Assembly (NCBI GenBank): GCA_002842215.1
Contig: PHCC01000017.1
Coordinates: 62,001 to 126,000, forward strand
DNA: 64,000 nt
Direction: 5' to 3'
DNA from: Betaproteobacteria bacterium HGW-Betaproteobacteria-9
Lineage (GTDB): Bacteria > Pseudomonadota > Gammaproteobacteria > Burkholderiales > Burkholderiaceae_C
Positions 1 to 64,000 of this stretch are shown piece after piece (the stretch's first letter is position 1; each line of letters begins with the position of its first letter). The position numbers and the translations under genes were made by a program. The notes below the pieces were generated by a model, which saw nothing but the letters and a program-made list of their open reading frames with translations, had not been told where the DNA came from and ran no database searches.

Positions 1-301
1 CTTCAGGGGCCAGGGCGTGGGTGGTGAATCCGGCCACCGGTGCAGGGACCACGCTGCGCACTTCGAACGGCGTCTGCAGGCCGATGGCGGCGTCCACAAA
101 GAGCACACGTTCGCGGCCTACGAGGTCCAGCGCGTGTTCGACCTGCAACTGGAAGTCGGTGAGGCATTCGAGTCGCCCGGCCGGCAGCTGTGCCTGTGCC
201 CGGTCGGCCAGCTGTTCGACCAGCAGCGGGCCGAGTGCGTCGTCGCCCCGGCCCGGGTTGCCCCAGCCGAACACCAGCAGCGGCGCCACCTTCGCAGTCA
301 T
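1..301 (-). CDS. hoxW: Hydrogenase maturation protease HoxW (3' part off window)
   Basis: The start codon at 301 overlaps the hoxH stop as ATGA, and the gene runs off the left edge, so about 100 residues are visible. The N-terminus reads VFGWGNPGRGDDALGP, the nickel-protease motif of the HybD/HycI/HoxW family. FVDAAIG follows near residue 70 and THALAPE near residue 98, the places where the second acidic and the His nickel ligands are expected. Family knowledge: these endopeptidases remove the C-terminal extension of the large subunit after nickel insertion. Position directly after hoxH implies that HoxH is the substrate. It was identified by reading the reverse complement because it has no stop in the window. 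Confidence 0.88.
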   Translation of the reverse strand, partial: MTAKVAPLLVFGWGNPGRGDDALGPLLVEQLADRAQAQLPAGRLECLTDFQLQVEHALDLVGRERVLFVDAAIGLQTPFEVRSVVPAPVAGFTTHALAPE

Positions 302-1824
302 AACGCAGCCTCCGCCGAGTGTGGCCGGGTGCCGCGCACGGTGTCGCCGCGGGACGAACGGTGCACGTGGTCGAGCACCTCGCCGCGGGCGTTGCGCAGC
401 GTCACCGCCAGCGGCATCTGGCCCAGCGCGTGCGTGGCGCACGAGAGGCAGGGGTCGTAGGCGCGGATGGCGACTTCGAGGTGGTTGAGCAGCGGCTCGG
501 TGATGGTCTGGCCGTCCAGGTACTGCAGCGCGACGGAGCGCACCGCCTCGTTCATGGCCTGGTTGTTGTGGGTGGTCGACACGATCAGGTTGCAGCTGGT
601 CACCAGATCGTCGTCGCCGACCTCGTACTCGTGGATCAGCGTGCCGCGCGGCGCCTCGATGATGCCAACGCCGCTGCGCTGGCGTTCGCCCGTGGCCTGC
701 AGCGGGCCGCCGAGAATGACCGGGTCGTCCAGCAGCTGCGCGATCACCTCCACGCCGTGCAGCAGCTCGATCATGCGCGCCCAGTGCGTGGCCAGCACCG
801 CGTGCACCGGCCGTCCGCCGTGCGCAGCCACAAAGGACTGGCGCCGGGCCTCGGCGCGCGGCGTGGGAATGTGGTCGCAGTTCTGCAGCCGCGCCAGCGG
901 GCCGACGCGGTACCAGCCGGCCTCGGGCCCGAGCGCGCGGCGGTAGGGGAACTTCATGTAGGTCCAGGGCTTGACCGCCTCGTCGATCAGCTCGCGGTAG
1001 CGCTGGTCCTCGAAGCCATCGACGGCGATGCGGCCGTCGGCCTCGCGCAGGCGCAGCGTGCCGTCGTACAGCTCCATCGCGCCGCCGGGGCCGATGAGCG
1101 ACATCATGGCCGCGGGCGTTTCGCCAAAGTGCTCGTAGGCGGGCGGCAGGCCGGTGTGCAGGCGCTGCGCCAGGTCCACCGCCGCCTCGGCCCAGGCCAG
1201 CACCTCGGGCAGTTGCGCGCGCAGCGTGTCGCGGTCCTCGCGCGCCACCGCGCGGTTCATGCCGCCGGGCACCGAGCCAGTGCCGTGCACCCGCTTGCCC
1301 GAGGTGATGCGGATCACCTCCTGGCCGAACTTGCGCAGCATCACGCCCTGGCGCGCGGCCTCGGGGTGGGCCATGGCCACACCCACGATGTTGCGCTGCG
1401 CGACGTCGGCACCGAAGCCGAACAGCAGGTCGGGCGAGGACAGGTGGAAGAAGTGCAGCGCGTGGCTCTGCACGATCTGGCCGTAATGCATCAGGCGGCG
1501 GATGCGGTCGGCCGCTTCGGGCACCGGCCAGCCGCCGACCACGCGGTCCAGCGCTTTGGACGCGGCCAGGTGGTGCGAGACCGGGCAGATGCCGCACAGG
1601 CGTTGCACCATCACCGGCACTTCCCAGTAGGGCCGGCCGACGATGAACTGCTCGAAGCCGCGGAACTCGACGATGTGCAGCCGCACCTGCTGCAGGCGCT
1701 GCTGGTCGTCGAGCAGCAGCGTGACCTTGCCGTGGCCTTCGACGCGCGAGACCGGGTCGATCACGATGCGGCGCAGGCCCTGCGGATCGGCCGCAGTTTC
1801 GAGCGGGCGGGTGGTTTCAGTCAT
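298..1824 (-). CDS. hoxH: NAD-reducing hydrogenase large subunit HoxH
   Basis: 508 residues. It carries the [NiFe] active site of the cytoplasmic bidirectional hydrogenase that couples H2 oxidation to NAD+ reduction. The N-terminal nickel-binding motif RLCGIC places Cys77 and Cys80; the C-terminal motif DPCLSCATHA places Cys459 and Cys462. About 43 residues follow the latter motif, consistent with a precursor that is trimmed by the adjacent HoxW. Length is close to Cupriavidus HoxH (about 488). The start at 1824 overlaps the hoxY stop by 8 bp, and the stop overlaps the hoxW start as ATGA, suggesting translational coupling. All four cofactor cysteines are present, so the enzyme looks intact. 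Confidence 0.97.
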   Translation of the reverse strand: MTETTRPLETAADPQGLRRIVIDPVSRVEGHGKVTLLLDDQQRLQQVRLHIVEFRGFEQFIVGRPYWEVPVMVQRLCGICPVSHHLAASKALDRVVGGWPVPEAADRIRRLMHYGQIVQSHALHFFHLSSPDLLFGFGADVAQRNIVGVAMAHPEAARQGVMLRKFGQEVIRITSGKRVHGTGSVPGGMNRAVAREDRDTLRAQLPEVLAWAEAAVDLAQRLHTGLPPAYEHFGETPAAMMSLIGPGGAMELYDGTLRLREADGRIAVDGFEDQRYRELIDEAVKPWTYMKFPYRRALGPEAGWYRVGPLARLQNCDHIPTPRAEARRQSFVAAHGGRPVHAVLATHWARMIELLHGVEVIAQLLDDPVILGGPLQATGERQRSGVGIIEAPRGTLIHEYEVGDDDLVTSCNLIVSTTHNNQAMNEAVRSVALQYLDGQTITEPLLNHLEVAIRAYDPCLSCATHALGQMPLAVTLRNARGEVLDHVHRSSRGDTVRGTRPHSAEAAL

Positions 1825-2347
1825 AGCGGATCAGGCCCTTGTTCAGCGCGGGCTCTCGCCCGGCCATCAGGTCCTGCAGCAGTTGCCAGAAGGCATCGGC
1901 CGGCGGCGGGCAGCCGGGCAGCGCGTGGTCAATCTGCACGACTTCGTGGATCGGCCGCACGCGGTTGAGCGGCAGCGGCAGCTCGGGGTCATTCGGCACC
2001 TCGCCGTAGACGGCCTTCATCATCTCGCCCACGTCCAGGTGGTTGCGCAGCGCCGGCAGGCCACCGGTGATGGCGCAGGCGCCCACGGCCACCAGCACGC
2101 GGCACTGGTCGCGGAAGGCGCGCAGCACCTCCACGTTCTCGGCGTTGCACAGGCCGCCCTCAATGAGGCCGATGTCGCAAGGGCCGACGATCTTGATGTC
2201 GGTCAGCGGCGAGCGGTCGAAGGTGATGTGCTCGACCAGCTCGAACAGGCGCTCGTCGATGTCGAGGAAAGACATGTGGCAACCGAAGCACCCGGCCAGC
2301 GAAACGGTGGCGACGCGCCACTTGCGGGGCGTTGTCTCGGCGTTCAT
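1817..2347 (-). CDS. hoxY: NAD-reducing hydrogenase small subunit HoxY
   Basis: 176 residues. The chosen ATG at 2347 overlaps the hoxU stop as ATGA; upstream in-frame codons lie inside hoxU and are not needed. LAGCFGCHMS gives Cys20 and Cys23, GACAITGG gives Cys91 and LPGCPPPAD gives Cys146. Together these are the four ligands of the proximal [4Fe-4S] cluster. The protein is short, without the Tat signal or extra clusters of membrane-bound small subunits, as expected for the soluble group 3d type. It hands electrons from HoxH to the HoxFU diaphorase. Length matches the soluble HoxY/HydD family. Confidence 0.96.
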   Translation of the reverse strand: MNAETTPRKWRVATVSLAGCFGCHMSFLDIDERLFELVEHITFDRSPLTDIKIVGPCDIGLIEGGLCNAENVEVLRAFRDQCRVLVAVGACAITGGLPALRNHLDVGEMMKAVYGEVPNDPELPLPLNRVRPIHEVVQIDHALPGCPPPADAFWQLLQDLMAGREPALNKGLIRYD

Positions 2348-3042
2348 CCGCGCGTCTCCGCATCGTCGAATTCGCGCTGTCCGTAAGGCACCGCAAAGCC
2401 GACCCGCTTGGGCAGCAGCGCGCCCACCGGGCAGATGTGGACCGCGCGGTCGTCCACCGAGAGCGCGCTGTCGCCCAGCCGGCCGCTGACGCTGTCGATC
2501 AGCAGCCTGGCGCCAACGCCGTGGCCACCGATGGCGAACACGCGCTTGCCGTCGAGCTCGTCGCTGGCGCGCACGCACAGCTGGCAGAGGATGCAGCGGT
2601 TGGGCTCGAACCAGACGTCGGGGTGGCTCGCGTCCACCGGGCGTTCCGGATTGAGCGGCTCGTAGTGCAGGTCGGTCATGCCGGCGCGTTCGGCCTGGTG
2701 CTGCAGCTGGCAGTTGCCGCTCTTTTCGCAACCGGGGCAAAAGTGGTTGCCCTCGACGAACAGCATCTGCAGCAGATGCAGGCGCCGCGTCTTCAATGCG
2801 TCGGTGTGGCACTCCACGCGCTGCCCCGCGACCGCGGGCGTGACGCAGGCCGCCACCGGCCGGCCGTCGGCCACCACGGTGCACAGCCGGCAGGACGCGC
2901 TGGCCGAGACGTCTTCGTGCCAGCACAGGTGCGGCACCTCGTGGCCGGCGCGCTGGGCGGCCTGCAGGATGGTGTCGCCGGGTTGCAGCGGCACCGGCTG
3001 GCCATCGAAGTCGAAGCTGTCGGAGGACATGGTGTTCATCAT
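2344..3042 (-). CDS. hoxU: NAD-reducing hydrogenase diaphorase subunit HoxU
   Basis: 232 residues from the ATG at 3042, which overlaps the hoxF stop; in-frame ATGs at 3039 and 3030 are alternatives. An N-terminal ferredoxin-like domain supplies Cys40, Cys51, Cys54 and Cys66 for a [2Fe-2S] cluster. GNHFCPGCEKSGNC (His100, Cys102, Cys105, Cys111) matches the NuoG His/Cys-ligated cluster. CILCQLC (150-156) plus Cys204 can hold a [4Fe-4S] cluster. The architecture equals the N-terminal part of complex I NuoG. It wires HoxY to HoxF. Length matches Cupriavidus HoxU (about 234). Confidence 0.96.
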   Translation of the reverse strand: MMNTMSSDSFDFDGQPVPLQPGDTILQAAQRAGHEVPHLCWHEDVSASASCRLCTVVADGRPVAACVTPAVAGQRVECHTDALKTRRLHLLQMLFVEGNHFCPGCEKSGNCQLQHQAERAGMTDLHYEPLNPERPVDASHPDVWFEPNRCILCQLCVRASDELDGKRVFAIGGHGVGARLLIDSVSGRLGDSALSVDDRAVHICPVGALLPKRVGFAVPYGQREFDDAETRG

Positions 3043-4868
3043 CCCCGATGTTCGGTTGACAGGTGCGCGCCAGGGTCTGCCCGCCCGGTGACGCGACGCG
3101 CAGAAGAAAGCTCGGCGTCGAGGTCGATCTCGGGCTGGAACTGTGCCGCCGTGCTGCGCTGCGCGTAGGCCTGGCCGAAGTGCGCGAGCGTGTCGCGCAG
3201 CGGGTTGCAGGCCGAGACGCCCAGGCCGCAGTGCGTGCCGCTGTGCAGCAGCGCGTCCAGCTCGTGCAGGCGCGCGATGTCGAAGGCCGAGCCGCGGCCT
3301 GCCCCGCGTTCGTGGGCCAGCTTGTCCAGCCGGCGCACCACCAGCTCGGTGCCGACGCGGCAGGGCGTGCACAGGCCGCAGCTCTCGTGCGCGAAGAAGC
3401 GGGCGAAATGGCGCGCCACCTCGAACAGGTCGCGCGTCTGATCGAACACCATCAGGGCACCGGCGCTGGGCAGGTCTTCGAATCCGATGGTGCGGCCAAA
3501 GTCGCTGGCCGGCACACAGCTACCCGAGGGTCCACCGACCTGCACCGCCTGCGGGTTGCGCGCACCACAGTCGGCCAGGATCTGCGCCAACGGCGTGCCC
3601 AGCGGGTATTCGTAGAGGCCTGGTCGTTCGCAGTCGCCCGAGACCGAATGGATCTTGGTGCCGGTGGATTCGGGCGTGCCGATGCCGGCCCACCAGGCGC
3701 CACCGCGGCGCGCGATGTGGGCGACCGCGACGAAGGTCTCGACGTTGTTGACGACCGTCGGTAGGCCGAGGTAGCCGCGTTGCACCGGGAAGGGCGGGCG
3801 GATGCGCGGCGTGCCGCGTTTGCCTTCCAGCGACTCGATGAGCGCCGACTCCTCGCCGCAGACGTAGGCGCCTGCGCCGAGGTGGATGGTGATGTCGAAA
3901 TCGAAGCCAACCACACCGCCCGCGTTGCGACCCAGCAGGCCTTTTGCGCGGCGTCGTTCGAGAACAGATTCGAGGTGGTCCAGCAGGAAGCGGTATTCGC
4001 CGCGCAGGTAGACCAGTCCGGTCTGCGCGCCGATGGCGCGCGCGGCGACCGTCATGCCATCGAACAGCTCGTCGGCGTGGCGGTTGAGCAGCACCCGGTC
4101 CTTGAAGGTGCCGGGTTCGCCTTCGTCGGCGTTGCAAACCACACAGCGCTGGCCGTCGGGCGCGTCGGCTTCGGCACAGGCGCGCCACTTGCGCGCGGTC
4201 GGGAAACCGGCACCGCCGCGGCCGCGCAGACCGGCGCGTTCAACCTCGGCCAGCAGCTCGGCGGGTTCGCGGGCCAGCACGGCGGGCAGCGACGGTGCTT
4301 GGGCGGGCAGGCCTTGCAGCAGCACGTCGGCGCGCCGGATGTTGTCCTCCACCGCAAACCAGTCGGCAGGCCAGCCCTCGGGCGGCACGCCGGCCAGCAG
4401 CCGCTCGGCCAGCTGGTCGATGCGCGCCGCGTCCAGCCGCGTGACCACCTGGTGGTGGTTGACCAGCAGGGCCGGTCCCTGGTCGCACAGGCCGGTGCAG
4501 GAGCAGCGGTCCACACTGAAGCGGCCCTGCGCATCGACCTCGCCGGGGGCAACGCCCAGGCGTTCGCAAAGCCGCTCCATCAGCGCGTCGCTGCCCGCCA
4601 TGCGGTCCGTGATGTTGTCTGAGAACAGCACGCGCACCCGGCCCACAGACTTGAGGTGAAAAAAACGGTAGAAGCTGGCCACACCTTCGACATGGGCCAG
4701 GGTCAGGTGCAGCGCCGCAGCGATGTGGGCCAGCAGCTCGCGCGGCAGCCAGTGCGTCTGCGCCTGCGTATCGCGCAGCACCTGCACCAGCGCGTGCGGG
4801 TCGTGCTGCCAGCGGGCGAGCACCGCATCAGCGATGTGGAAGCTGCCGGGCTGGTCGAAGGCGGTCAT
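3039..4868 (-). CDS. hoxF: NAD-reducing hydrogenase diaphorase subunit HoxF
   Basis: 609 residues with two fused modules. Residues 1-165 resemble NuoE/HoxE, with a CSCTGLCDQGP cysteine motif near 122-132. The rest resembles NuoF: GRGGAGFP at 216-223 for FMN, an NAD-binding region after it, and HESCGLCTPC with Cys497, Cys500 and Cys503 plus Cys547 for a [4Fe-4S] cluster. This is the NAD+-reducing end of the soluble hydrogenase; the N-terminal NuoE-like module explains why no separate hoxE is seen. The ATG at 4868 overlaps the hoxA stop as ATGA, so the structural operon is coupled to its regulator gene. Length is close to Cupriavidus HoxF (about 602). Confidence 0.96.
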   Translation of the reverse strand: MTAFDQPGSFHIADAVLARWQHDPHALVQVLRDTQAQTHWLPRELLAHIAAALHLTLAHVEGVASFYRFFHLKSVGRVRVLFSDNITDRMAGSDALMERLCERLGVAPGEVDAQGRFSVDRCSCTGLCDQGPALLVNHHQVVTRLDAARIDQLAERLLAGVPPEGWPADWFAVEDNIRRADVLLQGLPAQAPSLPAVLAREPAELLAEVERAGLRGRGGAGFPTARKWRACAEADAPDGQRCVVCNADEGEPGTFKDRVLLNRHADELFDGMTVAARAIGAQTGLVYLRGEYRFLLDHLESVLERRRAKGLLGRNAGGVVGFDFDITIHLGAGAYVCGEESALIESLEGKRGTPRIRPPFPVQRGYLGLPTVVNNVETFVAVAHIARRGGAWWAGIGTPESTGTKIHSVSGDCERPGLYEYPLGTPLAQILADCGARNPQAVQVGGPSGSCVPASDFGRTIGFEDLPSAGALMVFDQTRDLFEVARHFARFFAHESCGLCTPCRVGTELVVRRLDKLAHERGAGRGSAFDIARLHELDALLHSGTHCGLGVSACNPLRDTLAHFGQAYAQRSTAAQFQPEIDLDAELSSARRVTGRADPGAHLSTEHRG

Positions 4869-6310
4869 GGCTTGTCCAGACCGAAGCGTTGCATCTTGGC
4901 GCGCAGTCCCACGCGGGACAAACCGAGTTCCGCCGCCGCTTTCGTCTTGTTCCAGCGCTGGCGCAACAGGGTTTCGCGCAGCAGCATGGCTTCGATCACG
5001 TCCAGCCGCTCGCCCAGCGTGCCGCTCTGCGGAATGGCGGCGGTGAGATCGTCGGCCGAGCCCGATGCGCGACCCTGCAGCACGCGGCTGGAGAAGGCCG
5101 CGGCGTCCAGCTGCGTGCCGTCGTGCAGGGCGAGCGCACGCGCGATTTCGTTGCGCAGCTCGCGGATGTTGCCTGGCCAGGGGTAGGCCACGAGACAGGC
5201 CAGGGCTTCATCGGGCAGGGACGACCCGGGATGCCCGAGCTCGGCGGCCACGTCCATCACCAGCTGGTGCGCGATGGGCGGGATGTCGGCCACCCGCTCG
5301 CGCAGCGGCGGCACGGTGATGGTGATGCCAGCGATGCGGTAGTACAGGTCTTCGCGGAACAGACCTTCGCGCACGCGCTGCTCGAGCTGGCGGTGGGTGG
5401 CGGCGATCACACGCACGTCCACCGGCACCGGGCGCGCACCGCCCACGGGCCGCACCTCGCCCTCTTGCAGCACGCGCAGCAGCTTGACCTGAAAGGCCGG
5501 CGAGGTTTCGCCGATCTCGTCGAGGAACACGGTGCCGCCGTCGGCGCGCTGGAACAGGCCGGGGTGGTCTTCAAACGCGCCGGTGAAGGCGCCGCGCTTG
5601 TGGCCGAACAGCTCGGATTCGAGCAGGGTGTCGGGGATGGCGGCGCAGTTTTCCACCACGAAGGGGCCGGTGAGCCGCGGTGAGGCGTAGTGGATGGCGC
5701 GCGCCAGCAACTCCTTGCCGGTGCCGGACTCGCCCAGCACCAGCACCGGGATGTCGTAACGCGCGGTGCGCTCGGCCATGGCGCAGACGACGTCCAGCGG
5801 GCTGCCCGGTGCGCGCACGATGCGGTCAAAGCCAAAGCTGCTGCGCGCCTGCGCCATCTGCGTGGCCGTGCGCTGGCGCAGCACGCGGTTGCTGGTGCGC
5901 AGCTCCAGGTCGAGCCGGCTGGTCTGGCGCTGCAGCGTCTGCGCTTCCACCGCGTTGCGCACCGAATCGAGCAGGTGGTCGGGCGACCAGGGCTTGAGGA
6001 TGTACTGGTAGATACCAGCCTCGTTGATACCGGCGATGATGTCTTCGCTGTCGGTGTAGCCCGAGATGACGATGCGCACGGTCTCCGGCCACTGCTCGCG
6101 CACCTCTTTCAGGAAGGCCACGCCCGTCATGCCGGGCATGCGCTGGTCGCACAGGATCACGCTCACCGGCTGGCGCTGCAGCAGCCCGCGCGCCTCCTCG
6201 GCACTGCTCGCGGTGAACACCGTGAAATCTTCGTCCAGCGTGCGCCGCAGCGCGTCCAGCGAACGCACCTCGTCATCGACCACGAGCACGGTGGGCAGGG
6301 TTTCTGACAT
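4865..6310 (-). CDS. hoxA: Hydrogenase transcriptional activator HoxA (NtrC family)
   Basis: 481 residues from the ATG at 6310. A longer open frame reaches 6742 but crosses an intergenic repeat and the 3' end of hypX, so it was rejected. Residues 1-120 are a receiver domain (VVDDE near 11-14, phosphoacceptor Asp55 in LCDQRMPG). Residues about 165-395 are a sigma-54 AAA+ domain with Walker A GESGTGKE (193-200) and GAFTGA (240-245), which contacts sigma-54. The C-terminus is a Fis-type helix-turn-helix. HoxA activates hydrogenase promoters; in Cupriavidus the unphosphorylated form is active. The partner kinase gene hoxJ is not in the window. Confidence 0.95.
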
Positions 6311-6380
6311 GAGGGGAGGGATCACAGCAGACCCAAGCCAAAGACAACGCACATCGAACACAGGGGAGCCAGACCCAGAA

Positions 6381-6467
6381 CACCGTCGGGCCGGCTTTGC
6401 CGGACGACAGGTGTTGCCCCCTTGAGGGGGGATGCGGCTACGCGCAGCGAGCAAGCAACGGGGGTGG
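6381..6467 (-). repeat. 3'-end structured repeat, copy after hypX
   Basis: On the minus strand the unit begins 2 nt after the hypX stop with a C-run. It continues through a C5/G5 hairpin and ends with the conserved CCGGCAAAGCCGG hairpin. It separates hypX from hoxA. Confidence 0.75.
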
Positions 6468-8309
6468 TCATCTGTGTACAGCCAAATGCCGTGGTGTCCA
6501 GGCGTGCGGCTGCTTGTGCACGAAGTGGTGGCGCGCCACGTGGTAGCTGGGATCGAAGCCGTAGAAATTGCGGTGCATGCGCGCCAGTTCCTGTTCGCGG
6601 TAATGGGCCAGCGGACGATGGGCTTCGTCCTGCTCGCGCCGGGCCTGTTTGGCCTCTGACTCCCCGCTCTCATTGTAGGAGCCGGCCAGCGCCAGCGCGC
6701 GCTCCAGGCAACGCGATTCGAAGCCTTCACGCGACCCTTCATCGTTGTGGTCGATCAGGCCGATCCGCCGCGCTTCGGCAGCCAGCAGCGGCAGGCGCTG
6801 CGCCATCAGGTCTTTCGCGCCCGCCTCGCCCAGGCGGCGCGGCAGCAGGTAGGTCCAGTACTCGGAGCCATAGAGGTTGCCCATGTTCTTGTAGTGCGGG
6901 TTGAGCACCACGCTGCCGTGCGCCCACACCTGGTCGGCCGCCAGCGCGAGGAAGGCACCGCCCGCGCCCGCGTTGCCGCGCAGCACGCTGACCGTGAGGC
7001 GGTCGGTGGTCTGCAGCACCGCCAGCGCGACGTCGTTCATGGCCTGGATGTTGCGCCACGAGGCGTCGGCCGCGCTGTCGCCCGCGCGGTGGGCCGCGGC
7101 CTCGATGCTGTTGAGGTCGATGCCGTTGCTGAAGAAGCCCTCGCCGCCCATCAGCAGCAGCACCTGCGTGTCGCCCTCGCGCACCTGCAGCAGGGCGGCG
7201 CGCAGGCGTTCGCAGCGCGCGGTGGACATGGCGCCGTTGTAGAAATCGAAGCTCAGGCAGCCCACGCGGGCGCGTTCGGGGCCGTGTTCGGTGTAGCGCA
7301 GTTCGCCCCACTCGTCGGACGAGCGCTCCAGCGGCACCGGGCGCTGCGGCAGGTCCGCCGCTTCCTGCCCAAACAGCTCGGCCGCCACCTGCTTGAAGCT
7401 GCCCTGCGCAGACGGTGTGCCGGGCGGATCGGCGCGACGCGCCTGCCCGATCCAGACGCCACCGTCCACGGTGCGGCGCAGCAGCGCGCCGTCGCGCACG
7501 GCCAGAAGGTCGCCAGGCGCGGCACCTTCGAATTCGGCCATCGTCGAGGCACTGGCCGGGTGGGCATCGCCCAGGTAACAGGGCTGGCCCCAGAGCGCGT
7601 CGAGCACGCCGGGCTGGCCGTCGCCGCTGCGGATTTTGGCCAGTACGGTGGCGGTGCTGTCCTCGGCCCACTGGATCGCACGATCGTTCTGGCGCAGCAG
7701 GGGCTGCCATCCGCGCCCCCTTGCGTCTCGGGCTTCCCAGCCCGACCCGGGGCTCGCGCCGCTGCGCGGGTCGCTGCCCCCCGAGGGGGCTGATTCGCCT
7801 TGGGGCGGCCCGGCGGCGAATTGGAGCGGTGGCGCCTCGCGCTCGCCACCAGCGAAGCGTTGCACGGCGGCCAGCGTGGCCTGCAGCGCGGCTTGGGTGA
7901 CCTCGCGCCGGTACAGGCTGCCCTTGGTGGCCTCGCGCATGGGAAATGCCGCGTGCGCCCAGACCGGGCCGGCGTCGAAATCGCCGTTGGCCTGCAGCAC
8001 CGTCACGCCCCAGTGCGGCTCGCCGCGCCAGACCGCCCAGTCCAGGGCCGACGGCCCCTGGTCGCCCGGCGGGCCGGGGTGCACCACGAGGCAGGTCACG
8101 CGCTGCCACACCGTGGCCGGGATGCGGCGCTTGAGGAACGGCGCCAGCACCAGGTCGGGCCGGAACAGGGCCACCGCCTCTTCGGTCACGCTCTCGGCGA
8201 TGTCGAGCTCCACACTCAGGGTGTGGCCCGCCGCGCGCAGCTCGGCAAAAAGCCGCTGGCTGAGGCTGTTGAAGCTGTGGCAGAGCAGGAGGATGCGCAA
8301 GGGGTTCAT
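6468..8309 (-). CDS. hypX: HypX/HoxX, CO-ligand synthesis protein
   Basis: 613 residues. The N-terminal half resembles formyl-THF transferases, with HPGPPGDQG at 77-85. The C-terminal half is a crotonase fold with an oxyanion-hole-like GNAGAGGAF segment and a conserved tail rich in aromatic residues. HypX makes the CO ligand of the [NiFe] site from a one-carbon folate under air, which fits an aerobic hydrogen oxidiser. It is longer than the usual ~590 residues. The surplus is a low-complexity Gly/Ser/Pro/Arg stretch near residues 164-200 between the domains, encoded by repeat-like palindromic DNA. Both catalytic modules look complete, so function is probably retained. Confidence 0.93.
   Translation of the reverse strand: MNPLRILLLCHSFNSLSQRLFAELRAAGHTLSVELDIAESVTEEAVALFRPDLVLAPFLKRRIPATVWQRVTCLVVHPGPPGDQGPSALDWAVWRGEPHWGVTVLQANGDFDAGPVWAHAAFPMREATKGSLYRREVTQAALQATLAAVQRFAGGEREAPPLQFAAGPPQGESAPSGGSDPRSGASPGSGWEARDARGRGWQPLLRQNDRAIQWAEDSTATVLAKIRSGDGQPGVLDALWGQPCYLGDAHPASASTMAEFEGAAPGDLLAVRDGALLRRTVDGGVWIGQARRADPPGTPSAQGSFKQVAAELFGQEAADLPQRPVPLERSSDEWGELRYTEHGPERARVGCLSFDFYNGAMSTARCERLRAALLQVREGDTQVLLLMGGEGFFSNGIDLNSIEAAAHRAGDSAADASWRNIQAMNDVALAVLQTTDRLTVSVLRGNAGAGGAFLALAADQVWAHGSVVLNPHYKNMGNLYGSEYWTYLLPRRLGEAGAKDLMAQRLPLLAAEARRIGLIDHNDEGSREGFESRCLERALALAGSYNESGESEAKQARREQDEAHRPLAHYREQELARMHRNFYGFDPSYHVARHHFVHKQPHAWTPRHLAVHR
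7714..7815 (-). repeat. GC-rich palindromic segment captured inside hypX
   Basis: This stretch inside the hypX reading frame contains CCCCCTCGGGGGG and a GCGGC/GCCGC palindrome similar in style to the intergenic 3'-end repeats. It lacks the CCGGCAAAGCCGG hairpin. It is in frame and adds about 33 low-complexity residues. Relationship to the repeat family is inferred from appearance. Confidence 0.5.
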
Positions 8310-8327
8310 GGAAACGGGATCAGGGGG

Positions 8328-8876
8328 TCAGGTAGCGGGGCGCAGCGCCAGCAGCTCGCGCGCGGCCTGCTTGCGCCCCAGGTAGATGGCGAGTTTGGAC
8401 TCGATGCCGTCCAGCGCGGCGTTGAACTCGGCCACGCTGCGCGCGCCCAGCAGGGCCTGCGCTACGAGGGGTGTGTCGGGTCCGAAATGGTTGCCCAGAT
8501 AGGCCATGGCCTGGCGGCGCAGCACATCGAGGCCAGGGCCGACTGACACCGACTGCTCGGGCACAGCGGCCGGGACCGGGGCGGTCAGCGTCGCCGCGGT
8601 CGCGGTGGGTTCCACCGGCGGCTGCACGACCGGGGGCGGCGGTGACGGAGACGCCACAGGCGCAGCACGCACCACCACCGGCTCGATCAAACCCAGCGCC
8701 AGCAGCGTGTCCAGATGCCCCTGCAGCTGCGGCAGACCCCGCGCCATCAGGGCCGACACCGCATCGCTGCCATTGACCATGATCAGCACCGTGCGCGTGG
8801 CGGGCGACAGCCCCGCCTGACGCCGGGCGATCTCGGCCTTGCCGCTTTCGGTCTTCCGAAACACCTGACTCGACAT
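8328..8876 (-). CDS. Unknown protein with Pro-rich linker in the hyp operon
   Basis: 182 residues from the ATG at 8876; longer in-frame starts fall in the repeat downstream of hypE and were rejected. The N-terminal 65 residues look like a small helical, possibly winged-helix, domain (FRKTESGKAEI, then a VLIMVNGSDAV strand). Residues about 70-110 are a Pro/Ala/Val linker. The last 70 residues form a second helical domain. I recognise the layout from uncharacterised Burkholderiales proteins but cannot name a function. It sits between hypE and hypX, 18 nt upstream of hypX. It has no counterpart in the Cupriavidus hox/hyp order, so it may be an insertion into the operon. Confidence 0.8.
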   Translation of the reverse strand: MSSQVFRKTESGKAEIARRQAGLSPATRTVLIMVNGSDAVSALMARGLPQLQGHLDTLLALGLIEPVVVRAAPVASPSPPPPVVQPPVEPTATAATLTAPVPAAVPEQSVSVGPGLDVLRRQAMAYLGNHFGPDTPLVAQALLGARSVAEFNAALDGIESKLAIYLGRKQAARELLALRPAT

Positions 8877-8966
8877 GCCCCGTCTCCTCGTCTCTTTTAC
8901 AGGCTGGCGACAACAACGGTACAGACCCAAACTCCTGTCCGGAGCGCGTGCAGCGCCCCACCCAGG

Positions 8967-9063
8967 ACACCGCCGGGCCGGCTTTGCCGGACGGCTGGTG
9001 TCGCCCCCTGGGGGGTGACGCCGCAGGCGGCGCGGGGGGAAACAGTGCGCGCGGCGCGGGGGG
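8967..9063 (-). repeat. 3'-end structured repeat, copy after hypE
   Basis: On the minus strand six C residues follow the hypE stop with no gap. A second C-run then leads into stem 1 CGCCGC-ct-GCGGCG, stem 2 CCCCCC/GGGGGC and stem 3 CCGGCAAAGCCGG. Confidence 0.8.
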
Positions 9064-10176
9064 TCAACAAATCCTCGGCAGTTGCTCCCCACTGAGCCAG
9101 TCCACCACCCGCCGCCCGCCGAAGCGCGTGGTCATCTGCACGAAGTGGTGCGGGTCGGTCGTGACCTCGCCGATGCGCGCGGCGTCCTGCCCCAACGGGT
9201 GCGCGCGCATCGCGGCCAGCACCTCATCGGCGAATTCGGGCGCCACCACCGCGATCAGCTTGCCCTCGTTGGCCACGTAGAGCGGGTCCAGGCCGAGCAG
9301 TTCGCAGGCCGCGTCCACCTGCGGCTTCACGGGGATGGCCGCCTCCTGCAGCAGCATGCCCACGCCCGACTGGCGCGCCACCTCGTTGAGCGTGGTGGCA
9401 AGGCCGCCGCGCGTGGGGTCGCGCAGCACGCGCACTGCGCCCGGCGCGGCCGCGAGCATCGCCACCACCAGGGTGTGCAGCGCGGCGGTGTCGCTTTCAA
9501 TCGTGGTCTCGAAGGCCAGCGACTCGCGCTGCGACAGCACGGCAACGCCGTGGTCGCCGATGCTGCCGGACACCAACACCACGTCGCCCGGCCGCGCATT
9601 GCGCCCGCTGATGTGCACGCCCGGCGGCAGCACGCCGACGCCGGTGGTGCTGATGAACACGCCATCGCCCTTGCCCTGCTCCACCACCTTGGTGTCACCG
9701 GTGACCACGGGCACGCCGGTCTCGCGCGAGGCCGCGGCCATGCTCTGCACGATGCGCTGCAGGTCGACCAGCGGAAAGCCCTCTTCGATGATGAAGCTCG
9801 CGCTCAGGTAGAGCGGCTTCGCACCCGACATCGCCACGTCGTTGACCGTGCCGTGCACCGAAAGGCAGCCGATGTCGCCGCCCGGGAAGAACAGCGGCGA
9901 GATCACGTGGCCGTCGGTGGCCATCACCAGCCGCCCCTCGGCCGGGTCGAAGGCCGGCAGCGCCAGCACCGCGCCATCGTCGCCCTGGCGCAGGTAGTCG
10001 TTGTCGAAGGCGGCCAGGAACAGCTCCTCGATCAGCTGCGCCGCGGCCCTGCCGCCCGCACCGTGGCTCATGTCGATGCGGCCGTGTTTGATGTCGAGCG
10101 GCCGGATGTAGTTTTTCTTCACCGGCTTGGGGGCGGGCGCCTCGCCGGCACCGGCTTGGTCGTGTTCGGTTCTCAT
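9064..10176 (-). CDS. hypE: Hydrogenase maturation protein HypE
   Basis: 370 residues of the AIR-synthase/selenophosphate-synthetase fold (glycine-rich SHGAGGRAAAQL near 38-49, DDGAV near 66-70, GDTKVVEQGKGDG in the middle). The protein ends in PRIC: the C-terminal Cys370 is carbamoylated by HypF and then dehydrated with ATP to a thiocyanate, the source of the CN ligands. The start at 10176 overlaps the hypD stop as ATGA. It is the last standard hyp gene before the unknown protein and hypX. No missing motif is seen. Confidence 0.97.
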   Translation of the reverse strand: MRTEHDQAGAGEAPAPKPVKKNYIRPLDIKHGRIDMSHGAGGRAAAQLIEELFLAAFDNDYLRQGDDGAVLALPAFDPAEGRLVMATDGHVISPLFFPGGDIGCLSVHGTVNDVAMSGAKPLYLSASFIIEEGFPLVDLQRIVQSMAAASRETGVPVVTGDTKVVEQGKGDGVFISTTGVGVLPPGVHISGRNARPGDVVLVSGSIGDHGVAVLSQRESLAFETTIESDTAALHTLVVAMLAAAPGAVRVLRDPTRGGLATTLNEVARQSGVGMLLQEAAIPVKPQVDAACELLGLDPLYVANEGKLIAVVAPEFADEVLAAMRAHPLGQDAARIGEVTTDPHHFVQMTTRFGGRRVVDWLSGEQLPRIC

Positions 10177-11336
10177 GGGCTGACCTCTTCAGTGGTGGCG
10201 GCGGCGACGATGGGGATGTCGCGGAAACGGCCGTAGGTGTAATGCGCCGCGCAGGCGCCTTCGCTGGACACCATGCAGGAGCCGACCGGGTTTTCCGGCG
10301 TGCAGACGGTGCCGAAGATCTTGCAGTCGGTCGGCTTCTTCACACCGCGCAGGATGGCGCCGCATTCGCAGGCCTTGTTGTCGGCCACGGGCGTGTAGCT
10401 CAGGTCGAAGCGGCGCTCGGCATCGAAGGCGGCAAAGGCCTCGCGGATCTTGAGCGCGCTGTAGGGCACTTCGCCCAGACCGCGCCACTCGAAACTCGGG
10501 CGCAGCTCGAACACCTCGGACACCAGGGCCTGCGCCTTGAGGTTGCCCTCGGGCGTGACGGCGCGGGTGAACTCGTTTTCCACATGGGCGCGCCCCTCAT
10601 TGACCTGGCGCACCAGCATCAGGATCGCCTGCATCACGTCCAGCGGCTCGAAGCCAGCGATCACCACCGGCTTGCGGTATTCCTCGGCGAAGTGCTCGTA
10701 GGGCGCGGAGCCGATGACGATGCTCACATGCGCCGGGCCGATGAAGCCGTCGATGGGCACCGTGCCGAGCTGGCGCACCTCGGGCGATTCGAGGATGTGG
10801 GTGATGGCCGAGGGCGTGAGCACGTGGCAGCACAAGACGCTGAAGTTGGACAGGCCTTCGCGCGCCGCATCGCGGATGGCCAGCGCCGTGGGCGGCGTGG
10901 TGGTCTCGAAGCCGATGGCGAAGAACACCACCTCGCGCTGCGGGTTGGCGCGAGCGAGGGTCATGGCGTCGGCGGCGGAATAGACCATGCGGATGTCGCC
11001 GCCGCGCGCCTTGGCCTTGATGAGCGACAGGCTGTCCGACGCCGGCACGCGCATGGTGTCGCCGTAGGTGCAGACGATGGCGCCACGCTCCAGCGCGAGG
11101 CGGATCGCGAGGTCGATGCGACCGATGGGCAGCACGCAGACCGGGCAGCCCGGGCCGTGGATCATGCGCACGTTGGGCGGCAGCAGCTCCAGCACGCCGT
11201 AGCGGCTGATGGCGTGCGTGTGGCCGCCACAGAACTCCATGAAGCTGTAGCTGCGATCCGGGTGCGCTTCGGCGGCGATGCGCGCGCCGATCTGGCGGGC
11301 GAGGTCGCCGTCGCGGAATTCATCGATGTATTTCAT
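10173..11336 (-). CDS. hypD: Hydrogenase maturation protein HypD
   Basis: 387 residues from the ATG at 11336, which overlaps the hypC stop. The longer open frame upstream runs through hypC and hypF and was rejected. EFCGGHTH (Cys36) and GPGCPVC (Cys64, Cys67) are the conserved catalytic motifs. Further cysteines near the C-terminus (CECG, DCKIFGTVC, GSC) belong to the [4Fe-4S] cluster. HypD and HypC form the scaffold on which the Fe(CN)2CO unit is assembled. Length is normal for the family (about 370-390). Confidence 0.97.
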   Translation of the reverse strand: MKYIDEFRDGDLARQIGARIAAEAHPDRSYSFMEFCGGHTHAISRYGVLELLPPNVRMIHGPGCPVCVLPIGRIDLAIRLALERGAIVCTYGDTMRVPASDSLSLIKAKARGGDIRMVYSAADAMTLARANPQREVVFFAIGFETTTPPTALAIRDAAREGLSNFSVLCCHVLTPSAITHILESPEVRQLGTVPIDGFIGPAHVSIVIGSAPYEHFAEEYRKPVVIAGFEPLDVMQAILMLVRQVNEGRAHVENEFTRAVTPEGNLKAQALVSEVFELRPSFEWRGLGEVPYSALKIREAFAAFDAERRFDLSYTPVADNKACECGAILRGVKKPTDCKIFGTVCTPENPVGSCMVSSEGACAAHYTYGRFRDIPIVAAATTEEVSP

Positions 11337-11572
11337 GGCTGGACCTCCGCGCCGGCAACCGCCTGCATCTCTGCGAACAAGGCCAGCGTCCTCGCCGCCT
11401 CCTCCGGGTCGATGACGCCGATGGCGTGGCCCACGTGCACGATCACGTAGTCGCCCACCTGCACGTCGGCCACCAGGGCGATGGAAATTTCCTTGCGGAT
11501 GCCGCCGAGGTTGACCACAGCCTGGTCGTTGGGGCGCAACTCCACCAGGAGCGCGGGAATGGCTAGACACAT
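11333..11572 (-). CDS. hypC: Hydrogenase maturation chaperone HypC
   Basis: 79 residues starting MCLAIPALL; the conserved Cys2 binds the Fe(CN)2CO intermediate with HypD. The start at 11572 overlaps the 3' end of hypF by 10 bp, and the stop overlaps hypD as ATGA. An OB-fold core (VGDYVIVHVGHAIGVID) follows. The longer frame upstream is shadow of hypF. A second member of this family, HoxL, is encoded at 17791-18096. That matches hosts in which HypC serves all hydrogenases and HoxL serves the membrane-bound one. Confidence 0.96.
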   Translation of the reverse strand: MCLAIPALLVELRPNDQAVVNLGGIRKEISIALVADVQVGDYVIVHVGHAIGVIDPEEAARTLALFAEMQAVAGAEVQP

Positions 11573-12720
11573 GGTTCGGTTTCCTTTGACGAAATGCTCT
11601 GCGGGGTCGCCGCCAATTGCTGCGCTGCGACCCAGGCCTGGCCGATTGCGAGACCGGCGTCGCCGCAGCCTTTGTCGAGCGGCCGGTGCACACGCAACGC
11701 GGCTGCCTGCAGGCGCGTGGTCACGCGCTCGCGCAGGATGCGGTTGAAAAAGCAGCCGCCGCCGAAGCACACGTCGCGGCTGCCGCGTTCTTGGGCGGCC
11801 TGCGTGGCCCAGTCGGCCAGCGCGTCGGCCAGCGCGAGGTGGAAGCCCGCGGCGACGGCGTCCACGCCATCGGGGCCGGCGTCGAACAGCGCGGGCACGA
11901 GGCCGCGCAGGTCGAGGCGGTTCTGGGTGTCGATGACCGCGCCGGGCAGCGGCGCGGTTTGGGGATGTTGGGCGAGCCAGCGCGCGGCGGCGGCTTCGAG
12001 TGCGATGGCGGCTTGTGCTTCGTCGGCCTGGCGAACGCTCAGGCCCAACGCGCCGGCCACCGCGTCGAACCAGCGGCCGGTGCTGCTGGTGGCCGGGCAG
12101 TTCAGGTTGCGTGCCAGCATCTGCTGCACACCTGCGGCCACGGCCTCACCGACCTGCGGTGCGAAGCGTGGAGTGATTTGATCGGCCCGGCCGAGCGCAT
12201 GCAGCGCGCTCGCGGCCATGCGCCAGGGCTCGCGCGCGGCGCGGTCGCCGCCGGGCAAAGCGAGTGGCATCAGGTGCCCCAGGCGCTGCCACTGCTCGCC
12301 GTCCGCCCACAGCAGTTCACCGCCCCAGGCTTGCCCGTCTGTGCCCAGGCCAACACCATCGAGCGCGAGGCCGATGACAGGGCCTTCGATGCGGTGTTCG
12401 GCGACCACGGCAGCGATGTGCGCGTGGTGGTGCTGCACGCCGATGGCGGGCACGCCCAGCGAACTGGCGAGCTGCACCGCAAGCTGGGTGCTGAAGAAGT
12501 CGGGGTGCAGGTCGTGCGCCACCGCCGCGATGGGTGCGCCGTGGCCGGCCAGCAGGGCCTCCACCGAGGCTTCGAGCGCGGCGCAGGCTGCCGGGTCGCT
12601 GAGGTCGCCGTGCACCGTCGACCAGACCGGCGCGCCATCCACCAGCAGACAGGCGGCGTTTTTCAGCCAGGCGCCGCAGGCGAGCACGGTGGGCAAAGGC
12701 GCTGTGTTCATGGCGTGCAT
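11563..12720 (-). CDS. hypF: Short carbamoyltransferase HypF (HypF1 type)
   Basis: 385 residues, about half of a standard HypF (about 750). The acylphosphatase, Cys4 zinc-finger and YrdC-like N-terminal domains are absent; only the Kae1-like carbamoyltransferase half remains. It keeps the metal-binding VQHHHAH motif near residue 94 and a nucleotide-binding GGGCFFN motif near 322. Cupriavidus HypF1 is similarly short (about 394) and was reported functional, so this is a lineage form rather than a fresh truncation. Start at 12720, or 12711 (second Met); the gene lies 4 nt after hypB. A full-length HypF elsewhere in the genome may provide carbamoyl-adenylate. Confidence 0.93.
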   Translation of the reverse strand: MHAMNTAPLPTVLACGAWLKNAACLLVDGAPVWSTVHGDLSDPAACAALEASVEALLAGHGAPIAAVAHDLHPDFFSTQLAVQLASSLGVPAIGVQHHHAHIAAVVAEHRIEGPVIGLALDGVGLGTDGQAWGGELLWADGEQWQRLGHLMPLALPGGDRAAREPWRMAASALHALGRADQITPRFAPQVGEAVAAGVQQMLARNLNCPATSSTGRWFDAVAGALGLSVRQADEAQAAIALEAAAARWLAQHPQTAPLPGAVIDTQNRLDLRGLVPALFDAGPDGVDAVAAGFHLALADALADWATQAAQERGSRDVCFGGGCFFNRILRERVTTRLQAAALRVHRPLDKGCGDAGLAIGQAWVAAQQLAATPQSISSKETEPCV

Positions 12721-12724
12721 CGGG

Positions 12725-13717
12725 TCAGAGCGCGGCGTCGGCGGACAGGGCCGCCCTGGCCTTCGCGAGTTCGGCTTCGAGCTGTGCCACCCGGTCCCGC
12801 AGCGCCGCTTCGGCGGCCGAGGGTGCGGGTGTTTCGGGGTGGTGATGACCGTGGCCCATGGCGTGGTCCAGCCAGTGCAGCCAGGCGTCCATGCCTTCGC
12901 CGGTGGTGGCCGAGAGCTGCAGGATTTCGATGGTGGGGTTCACGCGGCGTGCGAGCTCGATGCAGCGCGCGACGTCGAACTTCACATGCGGAAGCAGATC
13001 GGTCTTGTTCAGGATCATGAGCTGAGAAGCCGCGAACATGTCGGGGTACTTGAGCGGCTTGTCTTCGCCCTCGGTCACTGAGAGGATGGCGACCTTGGCG
13101 GCTTCGCCCAGGTCCCACACGGCGGGGCAGACCAGGTTGCCCACGTTCTCGATGAAGAGCAGGCTGTGCGCGTCGTCATGGTGGTGATCGTGCTCATGGT
13201 GATGCCCGTGATCGTGGTGGTCATGGCTGTGCAGCTGCGCGAAGGCTTCGCTCACCATCGGCGCGTCGAGGTGGCAGCCCTTGCCGGTGTTGACCTGGAT
13301 CGCGGGCGCGCCGGTGGCGCGGATGCGGTCGGCGTCGAAACTGGTCTGCTGGTCGCCTTCGATCACGGCCACGTGCAGGCCAGGCGCATGGGTCTTGAGC
13401 GCTTCGATGGTGGCGCACAGCAGCGTGGTCTTGCCCGATCCCGGGCTGGACACGAGGTTGAGCGCGGTCACGCCGTGGGCTTCAAAGTGGGACCGGTTCT
13501 GCTGCGCCACGCGGTTGTTGGCGCCGAGGATGTCGGTCTCCAGCTTGATGGCGCGCGCCTGGCTCATGCCCGGCACCGAGACGCGGGCCGCACCCGCGCC
13601 GAAATGCAGGTCGCCGTTGCCGGGGTTCACCTGCACCACGCCGGCTTCGCCCACGTGGGATTGGATATGCCGGGCATGGGCCGGGCTGTTGTCACTGCAT
13701 CCGCATACGACACACAT
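12725..13717 (-). CDS. hypB: Nickel-incorporation GTPase HypB with internal His-rich loop
   Basis: 330 residues. The N-terminus [10 protein letters not shown] carries the CxxCGC high-affinity metal motif. The G domain has Walker [10 protein letters not shown] (90-98) and the conserved [12 protein letters not shown] segment (188-199). Unusually, the His-rich nickel-storage stretch is not between the N-terminus and the G domain. It sits inside the G domain at residues 163-184, just before the conserved segment. The C-terminus adds a short His cluster near 283-287 and an Ala/Glu-rich probable coiled coil. An AAGGAGA ribosome site precedes the ATG at 13717. Confidence 0.95.
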
Positions 13718-13779
13718 ATTGGTTCTCCTTTGCTGTGTTCATCGAAGCACCGTCCGAAGGAAGGGCAGTTGCCCAGTCG

Positions 13780-13873
13780 CACCGCGGAACCGGCTCTGCC
13801 GGGCCGCAGGAGCGGTCCCCCTCCCGCCAAAGGCGAGAGAGGGGGAAGACGCGAAGCGGCGCAGGGGGTGCTT
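13780..13873 (-). repeat. 3'-end structured repeat, copy after hypA
   Basis: The unit begins 13 nt after the hypA stop and carries CCGGCAGAGCCGG, a loop variant of the conserved hairpin. The middle stem is replaced by a longer CCCCCTCTC/GAGAGGGGG-like palindrome. It lies between hypA and hypB. Confidence 0.7.
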
Positions 13874-13877
13874 CCTA

Positions 13878-14225
13878 TCAATCATCACTCACGCTCATGT
13901 CAATCACACGCAATTCCATGCCGCCCGTAGGTTGCAGCTGGTAGCCGCCGCAGGCCGGACAGGCGTCACCGCGCTGGTTGATGGCCACGGTCTGGGCGCA
14001 GCCCATGCACCAGGCCTGGCCGGGCGGCTCTTCGATCTGAATCTCTGCGCCTTCAAGCACCGTGCCGGGCGCCAGGCTTTCCAGCGCGAAACGCAGGGCC
14101 CGCACGTCCACACCGGCCAGCTGGCCGGCTTCGAGCCGCAGCGACAGCAGGCGCGAAAAGCCTTCGCTCACCGCCGTGTCTTCGACCAGCTGCAACACGC
14201 CACCGGCGAGGCTGGCTTCATGCAT
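13878..14225 (-). CDS. hypA: Nickel metallochaperone HypA
   Basis: 115 residues starting MHEASLA; His2 and the N-terminal amine form the nickel site. Zinc-binding CMGC (Cys73, Cys76) and CPAC (Cys89, Cys92) form the zinc finger. Works with HypB to insert nickel into the large-subunit precursor. The start at 14225 overlaps the hoxV stop by 8 bp. Length is typical (113-118). Confidence 0.96.
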   Translation of the reverse strand: MHEASLAGGVLQLVEDTAVSEGFSRLLSLRLEAGQLAGVDVRALRFALESLAPGTVLEGAEIQIEEPPGQAWCMGCAQTVAINQRGDACPACGGYQLQPTGGMELRVIDMSVSDD

Positions 14226-15411
14226 GTTGTGTCTCCTGCGCAGTGGGCACCGTGTGTGTCACGGCAAAAGGCACGCAGGGGTCGAACGCGGCCATGAGCA
14301 GGCGCACGCGGCGCTCCACCGTTGCGGCCGACTCGGTGGCGTTCAACCCGGCGATGTGTTGGGCCACCACACCCTGCGGGTGGAAATTCCATTCGGTCGG
14401 CGCGAGCACACGGCAGGCGGCCACGCGCGCCGGCGCATCGCCCACGGGCGCATCGATCTCCACCTGGTGCACCAGCAGGCCGCGCGCCATCTCCACCCAG
14501 GCCATGCCCTGGCGCGGCCCGGTGCGGAGCGACCCAAAGGACAACCAGCCCGCACCGCTCTGGCCCGGTGCGTCGGGTTGGCAGAGGCGGATCAGTTCGG
14601 CGATGCGGCTGCCCAGCAGGGCCCAGGGACTCAGGGGCAGCTCGACGTCCATGCCGTTCAGGCGCGTCCAGCTGCCGGTGTGGGCGCAGGCACCGTGCCA
14701 CAACGGGTGCCGCGCGAAGCCGGGCTGGAGCGCCAGCGCAGCGGACAACGTGCGCTGGTCAGACCCATCGGCATGGGCGTGCAATGCGTCGGCGTGCGCC
14801 AGCGTGTTCGGCAGGTCCGACTCCCGCGCGGCGCGCAGCAACGAGGGCAGCCAGCCACTGTGGCGACGGCTCCAGTCGTTTTGCCAATCGGCACCGCAGG
14901 CATTCCAGGCACGCAGCCAGATGTGGGGCGGCATCTGCAGCAGCTCGTCATGCAACCAGGTGAGCGTGGCGGGCCAGGGGTCGGCCGGCAGCGTGGCCGC
15001 CGGCCACAGCAGCGGGCAGTGTTGCAACGCGGCGTGTGCGGCATCGGCCCAGGCAGTGGCCGCAGGACCGGGCTCGGCGGCCAGCAGGCGCGGCCAGTCC
15101 AGGCCGATGCGCCGGAGGTGCTCCTGCGCGGTCTCGGTGCGCAGTCGCTGCGCCACCTGCTGCGGCGCGGGCAGCAGGCCGGGCGAAGCGGCTTCGATGG
15201 CGAGCTGGGAACACAGACGGTGCGCGTGGCTGCAGAGGTTGAACAGGCTGGCCATGAGGCCGGGCAAGGCGCTCACCGCCTGACCGCGGGCCAGGCGCGG
15301 CGCCCAGTCCTGGCGGCTGCTGTGCAGGGCCAGCGGCAGCGGCGCGCCGGGCGCCACACGCAGGCTGCCGGCCAGCGAGGACGGATCGTTCAATGGGCTG
15401 GCAGGCGTCAT
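14218..15411 (-). CDS. hoxV: Hydrogenase assembly scaffold HoxV/HupK
   Basis: 397 residues. The C-terminal segment AFDPCVPFAVTHT is a degenerate copy of the large-subunit DPCxxC motif with only the first cysteine, and the N-terminal CxxC motif is missing. That is the signature of HupK/HoxV, a large-subunit mimic that holds the Fe(CN)2CO group before transfer to HoxG. It overlaps hoxT upstream and hypA downstream, matching the Cupriavidus order. Sequence conservation of this family is low apart from this region, so the call rests on motif plus position. Confidence 0.86.
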   Translation of the reverse strand: MTPASPLNDPSSLAGSLRVAPGAPLPLALHSSRQDWAPRLARGQAVSALPGLMASLFNLCSHAHRLCSQLAIEAASPGLLPAPQQVAQRLRTETAQEHLRRIGLDWPRLLAAEPGPAATAWADAAHAALQHCPLLWPAATLPADPWPATLTWLHDELLQMPPHIWLRAWNACGADWQNDWSRRHSGWLPSLLRAARESDLPNTLAHADALHAHADGSDQRTLSAALALQPGFARHPLWHGACAHTGSWTRLNGMDVELPLSPWALLGSRIAELIRLCQPDAPGQSGAGWLSFGSLRTGPRQGMAWVEMARGLLVHQVEIDAPVGDAPARVAACRVLAPTEWNFHPQGVVAQHIAGLNATESAATVERRVRLLMAAFDPCVPFAVTHTVPTAQETQHA

Positions 15412-15959
15412 GCCGCAGCTCCCGCGTCCGGCCGGCGAGCCATGAAGAACGCGCGGCGCGCTGGCAGCGGTTCGGCCGCAACCGGTGCCTCCACAGGTGC
15501 TTCGGGCTCAGGCCGGACCAGCGCCAGCGACGCCAGCGCGGTCTCGCGCACCAGGTCCTGGCTGGTGAAACCGTTCATGGGCGAAAACAGCGCGCAGGCC
15601 TCGTGGTAACCGAGGGCGGGATCGTGCGCGCCGATGAATTCAAACCGTTCGCTGCCGAAATCGCGCACCGCCTTGCGCCCCACGCGGTTGCCGTGGGGCA
15701 GGTTCATCGAAGGCAGGCGCAGCAGGCTCATGAACCAAGGGGTGATCAGCACACCTTCGGCCATGGGCTCTGTTGTCTCCTCCGCGCCAGCGGCCCATGC
15801 AAAACCGAGCGCTTCGACGTGCAGCGCGGGGTTGAGCAAGGGGATGTCTTGCATGCGCTCGTGTTGCACGTGGCGGTAGAAATCCACCAACGCTTGCACG
15901 CGCGCGGCCAGCTGGGCGGGAGAGGCCAAGGGTGTGTCTGTGCGGGTGAGCGGGGTCAT
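15408..15959 (-). CDS. hoxT: Hydrogenase assembly chaperone HoxT/HupJ (HybE family)
   Basis: 183 residues from the ATG at 15959; a longer frame to 16004 gives an unlikely Cys/Arg/Ser-rich start. The body fits the HybE/HupJ family: a helix with VQALVDFYRHV, then NPALHVEALGFAW, then TPWFMSLLRLP and a core with GSERFEFIGAHDP. Family members chaperone maturation of uptake hydrogenases in air. An Ala/Pro/Glu-rich tail follows residue 150. The stop overlaps the hoxV start as ATGA. Separated from hoxR by a palindromic repeat. Confidence 0.88.
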   Translation of the reverse strand: MTPLTRTDTPLASPAQLAARVQALVDFYRHVQHERMQDIPLLNPALHVEALGFAWAAGAEETTEPMAEGVLITPWFMSLLRLPSMNLPHGNRVGRKAVRDFGSERFEFIGAHDPALGYHEACALFSPMNGFTSQDLVRETALASLALVRPEPEAPVEAPVAAEPLPARRAFFMARRPDAGAAA

Positions 15960-16021
15960 GGCTGGTGTCCAGCTTGCGGTGCATGACCTGTGCTTGCGAC
16001 ACAAGCGGTTGGCGCGGCGGG

Positions 16022-16102
16022 CCCCTCACCCCAGCCCTCTCCCCAGAGGGGCGAGGGAGTCAAGCCCCCTCTCCCGCTTGCGGGAGAGGGTTGGGGTGAG
16101 GG
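16022..16102. repeat. Palindromic CCCTCACCCC/GGGGTGAGGG repeat
   Basis: About 80 bp between hoxR and hoxT. The outer arms CCCTCACCCCAGCCCTCTCC and the reverse complement of that type enclose a smaller CTCTCCCGC-ttg-CGGGAGAG hairpin. This is a different family from the CCGGCAAAGCCGG repeats. It resembles the dispersed CCCTCACCC...GAGAGGG elements common in proteobacterial intergenic regions. Confidence 0.8.
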
Positions 16103-16125
16103 TCTGCGCGGGTGTTCCATGTCCA

Positions 16126-16362
16126 TCATTCCAGCATCAGGAACTGCTCGGCATCGCCGTCGCAGTTCGGGCAGCGCCAGTGCGCGGGCAAGTCGGCGAA
16201 CGGTGTGCCGGGGGCGATCTGCCACTGCGGGTCGCCGAGCGCCGGGTCGTAGACCCACCAGCAGATCTTGCATTCGAGGCGCGAGCCGGGTTTGAGCACG
16301 TCCCGGTTGCCCAGGTACGAGCCTTCAAAACCCTCGAAGTGGTCCGCGCCGGCCATGTTCAT
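16126..16362 (-). CDS. hoxR: Rubredoxin HoxR/HupI
   Basis: 78 residues. CKIC at 31-34 and CPNC at 64-67 are the four cysteine ligands of the single rubredoxin iron. The WVYDP and ALGDPQWQIAPGTPFADLP stretches are characteristic. The ATG at 16362 overlaps the hoxQ stop as ATGA; Met3 is an alternative. In uptake-hydrogenase operons this rubredoxin helps the enzyme mature at higher oxygen. It is about 25 residues longer at the N-terminus than free rubredoxins, as is usual for HupI. Confidence 0.94.
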   Translation of the reverse strand: MNMAGADHFEGFEGSYLGNRDVLKPGSRLECKICWWVYDPALGDPQWQIAPGTPFADLPAHWRCPNCDGDAEQFLMLE

Positions 16363-17240
16363 GCTCCTTCAAGGTAATTCATCACGTCGGCCAGGCGCTC
16401 GTGCGAATCGCGCAGGTCTTCGGGTGCGGCCATGGCCACTTCGGGCATGTCCACCACCTCGACCGTGTTGAGAATCACCTTGTCCATCGAGTTGTAGTAC
16501 ACCACGCGCCAGCAGTTGGGCAAGCGGGTGTTGGAGATGCGGCAGTTGCCGTAGCCGCGCGAGAGCATGAGCACGCGGCCGGTGCCCAGGTGGTGGTCAA
16601 GAAAGCCGATGTCTTCGGGCGTGACCGGCAGCAGCGTGAGGTTGACCACGTGCGAGGTCTGGCCCGGCTTCCAGCCCGCCACCTGGTCGCGGATTTCTTC
16701 CACCAGCAGAGGCGCGTTCTGCACATTGGGCGGCAGCGGACCGGCCCACTGCGGCATGGCGCCCTGCGGCCACACGTCGTCCACCGCGATGGCGCGCAGC
16801 AGCGCCGGCACCGGGCCGACCTCGATCACGTCGTCGATCAGGCAACGTTCACCGTCCACGGTGCGGAAGGTGATGAGGCGCCACACGCCGGCGAGCACCG
16901 ATTCCTGAATGCGCACTTCCAGCGCACCGTCTTCCTCGCGCACCAGGGCGCTGGCCTCGCCCTCGCCCAGGATCTGGTTGACCAGGCGCAGGTCGGCAGC
17001 GGGCAGCGCGGTCAGTGACACCTGGCCTCCCGGGCCACGCTCGGCCGTGCGGTCCAGCAGCGCCAGCACCTGGCCCAGCACCGCACGTGCCGCGTCGCGC
17101 CCGGCCAGCTCTTCGGGCTCGGGCAGCACCGGCGGGCGGTAGGTGTCCATGTCCTTGGGCATGGGCAGGTAGTCCAGCGACTCGTCTTCGGACTGGGTGC
17201 CCGGGCCGAGGGCGACGAGGGGGATGGGGAAGTCTTTCAT
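16359..17240 (-). CDS. hoxQ: Hydrogenase expression/formation protein HoxQ/HupH
   Basis: 293 residues from the ATG at 17240 (MKDFPIPLVALGPGTQ), which has an AAGGAC ribosome site. A longer frame upstream crosses the hoxO stop region and was rejected. The C-terminal half has the HupH-conserved SRGYGNCRISNT and LPNCWRVVYYNS segments, with two conserved cysteines. HoxQ/HupH acts with HoxO on maturation and protection of the membrane-bound hydrogenase small subunit. It lies 25 nt after hoxO and overlaps hoxR. Confidence 0.93.
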   Translation of the reverse strand: MKDFPIPLVALGPGTQSEDESLDYLPMPKDMDTYRPPVLPEPEELAGRDAARAVLGQVLALLDRTAERGPGGQVSLTALPAADLRLVNQILGEGEASALVREEDGALEVRIQESVLAGVWRLITFRTVDGERCLIDDVIEVGPVPALLRAIAVDDVWPQGAMPQWAGPLPPNVQNAPLLVEEIRDQVAGWKPGQTSHVVNLTLLPVTPEDIGFLDHHLGTGRVLMLSRGYGNCRISNTRLPNCWRVVYYNSMDKVILNTVEVVDMPEVAMAAPEDLRDSHERLADVMNYLEGA

Positions 17241-17265
17241 GGGGTGTCCTTGGTGGTCTGGCGGT

Positions 17266-17769
17266 TCAATGGCAGCTGCTGTCGCTGCTGGCCGCACCGG
17301 TCTTGCTCACCACCGGGATGCCGATGGTGGGCGGGCGCGAAGGCGGCATGGTGAGCGCGGCGGCCACGCCACTCAGGTACACGTCCCAGTCCTGCATGCC
17401 GGCGATGGCGGTGACGTACTGGCCGTCGCGGAAGAACAGCAGCGTGGGCCAGCGCTGCGAGCCGTAGCGGCGCGCCACCGCGTCCTCGTTGTCGCGCGGC
17501 ACCACAGCGATCTGGAAGCGGTTGGCGAAACTCTTCATGAGCTCGGGCAGCACCGCCGCGACGTCCTGGCCTTCTGGGAAACGCACCGGGTCGCCGGCGA
17601 GCAGCACGACGCGGTCACCGCCGCCCGCGCTCCACGCGGCCACGGTGGTCTCATCCACCCAGGCTGCGCCGAAGTCGCGCGCCAGGCGCATCACCAGCGG
17701 AGGCGCGGGGTTGGTGTCGGGCACGGGCAGCGCAAACGCGCGGCTGGGGGTTTCAATGGCGGTGTTCAT
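17266..17769 (-). CDS. hoxO: Thioredoxin-fold small-subunit chaperone HoxO/HupG
   Basis: 167 residues, similar to HyaE/HupG: a thioredoxin-like fold without a CxxC (RYGSQRWPTLLFFRDG occupies the conserved cis-Pro region). Known role: binds the Tat signal of the hydrogenase small subunit (HoxK) and prevents premature export. An AGGAGA ribosome site precedes the ATG at 17769. The C-terminal 25 residues after TMPPSRPP are low-complexity and end in Cys-His; this tail may not be structured. Confidence 0.88.
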   Translation of the reverse strand: MNTAIETPSRAFALPVPDTNPAPPLVMRLARDFGAAWVDETTVAAWSAGGGDRVVLLAGDPVRFPEGQDVAAVLPELMKSFANRFQIAVVPRDNEDAVARRYGSQRWPTLLFFRDGQYVTAIAGMQDWDVYLSGVAAALTMPPSRPPTIGIPVVSKTGAASSDSSCH

Positions 17770-17790
17770 CGAGGTCTCCTGTGAGGGTTT

Positions 17791-18096
17791 TTAAAGCTGG
17801 CCAGAGAGTTGTTTCAACTGCTCGGCGGTCATTTGTGAGGGCAACGAAAAGCCGGCGTCGCCGCTGGCGTCGAAACCCTGCATCGCACCGAGCACGAGGT
17901 CCAGTGCGCTGTTGACTTCCGCCGCGCGGTCGGCGGTGATGTGTTCGCGCGCATCGCCCAGGAACACCAGCAACCAGTCGCCCGGCACCAGCGGGCCGAC
18001 CAGCGCCGTGGTCACGCGGCGGCGCTCGCCCCGGCCTTCGCACCAGGCGTGGCCGGGCTCGGTGGACGTGACCTGCATGGGCATGCCGATGCACAT
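17791..18096 (-). CDS. hoxL: HypC-like chaperone HoxL/HupF
   Basis: 101 residues starting MCIGMPMQV, with the family's essential Cys2. The OB-fold core GPLVPGDWLLVFLGDAREHI matches HypC/HupF. It is longer than HypC because of an extra C-terminal helical tail, as in HupF. It is presumed to chaperone HoxG specifically, taking over the Fe(CN)2CO unit. The start lies 3 nt after the hoxM stop. Confidence 0.93.
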   Translation of the reverse strand: MCIGMPMQVTSTEPGHAWCEGRGERRRVTTALVGPLVPGDWLLVFLGDAREHITADRAAEVNSALDLVLGAMQGFDASGDAGFSLPSQMTAEQLKQLSGQL

Positions 18097-18099
18097 GGT

Positions 18100-18774
18100 T
18101 CAGCTCACTTCCGAAGGGAAAAAGCGTTCATCGCCTTCGCGGCACGCGGCCTCGGGCGCGGGGCGCTGGGTTTCGTAGGCGGCGAGCGCGAGTTCGTCCA
18201 TGGTCACCGCCTCGCGTTCGCCCAGTGGCGTGCGGCGCGGTGCGGGCTCGCCGCCCCAGCGGGCGATCTGGTCCACACCCCGGGCGAGGGCCTCTTCCAT
18301 CGCGGCCTTCACGACCGGTCGCAGGCTGCCGCCGTAGTCTTCCAGCTCCTGCGGCTGGCAGCCGATCAGCAGCACCTGGGCCGGGTACTTGCCGGTGAGC
18401 TGCGCGAGCGAGAGCACTTCCTGGAAACCGGTCTGGTGCAGGCTCATCTTCTTGGCGCCCATGAAGCGCGGCACGGCATCGTCGCGCACTTCTTTCAGCG
18501 TGCCCGGCTCCAGACCGTAGTCGATGGCGTCGAAGATCAGCAGCGCGTCGGCCGCCTGCACGTGCTGGATCAGGTACAGGCCCTGCGTGCCGCCGTCGAT
18601 CAGGCTGACGTGGTCAGCGAACTCGAAACGGCGCTGCAGCGCTTCGATGCAGCGCACGCCAAAGCCTTCGTCGGCCCAGAGCAGGTTACCGATGCCGAGC
18701 ACGACGATGGTCTGCGGCCGGGCGGGGGTGTCACCACTAGGGTGACAGGTGGATTCGGACGGATCGGCGCTCAT
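18100..18774 (-). CDS. hoxM: Membrane-bound hydrogenase maturation protease HoxM
   Basis: 224 residues from the ATG at 18774. The nickel-protease motif is GIGNLLWADEGFGVR, with the ligand Glu in ADEG; FDAIDYG and SLHQTGFQEV supply the second acidic and His ligands. It removes the 15-residue tail of HoxG after nickel insertion. The N-terminal 20 residues are Ser/Pro-rich and absent from many relatives. It follows the HigA-like gene by 20 nt and precedes hoxL by 3 nt. Confidence 0.95.
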   Translation of the reverse strand: MSADPSESTCHPSGDTPARPQTIVVLGIGNLLWADEGFGVRCIEALQRRFEFADHVSLIDGGTQGLYLIQHVQAADALLIFDAIDYGLEPGTLKEVRDDAVPRFMGAKKMSLHQTGFQEVLSLAQLTGKYPAQVLLIGCQPQELEDYGGSLRPVVKAAMEEALARGVDQIARWGGEPAPRRTPLGEREAVTMDELALAAYETQRPAPEAACREGDERFFPSEVS

Positions 18775-18794
18775 GGTGGGTGTTCCCGTAGAAC

Positions 18795-19139
18795 TCAATG
18801 GGAGGAAGGGGTGACCGAGCCGGAACAGAGGCGCTTCCAGGCGTGGAAGCTGTCCCAGGCGGCCTGGTGCGCGAGCCAGAAGCCGGCGTCGATGCCGAAC
18901 TGCCGCGCGCAACGGATGGCGGTGTCGGGCGACATGGCGCGCTGGCCATGCACCAGCTCGTGCAGGCGGCGGCGCGACAGGCCCAGCACCCGGGCCGCCT
19001 CGCTCTGGCTCAAGCCCAGCGGCGCCAGGCAGGTGCGCGCCAGCAGCAGCCCCGGGTGCAGCGGCGTGCGCACCGGCACACCACGCGGCGGGATCACCGA
19101 CGCGATGGAGAGCGGAGAACGAAGAGCGACACGCGACAT
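18795..19139 (-). CDS. Orphan HigA-type XRE regulator within the hox operon
   Basis: 114 residues from the ATG at 19139; the frame is open upstream but enters the repeat after hoxZ. It is a HigA-family addiction-module antitoxin: HPGLLLARTCLAPLGLSQSEAARVLGLSRRRL is an XRE helix-turn-helix, followed by VHGQRAMSPDTAIRCARQFG and the typical FWLAHQAAWD helix. No HigB-like toxin reading frame lies next to it on either side. It is co-oriented with hoxZ (upstream) and hoxM (20 nt downstream), so it must be transcribed with the hydrogenase genes. Either a lost-partner antitoxin or a recruited operon regulator; the sequence does not decide. Confidence 0.88.
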   Translation of the reverse strand: MSRVALRSPLSIASVIPPRGVPVRTPLHPGLLLARTCLAPLGLSQSEAARVLGLSRRRLHELVHGQRAMSPDTAIRCARQFGIDAGFWLAHQAAWDSFHAWKRLCSGSVTPSSH

Positions 19140-19180
19140 GACAAAGACCCGAAGTTGGAGCGAAGTGCCTGAATCAAGGG

Positions 19181-19252
19181 CGCCGAGGAACCGGCTTTGC
19201 CGGGCCACCAGCGCCGCCCCCTGGGGGGTGACGCCGAAGGCGGCGCGGGGGG
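19181..19252 (-). repeat. 3'-end structured repeat, copy after hoxZ
   Basis: Begins about 10 nt after the hoxZ stop. Stem 1 is CGCC-ttc-GGCG, stem 2 CCCCCC/GGGGGC, stem 3 CCGGCAAAGCCGG. A near-canonical copy. Confidence 0.8.
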
Positions 19253-19262
19253 ATCAGTTTTT

Positions 19263-19994
19263 TCAGTCCTTGAACGTGCGGCGGCCGGAAATCATCGTGG
19301 ACACGATGGATTGGCGGCCCATGATGTCTTCGCGGATCGCGGCGTAGACGTGCAGCGTGATGAACATGATCAGCGCCCACATGCCCATGCGGTGCCAGGT
19401 GTGCACGTCCTGGCTCTGGCCGAACAGCGGGATCACCCAGCCGAACATCTGTTCCTGCCACGAGCCCATCTGCGAACCCTCGCCGTAGAGCGCGAAGCCT
19501 GTGACGATCATGAAGATCGAGAGCATCAGGAAGCCCGCGAACATGGCCAGGCGCGCCAGCGGGTTGTGGCCCACGTAGCGGCCCGGCCGCGGGATCAGGA
19601 AGGCGTACCACTTGAACATGGTGAGCACCTCGTTCCAGTAGGCCTTCTGAAAGATCGGCACCCAGAAGATTTCGCGTGCGTGGTGGTTGCCCACGATGGC
19701 CCAGTAGGCGCGGCCGATCAGGCCCACGGCCAGCAGGTAGCCCGCCGTGAAGTGCGCGAAGCGGATGTAGCCCATGAGGTAGTGCGCACTGGCCTCGCCG
19801 GGCATGGTGGGCAGCGGCTGGCCGATGAAGTAGCCGGTGAGGGCCAGCACGGTGATGGACGCCGCGTTGATCCAGTGCCAGAGGCGCACGGGCGCTTCGT
19901 ACACATAGACCGACTTGGTGGTCTGGCCGTGCGAGACGGCACTCTCGTCGATGCCGGTGACATCGGCGAGGCGTTCGGGGGATGTGGTGGACAT
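19263..19994 (-). CDS. hoxZ: Hydrogenase b-type cytochrome HoxZ/HupC
   Basis: 243 residues from the ATG at 19994. Four hydrophobic membrane helices carry likely haem-ligand histidines in RLWHWINAAS, RFAHFTAGY, VHTWHRMGMW and TLHVYAA. It anchors the HoxKG dimer to the cytoplasmic membrane and passes electrons to the quinone pool. Longer upstream frames come from antisense of hupE. It is followed by a 3'-end repeat, then the HigA-like gene and hoxM. Confidence 0.95.
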   Translation of the reverse strand: MSTTSPERLADVTGIDESAVSHGQTTKSVYVYEAPVRLWHWINAASITVLALTGYFIGQPLPTMPGEASAHYLMGYIRFAHFTAGYLLAVGLIGRAYWAIVGNHHAREIFWVPIFQKAYWNEVLTMFKWYAFLIPRPGRYVGHNPLARLAMFAGFLMLSIFMIVTGFALYGEGSQMGSWQEQMFGWVIPLFGQSQDVHTWHRMGMWALIMFITLHVYAAIREDIMGRQSIVSTMISGRRTFKD

Positions 19995-20034
19995 GATGGC
20001 CTCCAAATAACGGTTGCCGTGGATGGGGTGGCCG

Positions 20035-20637
20035 TCAGGCCGCCAGCTGACCGAAGAGGACCAGGCCGGATGTGCCCAGCAGCGCACCCAGGCCACCCAG
20101 CGCCCAGCCGCTGCGTTCGGCCAGCGCGCGGCGGATGCCCAGACCGGCGAACACGCCGCCAAGGTGCAGCGCGGCGGTGGTCAGCAAAAAGCCCGCGGCG
20201 TAGCCCGCGAAGCCCGAGGCCGGCGTTTCAGCGCCGTGCGCCAGGCCGTGCAGCGAGGCGGCGGCTGCGACCAGCCCCAGACCGACGGCGGCCGGCATCG
20301 GCTGGCGGGCCAGCACCAGCATGGCGCCAAACAGCACCACCGACAGCGCCACGCCCTGCTCCAGGAACGGCAGGCTCACACCAGCTGCGCCCAGCGCGGC
20401 GCTCGCCACCAGCGCCAGCAGGAAGGTGGCGGGGCCTTGCCAGGCCTTGCCTTTCGGCAGGGCCGAGACCGACCACACACCCACGGCCACCATGGCCAGC
20501 AGGTGGTCGAGGCCGAAGGGGTGGGCCAGGCCTTCCATCAGGCTGTGGGTGCCGTGGCCGGTGTGGGCCTGAGCGGCGCCGGCCAGACCGGCCAGCAACG
20601 CGGCGGCGGTGGCGCGACGGATGTTTTTCGATTGCAT
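20035..20637 (-). CDS. hupE: HupE/UreJ nickel permease
   Basis: 200 residues from the ATG at 20637, chosen because AGGAG lies 8 nt upstream; an in-frame ATG at 20661 lacks such a site. A cleavable signal peptide (ending near AAQAH) and six hydrophobic helices are visible. The HupE nickel motif HPFGLDHLLAMVAVG is intact, and GLAHG occurs later. Family role: nickel uptake for hydrogenase or urease. It sits between hoxG and hoxZ, an unusual place compared with the Cupriavidus order, so nickel supply is co-transcribed with the membrane-bound enzyme. Confidence 0.92.
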   Translation of the reverse strand: MQSKNIRRATAAALLAGLAGAAQAHTGHGTHSLMEGLAHPFGLDHLLAMVAVGVWSVSALPKGKAWQGPATFLLALVASAALGAAGVSLPFLEQGVALSVVLFGAMLVLARQPMPAAVGLGLVAAAASLHGLAHGAETPASGFAGYAAGFLLTTAALHLGGVFAGLGIRRALAERSGWALGGLGALLGTSGLVLFGQLAA

Positions 20638-20712
20638 GTGTTTCTCCTCGTATGGGTTCAAAACGGTTCACAGGTCCATGGACATTGCGAGCGCAACGGG
20701 TCTTGTCCAGAG

Positions 20713-20789
20713 CACCCGTGGAACCGGCTTTGCCGGGCCACCAGGTGCGTCCCCCCGTGGGGGGAAGACGCGAAGCGGCGCAGGGGGGT
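20713..20789 (-). repeat. 3'-end structured repeat, copy after hoxG
   Basis: Begins 4-5 nt after the hoxG stop: C6 run, TGCGCCGC-tt-CGCG stem, CCCCCC/GGGGGG stem and CCGGCAAAGCCGG. It separates the structural genes hoxKG from hupE and hoxZ. Confidence 0.8.
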
Positions 20790-20793
20790 CATC

Positions 20794-22653
20794 TCACCTC
20801 ACGGTGACCTTGGCCATCTCTTGGCCGTCTTCGCTCATCACGTGGGTGGAGCAGGCGAGACAGGGGTCGAAGCTGTGCAGCGTGCGCAAAATCTCCAGCG
20901 GCTGCTCGGGGTTGACCATGGGCGTGTTCATGAGCGAGGCCTCGAAGGCGCCGATCTGGCCCTTGGTGTCGCGCGGCGAGCCGTTCCAGGTGGTGGGCAC
21001 GACGCACTGGTAGTTCTCGATCTTGCCGTCCTTGATCTTGATCCAGTGGCCCAGCATGCCGCGCGGCGCAGCGACCGTGCCCACGCCCTTGGCCTCTTTC
21101 GGCCAGGTGGACGGGTCCCACTTGTCGGCGTTGACGGTGCTGGTGTCGCCGGCCTTGATGTTGCCGATGAGCTGCTTGAAGTCGTCCATCATCATCTCGG
21201 CGGCGTACTGGCTTTCGAGTGCGCGGGCCAGGGTGCGGCCGATGGTGGTGGGCAGCAGCTGCTTGAGCGTGAAGTTGGTTTCCGGCAGGCCGAGGGCCTT
21301 GGGAATGGCGCTGTTGATGGCGACGGCGGACGCGTCCACCTGTTCCTTCACGCGCTGGCAGTGCTTGTTGCCCTGCAACGCGTGCGCATAACCCAGGATG
21401 TAGCGCGAGAGCGGGCCGACCTCGACCGCGTGGCCGCGCCAGCGCGGGCTCTTGATCCACGAGTACTTGGCGGACTCATCCAGGTTCTCGATCTTCGTGC
21501 GCGTGCCCTTGAAGTTCGGGCCTTCGGGGGCGTAGTTGGCTTCGGTGACGCCGTCCCAGGGGTGCAGGCCTTTGGTTTCGTCGCCGTACTTGTACCAGCT
21601 GTGGCTCACGAACTCCTGCACCTGCTCGGGGTCGCGCGGGTCGATGGCGTGGATCTTGTCCCAGTTGCCGTCGAGGATCACGCCGCCGGGCAGCTGGTGC
21701 GTGCTGTGGTCGTAGGGCACCTTTTCGTAGGTGCCGTAATCGGCCACATTGGTGGCGCTGAGGCCGCCGCCGTACAACCAGCCGGCGTTCTTGTAAATGG
21801 TGCCGATGGCGAGCACGTCGGGGATGTAGACGTTGTTGTTGAAGTCGATCATTTCCTGGATGCGCGCCTGCACGAAGTTGAGCCGCTCCATGTTGATCGG
21901 GGCGCCGGCGGCACCGTTGCCGTCGAGGTTGATGGCGCAGGGTACGCCGCCCACCAGGTAGTTGGGGTGCGGGTTCTTGCCACCGAAGATGGTGTGCACC
22001 TTGACCCACTCTTTCTGCAAGTCCAGCGCTTCGAGGTAGTGCGTCACGGCCATCAGGTTGGCCTCGGGCGGCAACACATAGGCCTTGCTGCCCCAGTAGC
22101 CGTTGGCAAACGGGCCGAGCTGGCCACTTTCAACGAACTTCTTGAGGCGGTTCTGCACGTCGCGGAAGTAGCCGGCCGACGACATGGGGTGCGCGGGCGA
22201 CACCATCTGTTGCAGGTCGCTGGTCTTCTTCGGGTCGGCCTGCAGGCAGGACACGACGTCGACCCAGTCGAGCGCGTGCAGGTGGTAGAAGTGCACCGCG
22301 TGGTCGTGCACTTGCAGCGTCTTGGCCATCATCTCGCGGATCAGGTGGGCGTTCAGCGGGATCTGGATACCCAGCGCGTCTTCCACCGCGCGCACCGAGG
22401 TGAGCGCGTGGCAGCCGGTGCAGACGCCGCAGATGCGCTCCACAAAGGCCCAGGCGTCGCGCGGGTCGCGGCCTTTCAGAATCACTTCCAGACCGCGCCA
22501 CATGGTGCCGGTGGACACCGCGTTGCGGATGACGTTGTTGCTGTCGAGGTTGACCTCGCAGCGCATGTGGCCCTCGATGCGCGTGACCGGGTCGACGACG
22601 ATGCGCCGGCCGGTGTTGTCCATCTTGAAGCCCTGTGTTTCGTATGCACCCAT
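20794..22653 (-). CDS. hoxG: Membrane-bound hydrogenase large subunit HoxG
   Basis: 619 residues. [12 protein letters not shown] gives Cys75 and Cys78; DPCLACSTH gives Cys598 and Cys601, the four ligands of the [NiFe] site. Exactly 15 residues follow His604, the length of the extension removed by HoxM in group 1d enzymes. It forms the periplasmic dimer with HoxK. Length agrees with Cupriavidus HoxG (618). It starts 24 nt after the hoxK stop and is followed by a structured repeat. Confidence 0.98.
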
Positions 22654-22677
22654 GGTGTTCTTCCTCGTTGTTCTGGA

Positions 22678-23769
22678 TCAGCTGTTGGTGGACGCCGCTT
22701 TTTTCTCGACGGCCTTGTCGCGGGCGCGCTTGGCCACCGAAATGGCGGCGTGCGCCGCGACCGCGGCCCCCACCACACCGGCCGCCGTGCCGCCGATTTC
22801 GTCGGCGTTGGCCTCAATGCCGAAGGCGTGGATGTCGGTCAGGCGGTCGTAGAACGAGCCCTTGTCCCAGAAACCGTCTTCCGAGCAGCCGATGCAGCCG
22901 TGGCCGGCCTTGATCGGGAAGCTGGTGCCCTCGTTCCACATCACGGTGGAGCAGGCGTTGTAGGTGGTCGGCCCCTTGCAGCCGACCTTGTAGAGGCAGT
23001 AGCCCTTGCGCGCGGACTCGTCGTCCCAGGTCTCGACGAACTGGCCGGCGTCGAAGTGCGGGCGGCGGTAGCACTTGTCGTGGATGCGCTGGCTGTAGAA
23101 CATCTTCGGGCGGCCCTGGCGGTCCAGCTCGGGGATCTTGTCGAAGGTCAGCATGTAGGTGATCACGCCCGTCATCACCTCGGGGATGGGCGGGCAGCCC
23201 GGCACCTTGATGATGGGTTTGTCGGTGATGACCTTGTGGATCGGCGTGGCCTGCGTCGGGTTGGGCTTGGCCGCCTGCACGCAGCCCCAGGAGGCGCACG
23301 AGCCCCAGGCGATGATGGCCTTGGCGTCCTTGGCGACGTGCTTGAGCTTGTCGATGAAGGGCTTGCCCGACTGGATGCAGAACATGCCGTCTTCGTTGAG
23401 CGGCGGGTTGCCTTCCACGGCCAGGATGTACTGGCCCTTGTACTTGGTCATGATCTCTTCGAGGATGGCCTCGGCCTGGTGGCCGGCGGCGGCCATCAGG
23501 GTGTCGTCGTAGTCCAGCGAGATCATCGAGAGCACCACGTCCTTGGCCAGCGGGTGTGCCGAGCGGATGAAGGACTCGGTGCAGCAGGTGCACTCCAGCC
23601 CGTGCAGCCACAGCACCGGGGTGCGCGGCTTGGTTTCCATGGCGTGCGCGATCTGCGGCACGAACGAGGGCGCCAGCCCGAGCGAGGTGGCGGTGAGCGA
23701 GCAGTACTTCAGAAAGCTGCGGCGCGAAATGCCCTTGCGGCGCATCACCTCGTAAAAGGTTTCCATCAT
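22678..23769 (-). CDS. hoxK: Membrane-bound hydrogenase small subunit HoxK, six-Cys O2-tolerant type
   Basis: 363 residues from the ATG at 23769 (GGAGA upstream); a second Met follows directly. The longer frame to 23913 crosses the promoter. The Tat signal has RRSFLK at 16-21 and cleavage after AHA43. Removing 43 residues puts cysteines at mature positions 17, 19, 20, 115, 120 and 149, exactly the set that coordinates the [4Fe-3S] proximal cluster of O2-tolerant hydrogenases (motif ECTCCTES). A C-terminal hydrophobic helix ([20 protein letters not shown]) anchors it for HoxZ. First gene of the operon. Confidence 0.98.
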
Positions 23770-23838
23770 GGGTTTGTCTCCGTTGGCTGGTGTGGGGCAG
23801 AACCGGGTCCCGCCGTTGCAGGCAGGTGTGTGACCGTT

Positions 23839-23854
23839 TGCAATCGCCAGGCCA
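23839..23854 (-). promoter_or_regulatory. Sigma-54 promoter candidate of hoxK
   Basis: On the minus strand the sequence TGGCCTGGCGATTGCA has the invariant GG and GC exactly 10 nt apart. Expected transcription start is near 23828, leaving a leader of about 60 nt to the hoxK ATG. HoxA, encoded in the same cluster, is a sigma-54 activator, which supports the call. Confidence 0.78.
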
Positions 23855-23899
23855 CGATGGGCCAACCAAGGGAAAACACCGATCAACGCGTTTAACACA

Positions 23900-23913
23900 T
23901 TGATTTGAATCAA
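23900..23913. promoter_or_regulatory. Perfect FNR/Anr-type box upstream of hoxK
   Basis: TTGAT-ttga-ATCAA matches both half-sites of the FNR/Anr consensus. Its centre lies about 78 bp upstream of the predicted hoxK start point. An IHF-like AATCAATATTTTT (23908-23920) overlaps its right edge. Oxygen-responsive control of the operon is inferred, not shown. Confidence 0.65.
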
Positions 23914-24041
23914 TATTTTTTAACGGATTTTGTCGATTCAAAACCCGGTCATCACGGCAGTGGACAGATGAACTCCACTTTCTTATACAAATCGGAAGGC
24001 TGACATGCACCTTCAGAAATCCGCGCGCCGCCCGCACGGGC

Positions 24042-24070
24042 AAAAAAAAGCCGACCCTTGTGGGGTCGGC
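24042..24070 (-). terminator. Intrinsic terminator without an assigned upstream gene
   Basis: On the minus strand GCCGACCC-cacaa-GGGTCGGC (stem 24050-24070) is followed by eight T. It can only stop leftward transcription, yet no minus-strand gene starts between it and the plus-strand amtB pseudogene. It may insulate hoxK or end a small antisense RNA. Confidence 0.75.
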
Positions 24071-24243
24071 CTGTGATCTCTGGCATCTCTTGGGGACGCT
24101 GAAGCAATATTTTCTGGTTGGACTGGGTTGTCTCCTCGGTCCCCCGCGGTCACCAGCGGCAAGGCGCTGTGTGCGAGTGGTGTGACTGTAATACTTCGCA
24201 CCAGCGCTGTGCATCGGGAGTTTCCCTCGGTTCTTTGCATGGG

Positions 24244-24259
24244 TGGCACAGGATGTGCT
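24244..24259 (+). promoter_or_regulatory. Sigma-54 promoter candidate of the amtB pseudogene
   Basis: TGGCACAGGATGTGCT has a perfect TGGCAC -24 element and GG-N10-GC spacing. It lies 33 nt upstream of the ATG at 24292. NtrC-type nitrogen control is the usual regulation of amtB genes. Confidence 0.75.
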
Positions 24260-24291
24260 CTGTGGCGGAGGTCGTTGGAAAAGGTAACAAG

Positions 24292-25536
24292 ATGCACCAA
24301 AACCGTAGATCCCCTGGATCCGTGGCGGCTGGGCTGGCTCTCGCCATCCCCTCGCTGACTTGTGCGCAGACCGCACCCCCCGTGGCCACCAGCCCCGCAG
24401 CCGACACAGCGGCCACGCTGCCCGGCCCGGCGCTCGCCGCCATCAGCACCCTCAGCGGGGCCGACACCGCCTGGCTCATGGTGTCCACCGCGCTCGTGCT
24501 GCTCATGACGCTGCCGGGCATTGCGCTCTTTTATGGCGGCATGGTGCGCCGCCTCAACGTGATCAACACCATGGCCAGCGTGGTCGGCATCGCGGCCGTC
24601 GGTGAGCCACATCGCGCCGCACGTGCCCGAGTCGGTCTTTGCCATGTTCCAGCTCACCTTCGCCATCATCACCTGTGCCCTGGTGGTGGGCGCGCTGGTG
24701 GAGCGCATGCACTTCGGCGCCCTGCTGCTGTTCGCCGGCCTGTGGCTGCTGCTGGTGTACGCGCCCGTGGCCCACTGGGTCTGGGAGCCGGGCGGCTGGC
24801 TGGCCCAGCTCGGTGCGCTGGACTTTGCCGGCGGCGCCGTGGTGCACATCAACGCCGGCGCCGCCGCGCTGGTCTGCGCCTACGCCCTCGGCCCGCGCCA
24901 GGGCTACGGGCGCGAGCCTTTCATCCCCTTCAACCTGGGCCTGACCATGGCCGGCACCGGCCTGCTCTGGGTCGGCTGGTTCGGCTTCAACGCCGGCTCG
25001 GCGCTCGCCGCCGACGGGCGCGCCGGGCTGGCGCTGGCGGTGACCCACATCGCCGCTGCGGCGGGCGCGCTGTCGTGGATGGCCGCCGAATGGCTGGCGC
25101 GCAAGCGCGCCTCGCTGCTCGGCCTGTGTTCCGGCGTGGTGGCCGGGCTGGTGGCCATCACGCCGGCCGCGGGCTTCGTCACGCTGCGCAGCGCGCTGGT
25201 CATCGGGCTGGTGGCGGGTGCGGTCTGCTACTGGGGCGCCACGGGCCTGAAGCGCCGCCTGCGCGCCGACGATTCGCTCGACGTGTTCGGTGTGCACGGC
25301 GTGGGCGGCCTGGTGGGCGCGCTGCTCACCGGCCTGCTGGCCGACCCGGCCATCGCTGGCGTCGAGGGCAGCGTGCTGACGCAGCTGATCGCCTGCGCCG
25401 CCGTGCTGGCCTACAGCCTGGTCTGACCGGCGCGGTGCTGTGGATCACCTCGCGGGTGGCGCGCCTGCGCGTGCACGAGGTAGACGAACGCGCCGGGCTT
25501 GATCTGTCGCTGCACAACGAACAGCTCGGGCATTGA
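24292..25536 (+). pseudogene. amtB: Decayed ammonium transporter AmtB
   Basis: The 5' segment (24292 to about 24600) encodes a signal peptide and TM1 with LFYGGMVRR. Homology then jumps to the next frame at 24602 ([19 protein letters not shown]), which ends at a stop at 25426. The cytosolic tail ([16 protein letters not shown]) resumes in the first frame to 25536. Against the intact amtB at 62512-63966, about 40 residues covering the second membrane helix and following loop are missing at the first break. The second break looks like a one-base loss. The first frame stays open throughout, so an annotator could call a false 414-residue protein. The remaining segments keep VHINAG and [10 protein letters not shown] motifs, showing relatively recent decay. 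Confidence 0.85.
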
Positions 25537-25544
25537 GATGGAAC

Positions 25545-25712
25545 ACCCCCCGCGCCGCTTCGCGTCACCCCCCTCAAGGGGGGCTGAGGGCCGCGGCTCC
25601 AAGCCTGTCTGCGCAGGCTTGGACGGCCCGAAGAAGCCTCGCCTCTGGCAGGGCTGCGGCCTGCAAGGCGCACTGGCCGTCCGGCAAAGCCGGCCCGGCG
25701 GTGCCCTGGGGT
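25545..25712 (+). repeat. 3'-end structured repeat, extended copy after amtB pseudogene
   Basis: Starts about 9 nt after the stop at 25536, in the sense direction. C6 run, CGCCGC-tt-CGCG stem and CCCCCC/GGGGGG stem come first. About 90 bp of extra palindromic sequence (AAGCCTGTCTGCGCAGGCTT) follow, before CCGGCAAAGCCGG at 25681. Confidence 0.78.
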
Positions 25713-25784
25713 TTGCACCACCTTGCTCGTTGTCGATCTTGCTCCGGCGACATCGACAACTTGAGCCATTGAAAGGACGACGCC

Positions 25785-26207
25785 ATGACCTCCACTGAAA
25801 TCTTCGCCACCGCCGCCCACCTGCACGTGCTGCTGCGCCGCAAGACGGGGCGCGTGACGGACACCGAGTGGATGGCCACCAACGCCGACTACGCGCGCGC
25901 CATCGTGCGCTTCGCGCGCGAAAAAGCGGTCAGCGAGGGGTTGGACGAACTGCTGCCCTGGGCCGCCAAGCTGGAGACCGCGAGCACCGGCATGGGTGCT
26001 CCCGTGCGCAAGCCCCTGCTGCAAAGCGCCGCCGAGGCCTTGCGTGCCGCGCAGACGCCAGCCCCCCGGGCCAGCCGCCCCAGCGGTTTCGCCGACTCGG
26101 TGCCGGCGAGCGGGTTCAGCGCGTCGACGCAGCACTCGGGGTTTGGCGGTGGCAAGCGGACCGATGCCGACGGGCCGGACACGCGCTACGTGGGCGGGAT
26201 CCGCTGA
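25785..26207 (+). CDS. Unknown small protein
   Basis: 140 residues; GAAAGGACG provides a ribosome site 8 nt before the ATG. The N-terminal 70 residues are predicted helical (IFATAAHLHVLLRRKTGRVTD). The second half is Ala/Pro/Ser-rich with repeated SGF motifs (PSGFADS, ASGFSAS, HSGFGGG) and looks disordered. I do not recognise a domain. It stands alone between the repeat after amtB and the convergent GMC oxidoreductase gene. Base and codon use resemble the neighbours. Confidence 0.75.
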   Translation: MTSTEIFATAAHLHVLLRRKTGRVTDTEWMATNADYARAIVRFAREKAVSEGLDELLPWAAKLETASTGMGAPVRKPLLQSAAEALRAAQTPAPRASRPSGFADSVPASGFSASTQHSGFGGGKRTDADGPDTRYVGGIR

Positions 26208-26297
26208 AACGCGCTCTGTAGCACGGCATGGCGAAACTGCATCAGTTTTCCATGCCGCTGGAGCGCCACCCCGGCGCATGAAACGGTGCAGACCAGG

Positions 26298-26369
26298 GCG
26301 CCGCCGGGCCGGCTTTGCCGGACGGCCGTGCCGCCCCCTTGAGGGGATAGCGCGAAGCGCTGCGGGGGT
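26298..26369 (-). repeat. 3'-end structured repeat, copy after GMC oxidoreductase
   Basis: Begins 4 nt after the stop. Stem 1 is AGCGC-ttc-GCGCT, stem 2 CCCC-tcaa-GGGG, stem 3 CCGGCAAAGCCGG. Confidence 0.8.
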
Positions 26370-26377
26370 ATTTCACT

Positions 26378-28048
26378 TCAAGCCCCGCGCGCGATCCAGC
26401 GCGCCGCCTTCTCGGCGATCATCAGCGTCGGGCTGTTGGTGTTGCCGCTGGTGATGGTCGGCATCACGCCCGCGTCCACCACGCGCAGACCGGCCACGCC
26501 GCGCACGCGCAGGTGGCTGTCGACCACAGCCAGCGGGTCGTCGGCGCGGCCCATCCTGGTGGTGCCCACCGGGTGGAAGATGGTGCTGGCGATGTCGCCG
26601 GCCAGGCGCGCGAGTTCGTCGTCGCTCTGGTATTGCACGCCGGGCTTGAACTCCTCGGGCCGGTATTTCGCCATCGCCGGCTGCGCCACGATGTGCCGCG
26701 TCACGCGCAGGCTGTCGGCCGCGACCTGGCGGTCTTCGGCGGTGGAGAGGTAGTTGGGTGCGATGGCGGGCGCGTCTTCGCCGCGTGCGCTGCGGATGCG
26801 CACATGGCCGCGGCTGCCGGGGTTGAGGTTGCACACGCTGGCGGTGAAGGCCGGAAAGCTGTGCAGCGGCTCGCCGAAAGCGTCGAGGCTGAGCGGCTGC
26901 ACGTGGTATTCGAGGTTGGCGTAGGGCTGCGCCGGGTCGCTCTTGGTGAAGGCACCGAGCTGGCTGGGCGACATGCTCATGGGGCCGCTGCGCGTGAGCG
27001 CGTATTCGAGGCCGATGGCGGCCTTGCCCCAGAGCGAGTTGGCCAGGGTGTTGAGCGTTTTCGCGCCCTGCACTTTGTAGACCGAACGGATCTGCAGATG
27101 GTCTTGCAGGTTCTCGCCCACGCCGGGCAACTCGTGCAACACCTCGACCCCCGCCGCGCGCAACACCGGCGCCGGCCCGATGCCCGAGAGCTGCAGGATC
27201 TGCGCCGAGCCGATGCTGCCCGCGCTCAGCACCACCTCGCGCGCGGCCGACACGCTCACGCGCTGGCCGCCGCGCCGCAGCTCGGCGCCGCTGCAGCGCA
27301 GTGCGCCCGCCGCATCGCGCTCCAGCCGCAGGCGCTCCACCTGGGTCTCGGTCCACACCGTCAGGTTGGGCCGCTGCAACACCGGGCGCAAAAACGCCTT
27401 GCTCGCGTTCCAGCGCCAGCCGGCTTTCTGGTTCACCTCGAAATAGCCCACGCCCTCGTTGTTGCCGGTGTTGAAGTCGTCCGTGGCCGGTATGCCCGCC
27501 TGCTGCGCGGCCAACGCGAACGCATCGAGCACGTCCCAGCGCAGGCGCTGTTTTTCGATGCGCCATTCGCCGGTGCTGCCCGCCGCCTGGTTGCCGTGCA
27601 GCAGCGTGAAGGCCGGGTTGCTCTGGCTCTCGTTCGCCGCGTCGAGGCGGTAATGGTCTTCGTGCGCCTTGAAGTCGGGCAGGCTGTTCTGCCAGCGCCA
27701 GTCGGCGTCTCCCGTGAGCTCGGCCCACTGGTCGTAGTCACGCGCCTGGCCGCGCATGTAGATCATGCCGTTGATGCTGGAGCAGCCGCCCAGGCCCTTG
27801 CCGCGCGGGTAGCGCAGGCGGCGGCCGTTGAGGCCCGGGTCGGCCTCGGTCTGGTAGAGCCAGTCGGTGCGCGGGTTACCGATGCAATACAGGTAACCCA
27901 CCGGGATGTGGATCCAGTGGTAGTCGTCCTTGCGCCCGGCTTCGACCAGCAGCACGCGGCGCGACGGGTCGGCGCTGAGCCGGTTGGCGAGCAGGCAGCC
28001 GGCCGTGCCGGCGCCGATGACGATGTAATCAAACGTGGGTTGGGTCAT
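26378..28048 (-). CDS. GMC-family FAD oxidoreductase (choline/alcohol dehydrogenase-like)
   Basis: 556 residues from the ATG at 28048; the open frame to 28099 would overlap the preceding gene. An N-terminal dinucleotide fold (VIGAGTAGCLLANRL) binds FAD, LPRGKGLGGCSSING-type GMC signature 1 lies near residue 80, and AGSIGSAQILQLSGIGP is signature 2. The C-terminus has the active-site His-Pro of IFHPVGTTRMG and the conserved GNTNSPTLMIAEK. The substrate (choline, long-chain or aromatic alcohol) cannot be read from sequence. It follows the DUF2007 gene by 7 nt and is divergent from a LysR regulator, which may control it. Confidence 0.92.
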   Translation of the reverse strand: MTQPTFDYIVIGAGTAGCLLANRLSADPSRRVLLVEAGRKDDYHWIHIPVGYLYCIGNPRTDWLYQTEADPGLNGRRLRYPRGKGLGGCSSINGMIYMRGQARDYDQWAELTGDADWRWQNSLPDFKAHEDHYRLDAANESQSNPAFTLLHGNQAAGSTGEWRIEKQRLRWDVLDAFALAAQQAGIPATDDFNTGNNEGVGYFEVNQKAGWRWNASKAFLRPVLQRPNLTVWTETQVERLRLERDAAGALRCSGAELRRGGQRVSVSAAREVVLSAGSIGSAQILQLSGIGPAPVLRAAGVEVLHELPGVGENLQDHLQIRSVYKVQGAKTLNTLANSLWGKAAIGLEYALTRSGPMSMSPSQLGAFTKSDPAQPYANLEYHVQPLSLDAFGEPLHSFPAFTASVCNLNPGSRGHVRIRSARGEDAPAIAPNYLSTAEDRQVAADSLRVTRHIVAQPAMAKYRPEEFKPGVQYQSDDELARLAGDIASTIFHPVGTTRMGRADDPLAVVDSHLRVRGVAGLRVVDAGVMPTITSGNTNSPTLMIAEKAARWIARGA

Positions 28049-28055
28049 GGTGGGT

Positions 28056-28340
28056 TCACTCGGGGGGCAAGCTGTCGTCGGGCAGGCTGAAATCGCCACG
28101 CTGGAAGGCTGCGACCACCGCCTCGGCCTCGGCCACGCGGCGCTCGGGCACCAGCACGCGCACCGGGATCGCGCCGGCCAGCAGGGTGTGGGCCTGCACC
28201 AGGTGCGCGTCAGCCACCACCGCGGGCACGCCGGCCGACTGCAGGCAGCCGCGCAGCAGGTAGGCCTCGGTGGGGCTGAAGAAGGTGGCCAGCGTCTGCC
28301 AGTCGCCTTCGCTCGGGTCGTAGGGGCTGTCGCCGTGCAT
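28056..28340 (-). CDS. DUF2007-family small protein
   Basis: 94 residues. WQTLATFFSPTEAYLLRGCLQSAG and the following AVVADAHLVQAHTLL, then IPVRVLVPERRVAEAEAVV, match the DUF2007 (putative signal-transducing) domain, a small ferredoxin-like fold related to PII-type subunits. No function is established. It lies 7 nt upstream of the GMC oxidoreductase gene in a likely two-gene unit, divergent from lysR. Confidence 0.8.
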   Translation of the reverse strand: MHGDSPYDPSEGDWQTLATFFSPTEAYLLRGCLQSAGVPAVVADAHLVQAHTLLAGAIPVRVLVPERRVAEAEAVVAAFQRGDFSLPDDSLPPE

Positions 28341-28474
28341 GGTCAGGGGCGCCGGTGAAGGCGCTGGGTATTTGCGGTGCTCATGGTCTGCTCACTGGAA
28401 TGGCGCGAGTTTGTGGACCGCCCGCGCAAAAGTCCAATGAAATCGCCAGCGGCTTGGTATAAGTCTGGCAAATA

Positions 28475-29428
28475 ATGAAAGCCGCCATGCCCCCACCCAC
28501 ACCCCCCACCGCCGCGCCGGGCCGCCTGCCCAGCGTGGACCCGCAGACCCTGCGCGCCTTCGTGGCCGTGGCGCGCGAAGGCAATGTGTCGCGCGCCGCG
28601 TTGCGTCTGCACCTGAGCCAGCCGGCGGTGAGCCTGCAGCTGAAAACCCTGGCCGAGGTCACCGGGCTGGCGCTGTTCACCCGCACCCCCCAGGGCATGG
28701 CGCTCACGCACGACGGCGCCGCCCTGCTGCCCGTGGCCGAACGCTCGCTCGCCACCCTGGCCGACTTCGGCCAGGCCGCCGCCGCCCTGCACACCACCGT
28801 GCGCGGCACGCTGCGCATCGGCACCATCCTCGACCCCGAGTTCACCCGGCTCGGCGCCTTTCTGAAACAGCTCGTCGAGTCCAGCCCGCAGGTGGGCACC
28901 GAGTTGCGCCAGGGCATGAGCGGCGACGTGCTGGCGCAGATCGCGCGCGGCGCGCTCGACGTGGGCTTTTTCCTCAACCTGCCCGACGACCCGGTGGGTG
29001 CGCCCTACCGGCTGCGCCCGCTCACCCGCTTCACCTACCGCGTGCTCGCGCCCGCCGGCTGGGGCCCGCAGGTGCGCGGCAAAGACTGGAAGGCCCTGGC
29101 CGCCCTGCCCTGGCTCGCCACGCCACCCGCCAGCGCCCACCACCGGCTGCAGCGCCGCGTGTTCGGCCCTGGCTCGCTCACCGGGCTGGAGCCCCGGCGC
29201 GTGGCCCTGGTGGACCAGGAAGCGTCGATGCTCGACCTGGTGAAAAGCGGCGTCGGCCTGAGCCTGGTGCGCGACGCCATCGCCATGCGCGAAGCCCAGG
29301 CCCGCGGCCTGGTGGTGGCCGACCAGGTGGCGCTGGAATGCGACCTGAGTTTTGTTTGTCTGGAGGAACGCGCGGGGGAGCCGGTGATCACGAGCGCCTG
29401 GGGGGCGCTGGAGGCGGTTTGGGGGTGA
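28475..29428 (+). CDS. LysR-type transcriptional regulator
   Basis: 317 residues. The N-terminal winged helix (LRAFVAVAREGNVSRAALRLHLSQPAVSLQLKTL-type segment) and the substrate-binding domain (GTLRIGTILDPEF, GALDVGFFL, LVKSGVGLSLVRD) are typical. The first 22 residues are Pro/Ala-rich, so a later start is conceivable, although none has a good ribosome site. The gene diverges from the DUF2007/GMC pair across about 134 bp, the usual arrangement for a regulator and its target. The effector is unknown. Confidence 0.9.
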   Translation: MKAAMPPPTPPTAAPGRLPSVDPQTLRAFVAVAREGNVSRAALRLHLSQPAVSLQLKTLAEVTGLALFTRTPQGMALTHDGAALLPVAERSLATLADFGQAAAALHTTVRGTLRIGTILDPEFTRLGAFLKQLVESSPQVGTELRQGMSGDVLAQIARGALDVGFFLNLPDDPVGAPYRLRPLTRFTYRVLAPAGWGPQVRGKDWKALAALPWLATPPASAHHRLQRRVFGPGSLTGLEPRRVALVDQEASMLDLVKSGVGLSLVRDAIAMREAQARGLVVADQVALECDLSFVCLEERAGEPVITSAWGALEAVWG

Positions 29429-29520
29429 GGGGGAGAGCTATTTCGGCATGCCGTCGACCGGTTGCGGAAGTTCAGTGCTACATAGCAAATGGTTGCTTCT
29501 CAGCACCTAAACTGAGCCAC

Positions 29521-30402
29521 ATGGAATGCGATCGAAATGAGAAACAAGACGGTCATAGCTACACCGAGGCGCAGGCGCGCAACCTGATGGACCAAATGCT
29601 GGAATTGCGCGACGCACAGCCTGTCGTCCGGCTTGACCTCGCGCACCTTTCCGAGCAACTCACCGTCCCACGTGCCAAGACCTTTGCGACTGAAGCGCTT
29701 GGCCGTCGGCTGCCAATCGTCGAACGAGCGGTTCTGAATGTCTTTCGAATCTACCCGCCTGACCGCCGCAAATTTATCGAACCGGACGAGGGTGCCGACA
29801 TTGCCATCCAGCTTCACGCATTCGCTATTAACGTCTACGCGTTGTTCGACAACATAGCTTGGATCTGCGCGCTGGAGGCTAAGCTGGACATCGCGCCCAT
29901 GGATATTGGTCCATTCAAACGGCAATGCCAGGCAGCAATTCCTGCAGACTTTCGAACTTACCTTGCTGAAACAAAGGTGCGAAGTTGGTTCAACGAGTAC
30001 GGAAAGGTGTACCGCGACTCGACGGCCCACCGCATTCCCCCATACCTGCCGCCGCGCGTGCTAACGCCGGACGAGGTGGCGCGTTGGCAAGAGCTACACG
30101 GAGAGTCAATGCAATTACTCACCGAGCCGCGCCTCCGTGAAGCCTACGGCAGCACCAACGAACTACTCGCTCGCCACGAAAAGCTGGAAGCTGAAAAGTA
30201 CGCGCTCGGTCGCAACAGCACCATGATTGGCCTCTCCCTAACAGGAGAGGATGCGAACCCACTGGTGTATCTACATCCACAACTGCTATGTGACTGGGGC
30301 TTAGCGCACGAGTTGGTGCGAGCATTCACGAGGGCAATGCGCGCTGAGCGCGGCTGGTCGGAACCTTTCATTCCTCCGTTGGCAGTTCGTGGTCCCTTTT
30401 GA
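29521..30402 (+). CDS. Unknown protein with HEPN-like R-x4-H motif
   Basis: 293 residues from the ATG at 29521; the open frame extends upstream to 29338 but that part overlaps lysR. Largely helical. YGKVYRDSTAHRIPPYLPP near residue 170 contains R-x4-H, the signature of HEPN RNase folds, and is followed by a proline-rich conserved-looking turn. Codon use is clearly more A/T-rich (AAA, GAA, ATT and ACT common) than in the neighbours, suggesting recent transfer. It is single, with no obvious partner, and lies between lysR and a thioesterase gene. HEPN assignment is by motif only. Confidence 0.7.
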   Translation: MECDRNEKQDGHSYTEAQARNLMDQMLELRDAQPVVRLDLAHLSEQLTVPRAKTFATEALGRRLPIVERAVLNVFRIYPPDRRKFIEPDEGADIAIQLHAFAINVYALFDNIAWICALEAKLDIAPMDIGPFKRQCQAAIPADFRTYLAETKVRSWFNEYGKVYRDSTAHRIPPYLPPRVLTPDEVARWQELHGESMQLLTEPRLREAYGSTNELLARHEKLEAEKYALGRNSTMIGLSLTGEDANPLVYLHPQLLCDWGLAHELVRAFTRAMRAERGWSEPFIPPLAVRGPF

Positions 30403-30491
30403 TCCCTGACATACGTTCTCGGCCGGACCAGTTCCTGTGATTCACACCTGCCCGTCGCAGACTCCACGTTTCGGCCAGCCCCTCACCGCCT

Positions 30492-30965
30492 TTACCGCAC
30501 CGCCCCAAACCGCTGCTCCATCTCGCGCCGCATGGTCTTGCGCACCTCGGCCGCGGCGTGGCGGCGGCGCTCGTCGGGCGTGAAGGGACGCAGCGGCGCC
30601 ACGGTGGTGGGCTTGCCGGCGTCGTCCACCGCGACCATGGTGAAGAAACAGCTGTTGACGTGGCGGTTTTCCTGGGTGCGGATGTTTTCCGCGATCACCT
30701 TGATGCCCACTTCCATGGACGAGCTGCCGGTGTGGTTGACCGAGGCGAGGAAGGTGACGAGTTCGCCCACGTGGATGGGCTGGCGAAACACCACCTGGTC
30801 CACGCTGAGCGTCACCACATAGGCTGCGGCGTAGCGGCTGGCGCAGGCGTAGGCCACCTGGTCGAGCAGCTTGAGAATCGAGCCGCCGTGCACCTTGCCG
30901 GAGAAGTTGGCGGTGTCGGGGGTCATGAGCACGGTCATGCTCAACTGGTGGGCGGGGAGTTCCAT
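30492..30965 (-). CDS. Acyl-CoA thioesterase (YciA/hotdog family)
   Basis: 157 residues from the ATG at 30965; a GTG at 31025 would add 20 unconserved residues. The hotdog-fold core is SGKVHGGSILKLLDQVAYACASR, whose Asp is the catalytic residue of YciA-like enzymes. It is followed by VVTLSVDQVVFRQPIHVGELV and the SSSMEVGIKVIAEN strand. It hydrolyses acyl-CoA in the cytoplasm; the chain-length preference is not readable. A short basic tail (RRRHAAAEVRKTMRREMEQR) ends the protein. Confidence 0.9.
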   Translation of the reverse strand: MELPAHQLSMTVLMTPDTANFSGKVHGGSILKLLDQVAYACASRYAAAYVVTLSVDQVVFRQPIHVGELVTFLASVNHTGSSSMEVGIKVIAENIRTQENRHVNSCFFTMVAVDDAGKPTTVAPLRPFTPDERRRHAAAEVRKTMRREMEQRFGAVR

Positions 30966-31043
30966 GGGGGGGTGTTCTGCAGTGGGCGGGGGCCGGATTG
31001 TCTCAAGAAGCAGCGATCGTGCCACGGGTCACCCCACCGCGAA

Positions 31044-31694
31044 TCAGTGAAACCCGAAGGCCTGCGCCAGCGACCACGCCGCCCCCAGCAGCAAGACGGC
31101 GCCCACCGACTGCCCGGCCAGCACCTGCGCCCGGCCGCTGCCGCGCAGCCAGGCCTTCACCCGCACGGCGCCCAGCGCCACCGCGCCGTACACGGCGGCC
31201 TGCGTGAGCGCGATGAGGGTGCCCATGGCCACGGCCTGCACCGCCATGGAGCCGTGTTCGGGCCGCGCAAACTGCGGGTAGACCGCGATCATGAAGAGGT
31301 AAGCCTTGGGGTTGAGCAGGCAGGTGAGCAGCCCGCGCCGGAAGGTGGCGCCCCAGGGGCGCGAGGCTTCGGCGCGCACCTCGCCCAGCGCCGAGGCCCC
31401 GCGCACGAGCGACCCGCCGATCCAGCCCAGGTAGAGCGCACCCGCCATCAGCATCACGCTGAGCAGTTGCGGCACGGCCTGCAGCGCCAGGCCCACGCCC
31501 AGCGCCGCCATGGCGGTGTGCGCCACGCCACCGGCCACGATGCCGGCCAGCGCGGCCACACCGCCCTTGAAGCCATCGACCAGCGTGCTGCCCAGCACGA
31601 AGGCCATGTCCATGCCCGGCAACACGATGATGCCGAGCACCAGGACGAAGAAGAGCCAGAGCTGTGAAGCGTGAGCGAGGGAGAACCCGTCCAT
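31044..31694 (-). CDS. LysE/RhtB-family amino-acid exporter
   Basis: 216 residues from the ATG at 31694. Six hydrophobic helices and the family segments LGIIVLPGMDMAFVLGSTLVDG (N-terminal PGP-like motif, here PGMD) and GLLTCLLNPKAYLFM are present. Presumed exporter of amino acids or analogues across the inner membrane. It is divergent from the WYL regulator at 31788, with about 93 bp between them, which suggests that regulator as its controller. Confidence 0.88.
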   Translation of the reverse strand: MDGFSLAHASQLWLFFVLVLGIIVLPGMDMAFVLGSTLVDGFKGGVAALAGIVAGGVAHTAMAALGVGLALQAVPQLLSVMLMAGALYLGWIGGSLVRGASALGEVRAEASRPWGATFRRGLLTCLLNPKAYLFMIAVYPQFARPEHGSMAVQAVAMGTLIALTQAAVYGAVALGAVRVKAWLRGSGRAQVLAGQSVGAVLLLGAAWSLAQAFGFH

Positions 31695-31787
31695 GGTGAA
31701 ACGACCTGAAAGTTGAAGTCGCTGCATGCTGCGCCGCATACCATGTCACCTGATGTCATGTTTTAAGAACGCCTGAAAATTCCTGCG

Positions 31788-32786
31788 ATGAAAGCGAGCC
31801 GCCTGCTGTCCATCCTGATGCTGCTGCAGGCCCACGGCCGCATGACGGCGCCCGCGCTGGCGCGGGCGCTGGAGGTGTCGCCGCGCACCATCCTGCGCGA
31901 CATCGACCAGCTCTCGGCCGCGGGCGTGCCGCTCTGGGGCGAGCCGGGCCGGTTCGGCGGCTTCCAGTTGCGCGATGGCTGGAGCACCACGCTGACCGGC
32001 ATGACCGGGCCTGAATCGCAGGCCCTGCTGTTGGCCGGGCTGCCGGGCGCGGCGACGGACCTGGGCCTGGGCGCGGCGGCGGCTTCGGCGCGGCTGAAGA
32101 TGGTGGCCAGCCTGCCGGCCGAATGGCGCGAGCAGGCCGACCGCGTGGGCGCACGCCTGCACATCGACCCGGTGGACTGGTACCGCGCGCAGGAGACGCC
32201 GGTGCATCTGCGCGAGGTGGCCGAGGCGGTGTGGAACTGCCGGCGCATCGCGCTGCGCTACGAGAGCTGGCGCGGTCAGGCCGAGCGCGAGCTGGAGCCG
32301 CTGGGTCTGGTGCTGAAGGCGGGCACCTGGTACATGGCGGCGCGCAGCCAGGGCCAGCCCGAGGTGCGCACCTACCGGCTGGCCGCGGTGCGCGCGCTGC
32401 GCACGCTGCCCACGCGCTTCAGGCGCCCGGCGGGTTTTGACCTGGCGCGCTATTGGCAGGCGTCGGCAGCGCGCTTCGAGGCGGAGCTGCAGCGGCTGCA
32501 GGCGCGGGTGCGGGTGTCACCGCGGGCCATGGGCTGGCTGGTGAATGCGCGCACGCCGTTTGCCCGTGTGGAAGACGACGCGGCGGCGCCAGGCGTGGGG
32601 CGCGAAGGCTGGGTGTGTGTGCTGCTGCCGATCGAGTCCATCGAGCACGGGGCGCGGCGCCTGCTGTCTTACGGGGCGGAGGTGGAGGTGCTGGCGCCAG
32701 CCGCGCTGCGCCAGCACCTGCAGGGTGAGCTGGCGGCGACGCGGGCGCTGTATGCGAGCGCTGGATCGGGCGCTGCGGCGGCTTGA
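31788..32786 (+). CDS. YafY-type WYL-domain transcriptional regulator
   Basis: 332 residues. An N-terminal helix-turn-helix (LLSILMLLQAHGRMTAPALARAL then SPRTILRDIDQLSAAGVPL) is followed by the WYL domain near residues 150-215 (LRYESW, EPLGLVLKAGTWYMAAR, RTYRLAAVRAL) and the C-terminal WCX extension. WYL regulators sense small ligands or nucleic acids. It diverges from the LysE-type exporter gene and is the likely regulator of it. Confidence 0.9.
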   Translation: MKASRLLSILMLLQAHGRMTAPALARALEVSPRTILRDIDQLSAAGVPLWGEPGRFGGFQLRDGWSTTLTGMTGPESQALLLAGLPGAATDLGLGAAAASARLKMVASLPAEWREQADRVGARLHIDPVDWYRAQETPVHLREVAEAVWNCRRIALRYESWRGQAERELEPLGLVLKAGTWYMAARSQGQPEVRTYRLAAVRALRTLPTRFRRPAGFDLARYWQASAARFEAELQRLQARVRVSPRAMGWLVNARTPFARVEDDAAAPGVGREGWVCVLLPIESIEHGARRLLSYGAEVEVLAPAALRQHLQGELAATRALYASAGSGAAAA

Positions 32787-32805
32787 GCGCCGCTGGGCTG
32801 GCGCG

Positions 32806-33672
32806 TCAGGCGTCCGGCTGCACCGCCAGGGGGAAGTCGTAGTCCGGGTCGAGCGCACGCCCGGCCATGACCGGCAGCATGAGGCTGATGAAGACATCGC
32901 CCAGCCAGCGCCGCAGCGCCGGGTCGGCCATGTCGCCCTCGGTGAGCAGGCGCAGGGCGCTGAAGGTTTCGATACCGTGGCCCACTTCCAGGCCGAAGGG
33001 CACCGGTGGCGGCACCGCGCCAGTGGCCGGGGCCGCGCCGGTCTCCAGCAGCCAGGCGCTCAGGAAACGTTCGAAATAGCCGACCGTGCCACGGCGCCAG
33101 ACCTCGGCGACGTAGAAGCTCCAGGCCCCGGGTTCCTCGGTCACGAAGCCCCAGTCGAATTCGTGGACGCGTTCGGGCGCCTGCTCGAAAACCCCGACAC
33201 CGCGCACGTCGGCACGGGTGGCGTATTCCGAGAACAGCGGCCCCGGCCCGCTGGCGTCGCCCGCCACGAAGCGCGCCACCTCGTCGGCGTCGGCGGTGAA
33301 AAACGGCCCCGGCTCCGACCACGCGGGCTTGGCCCGGTTCAACAGCCGCGCGGTCGCGTCCACACTCTTGCGCGCGAGGATGCACCAGTCCATGAACTGC
33401 TTGCGCCCTTCGGGGGTCGAGATCTGCTCGACCACCTGATCGAACGCGGCGTCGTCCTGGTAAGGGCCGTCCTCGCGCATGCGCAGCACCAGGTCGAGCA
33501 TGGAATTGCGGGTGATGTGTTCGATGGTGTAGGCCGTCTCGCCGCCCTCGAACTCGCTCATCGCCTGCTGGACCCAGGCCACGGTTTCCAGCTGCGTGAG
33601 CCCTTGCGGCGCCTGCGGCATGTCGTTGAAAAGTGCACGAAGCACGCGTACCGTATCCAGATCGCTCGCCAT
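32806..33672 (-). CDS. Unknown cytoplasmic protein
   Basis: 288 residues from the ATG at 33672 (GGAG 5 nt upstream); a longer frame to 33759 lacks support. No signal peptide or membrane segment. Helical N-terminus (LDTVRVLRALFNDMPQAPQGLTQLETVAWVQQAM) and several Trp/Phe-rich stretches (EFDWGFVTEEPGAWSFYVAEVW) suggest a globular enzyme-like fold, but I do not recognise the family. It converges with the WYL regulator gene. Codon use matches the chromosome. Confidence 0.72.
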   Translation of the reverse strand: MASDLDTVRVLRALFNDMPQAPQGLTQLETVAWVQQAMSEFEGGETAYTIEHITRNSMLDLVLRMREDGPYQDDAAFDQVVEQISTPEGRKQFMDWCILARKSVDATARLLNRAKPAWSEPGPFFTADADEVARFVAGDASGPGPLFSEYATRADVRGVGVFEQAPERVHEFDWGFVTEEPGAWSFYVAEVWRRGTVGYFERFLSAWLLETGAAPATGAVPPPVPFGLEVGHGIETFSALRLLTEGDMADPALRRWLGDVFISLMLPVMAGRALDPDYDFPLAVQPDA

Positions 33673-33874
33673 GTCGGCTCCGGGGTGAGAAGAAACGAAG
33701 GGATTCTCGGCCGCTGACGTCGACCGATGAACCGCGCCCAGTGAACAGCATAGCCGCAAGGCCCGCCGACCGGAGCCGGGCCTGGAAACACGCCAGTTCC
33801 CGCCCGTGCGGCGGAAGGTCGGGCACTTGCCCTGGTGTTTGCCGTGCCCGTGCGGTCAGTCGTTTGGAAGGCGC

Positions 33875-36250
33875 TTACCGGGTGCGCTCGGGCGCCTCGA
33901 CCGTCGCAGCAGCCCGGGCAGGTTCGCCGGCTGGCGCTGACTGCTTCTGCGCCACCGACCGGGCCTGCGCCTGCGCCAGGTGGTGTTCGCTGCTGTGCTG
34001 CTGGGCGGCGGAAGCGCTCATCTCGCTCATGGGCGCGCGCTCCTGCACCACCGCCACGCGCTCGCCGTCCTTGCCCAGATGAAAGGCCTTGACCGGGCCG
34101 CGCTCGGCGTGTTGCTGCGCGTGGCACACCGCAGCGGCGCAGACGCGTTCGATCTGCTCGGGGCTGTGGCCACGCGCGCTCAGGGCCGGACCGAGCTGAT
34201 CGCGCGCAAGCTGCAGGTGGCGCTGCTGCTCGGGTGAGAGCGCTGCGCCTTCGCGGCTGCGGTCGAGGTTCTCTTGCTGGCGAAACGCGTCGCGGGCAGA
34301 GACGGTGGCGGTTGCCGCAGTGCCGGGCGCCGGGTTGCGCTGGGCCGCGCCCTGGGTGCGCAGCTCTGCGGGCAGCTCGGGCGGGGACATGCCGCGTTCC
34401 TTGTAGGCCTCGCGGATGGCACCCAGGTGGCCGGTGTCTTTCCAGAATTGATTGAGGCCGTCCTGCACGCGCGCGGCCTGGCGCTGCTCGGCCAGGACCT
34501 TGGGCCAACCCTGGTCGAGGTTGTTGTGCGAGTCCTTGTTGGCCGCCAGCGCCAGGACGTTGGTCCGACCCTGGCTCACCTCGCCCACGTACTGGCGGTG
34601 TTTTTCGGCGAGTTGCTCGGTGCTCAGGGCGCGGTAGTTGTCCACCGGGTGGTGGGGCATGGCGCGCGGGTACTTCTCGTGCACAGCGTCGCTGAGCGCG
34701 GCGCGGGCGGCTTCGTCGGGGCGCTTGCCGGCGTCGATGTGTTTGGCCAGGGCGTCGTTGATGTCGTCTTTATCGACCTTGGGGTACTTCGCCTGGTTCT
34801 GTTCCCAGGCCTTGTCGATGTCGGCACGGCCGTCGAAGTAGCGGCCGTTGCGCTCGGCTTCGGTGGCGAACTTTTCGCTGGCCGTGTCCAGCCGGGTTTG
34901 CAGCTGGGCGCGTTTCGTGGGGTCGGTGGCGGTTTGCAGGTCTTGCTTCAGACCGTTGACTTCGCGCAGCAGGCGGCCTTCTTTGGAGATGTAGTCGTAG
35001 CCCAGCTGGCCGCCTTTGCCGCCCAGGTATTTGATGAACTGCTGCGCGCGCGAGTCTTCGTAGAGCTTCTCGGCGCCGTAGGCCGCCGCACCGCCGGTGG
35101 CCAGGCCGCCGACCACGGGGCCGACGGGGCCGGTGACGGGGCTGGTGAGCGTGCCTGCGGCGGCGCCGGGGATCGCGCCCAGGGTGGCGGCTGTGCCGGT
35201 GATCACCGCTTTCGCTCCCTGGTTGCCCGCCTCTTCGGCGCCCCGCACCCACTGCTCGCGGTTGGAGCGGGCGGTGTCGATGGCCGCCTCGATCTGCTGC
35301 TTGCCCTCGTAGGCGCCATACGCCGCGCCCAGGACACCGGCCGCCTTGACTGTGGGGCGGACAGCCCGGTGACCACCGACCTCGTTGTGCAACCGCTGCA
35401 CGCCCGGTTCGACGTTCAGCGTGCGGCGTTCTTCGAGCAGGTGGCCGGCGGTGTCGGCGTTGACCCGTTCATTGGGCACACGCTCGGGCAGGCTGCGGTG
35501 CCACTGGCGCTGCGCGTCGGTCGACTGGTGCAGGTCGTTGAGCCGTTCCTGCGTCAACCGGCCACTGCGGGCAGTCTCCAGCGCCTGACCTGGCGATGCT
35601 CTGGGTGAGGTGCGCGAGTCGAAATGCAACCTGCCTTCGCGGTCATAGACCTGAACCGGAACGCCGGTCTGTTGGGCGACGTCGTCGAGGGTGCCGGGGA
35701 GCTTCTCGTACACCGCCGAGCGAACCTCCTGGGGCACATAGCGCCCGTAACCTCGACGATCCAGATCGTCGGTGAACCGTTTGTCGACTCCCAGCTCGCT
35801 CTCGATTCGGTGGGAGGCGACAGCGCGTATCTCTATGTCGTAACCTTTCGCTTGGAGATCTTTGATGACATCGGCTCTGGGCATGGTGGTGTCCAGAACC
35901 AGGTTCTTGCGCTGGCCCACTGCGTCCTCTCGAAGCTCCTGGGCCCAGCGGCTGGCATCGCTGTGTGTTTCCCCAGACCATGTGTATGGCTTCTGGCCGC
36001 GCAGGTTGCGTGCGTCGGGATGAGCGCTGCGCAGATCATCCGGATCGATAACGACCGCATTTCCGTCCATCTCTGAAAGTGCCGTGCGTGCCAGCCCGCC
36101 TTTGCCGGCACCCGGTTGTCCCGCCAGGATGACGGCTTTCGGGCGGGCGTGTCCGCCTGTGACCTGGGTGTACTTTGAGTCCTGAAGGATCCGATCTCTG
36201 AGGATCCGGTCGTGTTGGTCGGCTGGGATGGCTGGGTAGTCATGTGCCAT
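33875..36250 (-). CDS. Large Zeta-toxin-domain protein, possible secreted effector
   Basis: 791 residues. Residues 1-200 are a Zeta-toxin kinase domain: Walker A GQPGAGKGG (44-52), VVIDPDDLR (67-75), NLVLDTTMPR and VASHRIES. Zeta kinases phosphorylate UDP-sugar precursors of the cell wall. A 590-residue extension follows. Residues about 310-410 are rich in Gly/Ala and hydrophobic. Residues about 670-740 form a compact domain (LARDQLGPALSARGHSPEQIERV then VKAFHLGKDGERVAVVQ), and a Gln/Ala/Ser-rich tail ends the chain. That C-terminal layout resembles the XVIPCD signal of type IV-secreted antibacterial effectors; this is inference. The gene starts 10 nt after its putative antitoxin gene. Confidence 0.85.
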   Translation of the reverse strand: MAHDYPAIPADQHDRILRDRILQDSKYTQVTGGHARPKAVILAGQPGAGKGGLARTALSEMDGNAVVIDPDDLRSAHPDARNLRGQKPYTWSGETHSDASRWAQELREDAVGQRKNLVLDTTMPRADVIKDLQAKGYDIEIRAVASHRIESELGVDKRFTDDLDRRGYGRYVPQEVRSAVYEKLPGTLDDVAQQTGVPVQVYDREGRLHFDSRTSPRASPGQALETARSGRLTQERLNDLHQSTDAQRQWHRSLPERVPNERVNADTAGHLLEERRTLNVEPGVQRLHNEVGGHRAVRPTVKAAGVLGAAYGAYEGKQQIEAAIDTARSNREQWVRGAEEAGNQGAKAVITGTAATLGAIPGAAAGTLTSPVTGPVGPVVGGLATGGAAAYGAEKLYEDSRAQQFIKYLGGKGGQLGYDYISKEGRLLREVNGLKQDLQTATDPTKRAQLQTRLDTASEKFATEAERNGRYFDGRADIDKAWEQNQAKYPKVDKDDINDALAKHIDAGKRPDEAARAALSDAVHEKYPRAMPHHPVDNYRALSTEQLAEKHRQYVGEVSQGRTNVLALAANKDSHNNLDQGWPKVLAEQRQAARVQDGLNQFWKDTGHLGAIREAYKERGMSPPELPAELRTQGAAQRNPAPGTAATATVSARDAFRQQENLDRSREGAALSPEQQRHLQLARDQLGPALSARGHSPEQIERVCAAAVCHAQQHAERGPVKAFHLGKDGERVAVVQERAPMSEMSASAAQQHSSEHHLAQAQARSVAQKQSAPAGEPARAAATVEAPERTR

Positions 36251-36260
36251 GAGCGACTTC

Positions 36261-36605
36261 TCAGTCCTGGCCCCAGGCGAAGAACCTCATCAGTTCTTCT
36301 CCGCCATCGCGTCGATGTAGCTGCAGGAGGTGCAATTTCCTTCGCGCATGGGCAGCCTTGTCGGCATCCCCTGCCGCGTCAGCAGCGGAAACTTCGTCAC
36401 TGGCGTATTCGACGAAGCTGTCCATGTCACCCTCCAACCGCCAAAACGCACGCTCCAGCTGATCGGTTCGTTGCGCCCTGCTCATGCCAGGCCTGAGACC
36501 GACGGAGGTAAGTCCCTCTTCCAATCTCGCAATCAGATCCGGATAGTCCTTGAGTGCTTCCTGCAGCACTTTGGGAACGGGCGGGTGTTCGGTGAAGGTG
36601 TTCAT
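36261..36605 (-). CDS. Putative antitoxin/immunity protein of the Zeta protein
   Basis: 114 residues from the ATG at 36605; a longer frame upstream overlaps the divergent phosphatase gene. Highly charged and helical (LKDYPDLIARLEEGL, MSRAQRTDQLERAFWRLEGDMDSFVEYA). It precedes the Zeta-domain gene by 10 nt in the same direction, the usual antitoxin-first order. I do not recognise it as a classical Epsilon antitoxin. The role is inferred from position. Confidence 0.7.
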   Translation of the reverse strand: MNTFTEHPPVPKVLQEALKDYPDLIARLEEGLTSVGLRPGMSRAQRTDQLERAFWRLEGDMDSFVEYASDEVSAADAAGDADKAAHARRKLHLLQLHRRDGGEELMRFFAWGQD

Positions 36606-36804
36606 GTCATGTCCCTGGAGCGTGAAACGGGTGTCGGCGGTGCCGAGCAGCACGGAATCTTGGCACAGCCATGCCGGGGTTTCGCCCGCGCCCCTGTCAG
36701 AACCGCAACAGACGTCAGTCCGTTTAGCCCTCGGGCCATGGGCAAAGCTTCCAGGCGCTCCCAACGGACAATGCGCAGCCAACCGTCGTTTCCAGGATCC
36801 AGAC

Positions 36805-37317
36805 ATGAACACCGAAACTCCCTCTCCGCCCGCACGTTTCCGCGTGCTCTTCGTCTGCATGGGTAACATCTGCCGCAGCCCGACGGCGCACGGCGTTTTT
36901 GAAGCCCGGGTGCGCGAGGCCGGGCTGGGCGACCGGGTGCTGGTCGACTCCGCGGGCACTCACAGCTACCACGTCGGCGCCCCGCCCGACGCCCGCAGCC
37001 AGGCCCACGCGTCGCAGCGCGGCTACGACCTTTCGACCCAGCGCGCGCGCCAGCTCACCGCGGGCGACTTCGAAGACTTCGACCTGATCCTGACCATGGA
37101 CTGGGACAACCTCGCGCTGGCCGGCGAGCGCTGCCCGCCGCAGCACACGCACAAGCTGCGGCGTTTTGCCGAGTTCTTTCAACACCACAACAGCCCGGTG
37201 GTGCCGGACCCCTACCAGGGCGGCGCCCGCGGGTTTGAAGAGGTTCTGGACCTGGTGGAAGACGGCTGCGACGGGCTGATGCAGCACGTGCGCCGGTCGC
37301 TGGCCGGCGCAAACTGA
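36805..37317 (+). CDS. Low-molecular-weight protein tyrosine phosphatase
   Basis: 170 residues from the ATG at 36805. The P-loop CMGNICRS puts the nucleophile at Cys18 and the phosphate-binding Arg at 24. The general acid Asp lies in DPY at 135-137. All catalytic elements are present. It dephosphorylates tyrosine residues of proteins or acts on arginine phosphate. It lies 35 nt upstream of the ABC exporter gene in the same direction; no functional tie is evident. Confidence 0.94.
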   Translation: MNTETPSPPARFRVLFVCMGNICRSPTAHGVFEARVREAGLGDRVLVDSAGTHSYHVGAPPDARSQAHASQRGYDLSTQRARQLTAGDFEDFDLILTMDWDNLALAGERCPPQHTHKLRRFAEFFQHHNSPVVPDPYQGGARGFEEVLDLVEDGCDGLMQHVRRSLAGAN

Positions 37318-37352
37318 GCGGTCGCCCGGCGGGGCGTTCAGGGGTACGCTCC

Positions 37353-39143
37353 ATGGGCCTGCCCATTGGGGAACCCATGCACATCCTCTGGAAATACCTT
37401 CGCCCCCAGCGCCAGCTCGTCGCGCTGGCCTTGCTGCTGGCCGCCGTGAGCCAGATCCTGGCGCTCGTCGACCCCATCATCTTCGGCTGGCTGATCGATG
37501 GGTACGCCACACAGCGCCACGTCAAGAGCGACGAAGAGCTTGTGCGCGGAGCGCTGCTCCTGCTGGGCCTGGCGGTGGTCGTGGCCCTGGTGTCACGGGC
37601 CACCAAAGCGGTGCAGGAATACATGACCCGGCTGGTGGTGCAGCGCTTTGGCACGCAGATCTTCAACGACGGCCTGCGCCAGACCATGCGCCTGGAAATC
37701 CAGGAGTTCGAAGAACGGCGCAGCGGCGAAACCCTGTCGCTGCTGATGCGCGTGCGCGCCGACACCGAGCGCTTTCTCAACGCCTTCATCAATGTGCTGT
37801 TTGCCTCCGCCATCGGCATGGGTTTTCTGGTCTGGTACGCCGTCACCAAAAGCTGGGCGCTGGTGCCGGTGTTCCTGATCGGCCTGCTGGTGCTGGGTGG
37901 CCTGAGTGGCTTGCTCAGCCGGCAGATCCGCGGCCAGCAGCGTTCGATCAACCGCGAAACCACGCGCAACGCCGGCTTCATCACGGAGTCGTTGCGCAAC
38001 GTGGCGCTGATCAAGAGCCTGAGGCTGACCTTTCGCGAAATCCGCCGCCTGGAAGCCAAGACCGAAGCCGTGTTTGCGCTCGAAATGGCCAAAGTGAGGC
38101 ACATCCGCTGGCTGACGTTCTGGCAGGGCTCCACGCTCAGCCTGCTCAAACTGTCGGTGCTGTTCACGCTGCTGTGGCTCATCTTTCGCGATGTGCTGAG
38201 CACGGGCGAGCTGATCGCGATGCAGTTCATTGCGGTGGCGATCCTGGCGCCCCTGCAGGAGCTGGGCACCGTGATTCTGGCGTGGCGCGAAGCCAGCTCG
38301 TCGATGAGCCAATTTGCCGAACTGATGGCCCGGCCGGTGGACCGCCGTCCGCCGCACGCGCTGCCGATCGGCCCGATCGAGTCGCTGCGTTTTGACAACG
38401 TGGTGTTTCGCCACCGCGGCGCGCTGGGCAACGCGATCGACGGCGTGTCCTTCCAGGCGGTGCGCGGTGACACGATTGCCTTTGTTGGCCCCTCGGGTTC
38501 GGGAAAATCCACGCTGGTCAAGCTGCTGCTGGGCCTGTACCGGCCCGCCGAGGGCGAGGTCTATTACAACGAGGTGGGCAGCCGCAATCTGCGCTACAAC
38601 GAGGCGCGCCGCCAGGTCGGCTATGTGACGCAGGAGACCAGCCTGTTTGCCGGCACGGTGCGCGAGAACCTGTTGTTTGTCCGCCCGGATGCGAGCGATG
38701 AGCAGATCCTGCAGGCGCTGGCGCAAGCCTCCTGCACCAGCCTGCTGGGGCGCCTGGCCCAGGGACTGGACACCCTGATTGGCGAGTCGGGCGCCAAACT
38801 GTCCGGGGGCGAGCGCCAGCGGCTGTCGATTGCCCGGGCGCTGCTGCGCGAGCCACGCCTCCTGATTTTTGATGAAGCCACCTCGGCACTGGACTCGATC
38901 ACCGAACAGACCATCACCGAGACCATGCGCGAGGTCTCCAGCGCGCGCACCCAGATCACGCTGCTGATCGCCCATCGCCTGTCCACCGTGCTGCACGCCG
39001 ACACGATCTACGTGCTGGAAAAAGGGCGCATCACCGAGAGCGGCAGCCATGCCGATCTGGTGGAACAAAAGGGTCTGTACTACGCCATGTGGCGTCAGCA
39101 GATCGGGGAGCGGGACCAGGCGGTCCCGGTGGAGTCCGATTGA
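37353..39143 (+). CDS. ABC exporter half-transporter (fused membrane and ATPase domains)
   Basis: 596 residues; the ATG at 37377 (MHILWKYLRPQRQ) is an equally plausible start. Six hydrophobic helices occupy residues 1-330. The ATPase domain has Walker A GPSGSGKST (about 379-387), signature LSGGERQR (about 483) and Walker B LLIFDEATSALDS (about 503), followed by the IAHRLST switch. It would work as a homodimer or heterodimer exporting a lipid, peptide or metal conjugate; the substrate is not readable. A bidirectional terminator lies 30 bp downstream. Confidence 0.93.
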   Translation: MGLPIGEPMHILWKYLRPQRQLVALALLLAAVSQILALVDPIIFGWLIDGYATQRHVKSDEELVRGALLLLGLAVVVALVSRATKAVQEYMTRLVVQRFGTQIFNDGLRQTMRLEIQEFEERRSGETLSLLMRVRADTERFLNAFINVLFASAIGMGFLVWYAVTKSWALVPVFLIGLLVLGGLSGLLSRQIRGQQRSINRETTRNAGFITESLRNVALIKSLRLTFREIRRLEAKTEAVFALEMAKVRHIRWLTFWQGSTLSLLKLSVLFTLLWLIFRDVLSTGELIAMQFIAVAILAPLQELGTVILAWREASSSMSQFAELMARPVDRRPPHALPIGPIESLRFDNVVFRHRGALGNAIDGVSFQAVRGDTIAFVGPSGSGKSTLVKLLLGLYRPAEGEVYYNEVGSRNLRYNEARRQVGYVTQETSLFAGTVRENLLFVRPDASDEQILQALAQASCTSLLGRLAQGLDTLIGESGAKLSGGERQRLSIARALLREPRLLIFDEATSALDSITEQTITETMREVSSARTQITLLIAHRLSTVLHADTIYVLEKGRITESGSHADLVEQKGLYYAMWRQQIGERDQAVPVESD

Positions 39144-39171
39144 GTCGCGGGGTCACCGGCGCCCGCCAAAG

Positions 39172-39205
39172 AAAAAGGCCTCGAAACCGGAGTTCCGAGG
39201 CCTTT
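39172..39205. terminator. Bidirectional intrinsic terminator
   Basis: AAAAAGGCCTCG-aaaccggagttc-CGAGGCCTTTT forms an 11-bp stem with A and T runs on its two sides. It sits between the convergent ABC transporter and RRM genes and can serve both. Confidence 0.88.
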
Positions 39206-39249
39206 TGTGCTGTGCTCAGCGCAGGGCTGAGACGGCTGGACTGCAGGGC

Positions 39250-39609
39250 TTAGTAGCCACCACGGCCACCGCCGTAGCCGCCGCGATCGCCACCACCGCC
39301 GTAGCCGCCGCCACCGGAGCGGTCACCGCCGCCGTAGCCGCCGGTGCGGGGAGGACGTGCCTCCATCGGACGGGCTTCGTTCACCGTGATGCTGCGGCCG
39401 CCAAGCGACTGACCGTTCATGCCGGAAATGGCGGCTTGCGCTTCGGCATCGCTGCCCATTTCGACGAAACCAAAGCCTTTGGAGCGACCGGTGTCGCGTT
39501 CCATCATGACCTTGGCGCTGGTAACAGAGCCGAATTCGCTGAAAGACTGTTGCAGGTCTTCGTCGCGGACGGTGTACGGCAGGTTGCCGACGTAAAGTTT
39601 ATTGCCCAT
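39250..39609 (-). CDS. RRM-domain RNA-binding protein with Gly-rich tail
   Basis: 119 residues. A single RNA-recognition motif spans residues 3-80, with RNP2 LYVGNL (5-10) and RNP1 KGFGFVEM (44-51). The last 30 residues are repeats of Gly-Gly-Tyr with Arg and Asp. This is the small bacterial glycine-rich RRM family, often cold- or stress-induced and binding single-stranded RNA. The upstream 250 bp on this strand may be a regulatory leader. Length and layout are typical. Confidence 0.94.
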   Translation of the reverse strand: MGNKLYVGNLPYTVRDEDLQQSFSEFGSVTSAKVMMERDTGRSKGFGFVEMGSDAEAQAAISGMNGQSLGGRSITVNEARPMEARPPRTGGYGGGDRSGGGGYGGGGDRGGYGGGRGGY

Positions 39610-39828
39610 GGGGACTCCTCAAATACCAAAAAAACAAAGCGATGGGGTCCCGAAAGCACAACAAACTCGAAAGTGCCGCCGTAGCGCGCGAAACTGACCG
39701 ATCACCTGACTTGTGCGGGTGTTTTGCAACTCGCACTCGCGCATTATGCGCCCTGGCGGGTGTTTTGGACGAATCTTCGAGTTGATGCCCCTGCCCAGAC
39801 ACGCCACAGGCATCCCGTACCGACAAAG

Positions 39829-39862
39829 AAAAAGCCCGCAACCTCTTCAGGTTGCGGGCTTT
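39829..39862 (-). terminator. Intrinsic terminator of tRNA-Arg
   Basis: On the minus strand GCCCGCAACC-tgaaga-GGTTGCGGGC is followed by TTTTT. It lies 6 nt beyond the tRNA 3' end. Confidence 0.88.
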
Positions 39863-39867
39863 CCGTC

Positions 39868-39944
39868 TGGTGCGGCTGGCAGGAATTGAACCCACGACCC
39901 CTTGGTTCGTAGCCAAGTACTCTATCCAGCTGAGCTACAGCCGC
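39868..39944 (-). tRNA. tRNA-Arg (anticodon ACG)
   Basis: 77 nt including an encoded CCA. Acceptor stem GCGGCTG/CAGCCGC, D arm GCTC...GAGT, anticodon loop CTACGAA (anticodon ACG), T arm GTGGG-TTCAATT-CC..C. The ACG anticodon is edited to ICG and reads CGN codons. No integrated element is visible at its 3' end. Confidence 0.95.
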
Positions 39945-39996
39945 GAAGCCCACGATTCTACACACCCATGGGCGGGGTCGAAACCCAGGCGTGGCG

Positions 39997-41190
39997 CTAA
40001 GCGGCCGGCTGCGCCAGAAAGAAGCGCAACATTTCGGCCGATGCGTCCGGGCCGTTCTGGTCGGTGAACGAACCCTCGGCGTTGCCGCCCGACCAGGCGT
40101 GACCCGCGCCGTGCAGGGCCCAGGCCTCGACGAGGCAACGCCCGTCCGCGGCCAGGTGCCGGGTGCGGGTGTAGCGCTGCCCGGCGTCGGTGGTGCCTTC
40201 TTCGCTGCTCGCCTTGACACCGTTTTTGCCGGCCTCGCTCGCGTACGCGGCGAGCGCCTGGCTCACGATCTGGTCGCCATTGCTCTGCTGCACCGTGTGG
40301 TCACGATCGCCATGGAACACGATCACGGGCACGGCCTGTGTCGCCGGTCGGCGTGGGTCTTCGGGCGTGCCGGGAAAATGCGCACGGCCCATCACGACGC
40401 GGCCCTTCATGGCGGCCATGGCGGAGGGGATGTCGTGTGCGGCCGCATAGGGCAGACCGGAATGGGCGCCGACCGCGGCGAACAGCTCGGAGTGGGTCTG
40501 CCCCAGAATCACGGCCATGGCCGCGCCGGCCGACAGGCCAGCAACAAAGATGCTGCGCGGGTCCACCGGCTGTTCGGCCGCCACCGCCTGGACCATGCCG
40601 GCAATCAGTGCCGGTTCGCCGCCCTCGCGCACCTGGTCGTGCGGGCTGAACCAGTTCCAGCAGCGCGAGGGGTTGGCGCTCGCGGCCTGCTCGGGGTAGA
40701 GCACCAGAAAGCCGTGTTGATCGGCCAGGCGGTTCATCTGCGTGCCGGCGGCGAAGTCGTCGGCCGACTGCGTGCAGCCGTGCAGCATCACGACCATTGG
40801 CAGGGCTTTGGCCTGGGCCTGCGCGGCCTGCGGCGGCAGGTACAGCTTGTAGGCACGGGTGCCGGCTGCGGCGCTGAAGCTGCGCGCAAGGAACTGGCCC
40901 TCGACCGACTCGGCGGGTTCGGCGGCTGCGGACCGCTTGCCGGCAGGAGCGCGGGCGGTCGGCGTCTCGGCTTCTGCCGAACCCGCCACCTCGCGCGCCA
41001 CCACCTCGATGGTGTCGCTGTCACGGGGCGCGTGCTGAACCGGTGCTGCGCGGGGCGGTTCGGCTGCGCCACCCAGCCCGGCCGATGACAGGGCCTTGCG
41101 GATCGTTTCGGTCACGCCGCGCATGGGCCCGCTCGTGGTGTTCAGTCCGGCGGCCTTGAGCGCACGTTCAATGGTGTCTTGGATGTTCAT
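39997..41190 (-). CDS. PHB-depolymerase-family esterase
   Basis: 397 residues from the ATG at 41190. The N-terminal 100 residues are low-complexity, Ala/Pro/Glu-rich. The alpha/beta-hydrolase domain starts near residue 110: oxyanion segment LHGCTQSADDFA, nucleophile elbow AGLSAGAAM, and the C-terminal HGAGHAWSGG with the catalytic His. No signal peptide is seen, so action is cytoplasmic. It belongs to the esterase/PHB depolymerase family; whether it acts on polyhydroxybutyrate or other esters cannot be told. Confidence 0.88.
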   Translation of the reverse strand: MNIQDTIERALKAAGLNTTSGPMRGVTETIRKALSSAGLGGAAEPPRAAPVQHAPRDSDTIEVVAREVAGSAEAETPTARAPAGKRSAAAEPAESVEGQFLARSFSAAAGTRAYKLYLPPQAAQAQAKALPMVVMLHGCTQSADDFAAGTQMNRLADQHGFLVLYPEQAASANPSRCWNWFSPHDQVREGGEPALIAGMVQAVAAEQPVDPRSIFVAGLSAGAAMAVILGQTHSELFAAVGAHSGLPYAAAHDIPSAMAAMKGRVVMGRAHFPGTPEDPRRPATQAVPVIVFHGDRDHTVQQSNGDQIVSQALAAYASEAGKNGVKASSEEGTTDAGQRYTRTRHLAADGRCLVEAWALHGAGHAWSGGNAEGSFTDQNGPDASAEMLRFFLAQPAA

Positions 41191-41325
41191 GGCAGTGGCT
41201 CTCGGGACGGACAAGGGAAGGACGGGCGGTGGAAAACGGTGTTTCAAATCGGGGGTTTCTTTGGGTGGGCGCTGACCTGTGTGCGCCCGCTGCCATGTTG
41301 AGGGAGGTTGATGTCAGGCGATGTG

Positions 41326-41748
41326 TCAAACCGTGCGCCCGGCCAATGCCCGGCGCACTGCCGGGCTGGCCTGAAAGACCCCCAGCACCGACACGGATTC
41401 GATCGCGGCCAGCGCCAGCTCCGGGGTTACGTCGTCGGCAATGCGCGCCAGACCCACCACCTGAATGTTCAGCCGCTGGCCGGCGGCCACGGCGCGCTCC
41501 AGATCGGTGCGGTTCAGGTGCTGCAGGCCCAGCATGAGCATGCGCCGTGCCACCGTCTGGCGCAGCGTGTCCGCGTGGGAAGCCAGCAGGTTCCGCACGG
41601 CGGTGCGGATCAGGTCGGAGCGGTTGGAATAAAAGCCCTCCTGCACCAGCAGATCGATCTGGCCCAGATCCACCACACCGAGGTTGATCGTCAACTTCTC
41701 GGTCTCGCCGACCCGGGTTCTGGGGTCGGTCAGTTTGTTTTCTACCAT
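41326..41748 (-). CDS. Ribbon-helix-helix transcriptional regulator
   Basis: 140 residues. The segment EKLTINLGVVDLGQIDLLVQEGFYSNRSDLIRTAV fits a ribbon-helix-helix fold: a beta strand, then two helices with the SNRSD turn. The C-terminal 70 residues (after RNLLASHAD) may be a ligand or oligomerisation region. A long inverted repeat lies directly upstream of the start codon, which suggests autoregulation. No toxin partner is seen adjacent. Confidence 0.85.
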   Translation of the reverse strand: MVENKLTDPRTRVGETEKLTINLGVVDLGQIDLLVQEGFYSNRSDLIRTAVRNLLASHADTLRQTVARRMLMLGLQHLNRTDLERAVAAGQRLNIQVVGLARIADDVTPELALAAIESVSVLGVFQASPAVRRALAGRTV

Positions 41749-41753
41749 CTATT

Positions 41754-41784
41754 TACCATCCATATGGAATCTATATGGATGGTA
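41754..41784. promoter_or_regulatory. 31-bp palindromic operator of the RHH regulator
   Basis: TACCATCCATAT and its exact reverse complement ATATGGATGGTA are separated by 7 nt. A further TACCATCT half-site lies at 41743-41750, within the start-codon region. The position just upstream of the RHH gene makes autoregulation likely. Leftward promoter elements could overlap it. Confidence 0.8.
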
Positions 41785-41999
41785 TTTAAGCACGATCCCC
41801 CATCTGTCGAATGACCTTCAGGGTCGTAGGGAGGAAGGCTGGGTGTCGTTCAGCGCCACACGGCAAGGGCATTTGTCACGCGCCGATGCCCCGACTGCCG
41901 ATTCGTGGCGCCGGGCTCGACAGGGGGCTGTTCTGTGGTGCGCGCCCGACCTATCATCCGGCTGTTTCGGCACTCTTCACTCACCAACCAGGAGCAGAC

Positions 42000-42329
42000 A
42001 TGGCAGGCAGCTACGAATTGGGTTCCAACGACAAGGGTCAGTTTTCCTTTGTCCTGAAAGCGGGCAACGGCGAGGTGATTCTGCGCAGCGAGCAATACGT
42101 CAGCAAGGCGTCGGCGGAGAACGGCATCCAGTCGGTGCAGGCCAACTGCGGTGACGACGCACGCTACGAGCGCAAGGACGCGTCCGACGGGCGCTACTAC
42201 TTCAATCTCAAGGCCGCCAACCACCAGGTGATCGGCACAAGCCAGATGTACAAGGCGGCAGCGGGGCGTGACGCGGGCATCGACTCGGTGAAAACCAACG
42301 GCACGAGCACGACGGTCAAGGAAGTCTGA
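42000..42329 (+). CDS. DUF1508 (YegP-like) protein
   Basis: 109 residues from the ATG at 42000 (AGGAG 7 nt upstream); longer upstream frames are not supported. Two tandem copies of the about 48-residue DUF1508 motif are visible: GQFSFVLKAGNGEVILRSEQY...GIQSVQ, and GRYYFNLKAANHQVIGTSQMY...GIDSVK. The function of the family is unknown; such small cytoplasmic proteins are often stress-induced. A strong terminator follows. Confidence 0.93.
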   Translation: MAGSYELGSNDKGQFSFVLKAGNGEVILRSEQYVSKASAENGIQSVQANCGDDARYERKDASDGRYYFNLKAANHQVIGTSQMYKAAAGRDAGIDSVKTNGTSTTVKEV

Positions 42330-42348
42330 GCGCTTTCTGTTTGTCGAC

Positions 42349-42374
42349 AAGGCGACCTCCGGGTCGCCTTTTTT
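42349..42374 (+). terminator. Intrinsic terminator after DUF1508 gene
   Basis: GGCGACC-tcc-GGGTCGCC followed by TTTTTT, 20 nt after the stop codon. Confidence 0.9.
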
Positions 42375-42449
42375 CATGAGCGCCGCCCGGCCGTTCCGAA
42401 GGCGCTCAGCCCCGCAGTGCGCAGCACGGAGGGTAGTCCAGTGAGCGGT

Positions 42450-43334
42450 TCAGGACCCGATGGCACCGAGTTCGGCACACAGGCGCGGCCGTACCGCGCC
42501 CATGCCCCGGTAGGCCACCACCGCCTCGCTCATCGAGGCCAGCGCTTCGGCCAGTTGCGCGGCGCGCCCGAGCTCGACGCCCAGCGCCTCGTTGAGCGGG
42601 CACACCATCACGCGGATGAAAAACACGCCGCGTTGCAACGCCGGCAGCGGCAACGTGGTCTGGCGCTCGACGCGGTAGAACACCTGGTCGAGCAAGCGGC
42701 CCGAAGCGCCCGGCGCGTCGGCGGCGGCGAGCGCGTCTTCCCAGCGGGTGCGGCGCGTCTCGGGGTGTTGCGGCAGATCGCCGCTGGGCGTGAGCAGCCA
42801 GACGTGGCGCAGCATCGGCGCCTGGCGAAAGGCCATGTCGACGATGCCCTGGCCACCCGCCTGCAGCAGCGCGTTGTCGGCCACGGGGGCGTGGATGGCG
42901 GCAAAGTCGAGACCGTGTTTTTCGGCCGGACTCCAGTTCGACGGGAAGCACACCGAGAGGAAGCGGGTGCGCAGGGTACGGGCAACGGCCTCGTCGTCGG
43001 GCTCATCGTGCAGGATCACGAAATCTTCCTGCAGGCCCAGGGTCAGCACATCGGCCTCCGGCGCGAACACGGCGCCGGTCTGCGCCACGCAGGCGTCAGC
43101 GATGGCCTGCAGCACGGCGGGATCGGCCTGGCCGATCTGGCAACGCGCGCGGTGCGCCTGCAGCGCCGCCCGTTTGCGTTCGGCATAGGCGCTGGCGAGT
43201 GCATCGCGCACAAACAGCGCGGGCGGCTCGGCGGGGGCATGGCCGCCCGCGGCCAGACGCGCGAGCCCCGGGCGCATGCGAAACGGGCTGCTCACGGCCC
43301 AGGGCACCTGGGTGGCGGGAGTCAGCGTGCTCAT
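42450..43334 (-). CDS. DUF3445 haem-dependent oxidative demethylase-like protein
   Basis: 294 residues from the ATG at 43334. Segments FLSVCFPSNWSPAEKHGLDFAAIHAPVAD, VWLLTPSGDLPQHPETR and FFIRVMVCPLNEAL follow the DUF3445 pattern, shared with the alpha subunit of haem-dependent oxidative N-demethylases. The likely role is oxidation of an amine, but the substrate is unknown. The start overlaps the NhaR-like regulator stop (43331) as ATGA, so the two are translationally coupled. Confidence 0.82.
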   Translation of the reverse strand: MSTLTPATQVPWAVSSPFRMRPGLARLAAGGHAPAEPPALFVRDALASAYAERKRAALQAHRARCQIGQADPAVLQAIADACVAQTGAVFAPEADVLTLGLQEDFVILHDEPDDEAVARTLRTRFLSVCFPSNWSPAEKHGLDFAAIHAPVADNALLQAGGQGIVDMAFRQAPMLRHVWLLTPSGDLPQHPETRRTRWEDALAAADAPGASGRLLDQVFYRVERQTTLPLPALQRGVFFIRVMVCPLNEALGVELGRAAQLAEALASMSEAVVAYRGMGAVRPRLCAELGAIGS

Positions 43335-44224
43335 TTCGGCGCACCCCCGGCATCGAGCAGCTTCTGCACCAGCGGGTGCTGCACCTTGCGCGCGGTGCCG
43401 ATGGCGTAGTAGTGCTCCTGCACGCCCTCGCACGAGGCGAACCACCGCAGGCCATAGCCCTGCGAGAGCTTGTCGCGCATGCGCTCGGAAGCGGGGAACA
43501 CCCCCATGCCCGAGGACCCGAAGGTGGCGAGCAGCGCGCTGTCTTCAAATTCACCCACCACGCGGGGCACCACGCCCTGCTGCTCGAACCACTGGTCGAT
43601 ACGCAGGCGCACCGAGGCGTGTGAACTCGGCAACAGCACCGGCACCTCGGCCAGGTTGTGCGGGAAGTTGCGACTGGCCGGCTCAAGCCAGGCTTGTGGT
43701 GCGTACCAGCCCAGCGGAGAGGAGCCCATGGCGTGGCTGTAGAGCTTGAGGTTGGGATTGGCGGGCGCGGGCCGGTCGGACAGCACCACGTCGAGCCGGT
43801 GCAGGGCGAGGTCGGCCAGCAGGTCGTCGAAGTCGTCTTCGTGGCAGACCAGGCGCAGGCGCGGCTCTTCGAGCGCCGGGGCCAGCAGTTCGCGCACGGC
43901 GAGCTTGGCCAAGCCATCGGAGATGCCGACCACCAGGCGCACGCTGCTCTGGCTGGTGGCGTCGCGCACGGCGCTGGGCAGTTGCTCGCCGAGCTGGAAG
44001 ATCTGCTCGGCCACCTGCAGGGCCGCCTGCCCGGCCTCGGTGAGCGCCAGGCCGCGCCCGGCGGGCTTGAACAGCGCGTGGCCCAGCGACTGCTCCAGCA
44101 GGCGCACCTGGGCGCTGATGGTCTGCACCGCCATGCCCAGCCGTTCGGCGGCGTGGGACATGCCGCCCTCCTTGGCCGTGACCCAGAAGTAATACAGGTG
44201 CTTGTAGTTGAGGTCCTGGCTCAT
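43331..44224 (-). CDS. nhaR: NhaR-like LysR transcriptional activator
   Basis: 297 residues. The N-terminus LNYKHLYYFWVTAKEGGMSHAAERLGMAVQTISAQ is the characteristic NhaR start. The substrate-binding domain lacks obvious catalytic residues, as expected. NhaR activates the Na+/H+ antiporter gene nhaA in enterobacteria; in betaproteobacteria its targets vary and no nhaA is adjacent. It overlaps the DUF3445 gene downstream and diverges from the Bax-inhibitor-1-like gene. Confidence 0.88.
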   Translation of the reverse strand: MSQDLNYKHLYYFWVTAKEGGMSHAAERLGMAVQTISAQVRLLEQSLGHALFKPAGRGLALTEAGQAALQVAEQIFQLGEQLPSAVRDATSQSSVRLVVGISDGLAKLAVRELLAPALEEPRLRLVCHEDDFDDLLADLALHRLDVVLSDRPAPANPNLKLYSHAMGSSPLGWYAPQAWLEPASRNFPHNLAEVPVLLPSSHASVRLRIDQWFEQQGVVPRVVGEFEDSALLATFGSSGMGVFPASERMRDKLSQGYGLRWFASCEGVQEHYYAIGTARKVQHPLVQKLLDAGGAPK

Positions 44225-44324
44225 GCTTCGTTGTTAGCTGAATGATTGTTCGATATTGTCTGCTTTTTCAGAAGTCAGTGCAGCCCTATCTTCGAGGCTC
44301 CCTGTTCACCTCTGGAGAACCCTC

Positions 44325-45005
44325 ATGGAACGCACCACCCGCTACCCCTCCCTGCCTGCCCGCCCTTCGCTCGCCCTCGACCGCCCGCAGGTGGCCCGGG
44401 TGCTGCGCAACACCTACGCCCTGCTCTCGCTCACACTGCTGTTCAGCGCCGGGGTCGCCGCGCTGGCGGTGGCCGGCAACTGGCCCGCACCCGGACTGGT
44501 GATCACGCTGGTGGGCTACTTCGGCCTGCTGTTCGCGGTGCACAAGCTGCAGAACAGCGGCTGGGCGCTGCCCGCCGTGTTCGCGCTCACCGGCTTCATG
44601 GGCTACACACTCGGCCCGCTGCTGACGCGCACGCTGGAACTGCCCGGTGGCGCGGGAACCATCGTGGCCGCGCTGGCCGCCACGGGCGCGACCTTCGTCG
44701 CCCTCTCGGCCTACGTGCTGACCACGCGCCGCGACTTCAGCTTCATGGGCGGCTTCCTGTTCGCCGGTATGGTGATCGCCCTGGTGCTGGCCGTGAGCGC
44801 CTATTTCTTCCAGATGCCGGCCCTGGCGATGGCGGTGTCGGGCCTGGTGGCGCTGCTGTCGGTGGGTCTGATCCTGTTCGAGACCAGCCGCATCGTCAAC
44901 GGCGGCGAGACCAACTACGTGCTGGCCACGGTGGGCCTGTTCGTCTCGGCCTTCAACCTGTTCACCAGCCTGCTGAGCCTCATGGGCATCGGCAGCAACG
45001 ACTGA
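44325..45005 (+). CDS. Bax inhibitor-1 / YccA-family membrane protein
   Basis: 226 residues from the ATG at 44325 (GGAGA 7 nt upstream). Seven hydrophobic helices are visible, with the family segments GYTLGPLL and FETSRIVNGGETNYVLATVGLFVSAFNLFTSLL; the Asp of the usual pH-sensor pair lies at the C-terminus (SND). Members modulate membrane proteases or calcium leak. It is followed at 29 nt by two small genes in the same direction, probably one operon. Confidence 0.92.
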   Translation: MERTTRYPSLPARPSLALDRPQVARVLRNTYALLSLTLLFSAGVAALAVAGNWPAPGLVITLVGYFGLLFAVHKLQNSGWALPAVFALTGFMGYTLGPLLTRTLELPGGAGTIVAALAATGATFVALSAYVLTTRRDFSFMGGFLFAGMVIALVLAVSAYFFQMPALAMAVSGLVALLSVGLILFETSRIVNGGETNYVLATVGLFVSAFNLFTSLLSLMGIGSND

Positions 45006-45034
45006 GTTCATCCATTCACAGCAAGGAAATGCAC

Positions 45035-45424
45035 ATGCAATCCCTTCCCGTCAACAGTCCGCAAGCTGCCGCCCGCGTGCTGGCCATGGCCTTGGTGGCC
45101 GATGGCCACTTCTCAATGACCGAGCTCCGGGCGCTGGACCGCCTCGACGCACCGGCCCGCCTGGGGCTGAGCCCGGAAGCCTTCAAGGACGTGCTCGACC
45201 GGTTCTGCCAGGACCTGCTCACCATCGGGAACGGCCACTGGACCGGGACGGTCGATCCCGCCACGCGCGAACAACTCATGGCAGAAATCACCCAGCCCGC
45301 CTTGCAGGACCTGATCACGCAGCAGTGCGAGGCCCTGGCGCTGGCCGACGGACACCTGGCCGACGGCGAGGTGGATCTGCTGGATGCGCTGGGCGTCGCC
45401 TGGCGCCGGCCACTGGGCGTCTGA
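45035..45424 (+). CDS. TerB-like small helical protein
   Basis: 129 residues from the ATG at 45035; AAGGA sits 8 nt upstream, while the ATG at 45029 is too close. All helical. ARVLAMALVADGHFSMTELRALDRL and LALADGHLADGEVDLLDAL carry two acidic D-G-H repeats like those of TerB/DUF533-type domains, suggesting metal binding. Function not assigned. It lies between the Bax-inhibitor-like gene and a small membrane protein gene, with a 2-nt gap to the latter. Confidence 0.7.
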   Translation: MQSLPVNSPQAAARVLAMALVADGHFSMTELRALDRLDAPARLGLSPEAFKDVLDRFCQDLLTIGNGHWTGTVDPATREQLMAEITQPALQDLITQQCEALALADGHLADGEVDLLDALGVAWRRPLGV

Positions 45425-45426
45425 CC

Positions 45427-45834
45427 ATGAAGACACTGATCTGGAGCCTCACGGCCCTGCTGGCCGCCGCGTGGACCGGGCTGGTGGCACTGACCCACCA
45501 GCTCGCCGGCTGGCTGCTGGGCACCATGGACGCCGAAGCGCTCACGCAGGCGGGCGGCGCGGTGGGCGGCTGGTCGGTCCCGGCAACGCCGGCCTGGCTG
45601 GCCCCGTGGGTGGACACTGCGGAACTCGCCGCGCTGCAGGCCCTGGCCGTGGATGGGGTGCAATGGCTGGGCGCGGTGCTGCCCTCGGGCGACGCGCTCA
45701 TGGCCTGGGTGGGCCCGCTGCTGTGGGTGGGCTGGGGCTTCGGTCTGCTGACGCTGCTGGCGGTGGCCGGTCTGTTGCACTGGCTGGTGGGGCGGTTCGC
45801 TGGGCCGACAAGGCTGCAGGGCGCGAGCGCCTGA
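45427..45834 (+). CDS. Unknown small membrane protein
   Basis: 135 residues. An N-terminal hydrophobic helix (LIWSLTALLAAAWTGLVAL) and a C-terminal one (LLWVGWGFGLLTLLAVAGLLHWLVG) flank an Ala/Trp-rich middle. No family is recognised. Its tight coupling to the TerB-like gene suggests a shared membrane-associated role. Confidence 0.72.
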   Translation: MKTLIWSLTALLAAAWTGLVALTHQLAGWLLGTMDAEALTQAGGAVGGWSVPATPAWLAPWVDTAELAALQALAVDGVQWLGAVLPSGDALMAWVGPLLWVGWGFGLLTLLAVAGLLHWLVGRFAGPTRLQGASA

Positions 45835-45877
45835 GCTTCGGTCGCATCGACCTCGCTGGGCGGCCTCACCGGGCCGT

Positions 45878-46639
45878 TCAGCTCTTCCAGAAGAACAGGG
45901 CGCTCATCACCAGCCCGGTGACGATCACGCCCCGGCGCACCCAGGCCGCGGGCAGGCGTTTGGACCAGCGGGCGCCGAAATAGCCGCCCGCGGTGGCCGC
46001 CACCATCATCAGCAGCCCGGCTTTCCACGCAATCGCGCCAGCGATCACGAAGGCCGCCACCGACAACCACGACAGCACCAGCGAATTCAAGTTCTTCAGC
46101 GCGTTGACGGTGTTCAGCCGCGTCTCGCCGGCCACGGTGTAGAGCGCCATGAGCAGGATGCCCAGGCCACCATTGAAATAGCCACCGTACACCGCGACCA
46201 CCGCCAGCGCCGGTTCGCGCCAGCGGGTCAGGCCGTGGCCTTCGGCCGAAGCCGCCTGCGCCCGCCGGGCGATCACCGGCCCGGCGGCGAACAACGCGGT
46301 GGCGAACAGCAGCAGCCAGGGCACGACGCCCGAAAACACCTTCGCGGGCGTGACCAGCAGCAACAAGGCGCCGCCGATACCACCCACCGCCGAGATCAGC
46401 ATCTCGCGCCGCAAGCGCCGGACCGGTAGCTCGCGCAGTTCGGCCTTGAAACCGAGCGTGCTGCCCAGGTAGCCGGGACTGACCGCGAGCGCGCTGGTGG
46501 CGTTGGCCACGATGGGCGGCACGCCGGAGAACACCAGGGCGGGAAAGGTGAGGAAGCTGCCGCCGCCAGCGATGGCGTTGAGCACGCCCGCGGCGAACGC
46601 GGCGGCGGCGAGCAGGGGCGAAGCGGTGAGAAAGTCCAT
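45878..46639 (-). CDS. TSUP-family (TauE/SafE) transporter
   Basis: 253 residues from the ATG at 46639. Multiple hydrophobic helices. The two internal repeats show the family segments NAIAGGGSFLTFPAL and NGGLGILLMALYTV. TSUP proteins export sulfite, sulfoacetate or other small organosulfur anions. It is separated from the CsoR-family gene upstream by two structured repeats, so it may be a separate unit. Confidence 0.9.
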   Translation of the reverse strand: MDFLTASPLLAAAAFAAGVLNAIAGGGSFLTFPALVFSGVPPIVANATSALAVSPGYLGSTLGFKAELRELPVRRLRREMLISAVGGIGGALLLLVTPAKVFSGVVPWLLLFATALFAAGPVIARRAQAASAEGHGLTRWREPALAVVAVYGGYFNGGLGILLMALYTVAGETRLNTVNALKNLNSLVLSWLSVAAFVIAGAIAWKAGLLMMVAATAGGYFGARWSKRLPAAWVRRGVIVTGLVMSALFFWKS

Positions 46640-46721
46640 GCGCCGATTATTCCGGGCGGCCCGCGCCCGATTGCCTGCATGGCGGGCAAAACTGTACGGC
46701 AACAATCCGCCCCCACTCCGT

Positions 46722-46830
46722 ATCACCCCTTGCGGCCTTCGGAGCGAAAGGCCTGAACCCAGGTTGCGGTGGAACCGGGTTCGCCGGGTCACATCACATC
46801 GCCCCCTTCAAAAGGACACGCGCAGCGCGA
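46722..46830 (-). repeat. 3'-end structured repeat, distal copy after csoR
   Basis: A diverged member with a CCCGGCGAACCCGG version of stem 3 and a CCTTTTGAAGG-type middle. It lies directly downstream of the second copy, so two units stand in tandem. The 314 bp between the TSUP and CsoR genes hold only these repeats. Confidence 0.6.
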
Positions 46831-46871
46831 CTGGCGCGCGCGATCTCCGGAGCGCCGTGTCCGAACCCAGA

Positions 46872-46946
46872 ACGCGGCGGAACTGGCTTCGCCAGGCCGC
46901 ACCGCGTTGCCCCCTGGAGGGGGTCGCGCACAGCGCGGCGGGGGTG
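46872..46946 (-). repeat. 3'-end structured repeat, proximal copy after csoR
   Basis: Begins 9 nt after the stop. Stem 1 is CGCGC-tgt-GCGCG, stem 2 CCCCCTCCAGGGGG-like, and stem 3 CTGGCGAAGCCAG. The CTGG/CCAG arms change together relative to CCGG/CCGG. Confidence 0.75.
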
Positions 46947-46953
46947 CTTCCTG

Positions 46954-47259
46954 CTACCGCGAACGCCCGAGCCGTGCTTGCAACCGATCGAGCACGTCGC
47001 TGATCGACTTGGCGTCGGCGATGTCGCCCGCCGGATGGGCCAGCTCGTGCTCGGCCACGGACAGGTTCAGGCGCACGTAGGTGCTGTCGAGCGCGTGGCG
47101 CGTGGCCAGCAGCTGCTGGGCGATCTTGGTGCAGTCGGCGCCGTCTTCGAGCAGCTTCTGCAGACCACGCACCTGACCCTCGGCACGGCGCAGGCGGTGC
47201 ATGAGCTCGGCCTTGCGGTCAGCGGCCAGCGGCTGTGGCGGGACGGCGGCGTCGGTCAT
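46954..47259 (-). CDS. CsoR/RcnR/FrmR-family metal or sulfur-sensing repressor
   Basis: 101 residues, all helical. RLRRAEGQVRGLQKLLEDGADC is the family core, with the sensing Cys at 43. Aligning with FrmR (Cys35, His60), the residue 25 positions after the Cys is Val68 instead of His. The CsoR/CstR second Cys position is Glu72; His71 and His75 are nearby. The ligand set is therefore not that of canonical CsoR, CstR or FrmR, so the inducer cannot be named. It closes the efflux operon and probably binds the TACCCC-N2-GGGGTA operator at 53173-53186. Confidence 0.88.
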   Translation of the reverse strand: MTDAAVPPQPLAADRKAELMHRLRRAEGQVRGLQKLLEDGADCTKIAQQLLATRHALDSTYVRLNLSVAEHELAHPAGDIADAKSISDVLDRLQARLGRSR

Positions 47260-47271
47260 GGTCGAGGGGCT

Positions 47272-48321
47272 TCAGGCCGAAACCGGAATGATGTTGGCCA
47301 CCGGTTCGGGCGCCAGCAGCGAGCCTTCGCGCAGGCCGCGCACGGTGGCGAAGCTGAGCCAGAGCACGATCATGGTGGTGGACGCGAGCAGCAGCACGCC
47401 GGCGTTCTGCAGCACGCCGTGCCAGGCGCTGTCGGGCTGCAGCTCGGCCAGGCGCAGGGTGAGCGTGGTGAAGGCGGCAAACGGGAACGACAGCGCCCAG
47501 AACGGCACGCCAAAAGGCTGGCCGGCGATGCGGCGCACGACCGGCAGCAGCCACAGCACGAAGAACAGCGCCACGCCCCAGAGCGCCTGCACCGCCGCCA
47601 CCGGCGCCTGCATCTGGATCAGCACCAGGCCGATCACGGCGGGCGGCGCGATGGTGATGAACCAGGCCGGCAGCACGCGCTCGGGCAGCGGGCTGTGGGC
47701 GAGGCGCCGCGCCAGCACCAACGTCAGCACGACCGGCCAGAAGAACAGGCCGATGCCCATCTGCGCGGCTGACCAGCCGTCGATGCCCAGCGGCAGACCC
47801 GCCAGCGGCGCGACCACGTTGCCCACCACCGGAATCAGCAGCACCGGCGTGACCGATGGCCACAGCCCCGTGTTGCCCGGGCCCTGGCCGGGCTGGGCCG
47901 CGGCGGCCGGCGAGATCCAGCGGCTCAGCACCCACAGCGTGGCCCAGAGCTGGGTGAGGCTGCCCGCCCACCAGAGCACGCGCCAGAGCGGGGCCAGGCC
48001 GCCCTCGGCGCCCCCCAGCGCCACGCCCACGGTGGCCAGCAGCAGCAGCGACACCGGGAACGCGGCCACGAAAGCGTGGCGCACCGGGTGTTTGAGGTCT
48101 TCGGCGAGCGCGGCGGGGTAGCGCGAGACGCGCAGCAGCGAAGCCCCCAGCAACACGAGGAACACCAGCAGCGCGAGCGTGCCGATCACCAGCGCGACGC
48201 CACTGGCCATGTCGCCCAGCACGCCGTGCGCACGGTGCCAGGCCAGCGCCAGGCCGCACAGGCCCATGACCAGTGCGAACCAGCCGGGCATGAGGAATTT
48301 CAGGGGGGTCGGTGAAGTCAT
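47272..48321 (-). CDS. TDT-family (SLAC1/TehA-like) transporter
   Basis: 349 residues from the ATG at 48321; ten hydrophobic helices. The start (LKFLMPGWFALVMGLCGLALAW) and the helix GLFFWPVVLTLVLARRL fit the tellurite-resistance/dicarboxylate transporter family, which also includes sulfite exporters. It is 12 nt upstream of the CsoR-family gene and downstream of DUF2892, in the same operon direction. Confidence 0.88.
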   Translation of the reverse strand: MTSPTPLKFLMPGWFALVMGLCGLALAWHRAHGVLGDMASGVALVIGTLALLVFLVLLGASLLRVSRYPAALAEDLKHPVRHAFVAAFPVSLLLLATVGVALGGAEGGLAPLWRVLWWAGSLTQLWATLWVLSRWISPAAAAQPGQGPGNTGLWPSVTPVLLIPVVGNVVAPLAGLPLGIDGWSAAQMGIGLFFWPVVLTLVLARRLAHSPLPERVLPAWFITIAPPAVIGLVLIQMQAPVAAVQALWGVALFFVLWLLPVVRRIAGQPFGVPFWALSFPFAAFTTLTLRLAELQPDSAWHGVLQNAGVLLLASTTMIVLWLSFATVRGLREGSLLAPEPVANIIPVSA

Positions 48322-48390
48322 GGTGCTATCCGTGCGAAGACGAAGACGTTGCGAGCGAGGGTGCCCGGAGCGCGGGCCCCGGCCCAGCAC

Positions 48391-48464
48391 ACGCCGCGGA
48401 TCCGGCTCTGCCGGTCCAAGGGCGTGGTCCCCCTGGGGGGAAGCCGCGCAGCGGCGCAGGGGGG
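48391..48464 (-). repeat. 3'-end structured repeat, copy after DUF2892 gene
   Basis: Begins 3 nt after the stop. Stem 1 is GCCGC-tgc-GCGGC, stem 2 CCCCCC/GGGGG, stem 3 CCGGCAGAGCCGG. It lies within the efflux operon, before the TDT gene. Confidence 0.8.
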
Positions 48465-48467
48465 AGC

Positions 48468-48623
48468 TTACTTCGAGCGGCAGGCACTGCCGCCCTCGGG
48501 CACACCCAGCTTCTTGAACAGGATGCCGGGCGGGCAGAAGCCGGTGATGCCGGACTGGAACAGGTTGAAGCCGGCGAAGGCGGTCAACGCGGCCATGATG
48601 CGGATGTAACGTTCAACGGTCAT
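48468..48623 (-). CDS. DUF2892 small membrane protein
   Basis: 51 residues, read directly from the reverse complement: it starts MTVERYIRIMAALTAFAGFN and ends CRSK. One hydrophobic helix and a CPPGILFKKLGV segment fit the YgaP/DUF2892 inner-membrane family, usually found with rhodanese or metal-efflux genes. It lies between the RND pump and TDT genes. The stop is followed by a structured repeat. Confidence 0.85.
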   Translation of the reverse strand: MTVERYIRIMAALTAFAGFNLFQSGITGFCPPGILFKKLGVPEGGSACRSK

Positions 48624-48656
48624 TTCAAACTCCTAAGAAAACAGGTTGGAAAAAGG

Positions 48657-51600
48657 TCAGGTGGCAGTGGCCGCCAGCGCTTCGTATTTGCGGCGGTACA
48701 CCGCGTAATACAAGACCGGGATCACGACAAGAGTGAGCAAGGTCGACACCGCGATGCCGAAGATCAGCGACACGGCCAGGCCGTTGAAGATCGGGTCATC
48801 GAGGATGAAGAAGGCGCCCATCATGGCGGCCAGACCGGTCAGCGCGATGGGCTGCGCGCGCACCGCGGCGGACTGCACCACGGCCTCGGCAAAGGGCACG
48901 CCGCGCTGGGTTTCCAGCTCGATGAAGTCCACCAGCAGGATGGAGTTGCGCACGATGATGCCGGCCAGCGCGATCATGCCGATCATGCTGGTCGCGGTGT
49001 ACTGCGCGTTCAGCAGCGCGTGGCCGGGCATCACGCCGATGATGGTCAGCGGGATCGGCGCCATGATGATCAGCGGCGTGAGGTAGCTCTTGAACTGCGC
49101 CACCACCAGCAGGTAGATCAGGATCAGGCCGACGCCGTAGGCAGCGCCCATGTCGCGGAAGGTTTCAAAGGTGATCTGCCACTCACCGTCCCATTTGACG
49201 GCGTACTGGCGGTACGGGTCCTTGGGCTGGCTGATCCAGTACTCGCCCAGTTCACCGGTGTTGGGCAGCGCTGCCTTGTCCATGGACGAACGGATGCCGA
49301 ACAGGCCGTAGAGCGGCGAGTCGAGCGAGCCGGCCATGTCACCGAACACATAGGTCACAGGCAGCATGTCCTTGGTGTAGCGCGGCTGGTCGATCACACC
49401 GCGTTCCACCGTCACCAGCTCGGACAGCGGCACCATGGCGCCGTTCGCCGCCTTCAGGGGCAGCGCGAGCAGCGCGTCCAGACCGACCTGCTGGTCCAGC
49501 GGCAGCTGCAGGCGCACAGGCACGGCGAACTTGGCGTGGCCATCGTGCAGGTAGGCGGCGTCCGAGCCCGAGAGCGCGGCATACACCGTTTGCGCGATCA
49601 CCTGCACCGGAATACCGAGCGATTCGGCGCGCTGGCGCTGGATGCGCAGGAAGGCGCGTGGCGCGTGTTCTTTGAGCGAGGTGTCCACGCCGACAATGTC
49701 AGGCGTGTTTTTGTAGGCTTGGGCCACACGCAGGGCGAGTTCGGCGCGGCCTTCCTGGTCGGGGCCATAGACCTCGGCCACGATGGGCGACATCACCGGC
49801 GGGCCGGGCGGCACTTCCACTACCTTGACGCGCGCGCCGTGGCTGGCCGCGATCTGCTCCAGCTCGGGGCGGTGGCGTTGCGCGATGGCGTGGCTCTGCT
49901 CGCTGCGGTCGTGCGCGTCGATCAGGTTGACCTGCAGGTCGCCGCCTTCGGCTTCGGCGCGCAGGTAGTACTGGCGCACCAGGCCGTTGAAGGTGATGGG
50001 GCTGGCGGTGCCGGCGTAGCCCTGCACGTTGGCGACTTCGGGCTGGGCGGCGAGGTAGGCCGTCATGTCCTGCAGCGCGGCGGTCGTGCCTTCGAGCGGC
50101 GTGCCGGCGGGCATGTCCACCACCACCTGGTACTCGCTCTTGTTGTCAAAGGGCAGCATCTTGAGCACCACGCCCAGGAACGAGTTGGGCACCAGCGCCA
50201 GGCTCACCGACAGCAGCAGCGCCCCGCCGATGCCGGCGGCCAGCAGCCAGCGCTTTTTAGCGCTCTGCAGCAGCGGCGTGAGGGTGCGGGTGAACGTACT
50301 CTGCAGCGTGCGCGTGATCTTGCCCGGGCCGTGCGCGGCGTGGCCTTCGCCCGTTTTCGTCAGCTTGAGCGCGAGCCAGGGCGTGACGGTGAAGGCGATG
50401 GCCAGCGAGATCGCCATGCCCATGCTGGCGTTGATCGGGATCGGACTCATGTACGGGCCCATCAGGCCGCTCACGAAGGCCATGGGCAGCAGCGCCGCGA
50501 TCACGGTGAAGGTGGCGAGGATGGTGGGGCCACCCACTTCATCGACCGCGCGCGGGATGATCACGGAGAGCGGCACGTCGGGCGTGAGCATGCGGTGGCG
50601 GTGGATGTTTTCCACCACCACGATGGCGTCGTCCACCAGGATGCCGATGGAGAAGATGAGCGCGAACAGCGACACGCGGTTGAGCGTGAAGCCCCAGGCC
50701 CAGCTGGCGAACAGCGTGGCCGTGAGCGTGAGGATCACGGCTGCGCCAACGATCACCGCCTCGCGCCGGCCCAGCGCCAGACCCACCAGGATGATCACGC
50801 TGCCGGTGGCAAAGATCAGCTTCTGGATCAGCTTGTTGGCCTTGGCGGCGGCGGTTTCGCCGTAGTCGCGCGTGATGGCAACGTTCACATCGTCCGGGAT
50901 CACCGTGTTCTTCAGGTTGTCCAGCCGCTCGCGCACGCCGGCGGCCACGTCCACCGCGTTTTCACCGGGTTTCTTGGTCACGGTGATGGTCACGGCCGGG
51001 TGGTTCTGGCCTTGTTGACCGGCGTGGGCGGCATCGGCGGCACCGGGCGTGAACCACACGTAGCGCTGCGGCAGCTGGGCACCGGCTTCCACCCGCGCGA
51101 CCTCGCGCAGGTAGATCGGGCGGCCATTGCTGACGCCGACCACGATGTCACCCACGTCATTGGCGTTCTGCAGGAACTCACCGGTTTCCACCGACAGCAT
51201 GCCCGGCTCGCCCGCGGCAGGGCTGGGGTTGACCACCGAACCCGAGGGCATGGCCTGGTTGGCCGAAGCAATCGCGCCCTGCAGCGCCTGCACGCTCACG
51301 CCGCGCTCGCGCAGCTTGGCGGGCTCCAGCCACACATGCACCGCGCGACCCGGGCCACCGATGGTGACCACCTCGCGTGTGCCGGGCACGCGCTTGAGTT
51401 CGGTCTCGACCGCGTGCGCCACGCGCTCCAGATCGAGTGCGCTCTGCGCATCTTTCGTCCACAGCGTGGCGGCGAGCACCGGCACGTCGTCGATGCCCTT
51501 GGGCTTGACGATCGGCGTCAGCACACCCAGGCCCTGCGGCAGCCAGTCCTGGTTGGCGTTGAGCACGTCATACAGGCGCACCAGCGCTTCGGTACGCGGC

Positions 51601-51941
51601 ACGCCGACCTTGAACTGCACCGTCAGCACCGCCACGCCGGGGCGCGCCACCGAATAGCTGTGTTCGATGCCCTGGATCTGCGAGAGCACGTGTTCGGCCG
51701 GCGCGGCGACCATCTTCTCCACGTCGGCACTCGATGCGCCGGGGAACGGGATGATCACGTTGGCCATGGTCACGTTGATCTGCGGCTCTTCCTCGCGCGG
51801 CGTGACCAGCACGGCGAACAGGCCCAGCAGCAGCGCGACCAGCGCCAGCAACGGCGTGATGGCGTTGGACTGGAAGGCCCGTGCCACGGAACCCGAGAAG
51901 CCGAGCTTCTCTGGCATGGATGCATCGTTGGGGTGGCTCAT
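48657..51941 (-). CDS. RND efflux permease
   Basis: 1094 residues, a typical RND length. Twelve membrane helices and two large periplasmic loops. TM4 carries [20 protein letters not shown] with the paired acidic residues of proton relay, and [27 protein letters not shown] follows. This is closer to HAE/AcrB-type than to CzcA, so the substrate (drug, metal or sulfur compound) is uncertain. It starts 10 nt after the adaptor gene. No outer-membrane TolC-type gene is in the operon, so a shared channel is needed. Confidence 0.93.
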   Translation of the reverse strand: [1094 protein letters not shown]

Positions 51942-51950
51942 GCTGGCCCC

Positions 51951-53138
51951 TTATTTCGCAGCAGGCTGGGCACCGGCCAGACCGGCGCGCACCGGGTCCA
52001 GCGCCACGCGGTCGCCGGCTTTCAGGCCAGCCAGAACCTCGACGCCCGCCGCGCCGTGCGAGGCGCCGGTGCGCACCGCGCGCAGTGCGAAGCCCGCGGG
52101 CTGGCCCTCGCCGCGGGTGGCCACCACGTACACACCGGTGAGTTCGCCGCGGCGCAGCAGCGCCGACCCGGGCACCACCAGGCGCTGGTTGTCGGGCTGC
52201 GCCGTGCCGCCAACAAAGCGCACGCGCACCTGGCGACCGGGCACCTGGCTGGCGCCGTCGGCCGCGCTCAGGTCGAGCCGCCATTCGACCGTCTGCGACA
52301 CCGGGTCTGCGGCGGGCAGGCTGGTCTTGCTCGCGGGCACCACCCATTGGCTGGTCCCCGGCAGCTGCACCTCGACGCGCTGCGCCTGCTGGGCCAGTGT
52401 CTGCATCGAGGCCGGCACGTGCACCACGGCGCGGATCGGCTGCGGCGCGTAGACCGTCAGCACCGGGGTCCCGGGCATGGCCAGCCCACCGGCTTCGGCG
52501 TGCGTCTGCAGCACCCAGCCGTCATACGGTGCGGTCAGGCGCGTGAAACCCTGGGCCACGCTGGCCTGCGTCTGGCCGGCGCGGGCGGCGGCGGCGGCGG
52601 CCTGGGCAGCCCGGTACTGGGCCTGCGCCGTGTCCAGCGCGGCCTGGGCCAGGAAGCCCTGGGCACGGAGATCGCGTGAGCGTTCGTAGGCCGCCTTGGC
52701 GTTGGCCAGGTTGGCATCGGCCTGGGCAAAGCCCGCCTGCGCCTGCGCCACACCGGCCTGGGTGGCACGGTCGTCGATCACGGCCAGCACCTGACCGGCC
52801 TTGACGCGATCGCCGGCCTTGACCGACAGTGTGGCGATGCGGCCCGAGGCCTGGGCCGAGAGCACGCTCTGGCGCACGGCCTGCAGGCTGCCGTCCAGCT
52901 CCAGGCCGGCGCCCACAGCCTGCGCGCCCAGCGTCATCACCGGCACCTGGGGCCCGGCGACGGCCTGCGCCTCATCAGCCGCCCTCACCGACCCCGCCAT
53001 CAGCACCGCCGCACCGGCGAGCAGGCTGAGCGACAGGGCGCCGAGCACGAGCCGGCGCTGGGCAGGCTGCCACTGCGCCAGCGCCAGGACGGTGGTTTTG
53101 AGGGGCGTTGAAACGGGTCGGGTGAAACGGGCGGGCAT
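51951..53138 (-). CDS. RND efflux periplasmic adaptor (membrane fusion protein)
   Basis: 395 residues. A signal peptide or signal anchor (residues about 28-53, SLLAGAAVLMAGSVRA) is followed by a lipoyl-like domain (SGRIATLSVKAGDRVKAGQVLAVID), an Ala/Gln-rich coiled-coil hairpin (about 125-190) and a beta-barrel domain. It links the RND pump to an outer-membrane channel. First gene of the operon, with AGGAGA 8 nt upstream and a CsoR-type operator inside its promoter. Confidence 0.94.
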   Translation of the reverse strand: MPARFTRPVSTPLKTTVLALAQWQPAQRRLVLGALSLSLLAGAAVLMAGSVRAADEAQAVAGPQVPVMTLGAQAVGAGLELDGSLQAVRQSVLSAQASGRIATLSVKAGDRVKAGQVLAVIDDRATQAGVAQAQAGFAQADANLANAKAAYERSRDLRAQGFLAQAALDTAQAQYRAAQAAAAAARAGQTQASVAQGFTRLTAPYDGWVLQTHAEAGGLAMPGTPVLTVYAPQPIRAVVHVPASMQTLAQQAQRVEVQLPGTSQWVVPASKTSLPAADPVSQTVEWRLDLSAADGASQVPGRQVRVRFVGGTAQPDNQRLVVPGSALLRRGELTGVYVVATRGEGQPAGFALRAVRTGASHGAAGVEVLAGLKAGDRVALDPVRAGLAGAQPAAK

Positions 53139-53160
53139 GGCTTTCTCCTATACGGGTCGC

Positions 53161-53189
53161 AGTATACACATATACCCCCAGGGGTACAA
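53161..53189 (-). promoter_or_regulatory. Efflux-operon promoter with embedded CsoR-type operator
   Basis: On the minus strand -35 TTGTAC (53189-53184) and -10 TATACT (53166-53161) are exactly 17 bp apart. The palindrome TACCCC-N2-GGGGTA (53173-53186) covers the spacer and the edge of the -35, matching the CsoR/CstR operator pattern. A repressor bound here would block polymerase. The start point is predicted near 53154. Confidence 0.82.
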
Positions 53190-53286
53190 TAGCAACCGAA
53201 TCCCAAAACAGGGATATTGCGCCTTCGCCTGGACCGCCCTGCCCTTCAAAGACTGAGAGCCTCAGCCTTTCAGCCGGCCACGCCGA

Positions 53287-54417
53287 TCACGGCGGAGGCG
53301 AAAACGGCACCCGCGGCGCCACCGCGCACAACAACTCGTAAGCGATCGTGCCCGCCGAAGCCGCCACCTCGTCCGCCGCCAGCACCGCCCCCGAAGCCGA
53401 GCGGCCCCACAGCACCACCTCGGTCCCGACCCCGGCGGGCACGCCCGCCGCGTCCAGCGGTGACAGGTCCACCGCGAGCATGTCCATGCTGACGCGGCCC
53501 AGCACCCGGGTGCGCACGCCCGCCACCAGCACCGGCGTGCCGGTGGGCGCGTGGCGCGGGTAACCGTCCGCGTAGCCGCAGGCCACCACGCCCACCCGCA
53601 TGGGGGCTTCGGCGGCAAAGGCCGAGCCGTAGCCCACGGTGTCGCCCGGCTGCAGCTGCTGCACGCCGATAAGCCGGCTGGCGAGGGTCATCGTGGGCTG
53701 CAGGTCCCAGCCCGCGGCGGTGTTTTCCGGGTAGTCGGGCGCGCAGCCGTACAGGGCGATGCCTTCGCGAACCCAGTCGCCGGCCAGCGTCGTCACGCCG
53801 TCGCCGCGCAGCGGGGTGCTGGCATGGCGCAGCAGGGCCGCGCTGTTGCACAGCGTGCGCTCGCCCGGCAGGTCGGCGGTGGCGGCCTCGAACGCGGCCA
53901 CCTGGTGGGCAATGCCGCGTGGACCGTCGGCGTCACTGAAGTGCGTCATGAGCGAGATCTCTTCCACCTGCGGCAGCGCGTTCAGGCGCGCCCAGGCGGC
54001 GCGGAAGGCGGTGGGTGTGAAGCCGAGGCGGTTCATGCCGCTGTTGAGCTTGAGGAACACGCGCTGCGGCACCTGCGTCTTGTGGGCGGCGAGCCAGTCG
54101 ATCTGCTCTGTGCAGTGCACGGCGTGCCACAGGTGCAGGCGCGAGCACAGTTCCAGATCGCGCGGTTCGAACACGCCTTCAAGCAACAGGATGGGGCCGC
54201 GCCAGTCCAGCGCGCGCAGGCGTTCGGCCTCGGCCAGATCGAGCAGCGCAAAGCCGTCGGCCGAACGCAGCGCGTCAAAGCAGCGCTCGATGCCGTGGCC
54301 ATACGCATTGGCCTTGACCACCGCCCAGACCCGCGCATCGGGCGCACGCACGCGGGCCTGGTTCAGGTTGTGGCGCAAGGCTTCGGGGTGAACGGTGGCG
54401 AGGATCGGGCGGGGCAT
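53287..54417 (-). CDS. alr: Alanine racemase
   Basis: 376 residues from the ATG at 54417. The PLP-binding lysine is Lys35 in [10 protein letters not shown]. The second catalytic base Tyr lies in [10 protein letters not shown], and [10 protein letters not shown] is the conserved C-terminal segment. It interconverts L- and D-alanine for peptidoglycan in the cytoplasm. Upstream longer frames are not needed. It diverges from lplT. Confidence 0.96.
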
Positions 54418-54643
54418 GGGCAGACAGTCGAGGATTGGGGTGGGCAGAGGGCCTTGCGGGCCAGGACCGGACACTGCGCAGGCGCAGACAGCGTGAACGC
54501 GTCATTCGCACGCTTTCGCATTACGAACTGTCACAAATGGCGTGCTATAACCGCCGTCACAGGAGACCGGTCGCAGGACTTTCGCACAAAACAGCCGCAT
54601 CGGACCAGGTGCAACCCATGACCTGGCACACAAAATCACCCCC

Positions 54644-55927
54644 ATGAAGCGCGGCTTCTACACCATCATGACGGCGCAGTTTTTCAGCTCCCTGGCTGAC
54701 AACGCGCTGTTCGTGGCCGCCATCGAGTTGCTGCGTTCGCGCAGCGCGCCCGAGTGGCAAAGTGCCGCCCTGGTGCCGCTGTTCGCCTTGTTTTACGTGG
54801 TGTTGGCGCCTTTTGTGGGGGCGTTTGCCGACGCGAAGCCCAAGGGGCAGGTCATGTTCATCAGCAACGCCATCAAGGTGGCGGGCTGTCTGCTGATGCT
54901 GGTGGGTGTGCACCCACTGCTGGCCTACACGCTGGTGGGACTGGGTGCTGCAGCCTACTCACCCGCCAAGTACGGCATCCTCACCGAGCTGCTGCCGCCT
55001 TCGCAACTGGTCAAGGCCAACGGCTGGATCGAGGGCCTGACCATCGCCTCCATCATCCTGGGCGTGCTGCTGGGCGGGCAACTCGTCGCACCCTGGATCT
55101 CGTCGCGCCTGCTGGCGATCGATCTGCCAGGTCTGCACACCGGCATCTCGCACCCGGCCGAAGCAGCGATCGGCGCACTGGTGCTCGTCTATGCCCTCGC
55201 GGCCTGGTTCAACACCCGCATCCCGCTGACCGGCGTGACACCCCGCCACATGCCCAAGAACCCGCTGGCCCTGCTGCCCGACTTCTGGCGCTGCAACGGC
55301 CGGCTCTGGCGCGACCACCTGGGCCAGATCTCGCTCTCGACCACCACGCTGTTCTGGGGCGTCTCGGGCAACCTGCGCTACATCGTGCTGGCCTGGGCTG
55401 GCGCGGCGCTGGGTTATAGCACCACGCAGGCCTCCAGCCTGGTCGGCGTGGTCGCGCTGGGCACCGCCGTGGGCGCCGTGGTGGCTTCGCTGCGCATGCG
55501 GCTGGACCAGGCCACGCGGGTGATGCCCCTGGGCATTGCCATGGGCGTGCTGGTGATCTGCATGAACTTCATCGACAACGTCTGGATCGCCGCGCCGTTT
55601 CTGGTGCTGCTGGGTGGTCTGGGTGGTTTTCTGGTGGTGCCGATGAACGCCCTGCTGCAGCACCGCGGCCACAATCTGATGGGCGCCGGCCGCTCCATCG
55701 CCGTGCAGAACTTCAACGAACAGGCCTGCATCCTCAGCCTCGGCGCGCTCTACAGCTTCTCCACGGCCGCCGGTCTGTCGGCCTTCGCCGCCATCACCGC
55801 GTTTGGTGTCGTGGTCGCGGGTTTCATGTGGCTGATCATGAAGTGGCACCAGCACAACCAGCGCGCACACCCGCACGAGCTCGAACGCCTGATGGAAATC
55901 GCGCGCCGCGACGACCTTCATGGATAA
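54644..55927 (+). CDS. lplT: Lysophospholipid transporter LplT
   Basis: 427 residues, about 12 membrane helices of the major facilitator fold. The start MKRGFYTIMTAQFFSSLADNALF and the segments AAAYSPAKYGILTELLP and FLVVPMNALLQHRG are diagnostic for LplT. It flips lysophospholipids inward for reacylation. The usual partner acyltransferase/synthetase (aas) is not adjacent. A structured repeat begins with no gap after the stop. Confidence 0.93.
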   Translation: MKRGFYTIMTAQFFSSLADNALFVAAIELLRSRSAPEWQSAALVPLFALFYVVLAPFVGAFADAKPKGQVMFISNAIKVAGCLLMLVGVHPLLAYTLVGLGAAAYSPAKYGILTELLPPSQLVKANGWIEGLTIASIILGVLLGGQLVAPWISSRLLAIDLPGLHTGISHPAEAAIGALVLVYALAAWFNTRIPLTGVTPRHMPKNPLALLPDFWRCNGRLWRDHLGQISLSTTTLFWGVSGNLRYIVLAWAGAALGYSTTQASSLVGVVALGTAVGAVVASLRMRLDQATRVMPLGIAMGVLVICMNFIDNVWIAAPFLVLLGGLGGFLVVPMNALLQHRGHNLMGAGRSIAVQNFNEQACILSLGALYSFSTAAGLSAFAAITAFGVVVAGFMWLIMKWHQHNQRAHPHELERLMEIARRDDLHG

Positions 55928-56010
55928 CCCCCCGCGCCGCGCCTAAGGGCGCGTCACCCCCCTGCTGGGGGCGATGCGAGTGGCCCGGCAAAGCCGGTTC
56001 CCCCGCATCC
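55928..56010 (+). repeat. 3'-end structured repeat, copy after lplT
   Basis: Follows the lplT stop with no spacing: C6 run, stem 1 GCGCC-taa-GGGCGC, stem 2 CCCCC-tgct-GGGGG, stem 3 CCGGCAAAGCCGG. Confidence 0.82.
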
Positions 56011-56070
56011 TGGATGAGGGCACGCACGCCGGAGAAGCAATGGGTGATGCGCAGGGAAGTCGATCCCAGG

Positions 56071-56149
56071 GCACCGCGGAACCGGCTTTGCCGGGCCGCC
56101 AGTGCCGCCCCCTGGGGGGTGACGCGCCTTTAGGCGCGGCGCGGGGGGT
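56071..56149 (-). repeat. 3'-end structured repeat, copy after the receiver-like gene
   Basis: Opposite orientation to the copy after lplT, beginning about 2-3 nt after the stop of the convergent gene. Stem 1 is GCGCC-taaa-GGCGC, stem 2 CCCCCC/GGGGGC, stem 3 CCGGCAAAGCCGG. Confidence 0.82.
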
Positions 56150-56151
56150 GG

Positions 56152-57267
56152 TCAGTAACTTATATTGGTTTTCTCGAAGCCGTCCAGGCTGACCAGGCGG
56201 TGCTGCGCCAGTACCTTGTAGAGCTCGCCCTCGCCCACCGAGCGCGAAAGGTAGGCGTCGCTGCCCGCCAGACCCGCCTTCAGGCGGTCCATGCTGCCCG
56301 CACTGGGCGCAAACATCAACACCACCGGGCTCTGCCCGTTCGGCAGCTTGCGCTGCTTGGCACTGCGACAGACCTGGTAAGCGTCGGGCTCCCCGTTGAG
56401 GCGGTCGATGATCACCAGCCGATAGGGATGGGCCTTGAGCATGGCCAGGGACTGAGCGGCCTCGCGCGACCAGTCGATGGCCAGGTTGTAGCGCTTGAAG
56501 CGCTTGTGCAGGATGCGGCCTTCGACCAGACTTTCAGCCACCAGCAGCGCGTCGCCCCGCTGGACGTCGGGCACCGGCGCCTTGGGGCGTTCGGCCGCGG
56601 AGCGTGTGGACCGCGAGGCCGTCGAACGGGCGACCACCGTGAGCGTGGGCAACACATCCAGGCCTCCGAAGTCGGTCAAACCCATCACCCCGGGTCGCGG
56701 CATGCGCGAAGAGCGCGCCGCGACTGCCGGGTGGGCAGGCATCGCTGCGGGAGGCGTGTGAGGAACGGGCGCCACACGGCTGCGCACCATGGGCCGCGTG
56801 GGTGGAAACTCGGTGTCAACCGAGCTCGGCCGAAGCCGGGCAGCGGGCGCCAAGGGCACTTTGCGACTGTCTGCCGGCTCGGTGGCCGAGAAACCACGAT
56901 CGGCGCCCTGACGGGGTGACACCGGTGCCTGGGCCCCGTTGCGGGCAGCGGCCGGTTGCCTCACGCCCACCAGCTCATCCATTGCCGCCAGCACCGACAC
57001 CAGCTTGACGGGTTTGCGCTGCAGGGGCCAGCCTGTGCCCCCATCGTTGTGTCCCACCAGCAGCACCTTGCCCGGCAACTCGGCATAGCGCACGAGGTGC
57101 AGTGCCTGGGTGTTGTCGGCGTTGACGATCAGGATCTGGGCATCCATCACCTCGTCCTGAACGGTGTATGCGGGCGGTCGGCGAGCGGCCAGCCGGAAAA
57201 ACGACTCGAAGGTCGCCGACTCGTTCTGCGCAAAACCCACCAGAGCCACCGTATAGGCAACAGCCAT
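56152..57267 (-). CDS. Unknown protein with two receiver-like domains
   Basis: 371 residues. The N-terminal 105 residues (YTVALVGFAQNESATFESFFRLA, ILIVNADN, GKVLLVGHN) and the C-terminal 120 residues (GDALLVAESLVEGRILHKRF, YRLVIIDRLNGEPDAYQVCRSAK, SPVVLMFAP, DAYLSRSVGEGELYKVL) each look like a CheY-type fold. They are joined by a long Pro/Arg/Ser-rich linker. The C-terminal domain has VIIDR at the phosphoacceptor position but lacks the canonical acidic pair at the start of strand 1. This suggests a degenerate or phosphorylation-independent receiver. No kinase is nearby. Confidence 0.72.
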   Translation of the reverse strand: MAVAYTVALVGFAQNESATFESFFRLAARRPPAYTVQDEVMDAQILIVNADNTQALHLVRYAELPGKVLLVGHNDGGTGWPLQRKPVKLVSVLAAMDELVGVRQPAAARNGAQAPVSPRQGADRGFSATEPADSRKVPLAPAARLRPSSVDTEFPPTRPMVRSRVAPVPHTPPAAMPAHPAVAARSSRMPRPGVMGLTDFGGLDVLPTLTVVARSTASRSTRSAAERPKAPVPDVQRGDALLVAESLVEGRILHKRFKRYNLAIDWSREAAQSLAMLKAHPYRLVIIDRLNGEPDAYQVCRSAKQRKLPNGQSPVVLMFAPSAGSMDRLKAGLAGSDAYLSRSVGEGELYKVLAQHRLVSLDGFEKTNISY

Positions 57268-57438
57268 TCAAACGCCTCCAACGAACACAAAGGAACTACC
57301 CGATCAAGAGTATGCCTGTTCTGGTGCATACCCTGAGGGAGTTAACGCGCCCCCGATGTGCGAACGTGATCCAGTTCCCGCGCACCACACAGGGTGTGTG
57401 CGATCTGCCATAGTGGCCCCTGATTTTCAGGAGCCTCC

Positions 57439-57921
57439 ATGCACACCATCTACGACTTCGACGCCCTGTCCATCGACGGGAAACCGGTCGCCCTTGAGCA
57501 GTTTCGCGGCCGTCCGATGCTCATCGTCAACACCGCCAGCGCCTGCGGCTTCACGCCGCAGTTCGGTGGTCTGGAGCAGTTGCACCAGGCCTATGGCCCG
57601 CGTGGCCTGGTGGTGCTGGGCTTCCCGTGTAACCAGTTTGGCAGCCAGGACCCGGGCAGCAACGAGGAAATCGCCACCTTTTGCGAGCGCAATTTCGGCG
57701 TCAGTTTCCCCATGATGAGCAAGATCGACGTCAACGGCCCCGAGGCCCACCCGCTCTACCAGTGGCTCGCGGCCGAAGCCCCGGGCCTGCTGGGCAGCAA
57801 GGCCATCAAGTGGAACTTCACCAAGTTTCTGGTTGGCAAGGACGGCACCGTGATCAAGCGCTACGCACCTCAGGACGCACCCGAGAAGCTGGCCAAGGAC
57901 ATTGAAGCTGCGCTGATCTGA
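57439..57921 (+). CDS. Glutathione peroxidase family protein (Cys type)
   Basis: 160 residues. NTASACGF places the peroxidatic Cys36, GFPCNQFG contains the Gln, and IKWNFTKFL the Trp of the catalytic triad. The resolving Cys may be Cys74 or Cys92. Bacterial Cys-type enzymes of this family usually use thioredoxin to reduce peroxides in the cytoplasm. It converges with lrgB, with no intergenic space. Confidence 0.95.
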   Translation: MHTIYDFDALSIDGKPVALEQFRGRPMLIVNTASACGFTPQFGGLEQLHQAYGPRGLVVLGFPCNQFGSQDPGSNEEIATFCERNFGVSFPMMSKIDVNGPEAHPLYQWLAAEAPGLLGSKAIKWNFTKFLVGKDGTVIKRYAPQDAPEKLAKDIEAALI

Positions 57922-58680
57922 TCAGATCCAGCGCAACAACCAGCCCGCCACCAGCGGCAGCGCCACCGCGCTGAACAAGGCCGTGAGCCCCATCGCCAGA
58001 CCAGCGAAGGCGCCCGTTTCTTCACTCACCAGAAAGGCCCGCGCGGTGCCGATGCCATGCGCCGCGGTGCCGAGCGCGAAGCCGCGCACCGTCGGGTCTT
58101 TGATGCGCAGCGCGTCCAGCACGTAGCGCGCGCTCGCTGCCCCCAGGATGCCGGTGCACACCACGAGCACGGCGGTGAGTGTGGGCAGGCCGCCGATCTT
58201 TTCAGCGATGCCCATGGCCACGGGCGCCGTGACCGACTTGGGCGCGAGCGACGCAATGGTGGCCTTGGAAGCGCCGAGCGCCCAGCCCACGCCGATGGCG
58301 GTGACCGTGGCGGCCAGCGTGCCCACCACCAGCGCGCCCGCCATGGGCAGCCACAGGCGCTTGACGCGCGCGAGCTGCTCGAACAGCGGCACCGACAGGG
58401 CCACGGTGGCCGGGCCGAGCAGGAAGTGCACGAACTGCGCTCCCTCGAAGTAGGTGGCATAGGGCGTCGCCGTGGCCCAGAGCATCGCGCCAAGCACGAT
58501 CACGGACACCGCCACCGGATTGGACAACGGGTGGAAGCCGCTGCGGCGGTAGGCCACAAAAGCGCCGTGGTAGACCAGCAGCGTGATGGTCAACCCCAGC
58601 AGGGGCGAGGCGGAGAGGTAAACCCAGACATCGGCCAGACGGCCGACGGCCACACCAGCGAGGGGCAGGCCTTCGTTCAT
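57922..58680 (-). CDS. lrgB: LrgB-family membrane protein
   Basis: 252 residues, eight or more hydrophobic helices. SVTAPVAMGIAEKIGGLPTLTAV and GTAAHGIGTARAFLVSEETGAFAGLAMGL are the LrgB/CidB hallmarks. It works with LrgA in a holin-like or pyruvate/glycolate transport role. The start overlaps the lrgA stop as ATGA. Confidence 0.94.
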   Translation of the reverse strand: MNEGLPLAGVAVGRLADVWVYLSASPLLGLTITLLVYHGAFVAYRRSGFHPLSNPVAVSVIVLGAMLWATATPYATYFEGAQFVHFLLGPATVALSVPLFEQLARVKRLWLPMAGALVVGTLAATVTAIGVGWALGASKATIASLAPKSVTAPVAMGIAEKIGGLPTLTAVLVVCTGILGAASARYVLDALRIKDPTVRGFALGTAAHGIGTARAFLVSEETGAFAGLAMGLTALFSAVALPLVAGWLLRWI

Positions 58681-59042
58681 GCCTTGTCGGAATCAGGGGG
58701 CGGCGCGACGCGTTTCATCAACCACGCCATGGTGAGCGCCGCACTGGCCAAGCCGACCAGCGTGCTGAGCACCAGCGCCACGCCGATGGCCAGCGCCTCG
58801 TCGCCCAGGCGCTGCAGGTGCAGCATCACACCCACGCCGGCGGGCACGAAGAGCAGCGAGAGGTGTTGCAGCAGCGTCTGCGCCGTGGGCTTGATGGCGC
58901 CGAGCAGCGCAGGCCGCAGCACCAGCGCGAGCAGCAGCAAGGCCATGCCCACCACCGGGCCAGGCACCGGCGCGGCCAGCGCGCGCACCAGCGCCTCGCC
59001 GATCAGCTGGAACACGAGCAGGGTGGCGAGCGCCGGGATCAT
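58677..59042 (-). CDS. lrgA: LrgA/CidA-family holin-like protein
   Basis: 121 residues, four hydrophobic helices. FQLIGEALVRALAAPVPGPVVGMALLLL is the CidA/LrgA core. The adjacent lrgB overlap supports a joint complex. Plant and bacterial LrgAB-type proteins can move glycolate; the nearby glycolate-oxidase genes make this an attractive but unproven role here. Confidence 0.92.
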   Translation of the reverse strand: MIPALATLLVFQLIGEALVRALAAPVPGPVVGMALLLLALVLRPALLGAIKPTAQTLLQHLSLLFVPAGVGVMLHLQRLGDEALAIGVALVLSTLVGLASAALTMAWLMKRVAPPPDSDKA

Positions 59043-59060
59043 CCGAGAACGCTCAGCCTC

Positions 59061-59474
59061 TCAGAGCAGCTCTTTCGGGATGTTGCCGCCGTTGGCCGCG
59101 ATGTGACCCAGCACATTCTTGTGCAGCCACATGTTCATCTGGGCGGAATCGGCCATCTTGTCGTCGGGGCAGTACAACTCCTTGGCCAGTTCCTTGCGCG
59201 CGGCCAGGCTGCTGTCCAGGCCCAGCAGCTTGAGCAGATCGACGATGGAGGTCTTCCAGTTGAGCTTCTCCGGGTGCTTGGCGGCCTTCTCCGTCAGCAG
59301 GGCAACCACGTCCACCATGGCGATGGGGTTGACCACGGGCTCGGCCGGGGCCGCGGCGACCGGAGCGGGTGCTGCGGCGGGAGCCGGCGCAGCCGCGGGG
59401 GGCGGTGTGATGACGGGCGCAGCAGCGGCCTCTTTCATACCCAACTTTTCCAGGATGTTGCTGAAGAAACCCAT
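59061..59474 (-). CDS. DUF3597-domain protein
   Basis: 137 residues from the ATG at 59474. The N-terminal MGFFSNILEKLG precedes an Ala/Pro-rich linker (residues 18-45), and the C-terminal domain (VDVVALLTEKAAKHPEKLNWKTSIVDLLKLLGLD, ARKELAKELYCPDD) matches DUF3597. Structures of the family resemble LysM-like modules. Unknown function. It lies 18 nt upstream of lrgA. Confidence 0.86.
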   Translation of the reverse strand: MGFFSNILEKLGMKEAAAAPVITPPPAAAPAPAAAPAPVAAAPAEPVVNPIAMVDVVALLTEKAAKHPEKLNWKTSIVDLLKLLGLDSSLAARKELAKELYCPDDKMADSAQMNMWLHKNVLGHIAANGGNIPKELL

Positions 59475-59638
59475 GTCAAATCTCCAATGGCGTCGTGAAC
59501 ACAAGGCACGGCGCCAGACGCTGATGGCACCGCAGCCGCAGCTTATCGCTGTATGGCGACAGGGGCGTTACTTATTTGTATCGCCGGGGCGGCCGGGTGC
59601 GTGCCAGGCCGGCGCCTGTGCGGAAATGCCCGACGGTG

Positions 59639-60868
59639 TCAGGCCAACGCTTCATCCAGCAGCTCGACCCAGTGCCGCACCGGCGTGGCCGTGCCACTTT
59701 GCAGGTGCGTGATGCAGCCGATGTTGGCGCTGGTGATCACGTCCGGCTGCAGCTCGCTCAGGTGGCCGAGCTTGCGGTCGCGCAGCTGGTACGAGAGCGT
59801 GGGGTTGAGCACCGAATACGTGCCCGCTGAGCCGCAACACAGGTGCGCTTCGTTCTTCGCCACCATCACCGTGAACCCCATCGCCGACAGGTGCTGCTCC
59901 ACACCGCCCTTCAATTGCTGACCGTGCTGCAAGGTACAGGGCGGGTGAAAGCCGATCACCTTCTTCGGATCGGGCTGCTTCGCCAGCTTGGGCTTCAACA
60001 CCGGCACCAGCGCGGGCAGCAGCTCGCTCAGGTCCTGGGTCAGCTCGCTGATGCGCGCGGCCTTGGCGGCGTAGGCCGCGTCGTGCTGCAGGATGTGGCC
60101 ATATTCCTTCACCGTCACGCCGCAGCCCGAGGCGTTCATCACGATCGCTTCCACGCCAGCCTCGACGTGCGGCCACCAGGCGTCGATGTTGGCGCGCATC
60201 TCAGCCATGCCGCCGTCCTGGTCGTTCAGGTGGAACTTCACCGCGCCGCAGCAGCCCGCCTTGGGCGCGATCACGGTCTGGATACCGGCGGCGTCGAGTA
60301 CGCGCGCGGTCGCCGAGTTGATGTTGGGCATCATCGCCGGCTGCACGCAACCCGCGAGCATCAGCACCTTGCGTGCATGGGTCTGCGTCGGCCAGCGCCC
60401 GGCGTCCTGCCTGGCGGGCACCTTGTTCTTCAGCGAAGCCGGCAGCAGCTCGCGCACCAGTTGCCCCATCTTCATGGCCGGGCCGAACAGCGGCGAAGGC
60501 AGGCCTTCCTTCAACAGCCAGCGCACCGCTTTTTCCGCTGCCGGGCGCGGCACCTTCTCGTCCACGATCTTGCGACCGATGTCGATCAGGTGGCCGTAGT
60601 CCACGCCGCTGGGGCAGGTGCTTTCGCAGTTGCGGCAGGTGAGGCAGCGGTCCAGGTGCAGCTGCGTCTTGCGCGTCGGTTCGGCGCCTTCGAGCACCTG
60701 CTTCATCAAATAGATACGCCCGCGCGGGCCATCCAGCTCGTCGCCCAGCAGCTGGTAGGTCGGGCAGGTGGCGGTGCAGAAACCGCAGTGCACGCACTTG
60801 CGCAGGATGGCTTCGGCCGCACGGCCATCGGCGCGCGCCTGGTATTCGGGGGAGAGGTTGGTTTGCAT
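59639..60868 (-). CDS. glcF: Glycolate oxidase iron-sulfur subunit GlcF
   Basis: 409 residues from the ATG at 60868. Two ferredoxin-type motifs, CVHCGFCTATCP (near 25) and CLTCRNCESTCP (near 75), bind two [4Fe-4S] clusters. Two CCG domains follow (KAGCCGAVKFH and HLCCGSAGTYS). It forms the GlcDEF complex that oxidises glycolate to glyoxylate at the membrane. It starts 8 nt after glcE. Glycolate is a by-product of Rubisco oxygenation, which fits a possible autotroph. Confidence 0.95.
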   Translation of the reverse strand: MQTNLSPEYQARADGRAAEAILRKCVHCGFCTATCPTYQLLGDELDGPRGRIYLMKQVLEGAEPTRKTQLHLDRCLTCRNCESTCPSGVDYGHLIDIGRKIVDEKVPRPAAEKAVRWLLKEGLPSPLFGPAMKMGQLVRELLPASLKNKVPARQDAGRWPTQTHARKVLMLAGCVQPAMMPNINSATARVLDAAGIQTVIAPKAGCCGAVKFHLNDQDGGMAEMRANIDAWWPHVEAGVEAIVMNASGCGVTVKEYGHILQHDAAYAAKAARISELTQDLSELLPALVPVLKPKLAKQPDPKKVIGFHPPCTLQHGQQLKGGVEQHLSAMGFTVMVAKNEAHLCCGSAGTYSVLNPTLSYQLRDRKLGHLSELQPDVITSANIGCITHLQSGTATPVRHWVELLDEALA

Positions 60869-60876
60869 GTCTGGCC

Positions 60877-62001
60877 TCAGCCCATCCGGCCAGGGTTGAA
60901 GATGCCGGCGGGGTCGAACTCGGCACGCAGACGCTGCGTGATGGTGTCGATCACCGCGGTCTGGCGGTCGAAGCGGGGCGCGCCAGGCGCGCCATCGGCG
61001 CCGGCGCGGAACAGGGTGGCGTGGCCATTGACCGCTGCTGCAGCGGCACGAATTTCGGCGGCGGCCGACGCCGGCGCCCAGAGCCAGCGCTGCGCACCAT
61101 GCCATTCGATCAGTTGCGCGTAGGGCAGTGAAATGACCCGCGCGGTCTGCGGCACGGAGAGGCGCCACAGGCACAGTTCGGCCGACAGTGCGTTGAAAAA
61201 TGGCAACGCCTGGTCGCGGCAGGCCGTCCAGTCGGGGCCGGCCTGGGCGTTGTCCATGCGGGTGCCACCAGCCTCGCGCACCATGCGTTCGCAGGCGGCT
61301 TCCACCGCCGCCACGGCGCCGCGCAAGCGCACGAAGAGCAGTTCAGGCGCATCAAGTGCGGTGTCGTCCTTCACCCAGCAGCTGGCGTTCAAAGGCAGCG
61401 GCTGGCCACCCCAGCGGTGCAGCTGTTCCAGCGCGTCGTGCTGGCCCAGAGAGAACACGAGCGTGGCTTCGGCCGGTGCCATCGGCAGCACCTTGAGCGA
61501 GATGTCGGTGAGGATGCCCAGCGTGCCCATCGACCCGGCCAGAACGCGGCTGACGTCGTAACCCGCCACGTTTTTCATCACCTGGCCACCGAAGGTGAGC
61601 CACTCACCGCGGCCGTCGATGAACTGCACGCCGAGCACGTAGTCGCGCACACCACCGGCACTGGCGCGCGCCGGGCCGGCCAGTCCGGCGGCGACCGCGC
61701 CACCGATGGTGGATGCGGGGCCCAAGCGCGGAGGTTCGAACGGCAGGCACTGGCCCTGTTCGGCGAGCACCGCCTCCAGTTCAACCAGCGGTGTGCCGGC
61801 CCGCACTGTCACCACCAGCTCGCTCGGCTCGTGGCTCACGATGCCGGCCCACCCGCTGGTGGACACGGGTTCACCCGCGACGGGCTGCCCGTAAAAGGCC
61901 TTGGTGTCGCCACCGATGATGCGCAGGGACCGGCGCGCAGACGCGGCGGCGCGCACCTGGTCGATCAACTGGCGGGGGGATTCGGTGGGGCTGTAACTCA
62001 T
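60877..62001 (-). CDS. glcE: Glycolate oxidase FAD-binding subunit GlcE
   Basis: 374 residues from the ATG at 62001; Met at 62010 is an alternative, and upstream extensions lack support. The PCMH FAD-binding fold is shown by LRIIGGDTKAFYG and FEPPRLGPASTIGGAVAAGLAGP, then VMKNVAGYDVSRVLAGSMGTLGI. It pairs with GlcF. No glcD is found upstream in the window; a small secreted protein gene lies there instead. Confidence 0.94.
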   Translation of the reverse strand: MSYSPTESPRQLIDQVRAAASARRSLRIIGGDTKAFYGQPVAGEPVSTSGWAGIVSHEPSELVVTVRAGTPLVELEAVLAEQGQCLPFEPPRLGPASTIGGAVAAGLAGPARASAGGVRDYVLGVQFIDGRGEWLTFGGQVMKNVAGYDVSRVLAGSMGTLGILTDISLKVLPMAPAEATLVFSLGQHDALEQLHRWGGQPLPLNASCWVKDDTALDAPELLFVRLRGAVAAVEAACERMVREAGGTRMDNAQAGPDWTACRDQALPFFNALSAELCLWRLSVPQTARVISLPYAQLIEWHGAQRWLWAPASAAAEIRAAAAAVNGHATLFRAGADGAPGAPRFDRQTAVIDTITQRLRAEFDPAGIFNPGRMG

Positions 62002-62089
62002 GGCCGCCATCGTAGCGGCCACACCGAAGCGGGTTTTGAATTTTTTGCACGCGGCGCTGCAAATGCAGCGCAAGGGCCCGTCAGGGCGA

Positions 62090-62347
62090 CTACCGCGTGT
62101 GCCCGAGGCACATGCCCGCGTTGGGTCGGCCCTTGCACTCGCGTTTGAGGCGCTTTTCCCGCGCAGCGGGTTTCTCGCTGGAGGGCGCATCGACGAAAGT
62201 GACCTTGCTGGGGGCCTTCTGACCACCGGTGCTCCCTGGGGCCTGGCCCGTCGCGGCGATCGCGATGGGCGTGATCGCCGTCAATGCAAAAACGAGCGCT
62301 CCGGTCGCGATCCGACCGGTCCACCCGCGTGACAGTGCCTGGGACAT
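62090..62347 (-). CDS. Small secreted protein of unknown function
   Basis: 85 residues from the ATG at 62347, with AGGAGG 6 nt upstream. A signal peptide spans residues 1-31 (cleavage near AIA-AT). The mature part is short and basic, ending RLKRECKGRPNAGMCLGHTR with two cysteines that could form a disulfide. The family is not recognised beyond similar small periplasmic proteins of Comamonadaceae. Confidence 0.8.
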   Translation of the reverse strand: MSQALSRGWTGRIATGALVFALTAITPIAIAATGQAPGSTGGQKAPSKVTFVDAPSSEKPAAREKRLKRECKGRPNAGMCLGHTR

Positions 62348-62398
62348 GGTTTCCTCCTGATGTTGTGGTGTCCTGCCACGATGATACGGAGCAAAACG

Positions 62399-62432
62399 AA
62401 AAAAACCCCGCGTGCCTTGCGGCAGCACGGGG
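62399..62432 (-). terminator. Intrinsic terminator after amtB
   Basis: On the minus strand CCCCGTGC-tgccgcaag-GCACGCGGGG (one mismatch) is followed by TTTTTTT. It lies about 80 nt beyond the amtB stop. Confidence 0.85.
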
Positions 62433-62511
62433 TCAACATCCAAAGGAGACTCTGGGTTACAACGCGGTGGCGACGGTCGATGAACCTTGTCGCGCGCCGC
62501 GCTGGAACCGT

Positions 62512-63966
62512 TTAGCGGTTGTAGGCGGTTTCGCCGTGGGACGTGATGTCCAGACCTTCGCGTTCGGACTCTTCCGAGACGCGCAGACCCATGATCAGGT
62601 CAACAATCTTGTAAGCAATGAAGGCCACAACGGCGGACCACACGATGGTGATGAGCACGCCTTCGGCCTGGATCAGCAGCTGGCTGGCGATGGAGTAGTC
62701 GTCACCCTTGACGCCGCCGAGCGAGCCGGCCGAGAACACACCGGTCAGCAGGGCACCGACGATGCCGCCGACGCCGTGCACACCGAAGACGTCGAGCGAG
62801 TCGTCCGCGCCGAGCATCTTCTTGAGGCCCGAGACGCCCCACAGGCACAGGAAGCCAGCGATCAGGCCGATGATGATGGCACCCATGGGGCCCACCGTTC
62901 CGCAAGCCGGGGTGATAGCGACCAGACCAGCAACCGCACCGGACGCAGCGCCCAGCATGGAGGCCTTGCCCTTGCCCAACGTCTCACCGATGCACCAGGC
63001 CAGCACGGCGGCGGCGGTGGCGAACAGGGTGTTGATGAAGGCGAGCGTGGTGCCACCGTTGGCTTCCAGGTTGGAGCCGGCGTTGAAGCCAAACCAGCCC
63101 ACCCACAGCAGCGAGGCACCGACCATGGTCAGCGTCAGGCTGTGAGGCGCCATCGATTCCTTGCCGTAGCCGATGCGCTTGCCCAGCACGTAGGCACCGA
63201 CCAGACCGGCCATGGCGGCGTTGATGTGCACCACGGTACCGCCAGCGAAGTCCAGCGCGCCCTTGTCGAACAGGTAACCACCAGCACCCCAGACCATGTG
63301 GGCGATCGGGATGTAGCTGAAGGTGAACCAGATGGCGCAGAACAGCAGCACGGCGCCGAACTTGATGCGCTCGGCGAACGAGCCCACGATCAGCGCGCAG
63401 GTGATGCCGGCGAAGGTGCACTGGAAGGCGATGAAGATGTACTCGGGGATCATCACGCCAGCGGTGAACGTGGCGGCGAGCGAGTCGGGCGTGATGCCCT
63501 TCAGGAACACCTTGTCGAGGTTGCCGAAGATCAGGCCCTCACCACCGAACGCCAGGCTGTAACCGTAGACGGCCCACAGCACGGAGATCAGCGAGAAAAC
63601 GACCATCACCTGCATCAGCACCGACAGCATGTTCTTGCTGCGCACCAGACCGCCGTAGAACAGGGCCAGGCCCGGCACGACCATCAGCAGCACCAGGATG
63701 GTGGAGATCATCATCCAGGTCACGTCGCCCTTGTCGACGGTTTCCTTGACGGCTTCTTCAGCGGGCGCGGCTTCAGCGGCAGCAGGTGCTTCAACAGCAG
63801 CAGCTTCGGCAGCGGGTGCTGCGGCCGGCGCGTCGGCCGCGGGTGCCGCATCGGCGGCCGGTGCTGCGACAGCAGCCGGCGCTTCGGTCGTGGTCTGGGC
63901 CACGGCGTTCAGGCCACCAAAGGCCAGTCCAACGCCCAACAACAGGGTTGCAAGTAGTTTTTTCAT
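62512..63966 (-). CDS. amtB: Ammonium transporter AmtB
   Basis: 484 residues. A signal peptide (ending near AVAQ) and an Ala/Pro/Glu-rich segment to residue about 75 precede 11 membrane helices. The pore histidines lie in GTVVHINAAMAG and [27 protein letters not shown] and GVMIPEYIFIAFQ are conserved. It conducts ammonium and is normally gated by a PII protein (GlnK), whose gene may lie beyond the right edge. A strong terminator follows. It serves as the reference showing what is missing from the decayed copy at 24292-25536. Confidence 0.96.
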   Translation of the reverse strand: MKKLLATLLLGVGLAFGGLNAVAQTTTEAPAAVAAPAADAAPAADAPAAAPAAEAAAVEAPAAAEAAPAEEAVKETVDKGDVTWMMISTILVLLMVVPGLALFYGGLVRSKNMLSVLMQVMVVFSLISVLWAVYGYSLAFGGEGLIFGNLDKVFLKGITPDSLAATFTAGVMIPEYIFIAFQCTFAGITCALIVGSFAERIKFGAVLLFCAIWFTFSYIPIAHMVWGAGGYLFDKGALDFAGGTVVHINAAMAGLVGAYVLGKRIGYGKESMAPHSLTLTMVGASLLWVGWFGFNAGSNLEANGGTTLAFINTLFATAAAVLAWCIGETLGKGKASMLGAASGAVAGLVAITPACGTVGPMGAIIIGLIAGFLCLWGVSGLKKMLGADDSLDVFGVHGVGGIVGALLTGVFSAGSLGGVKGDDYSIASQLLIQAEGVLITIVWSAVVAFIAYKIVDLIMGLRVSEESEREGLDITSHGETAYNR

Positions 63967-64000
63967 GTTCGTGATCTTTCTTGTGCAGGGCGTTGATCAG

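Follow-up and report, generated by a model that had tools for sequence, protein, structure and literature searches.

BRE and REP elements

The betaproteobacterial repeat element (BRE) was described by Hot et al. in 2011 (PMC3110155), who left its function open. Some REP elements lie 15 nt or less from a stop codon, and those that do so in E. coli are reported to act on the terminating ribosome, lowering output or preventing reinitiation, as described in PMC12306157. Here we analyse a repeat family found in a 64,000-nt stretch of the genome of Betaproteobacteria bacterium HGW-Betaproteobacteria-9 (the window). We regard it as a sibling of BRE, alike in layout and different in sequence.

Copies in the window

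The first-pass annotation had claimed twelve intergenic copies. The repeat is present at all twelve places, with the copy at 25545 being a composite with an insert and that at 46722 a partial copy. We built a covariance model, R1, from nine window copies. Ten of the twelve score 64.6-84.4 bits with this model (Table 1); the tenth full-scoring copy, at 6381, stands outside the seeds. The core of the repeat is 76 nt long, and some copies are alike over approximately 150 nt. The copies have a G+C content of 0.64-0.84 in the sample of their own genome, and can form a C-run and three hairpins.

Table 1. Copies of the repeat in the window, with R1 scores and individual features
Copy	Position	Strand	R1 score (bits)	Remark
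Behind HoxX-like gene (6468-8309, -)	6376..6467	-	64.6 (over 6376-6453)	Variant stem 1; C-run about 4 nt past stop
Behind hypE	8963..9063	-	79.0 (over 8963-9038)	Additional partial C-run ahead, about 0 nt past hypE stop
Between hypA and hypB-like gene	13775..13867	-	69.6	Long hairpin-2 loop
Behind hydrogenase b-type cytochrome gene, ahead of helix-turn-helix gene	19176..19251	-	84.4
Between hydrogenase large subunit gene and hupE-like gene	20709..20786	-	83.5
Composite behind apparently broken amtB	25547..25708	+	29.7 + 35.3	Insert separates hairpins 2 and 3
Core behind GMC oxidoreductase (choline dehydrogenase-like) gene	26294..26368	-	72.1	Terminal inverted repeats of the ATGAAAC/GTTTCAT kind
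Partial tandem copy (46722 place)	46760..46836	-	32.5 (best match)
Behind csoR-like gene (Pfam PF02583)	46868..46944	-	77.3	Tip CTGG/CCAG
Behind small YgaP-like gene (Pfam PF11127)	48387..48462	-	75.1
Behind lplT, one half of inverted pair	55929..56012	+	73.0
Behind convergent gene 56152-57267, second half of inverted pair	56067..56147	-	79.3

Copies follow stop codons in sense orientation

We extended the analysis to 864 kb of the same genome, window included, in which R1 identifies 73 copies at 40 bits or more. Eight of the 81 matches fell below 40 bits and were dropped, although the counts per gene end retain them (28 bits or more). Across the whole genome there are at least 150 R1 candidates, all of those listed being matches. 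Chance is ruled out for the repeat outside the seed copies. Of the 73 copies, 66 lie in sense behind a gene and 70 are intergenic by our own gene caller, on which the cases inside genes depend. At 58 of 69 gene ends the copy starts -1 to +16 nt from the stop codon, against an expectation of 16.0. Tandem junctions carry 48 sense copies and 2 antisense copies as called, or 49 and 1 when one missed gene is added. Genes that bear a copy have the more typical codon use (0.62 vs 0.52 per codon, p = 7e-7), in a comparison of 60 genes with a copy and 162 that have no copy and a gap above 100 nt.

The distance of 0-13 nt past the stop codon given in the first-pass annotation is right for the C-run and not for the R1 core, because at 6381 and 8967 the C-run begins before the core. 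For the eleven window copies other than 46722 the core offsets are 14, 25, 10, 11, 7, 10, 9, 9, 5, 1 and 4 nt, a range of 1-25 nt. The orientation, stop-codon bias and covariation predicted there are seen genome-wide and also in other genera. The rule is repeated in 7 of 7 copies in a genome of the same genus (G049), a count that left out three weak matches of ten (28.7-30.0 bits). In 15 further genomes, at loci picked by high score with one copy each, 31 of 32 copies are in sense. In a genome from another family (G098), where tandem arrays of the repeat occur, 40 of 45 copies follow the rule, six of 51 matches having been left out as partial (below 35 bits). The repeat is present across many genera. 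R1 matches 12 of 20 named genomes, and the named hosts include Bordetella petrii, Achromobacter xylosoxidans, Acidovorax sp. 210-6 and Comamonadaceae SCNH_6; in the genus that holds the B. hinzii LexA (g202), 1 of 10 genomes searched has a match.

Fold and covariation

Strong covariation links the two arms of the large hairpin, with 13 of 19 pairs changing on both sides and 189 cells compared with 48.5 after shuffling. The proposal that the arms of stem 1 change together holds for most copies, since 58 of 73 form at least four of five pairs in one of two registers and there are many arm types, but a frequent type, GCCGC/GCGTC (10 copies), leaves one pair mismatched. Covariation is weak within the G098 copies because these are nearly alike. 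The antisense RNA folds better than the sense RNA in 61 of 73 copies, the folding-energy z-scores against shuffled sequences are near equal (-1.60 and -1.56), and the excess of G-U over A-C (57 vs 28) comes mostly from two pairs. The folding-energy and G-U tests gave no clear support for selection on the sense RNA rather than on the DNA.

Copies turn over between close relatives

We compared copy-bearing gene ends with their orthologs in G049. None of the 12 ends shares its copy. Eleven of the 12 orthologous gaps measure -4 to 33 nt, too small for the repeat, and the twelfth holds a BRE-type repeat. The 12 ends represent 11 junctions, as the lplT pair contributes two ends that point towards each other, and at some (C20_83, C20_217) the neighbouring gene in G049 differs. 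The copy at 55929..56012 is missing from G049, and among the 30 lplT ortholog loci searched of 182 genomes matching (flanks of 1.5 kb or less), copies behind lplT occur solely in the genome of the window. In the reciprocal direction, a test of 19 elements of G049, drawn from both families, yielded no pair in this genome that satisfied the ortholog criteria. The sharing of 0 of 12 ends points to rapid turnover of the family, which is probably mobile. Thus, the copies do not belong permanently to the 3' ends of individual genes, and the mobile repeats that the first-pass annotation offered as the alternative to its own proposal also seem to be a true description. The inverted pair of the lplT locus recurs elsewhere as a 222-nt unit with 85% identity, and composites like that at 25547..25708 are found twice more in contig 20.

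The element was rejected as a general source of stop codons: by our reading, the two proteins of most ortholog pairs among the 12 end at the same place or within approximately three codons of it, and one protein of this genome, C20_201, ends about eight codons early. A RAYT-driven REP was discarded as the driver because presence of Y1_Tnp shows no association with the repeat (61/19/27/13, p = 0.38), and the single Y1_Tnp match in this genome lies in a locus (3.3 kb) without a copy. A Y1_Tnp match is missing in 19 of 80 repeat-bearing genomes.

Relation to BRE

The first-pass annotation knew of no named family. Rfam indeed contains no match, yielding tRNA only for the window at gathering cut-offs and nothing at E ≤ 1 for 55.9-56.2 kb, where two copies lie, but a sibling family has been named, BRE (PMC3110155). 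What we take to be BRE here is a pair of elements beside lexA (locus L195), and not the published BRE letters. On this pair R1 scores 15 bits, and the highest score of a BRE model, R2, on a window copy of the repeat is 25 bits; as far as this pair represents BRE, these scores speak against identity with it. R2 was used for detection only, as its automatic structure is one nested fold and not three hairpins. The repeat taken as BRE lies in sense at the stop (-4..17 nt) in 15 of 24 R2 hits, after removal of five of 29 (one truncated, three weak and one on a window copy of the repeat); around half of the 29 include or overlap the R2 seeds. No copy was found in the LexA neighbourhoods of 80 named loci.

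What the repeat may do

The repeat comes and goes between close relatives, yet holds one position, which is a real puzzle. Fast turnover combined with strict position and orientation calls for one of two things, an RNA function at gene ends that is under strong selection or an insertion mechanism able to recognize translation stops. We tentatively favour a mobile repeat of the REP/BRE kind that is retained as an RNA barrier between cistrons or at the 3' end. On this reading a small and probably mobile sibling of BRE, non-autonomous and lying in sense directly behind the stop codon, would be transcribed together with the upstream gene, and its G+C-rich hairpins near the stop would act in a REP-like manner, capping the upstream message against 3'-5' exonucleases. 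Such a barrier would work after a downstream end or cut and would not efficiently stop transcription into the next gene; copies landing elsewhere or in the other orientation would be lost. Readthrough of this kind is supported by copies that separate the hydrogenase large subunit gene from the hupE-like gene and hypA from the hypB-like gene, as well as by the short distances to the next start and the base composition past the core (both given below). The RNA-level 3'-end element proposed in the first-pass annotation gains from the sense bias, the stop-codon bias and the covariation, but not in being tied to particular genes. The stop spacing is partly a product of insertions into ancestral gaps that were very short. 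An antisense copy in a larger gap is expected to do no harm, so that explaining the orientation by selection alone is strained.

The same pattern could come from a selfish element with targeted, oriented insertion at gene 3' ends, through a putative transposase or an RNA-linked step and with no gain to the host. This is unlikely but has points in its favour, namely the unshared G049 ends and their short gaps, the recurrence of inverted pairs and composites as units, the terminal inverted repeats of one subfamily and the G098 arrays. However, no transposase is tied to the repeat (Y1_Tnp being the family tested), we know of none that sees a stop codon, and the stem arms covary, although covariation would also be expected of a hairpin that works at the DNA level. 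We think it rather improbable that the repeat is a transcription terminator, Rho-linked or non-canonical intrinsic, that separates transcription units. Its 5' part is C-rich, it is carried by roughly one in four gene ends with a gap above 100 nt in this genome (69 of 268; convergent 19 of 70, tandem 50 of 198), more than the 30 of 268 with a U-tract site in a crude scan, and only 3 of the 69 also have such a site, so that the earlier observation that copies are missing from genes with U-tract terminators is only roughly true genome-wide. However, convergent ends are not enriched over tandem ends, the 45 nt past the core are not U-rich (copies of at least 60 bits), copies between co-directional hydrogenase genes argue against an efficient terminator, and in 15 of 50 tandem cases the next start lies 20-49 nt past the core, which leaves little room for a promoter.

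A brake on translation termination, in which the structure would sit directly against the terminating ribosome and reduce output or block reinitiation, fits the distance window and has the REP precedent noted above (PMC12306157). We consider it very improbable; copies favour genes of typical codon use, which are not expected to want a brake. There is also a slim chance that the repeat and BRE form a superfamily with mRNA-guided mobility, whose copies would arise in sense at translation stops in two bacterial families, perhaps by way of an RNA intermediate or in a step linked to the termination of translation.

Comparison with known systems

The repeat resembles an intrinsic (Rho-independent) terminator in having a G+C-rich hairpin behind a stop codon, and differs in lacking a U-tract, in being a repeated sequence and in lying between genes of an apparent operon. 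A conserved GTAG/GTGG tetranucleotide is a feature of REP elements; the repeat is without it, and the bases at that place covary. With REP/BIME it shares extragenic palindromes in many copies, some of them 15 nt or less from a stop (for REP, PMC12306157), whereas it is longer, strongly oriented and without Y1_Tnp association. BRE differs from it in sequence and in the third hairpin. In our own reading of the pair taken as BRE, both have a C-run, stem 1, a C6/G6 hairpin and a third hairpin; both are approximately 75-91 bp, G+C-rich, mostly intergenic and sometimes tandem, with hosts in Bordetella and Comamonadaceae. The stop-codon rule for the repeat taken as BRE would give BRE a testable role.

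Structure and abundance of the repeat

The first-pass annotation had described twelve intergenic hairpin copies, eleven of them starting 0–13 nt after a stop codon, and the repeat is indeed present at all twelve places. In sense, that is, in the direction of the upstream gene, the stop codon is followed by 0–16 nt, a run of 4–6 C, stem 1, hairpin 2, in which a second C-run pairs with a G-run, and a long hairpin 3 with a tip that is mostly CCGGC-AAA-GCCGG; CTGG often comes next, then a tail of lower conservation. An Rfam search of the window returned a tRNA as its sole match and nothing for the repeat. We built a covariance model (R1) from nine of the window copies. It found at least 150 matches in the 5.26-Mb genome, every scored candidate being positive. 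An 864-kb sample of this genome, consisting of the window and 40 stretches from four contigs, gave 81 matches at E ≤ 0.1 and 73 at ≥40 bits; if copies are evenly spread, the whole genome would hold roughly 440.

Across the 81 aligned copies, 96.0% of cells are paired, compared with 83.3% after shuffling. Changes on both sides occur in 13 of 19 pairs and in 189 cells (48.5 shuffled), although these counts lean towards R1 because the alignment was fitted to it. Stem 1, unpaired in R1, forms at least four of its five pairs in 58/73 copies, in one of two registers. The covariation of stem arms that had been claimed is thus borne out. Pairing and covariation counts cannot separate RNA from DNA. G-U outnumbers A-C by 57 to 28, two pairs supplying 40 of the 57 G-U. 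The antisense RNA has the more favourable fold in 61/73 copies, with z-scores about equal for the two strands.

Position and orientation

With genes called by our own dicodon model, 48 of the 73 copies in the 864-kb sample lie in sense between co-directional genes and 18 in sense between convergent genes. The other seven comprise four outside genes behind an opposite-strand gene and three within called genes. An open frame of 94–298 codons ends 2–13 nt upstream of six of these seven; at this G+C content chance alone often produces such frames, and the coding score is negative in five of the six. The sixth frame is a MipA gene overlooked by the gene caller, and a Pfam search of the other five gave no match. 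At tandem junctions, the sense:antisense ratio is 48:2 as called and 49:1 once the MipA gene is added.

Counted per gene end (matches ≥28 bits), the repeat starts between −1 and +16 nt relative to the stop at 58/69 ends, where uniform placement within the present gap predicts 16.0. With about 110 nt per gap attributed to the insert, 17 of the 26 ends with an ancestral gap >60 nt still fall in this range (3.8 expected); at ≤30 nt all 22 do so (20.0 expected), and the spacing there is therefore trivial. The bias in stop-codon position and sense orientation first noted in the window thus holds beyond it, at these gene ends and in 66/73 copies.

Recurrence in other genomes

In 800 kb of a same-genus genome (G049), R1 gave ten matches at E ≤ 0.1, and all seven of ≥50 bits were in sense, 2–12 nt past a stop. 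High-scoring copies from 15 further genomes were in sense in 31 of 32 cases, 29 of these within 18 nt; the set comprised 20 copies from three genera of the same family and one from each of twelve named genomes (Pelomonas, Acidovorax, a Comamonadaceae MAG, two Roseateles, five Bordetella and two Achromobacter). Eight of the 20 named genomes searched lacked an R1 match. In G098, a genome of another family with a LexA nearest to Achromobacter and Bordetella, 40/45 copies are in sense, often as tandem arrays, and in 14 of 20 stretches 4–25 nt separate the stop from the closest sense copy behind it. R1 matched at least 80 of 120 genomes (at least 79 of 119 genera) sampled from the family and at least 3 of 120 sampled across the order, namely this genome, G049 and G098; because at most 40 candidates per genome were scored, under stricter filters, absences are not firm and the counts are lower bounds. 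The genus holding the B. hinzii LexA yielded a single R1 match, in one of ten genomes.

Coordinates of individual features (L, extracted loci outside the window)
Feature	Location	Remarks
Composite repeat	window 25547–25708	long insert separating hairpin 2 from hairpin 3, similar at all three places
Composite repeat	L054 12892–13051	
Composite repeat	L059 16394–16553	
Tandem array, G098	L072 2064–2653	five copies, 129-nt spacing
Tandem array, G098	L073 2380–2714	four copies, 86-nt spacing
Ammonium transporter gene	window 24118–25536	seems broken: match covers model positions 87–368 of 406; frame apparently shifts near 25430
Stretch homologous to ammonium transporter gene	window 62.7–63.4 kb	
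HoxX-like gene	window 6468–8309	
BRE-type repeat	window 7741–7822 (+)	67.9 bits with R2; antisense inside HoxX-like gene, about codons 163–190, between two Pfam domains

Turnover of the repeat

We compared 92 good ortholog pairs between sampled parts of this genome and G049. None of the 12 element-bearing gene ends (11 junctions) has an element at the G049 ortholog. At eleven, the G049 gap of −4 to 33 nt is too short for one, the gap here being 120–342 nt; the twelfth is a convergent junction with a repeat of the type of the published Betaproteobacterial repeat element (BRE), in sense to the opposite gene. Gap length was far more stable at element-free ends, differing by a median of 11 nt over 61 same-type ends. 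Composite copies and an inverted pair recur as whole units, and terminal inverted repeats mark one subfamily. Together with the absence from the orthologous G049 ends, these features indicate that the family is gained and lost fast, probably by movement, and the change at ortholog ends would represent gain in this line rather than loss in G049. Copies behind lplT occur in this genome only, among 30 loci searched. Nearest-neighbour identity among its copies has a median of 84%, so the copies do not stem from a very recent burst. The RAYT-type transposase domain Y1_Tnp shows no association with the repeat (61 genomes with both, 19 with the repeat only, 27 with Y1_Tnp only, 13 with neither; p = 0.38). 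Y1_Tnp matches occur in 88/120 sampled family genomes, mostly one each; the single match here lies inside a 238-codon open frame.

Possible function

Hydrogenase gene clusters are as a rule cotranscribed. Five copies lie in one co-directional stretch: one separates the hydrogenase large subunit gene from a hupE-like gene, another separates hypA from a hypB-like gene, and the remaining three follow the cytochrome b gene, hypE and the HoxX-like gene. These copies between co-directional genes speak against an efficient transcription terminator, as do the lack of any U-rich stretch after the repeat and the similar frequency of elements at tandem (50/198) and convergent (19/70) ends. In a crude scan, a U-tract site coincided with an element at 3/69 ends. 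Codon use is more typical in genes with a copy. From the hydrogenase context, the missing U-rich stretch, the tandem/convergent parity and codon use, we prefer, with modest confidence, a REP-like barrier that would act at mRNA 3′ ends or between cistrons. The RNA 3′-end role originally proposed is partly supported, an efficient terminator being its less favoured version. A barrier does not fully explain the near-absence of antisense copies from tandem junctions; targeted insertion, for which no agent is known, would account for it better.

Relation to BRE

BRE was described by Hot et al. (2011), and two copies adjoin lexA in B. pertussis (PMC3110155). In another genome, G340 (LexA 89% to B. 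hinzii; 4.0 Mb), an 82-nt tandem repeat in two copies adjoins lexA; from the published description we infer that this is BRE. This pair scores just 15 bits with R1. A second model (R2), built from the pair plus homologous repeats in G049 and the present genome, gave 29 matches in 1.66 Mb, seeds counted. Fifteen of the 24 BRE-type repeats examined are in sense and begin between −4 and +17 nt relative to a stop; four more, in sense at 30–167 nt, are later copies of arrays. Another four lie within called genes: three, all from the present genome, are antisense, and the fourth overlies the 3′ end of a same-strand gene. The one remaining copy is antisense. In the passages of PMC3110155 and PMC12306157 consulted, no statement of a stop-codon rule for BRE was found; Table 3 of PMC3110155 has no BRE loci between divergent genes, which fits such a rule. 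The repeat is a new sibling of this known but unexplained family, and the positional rule is common to both the repeat and the inferred BRE.
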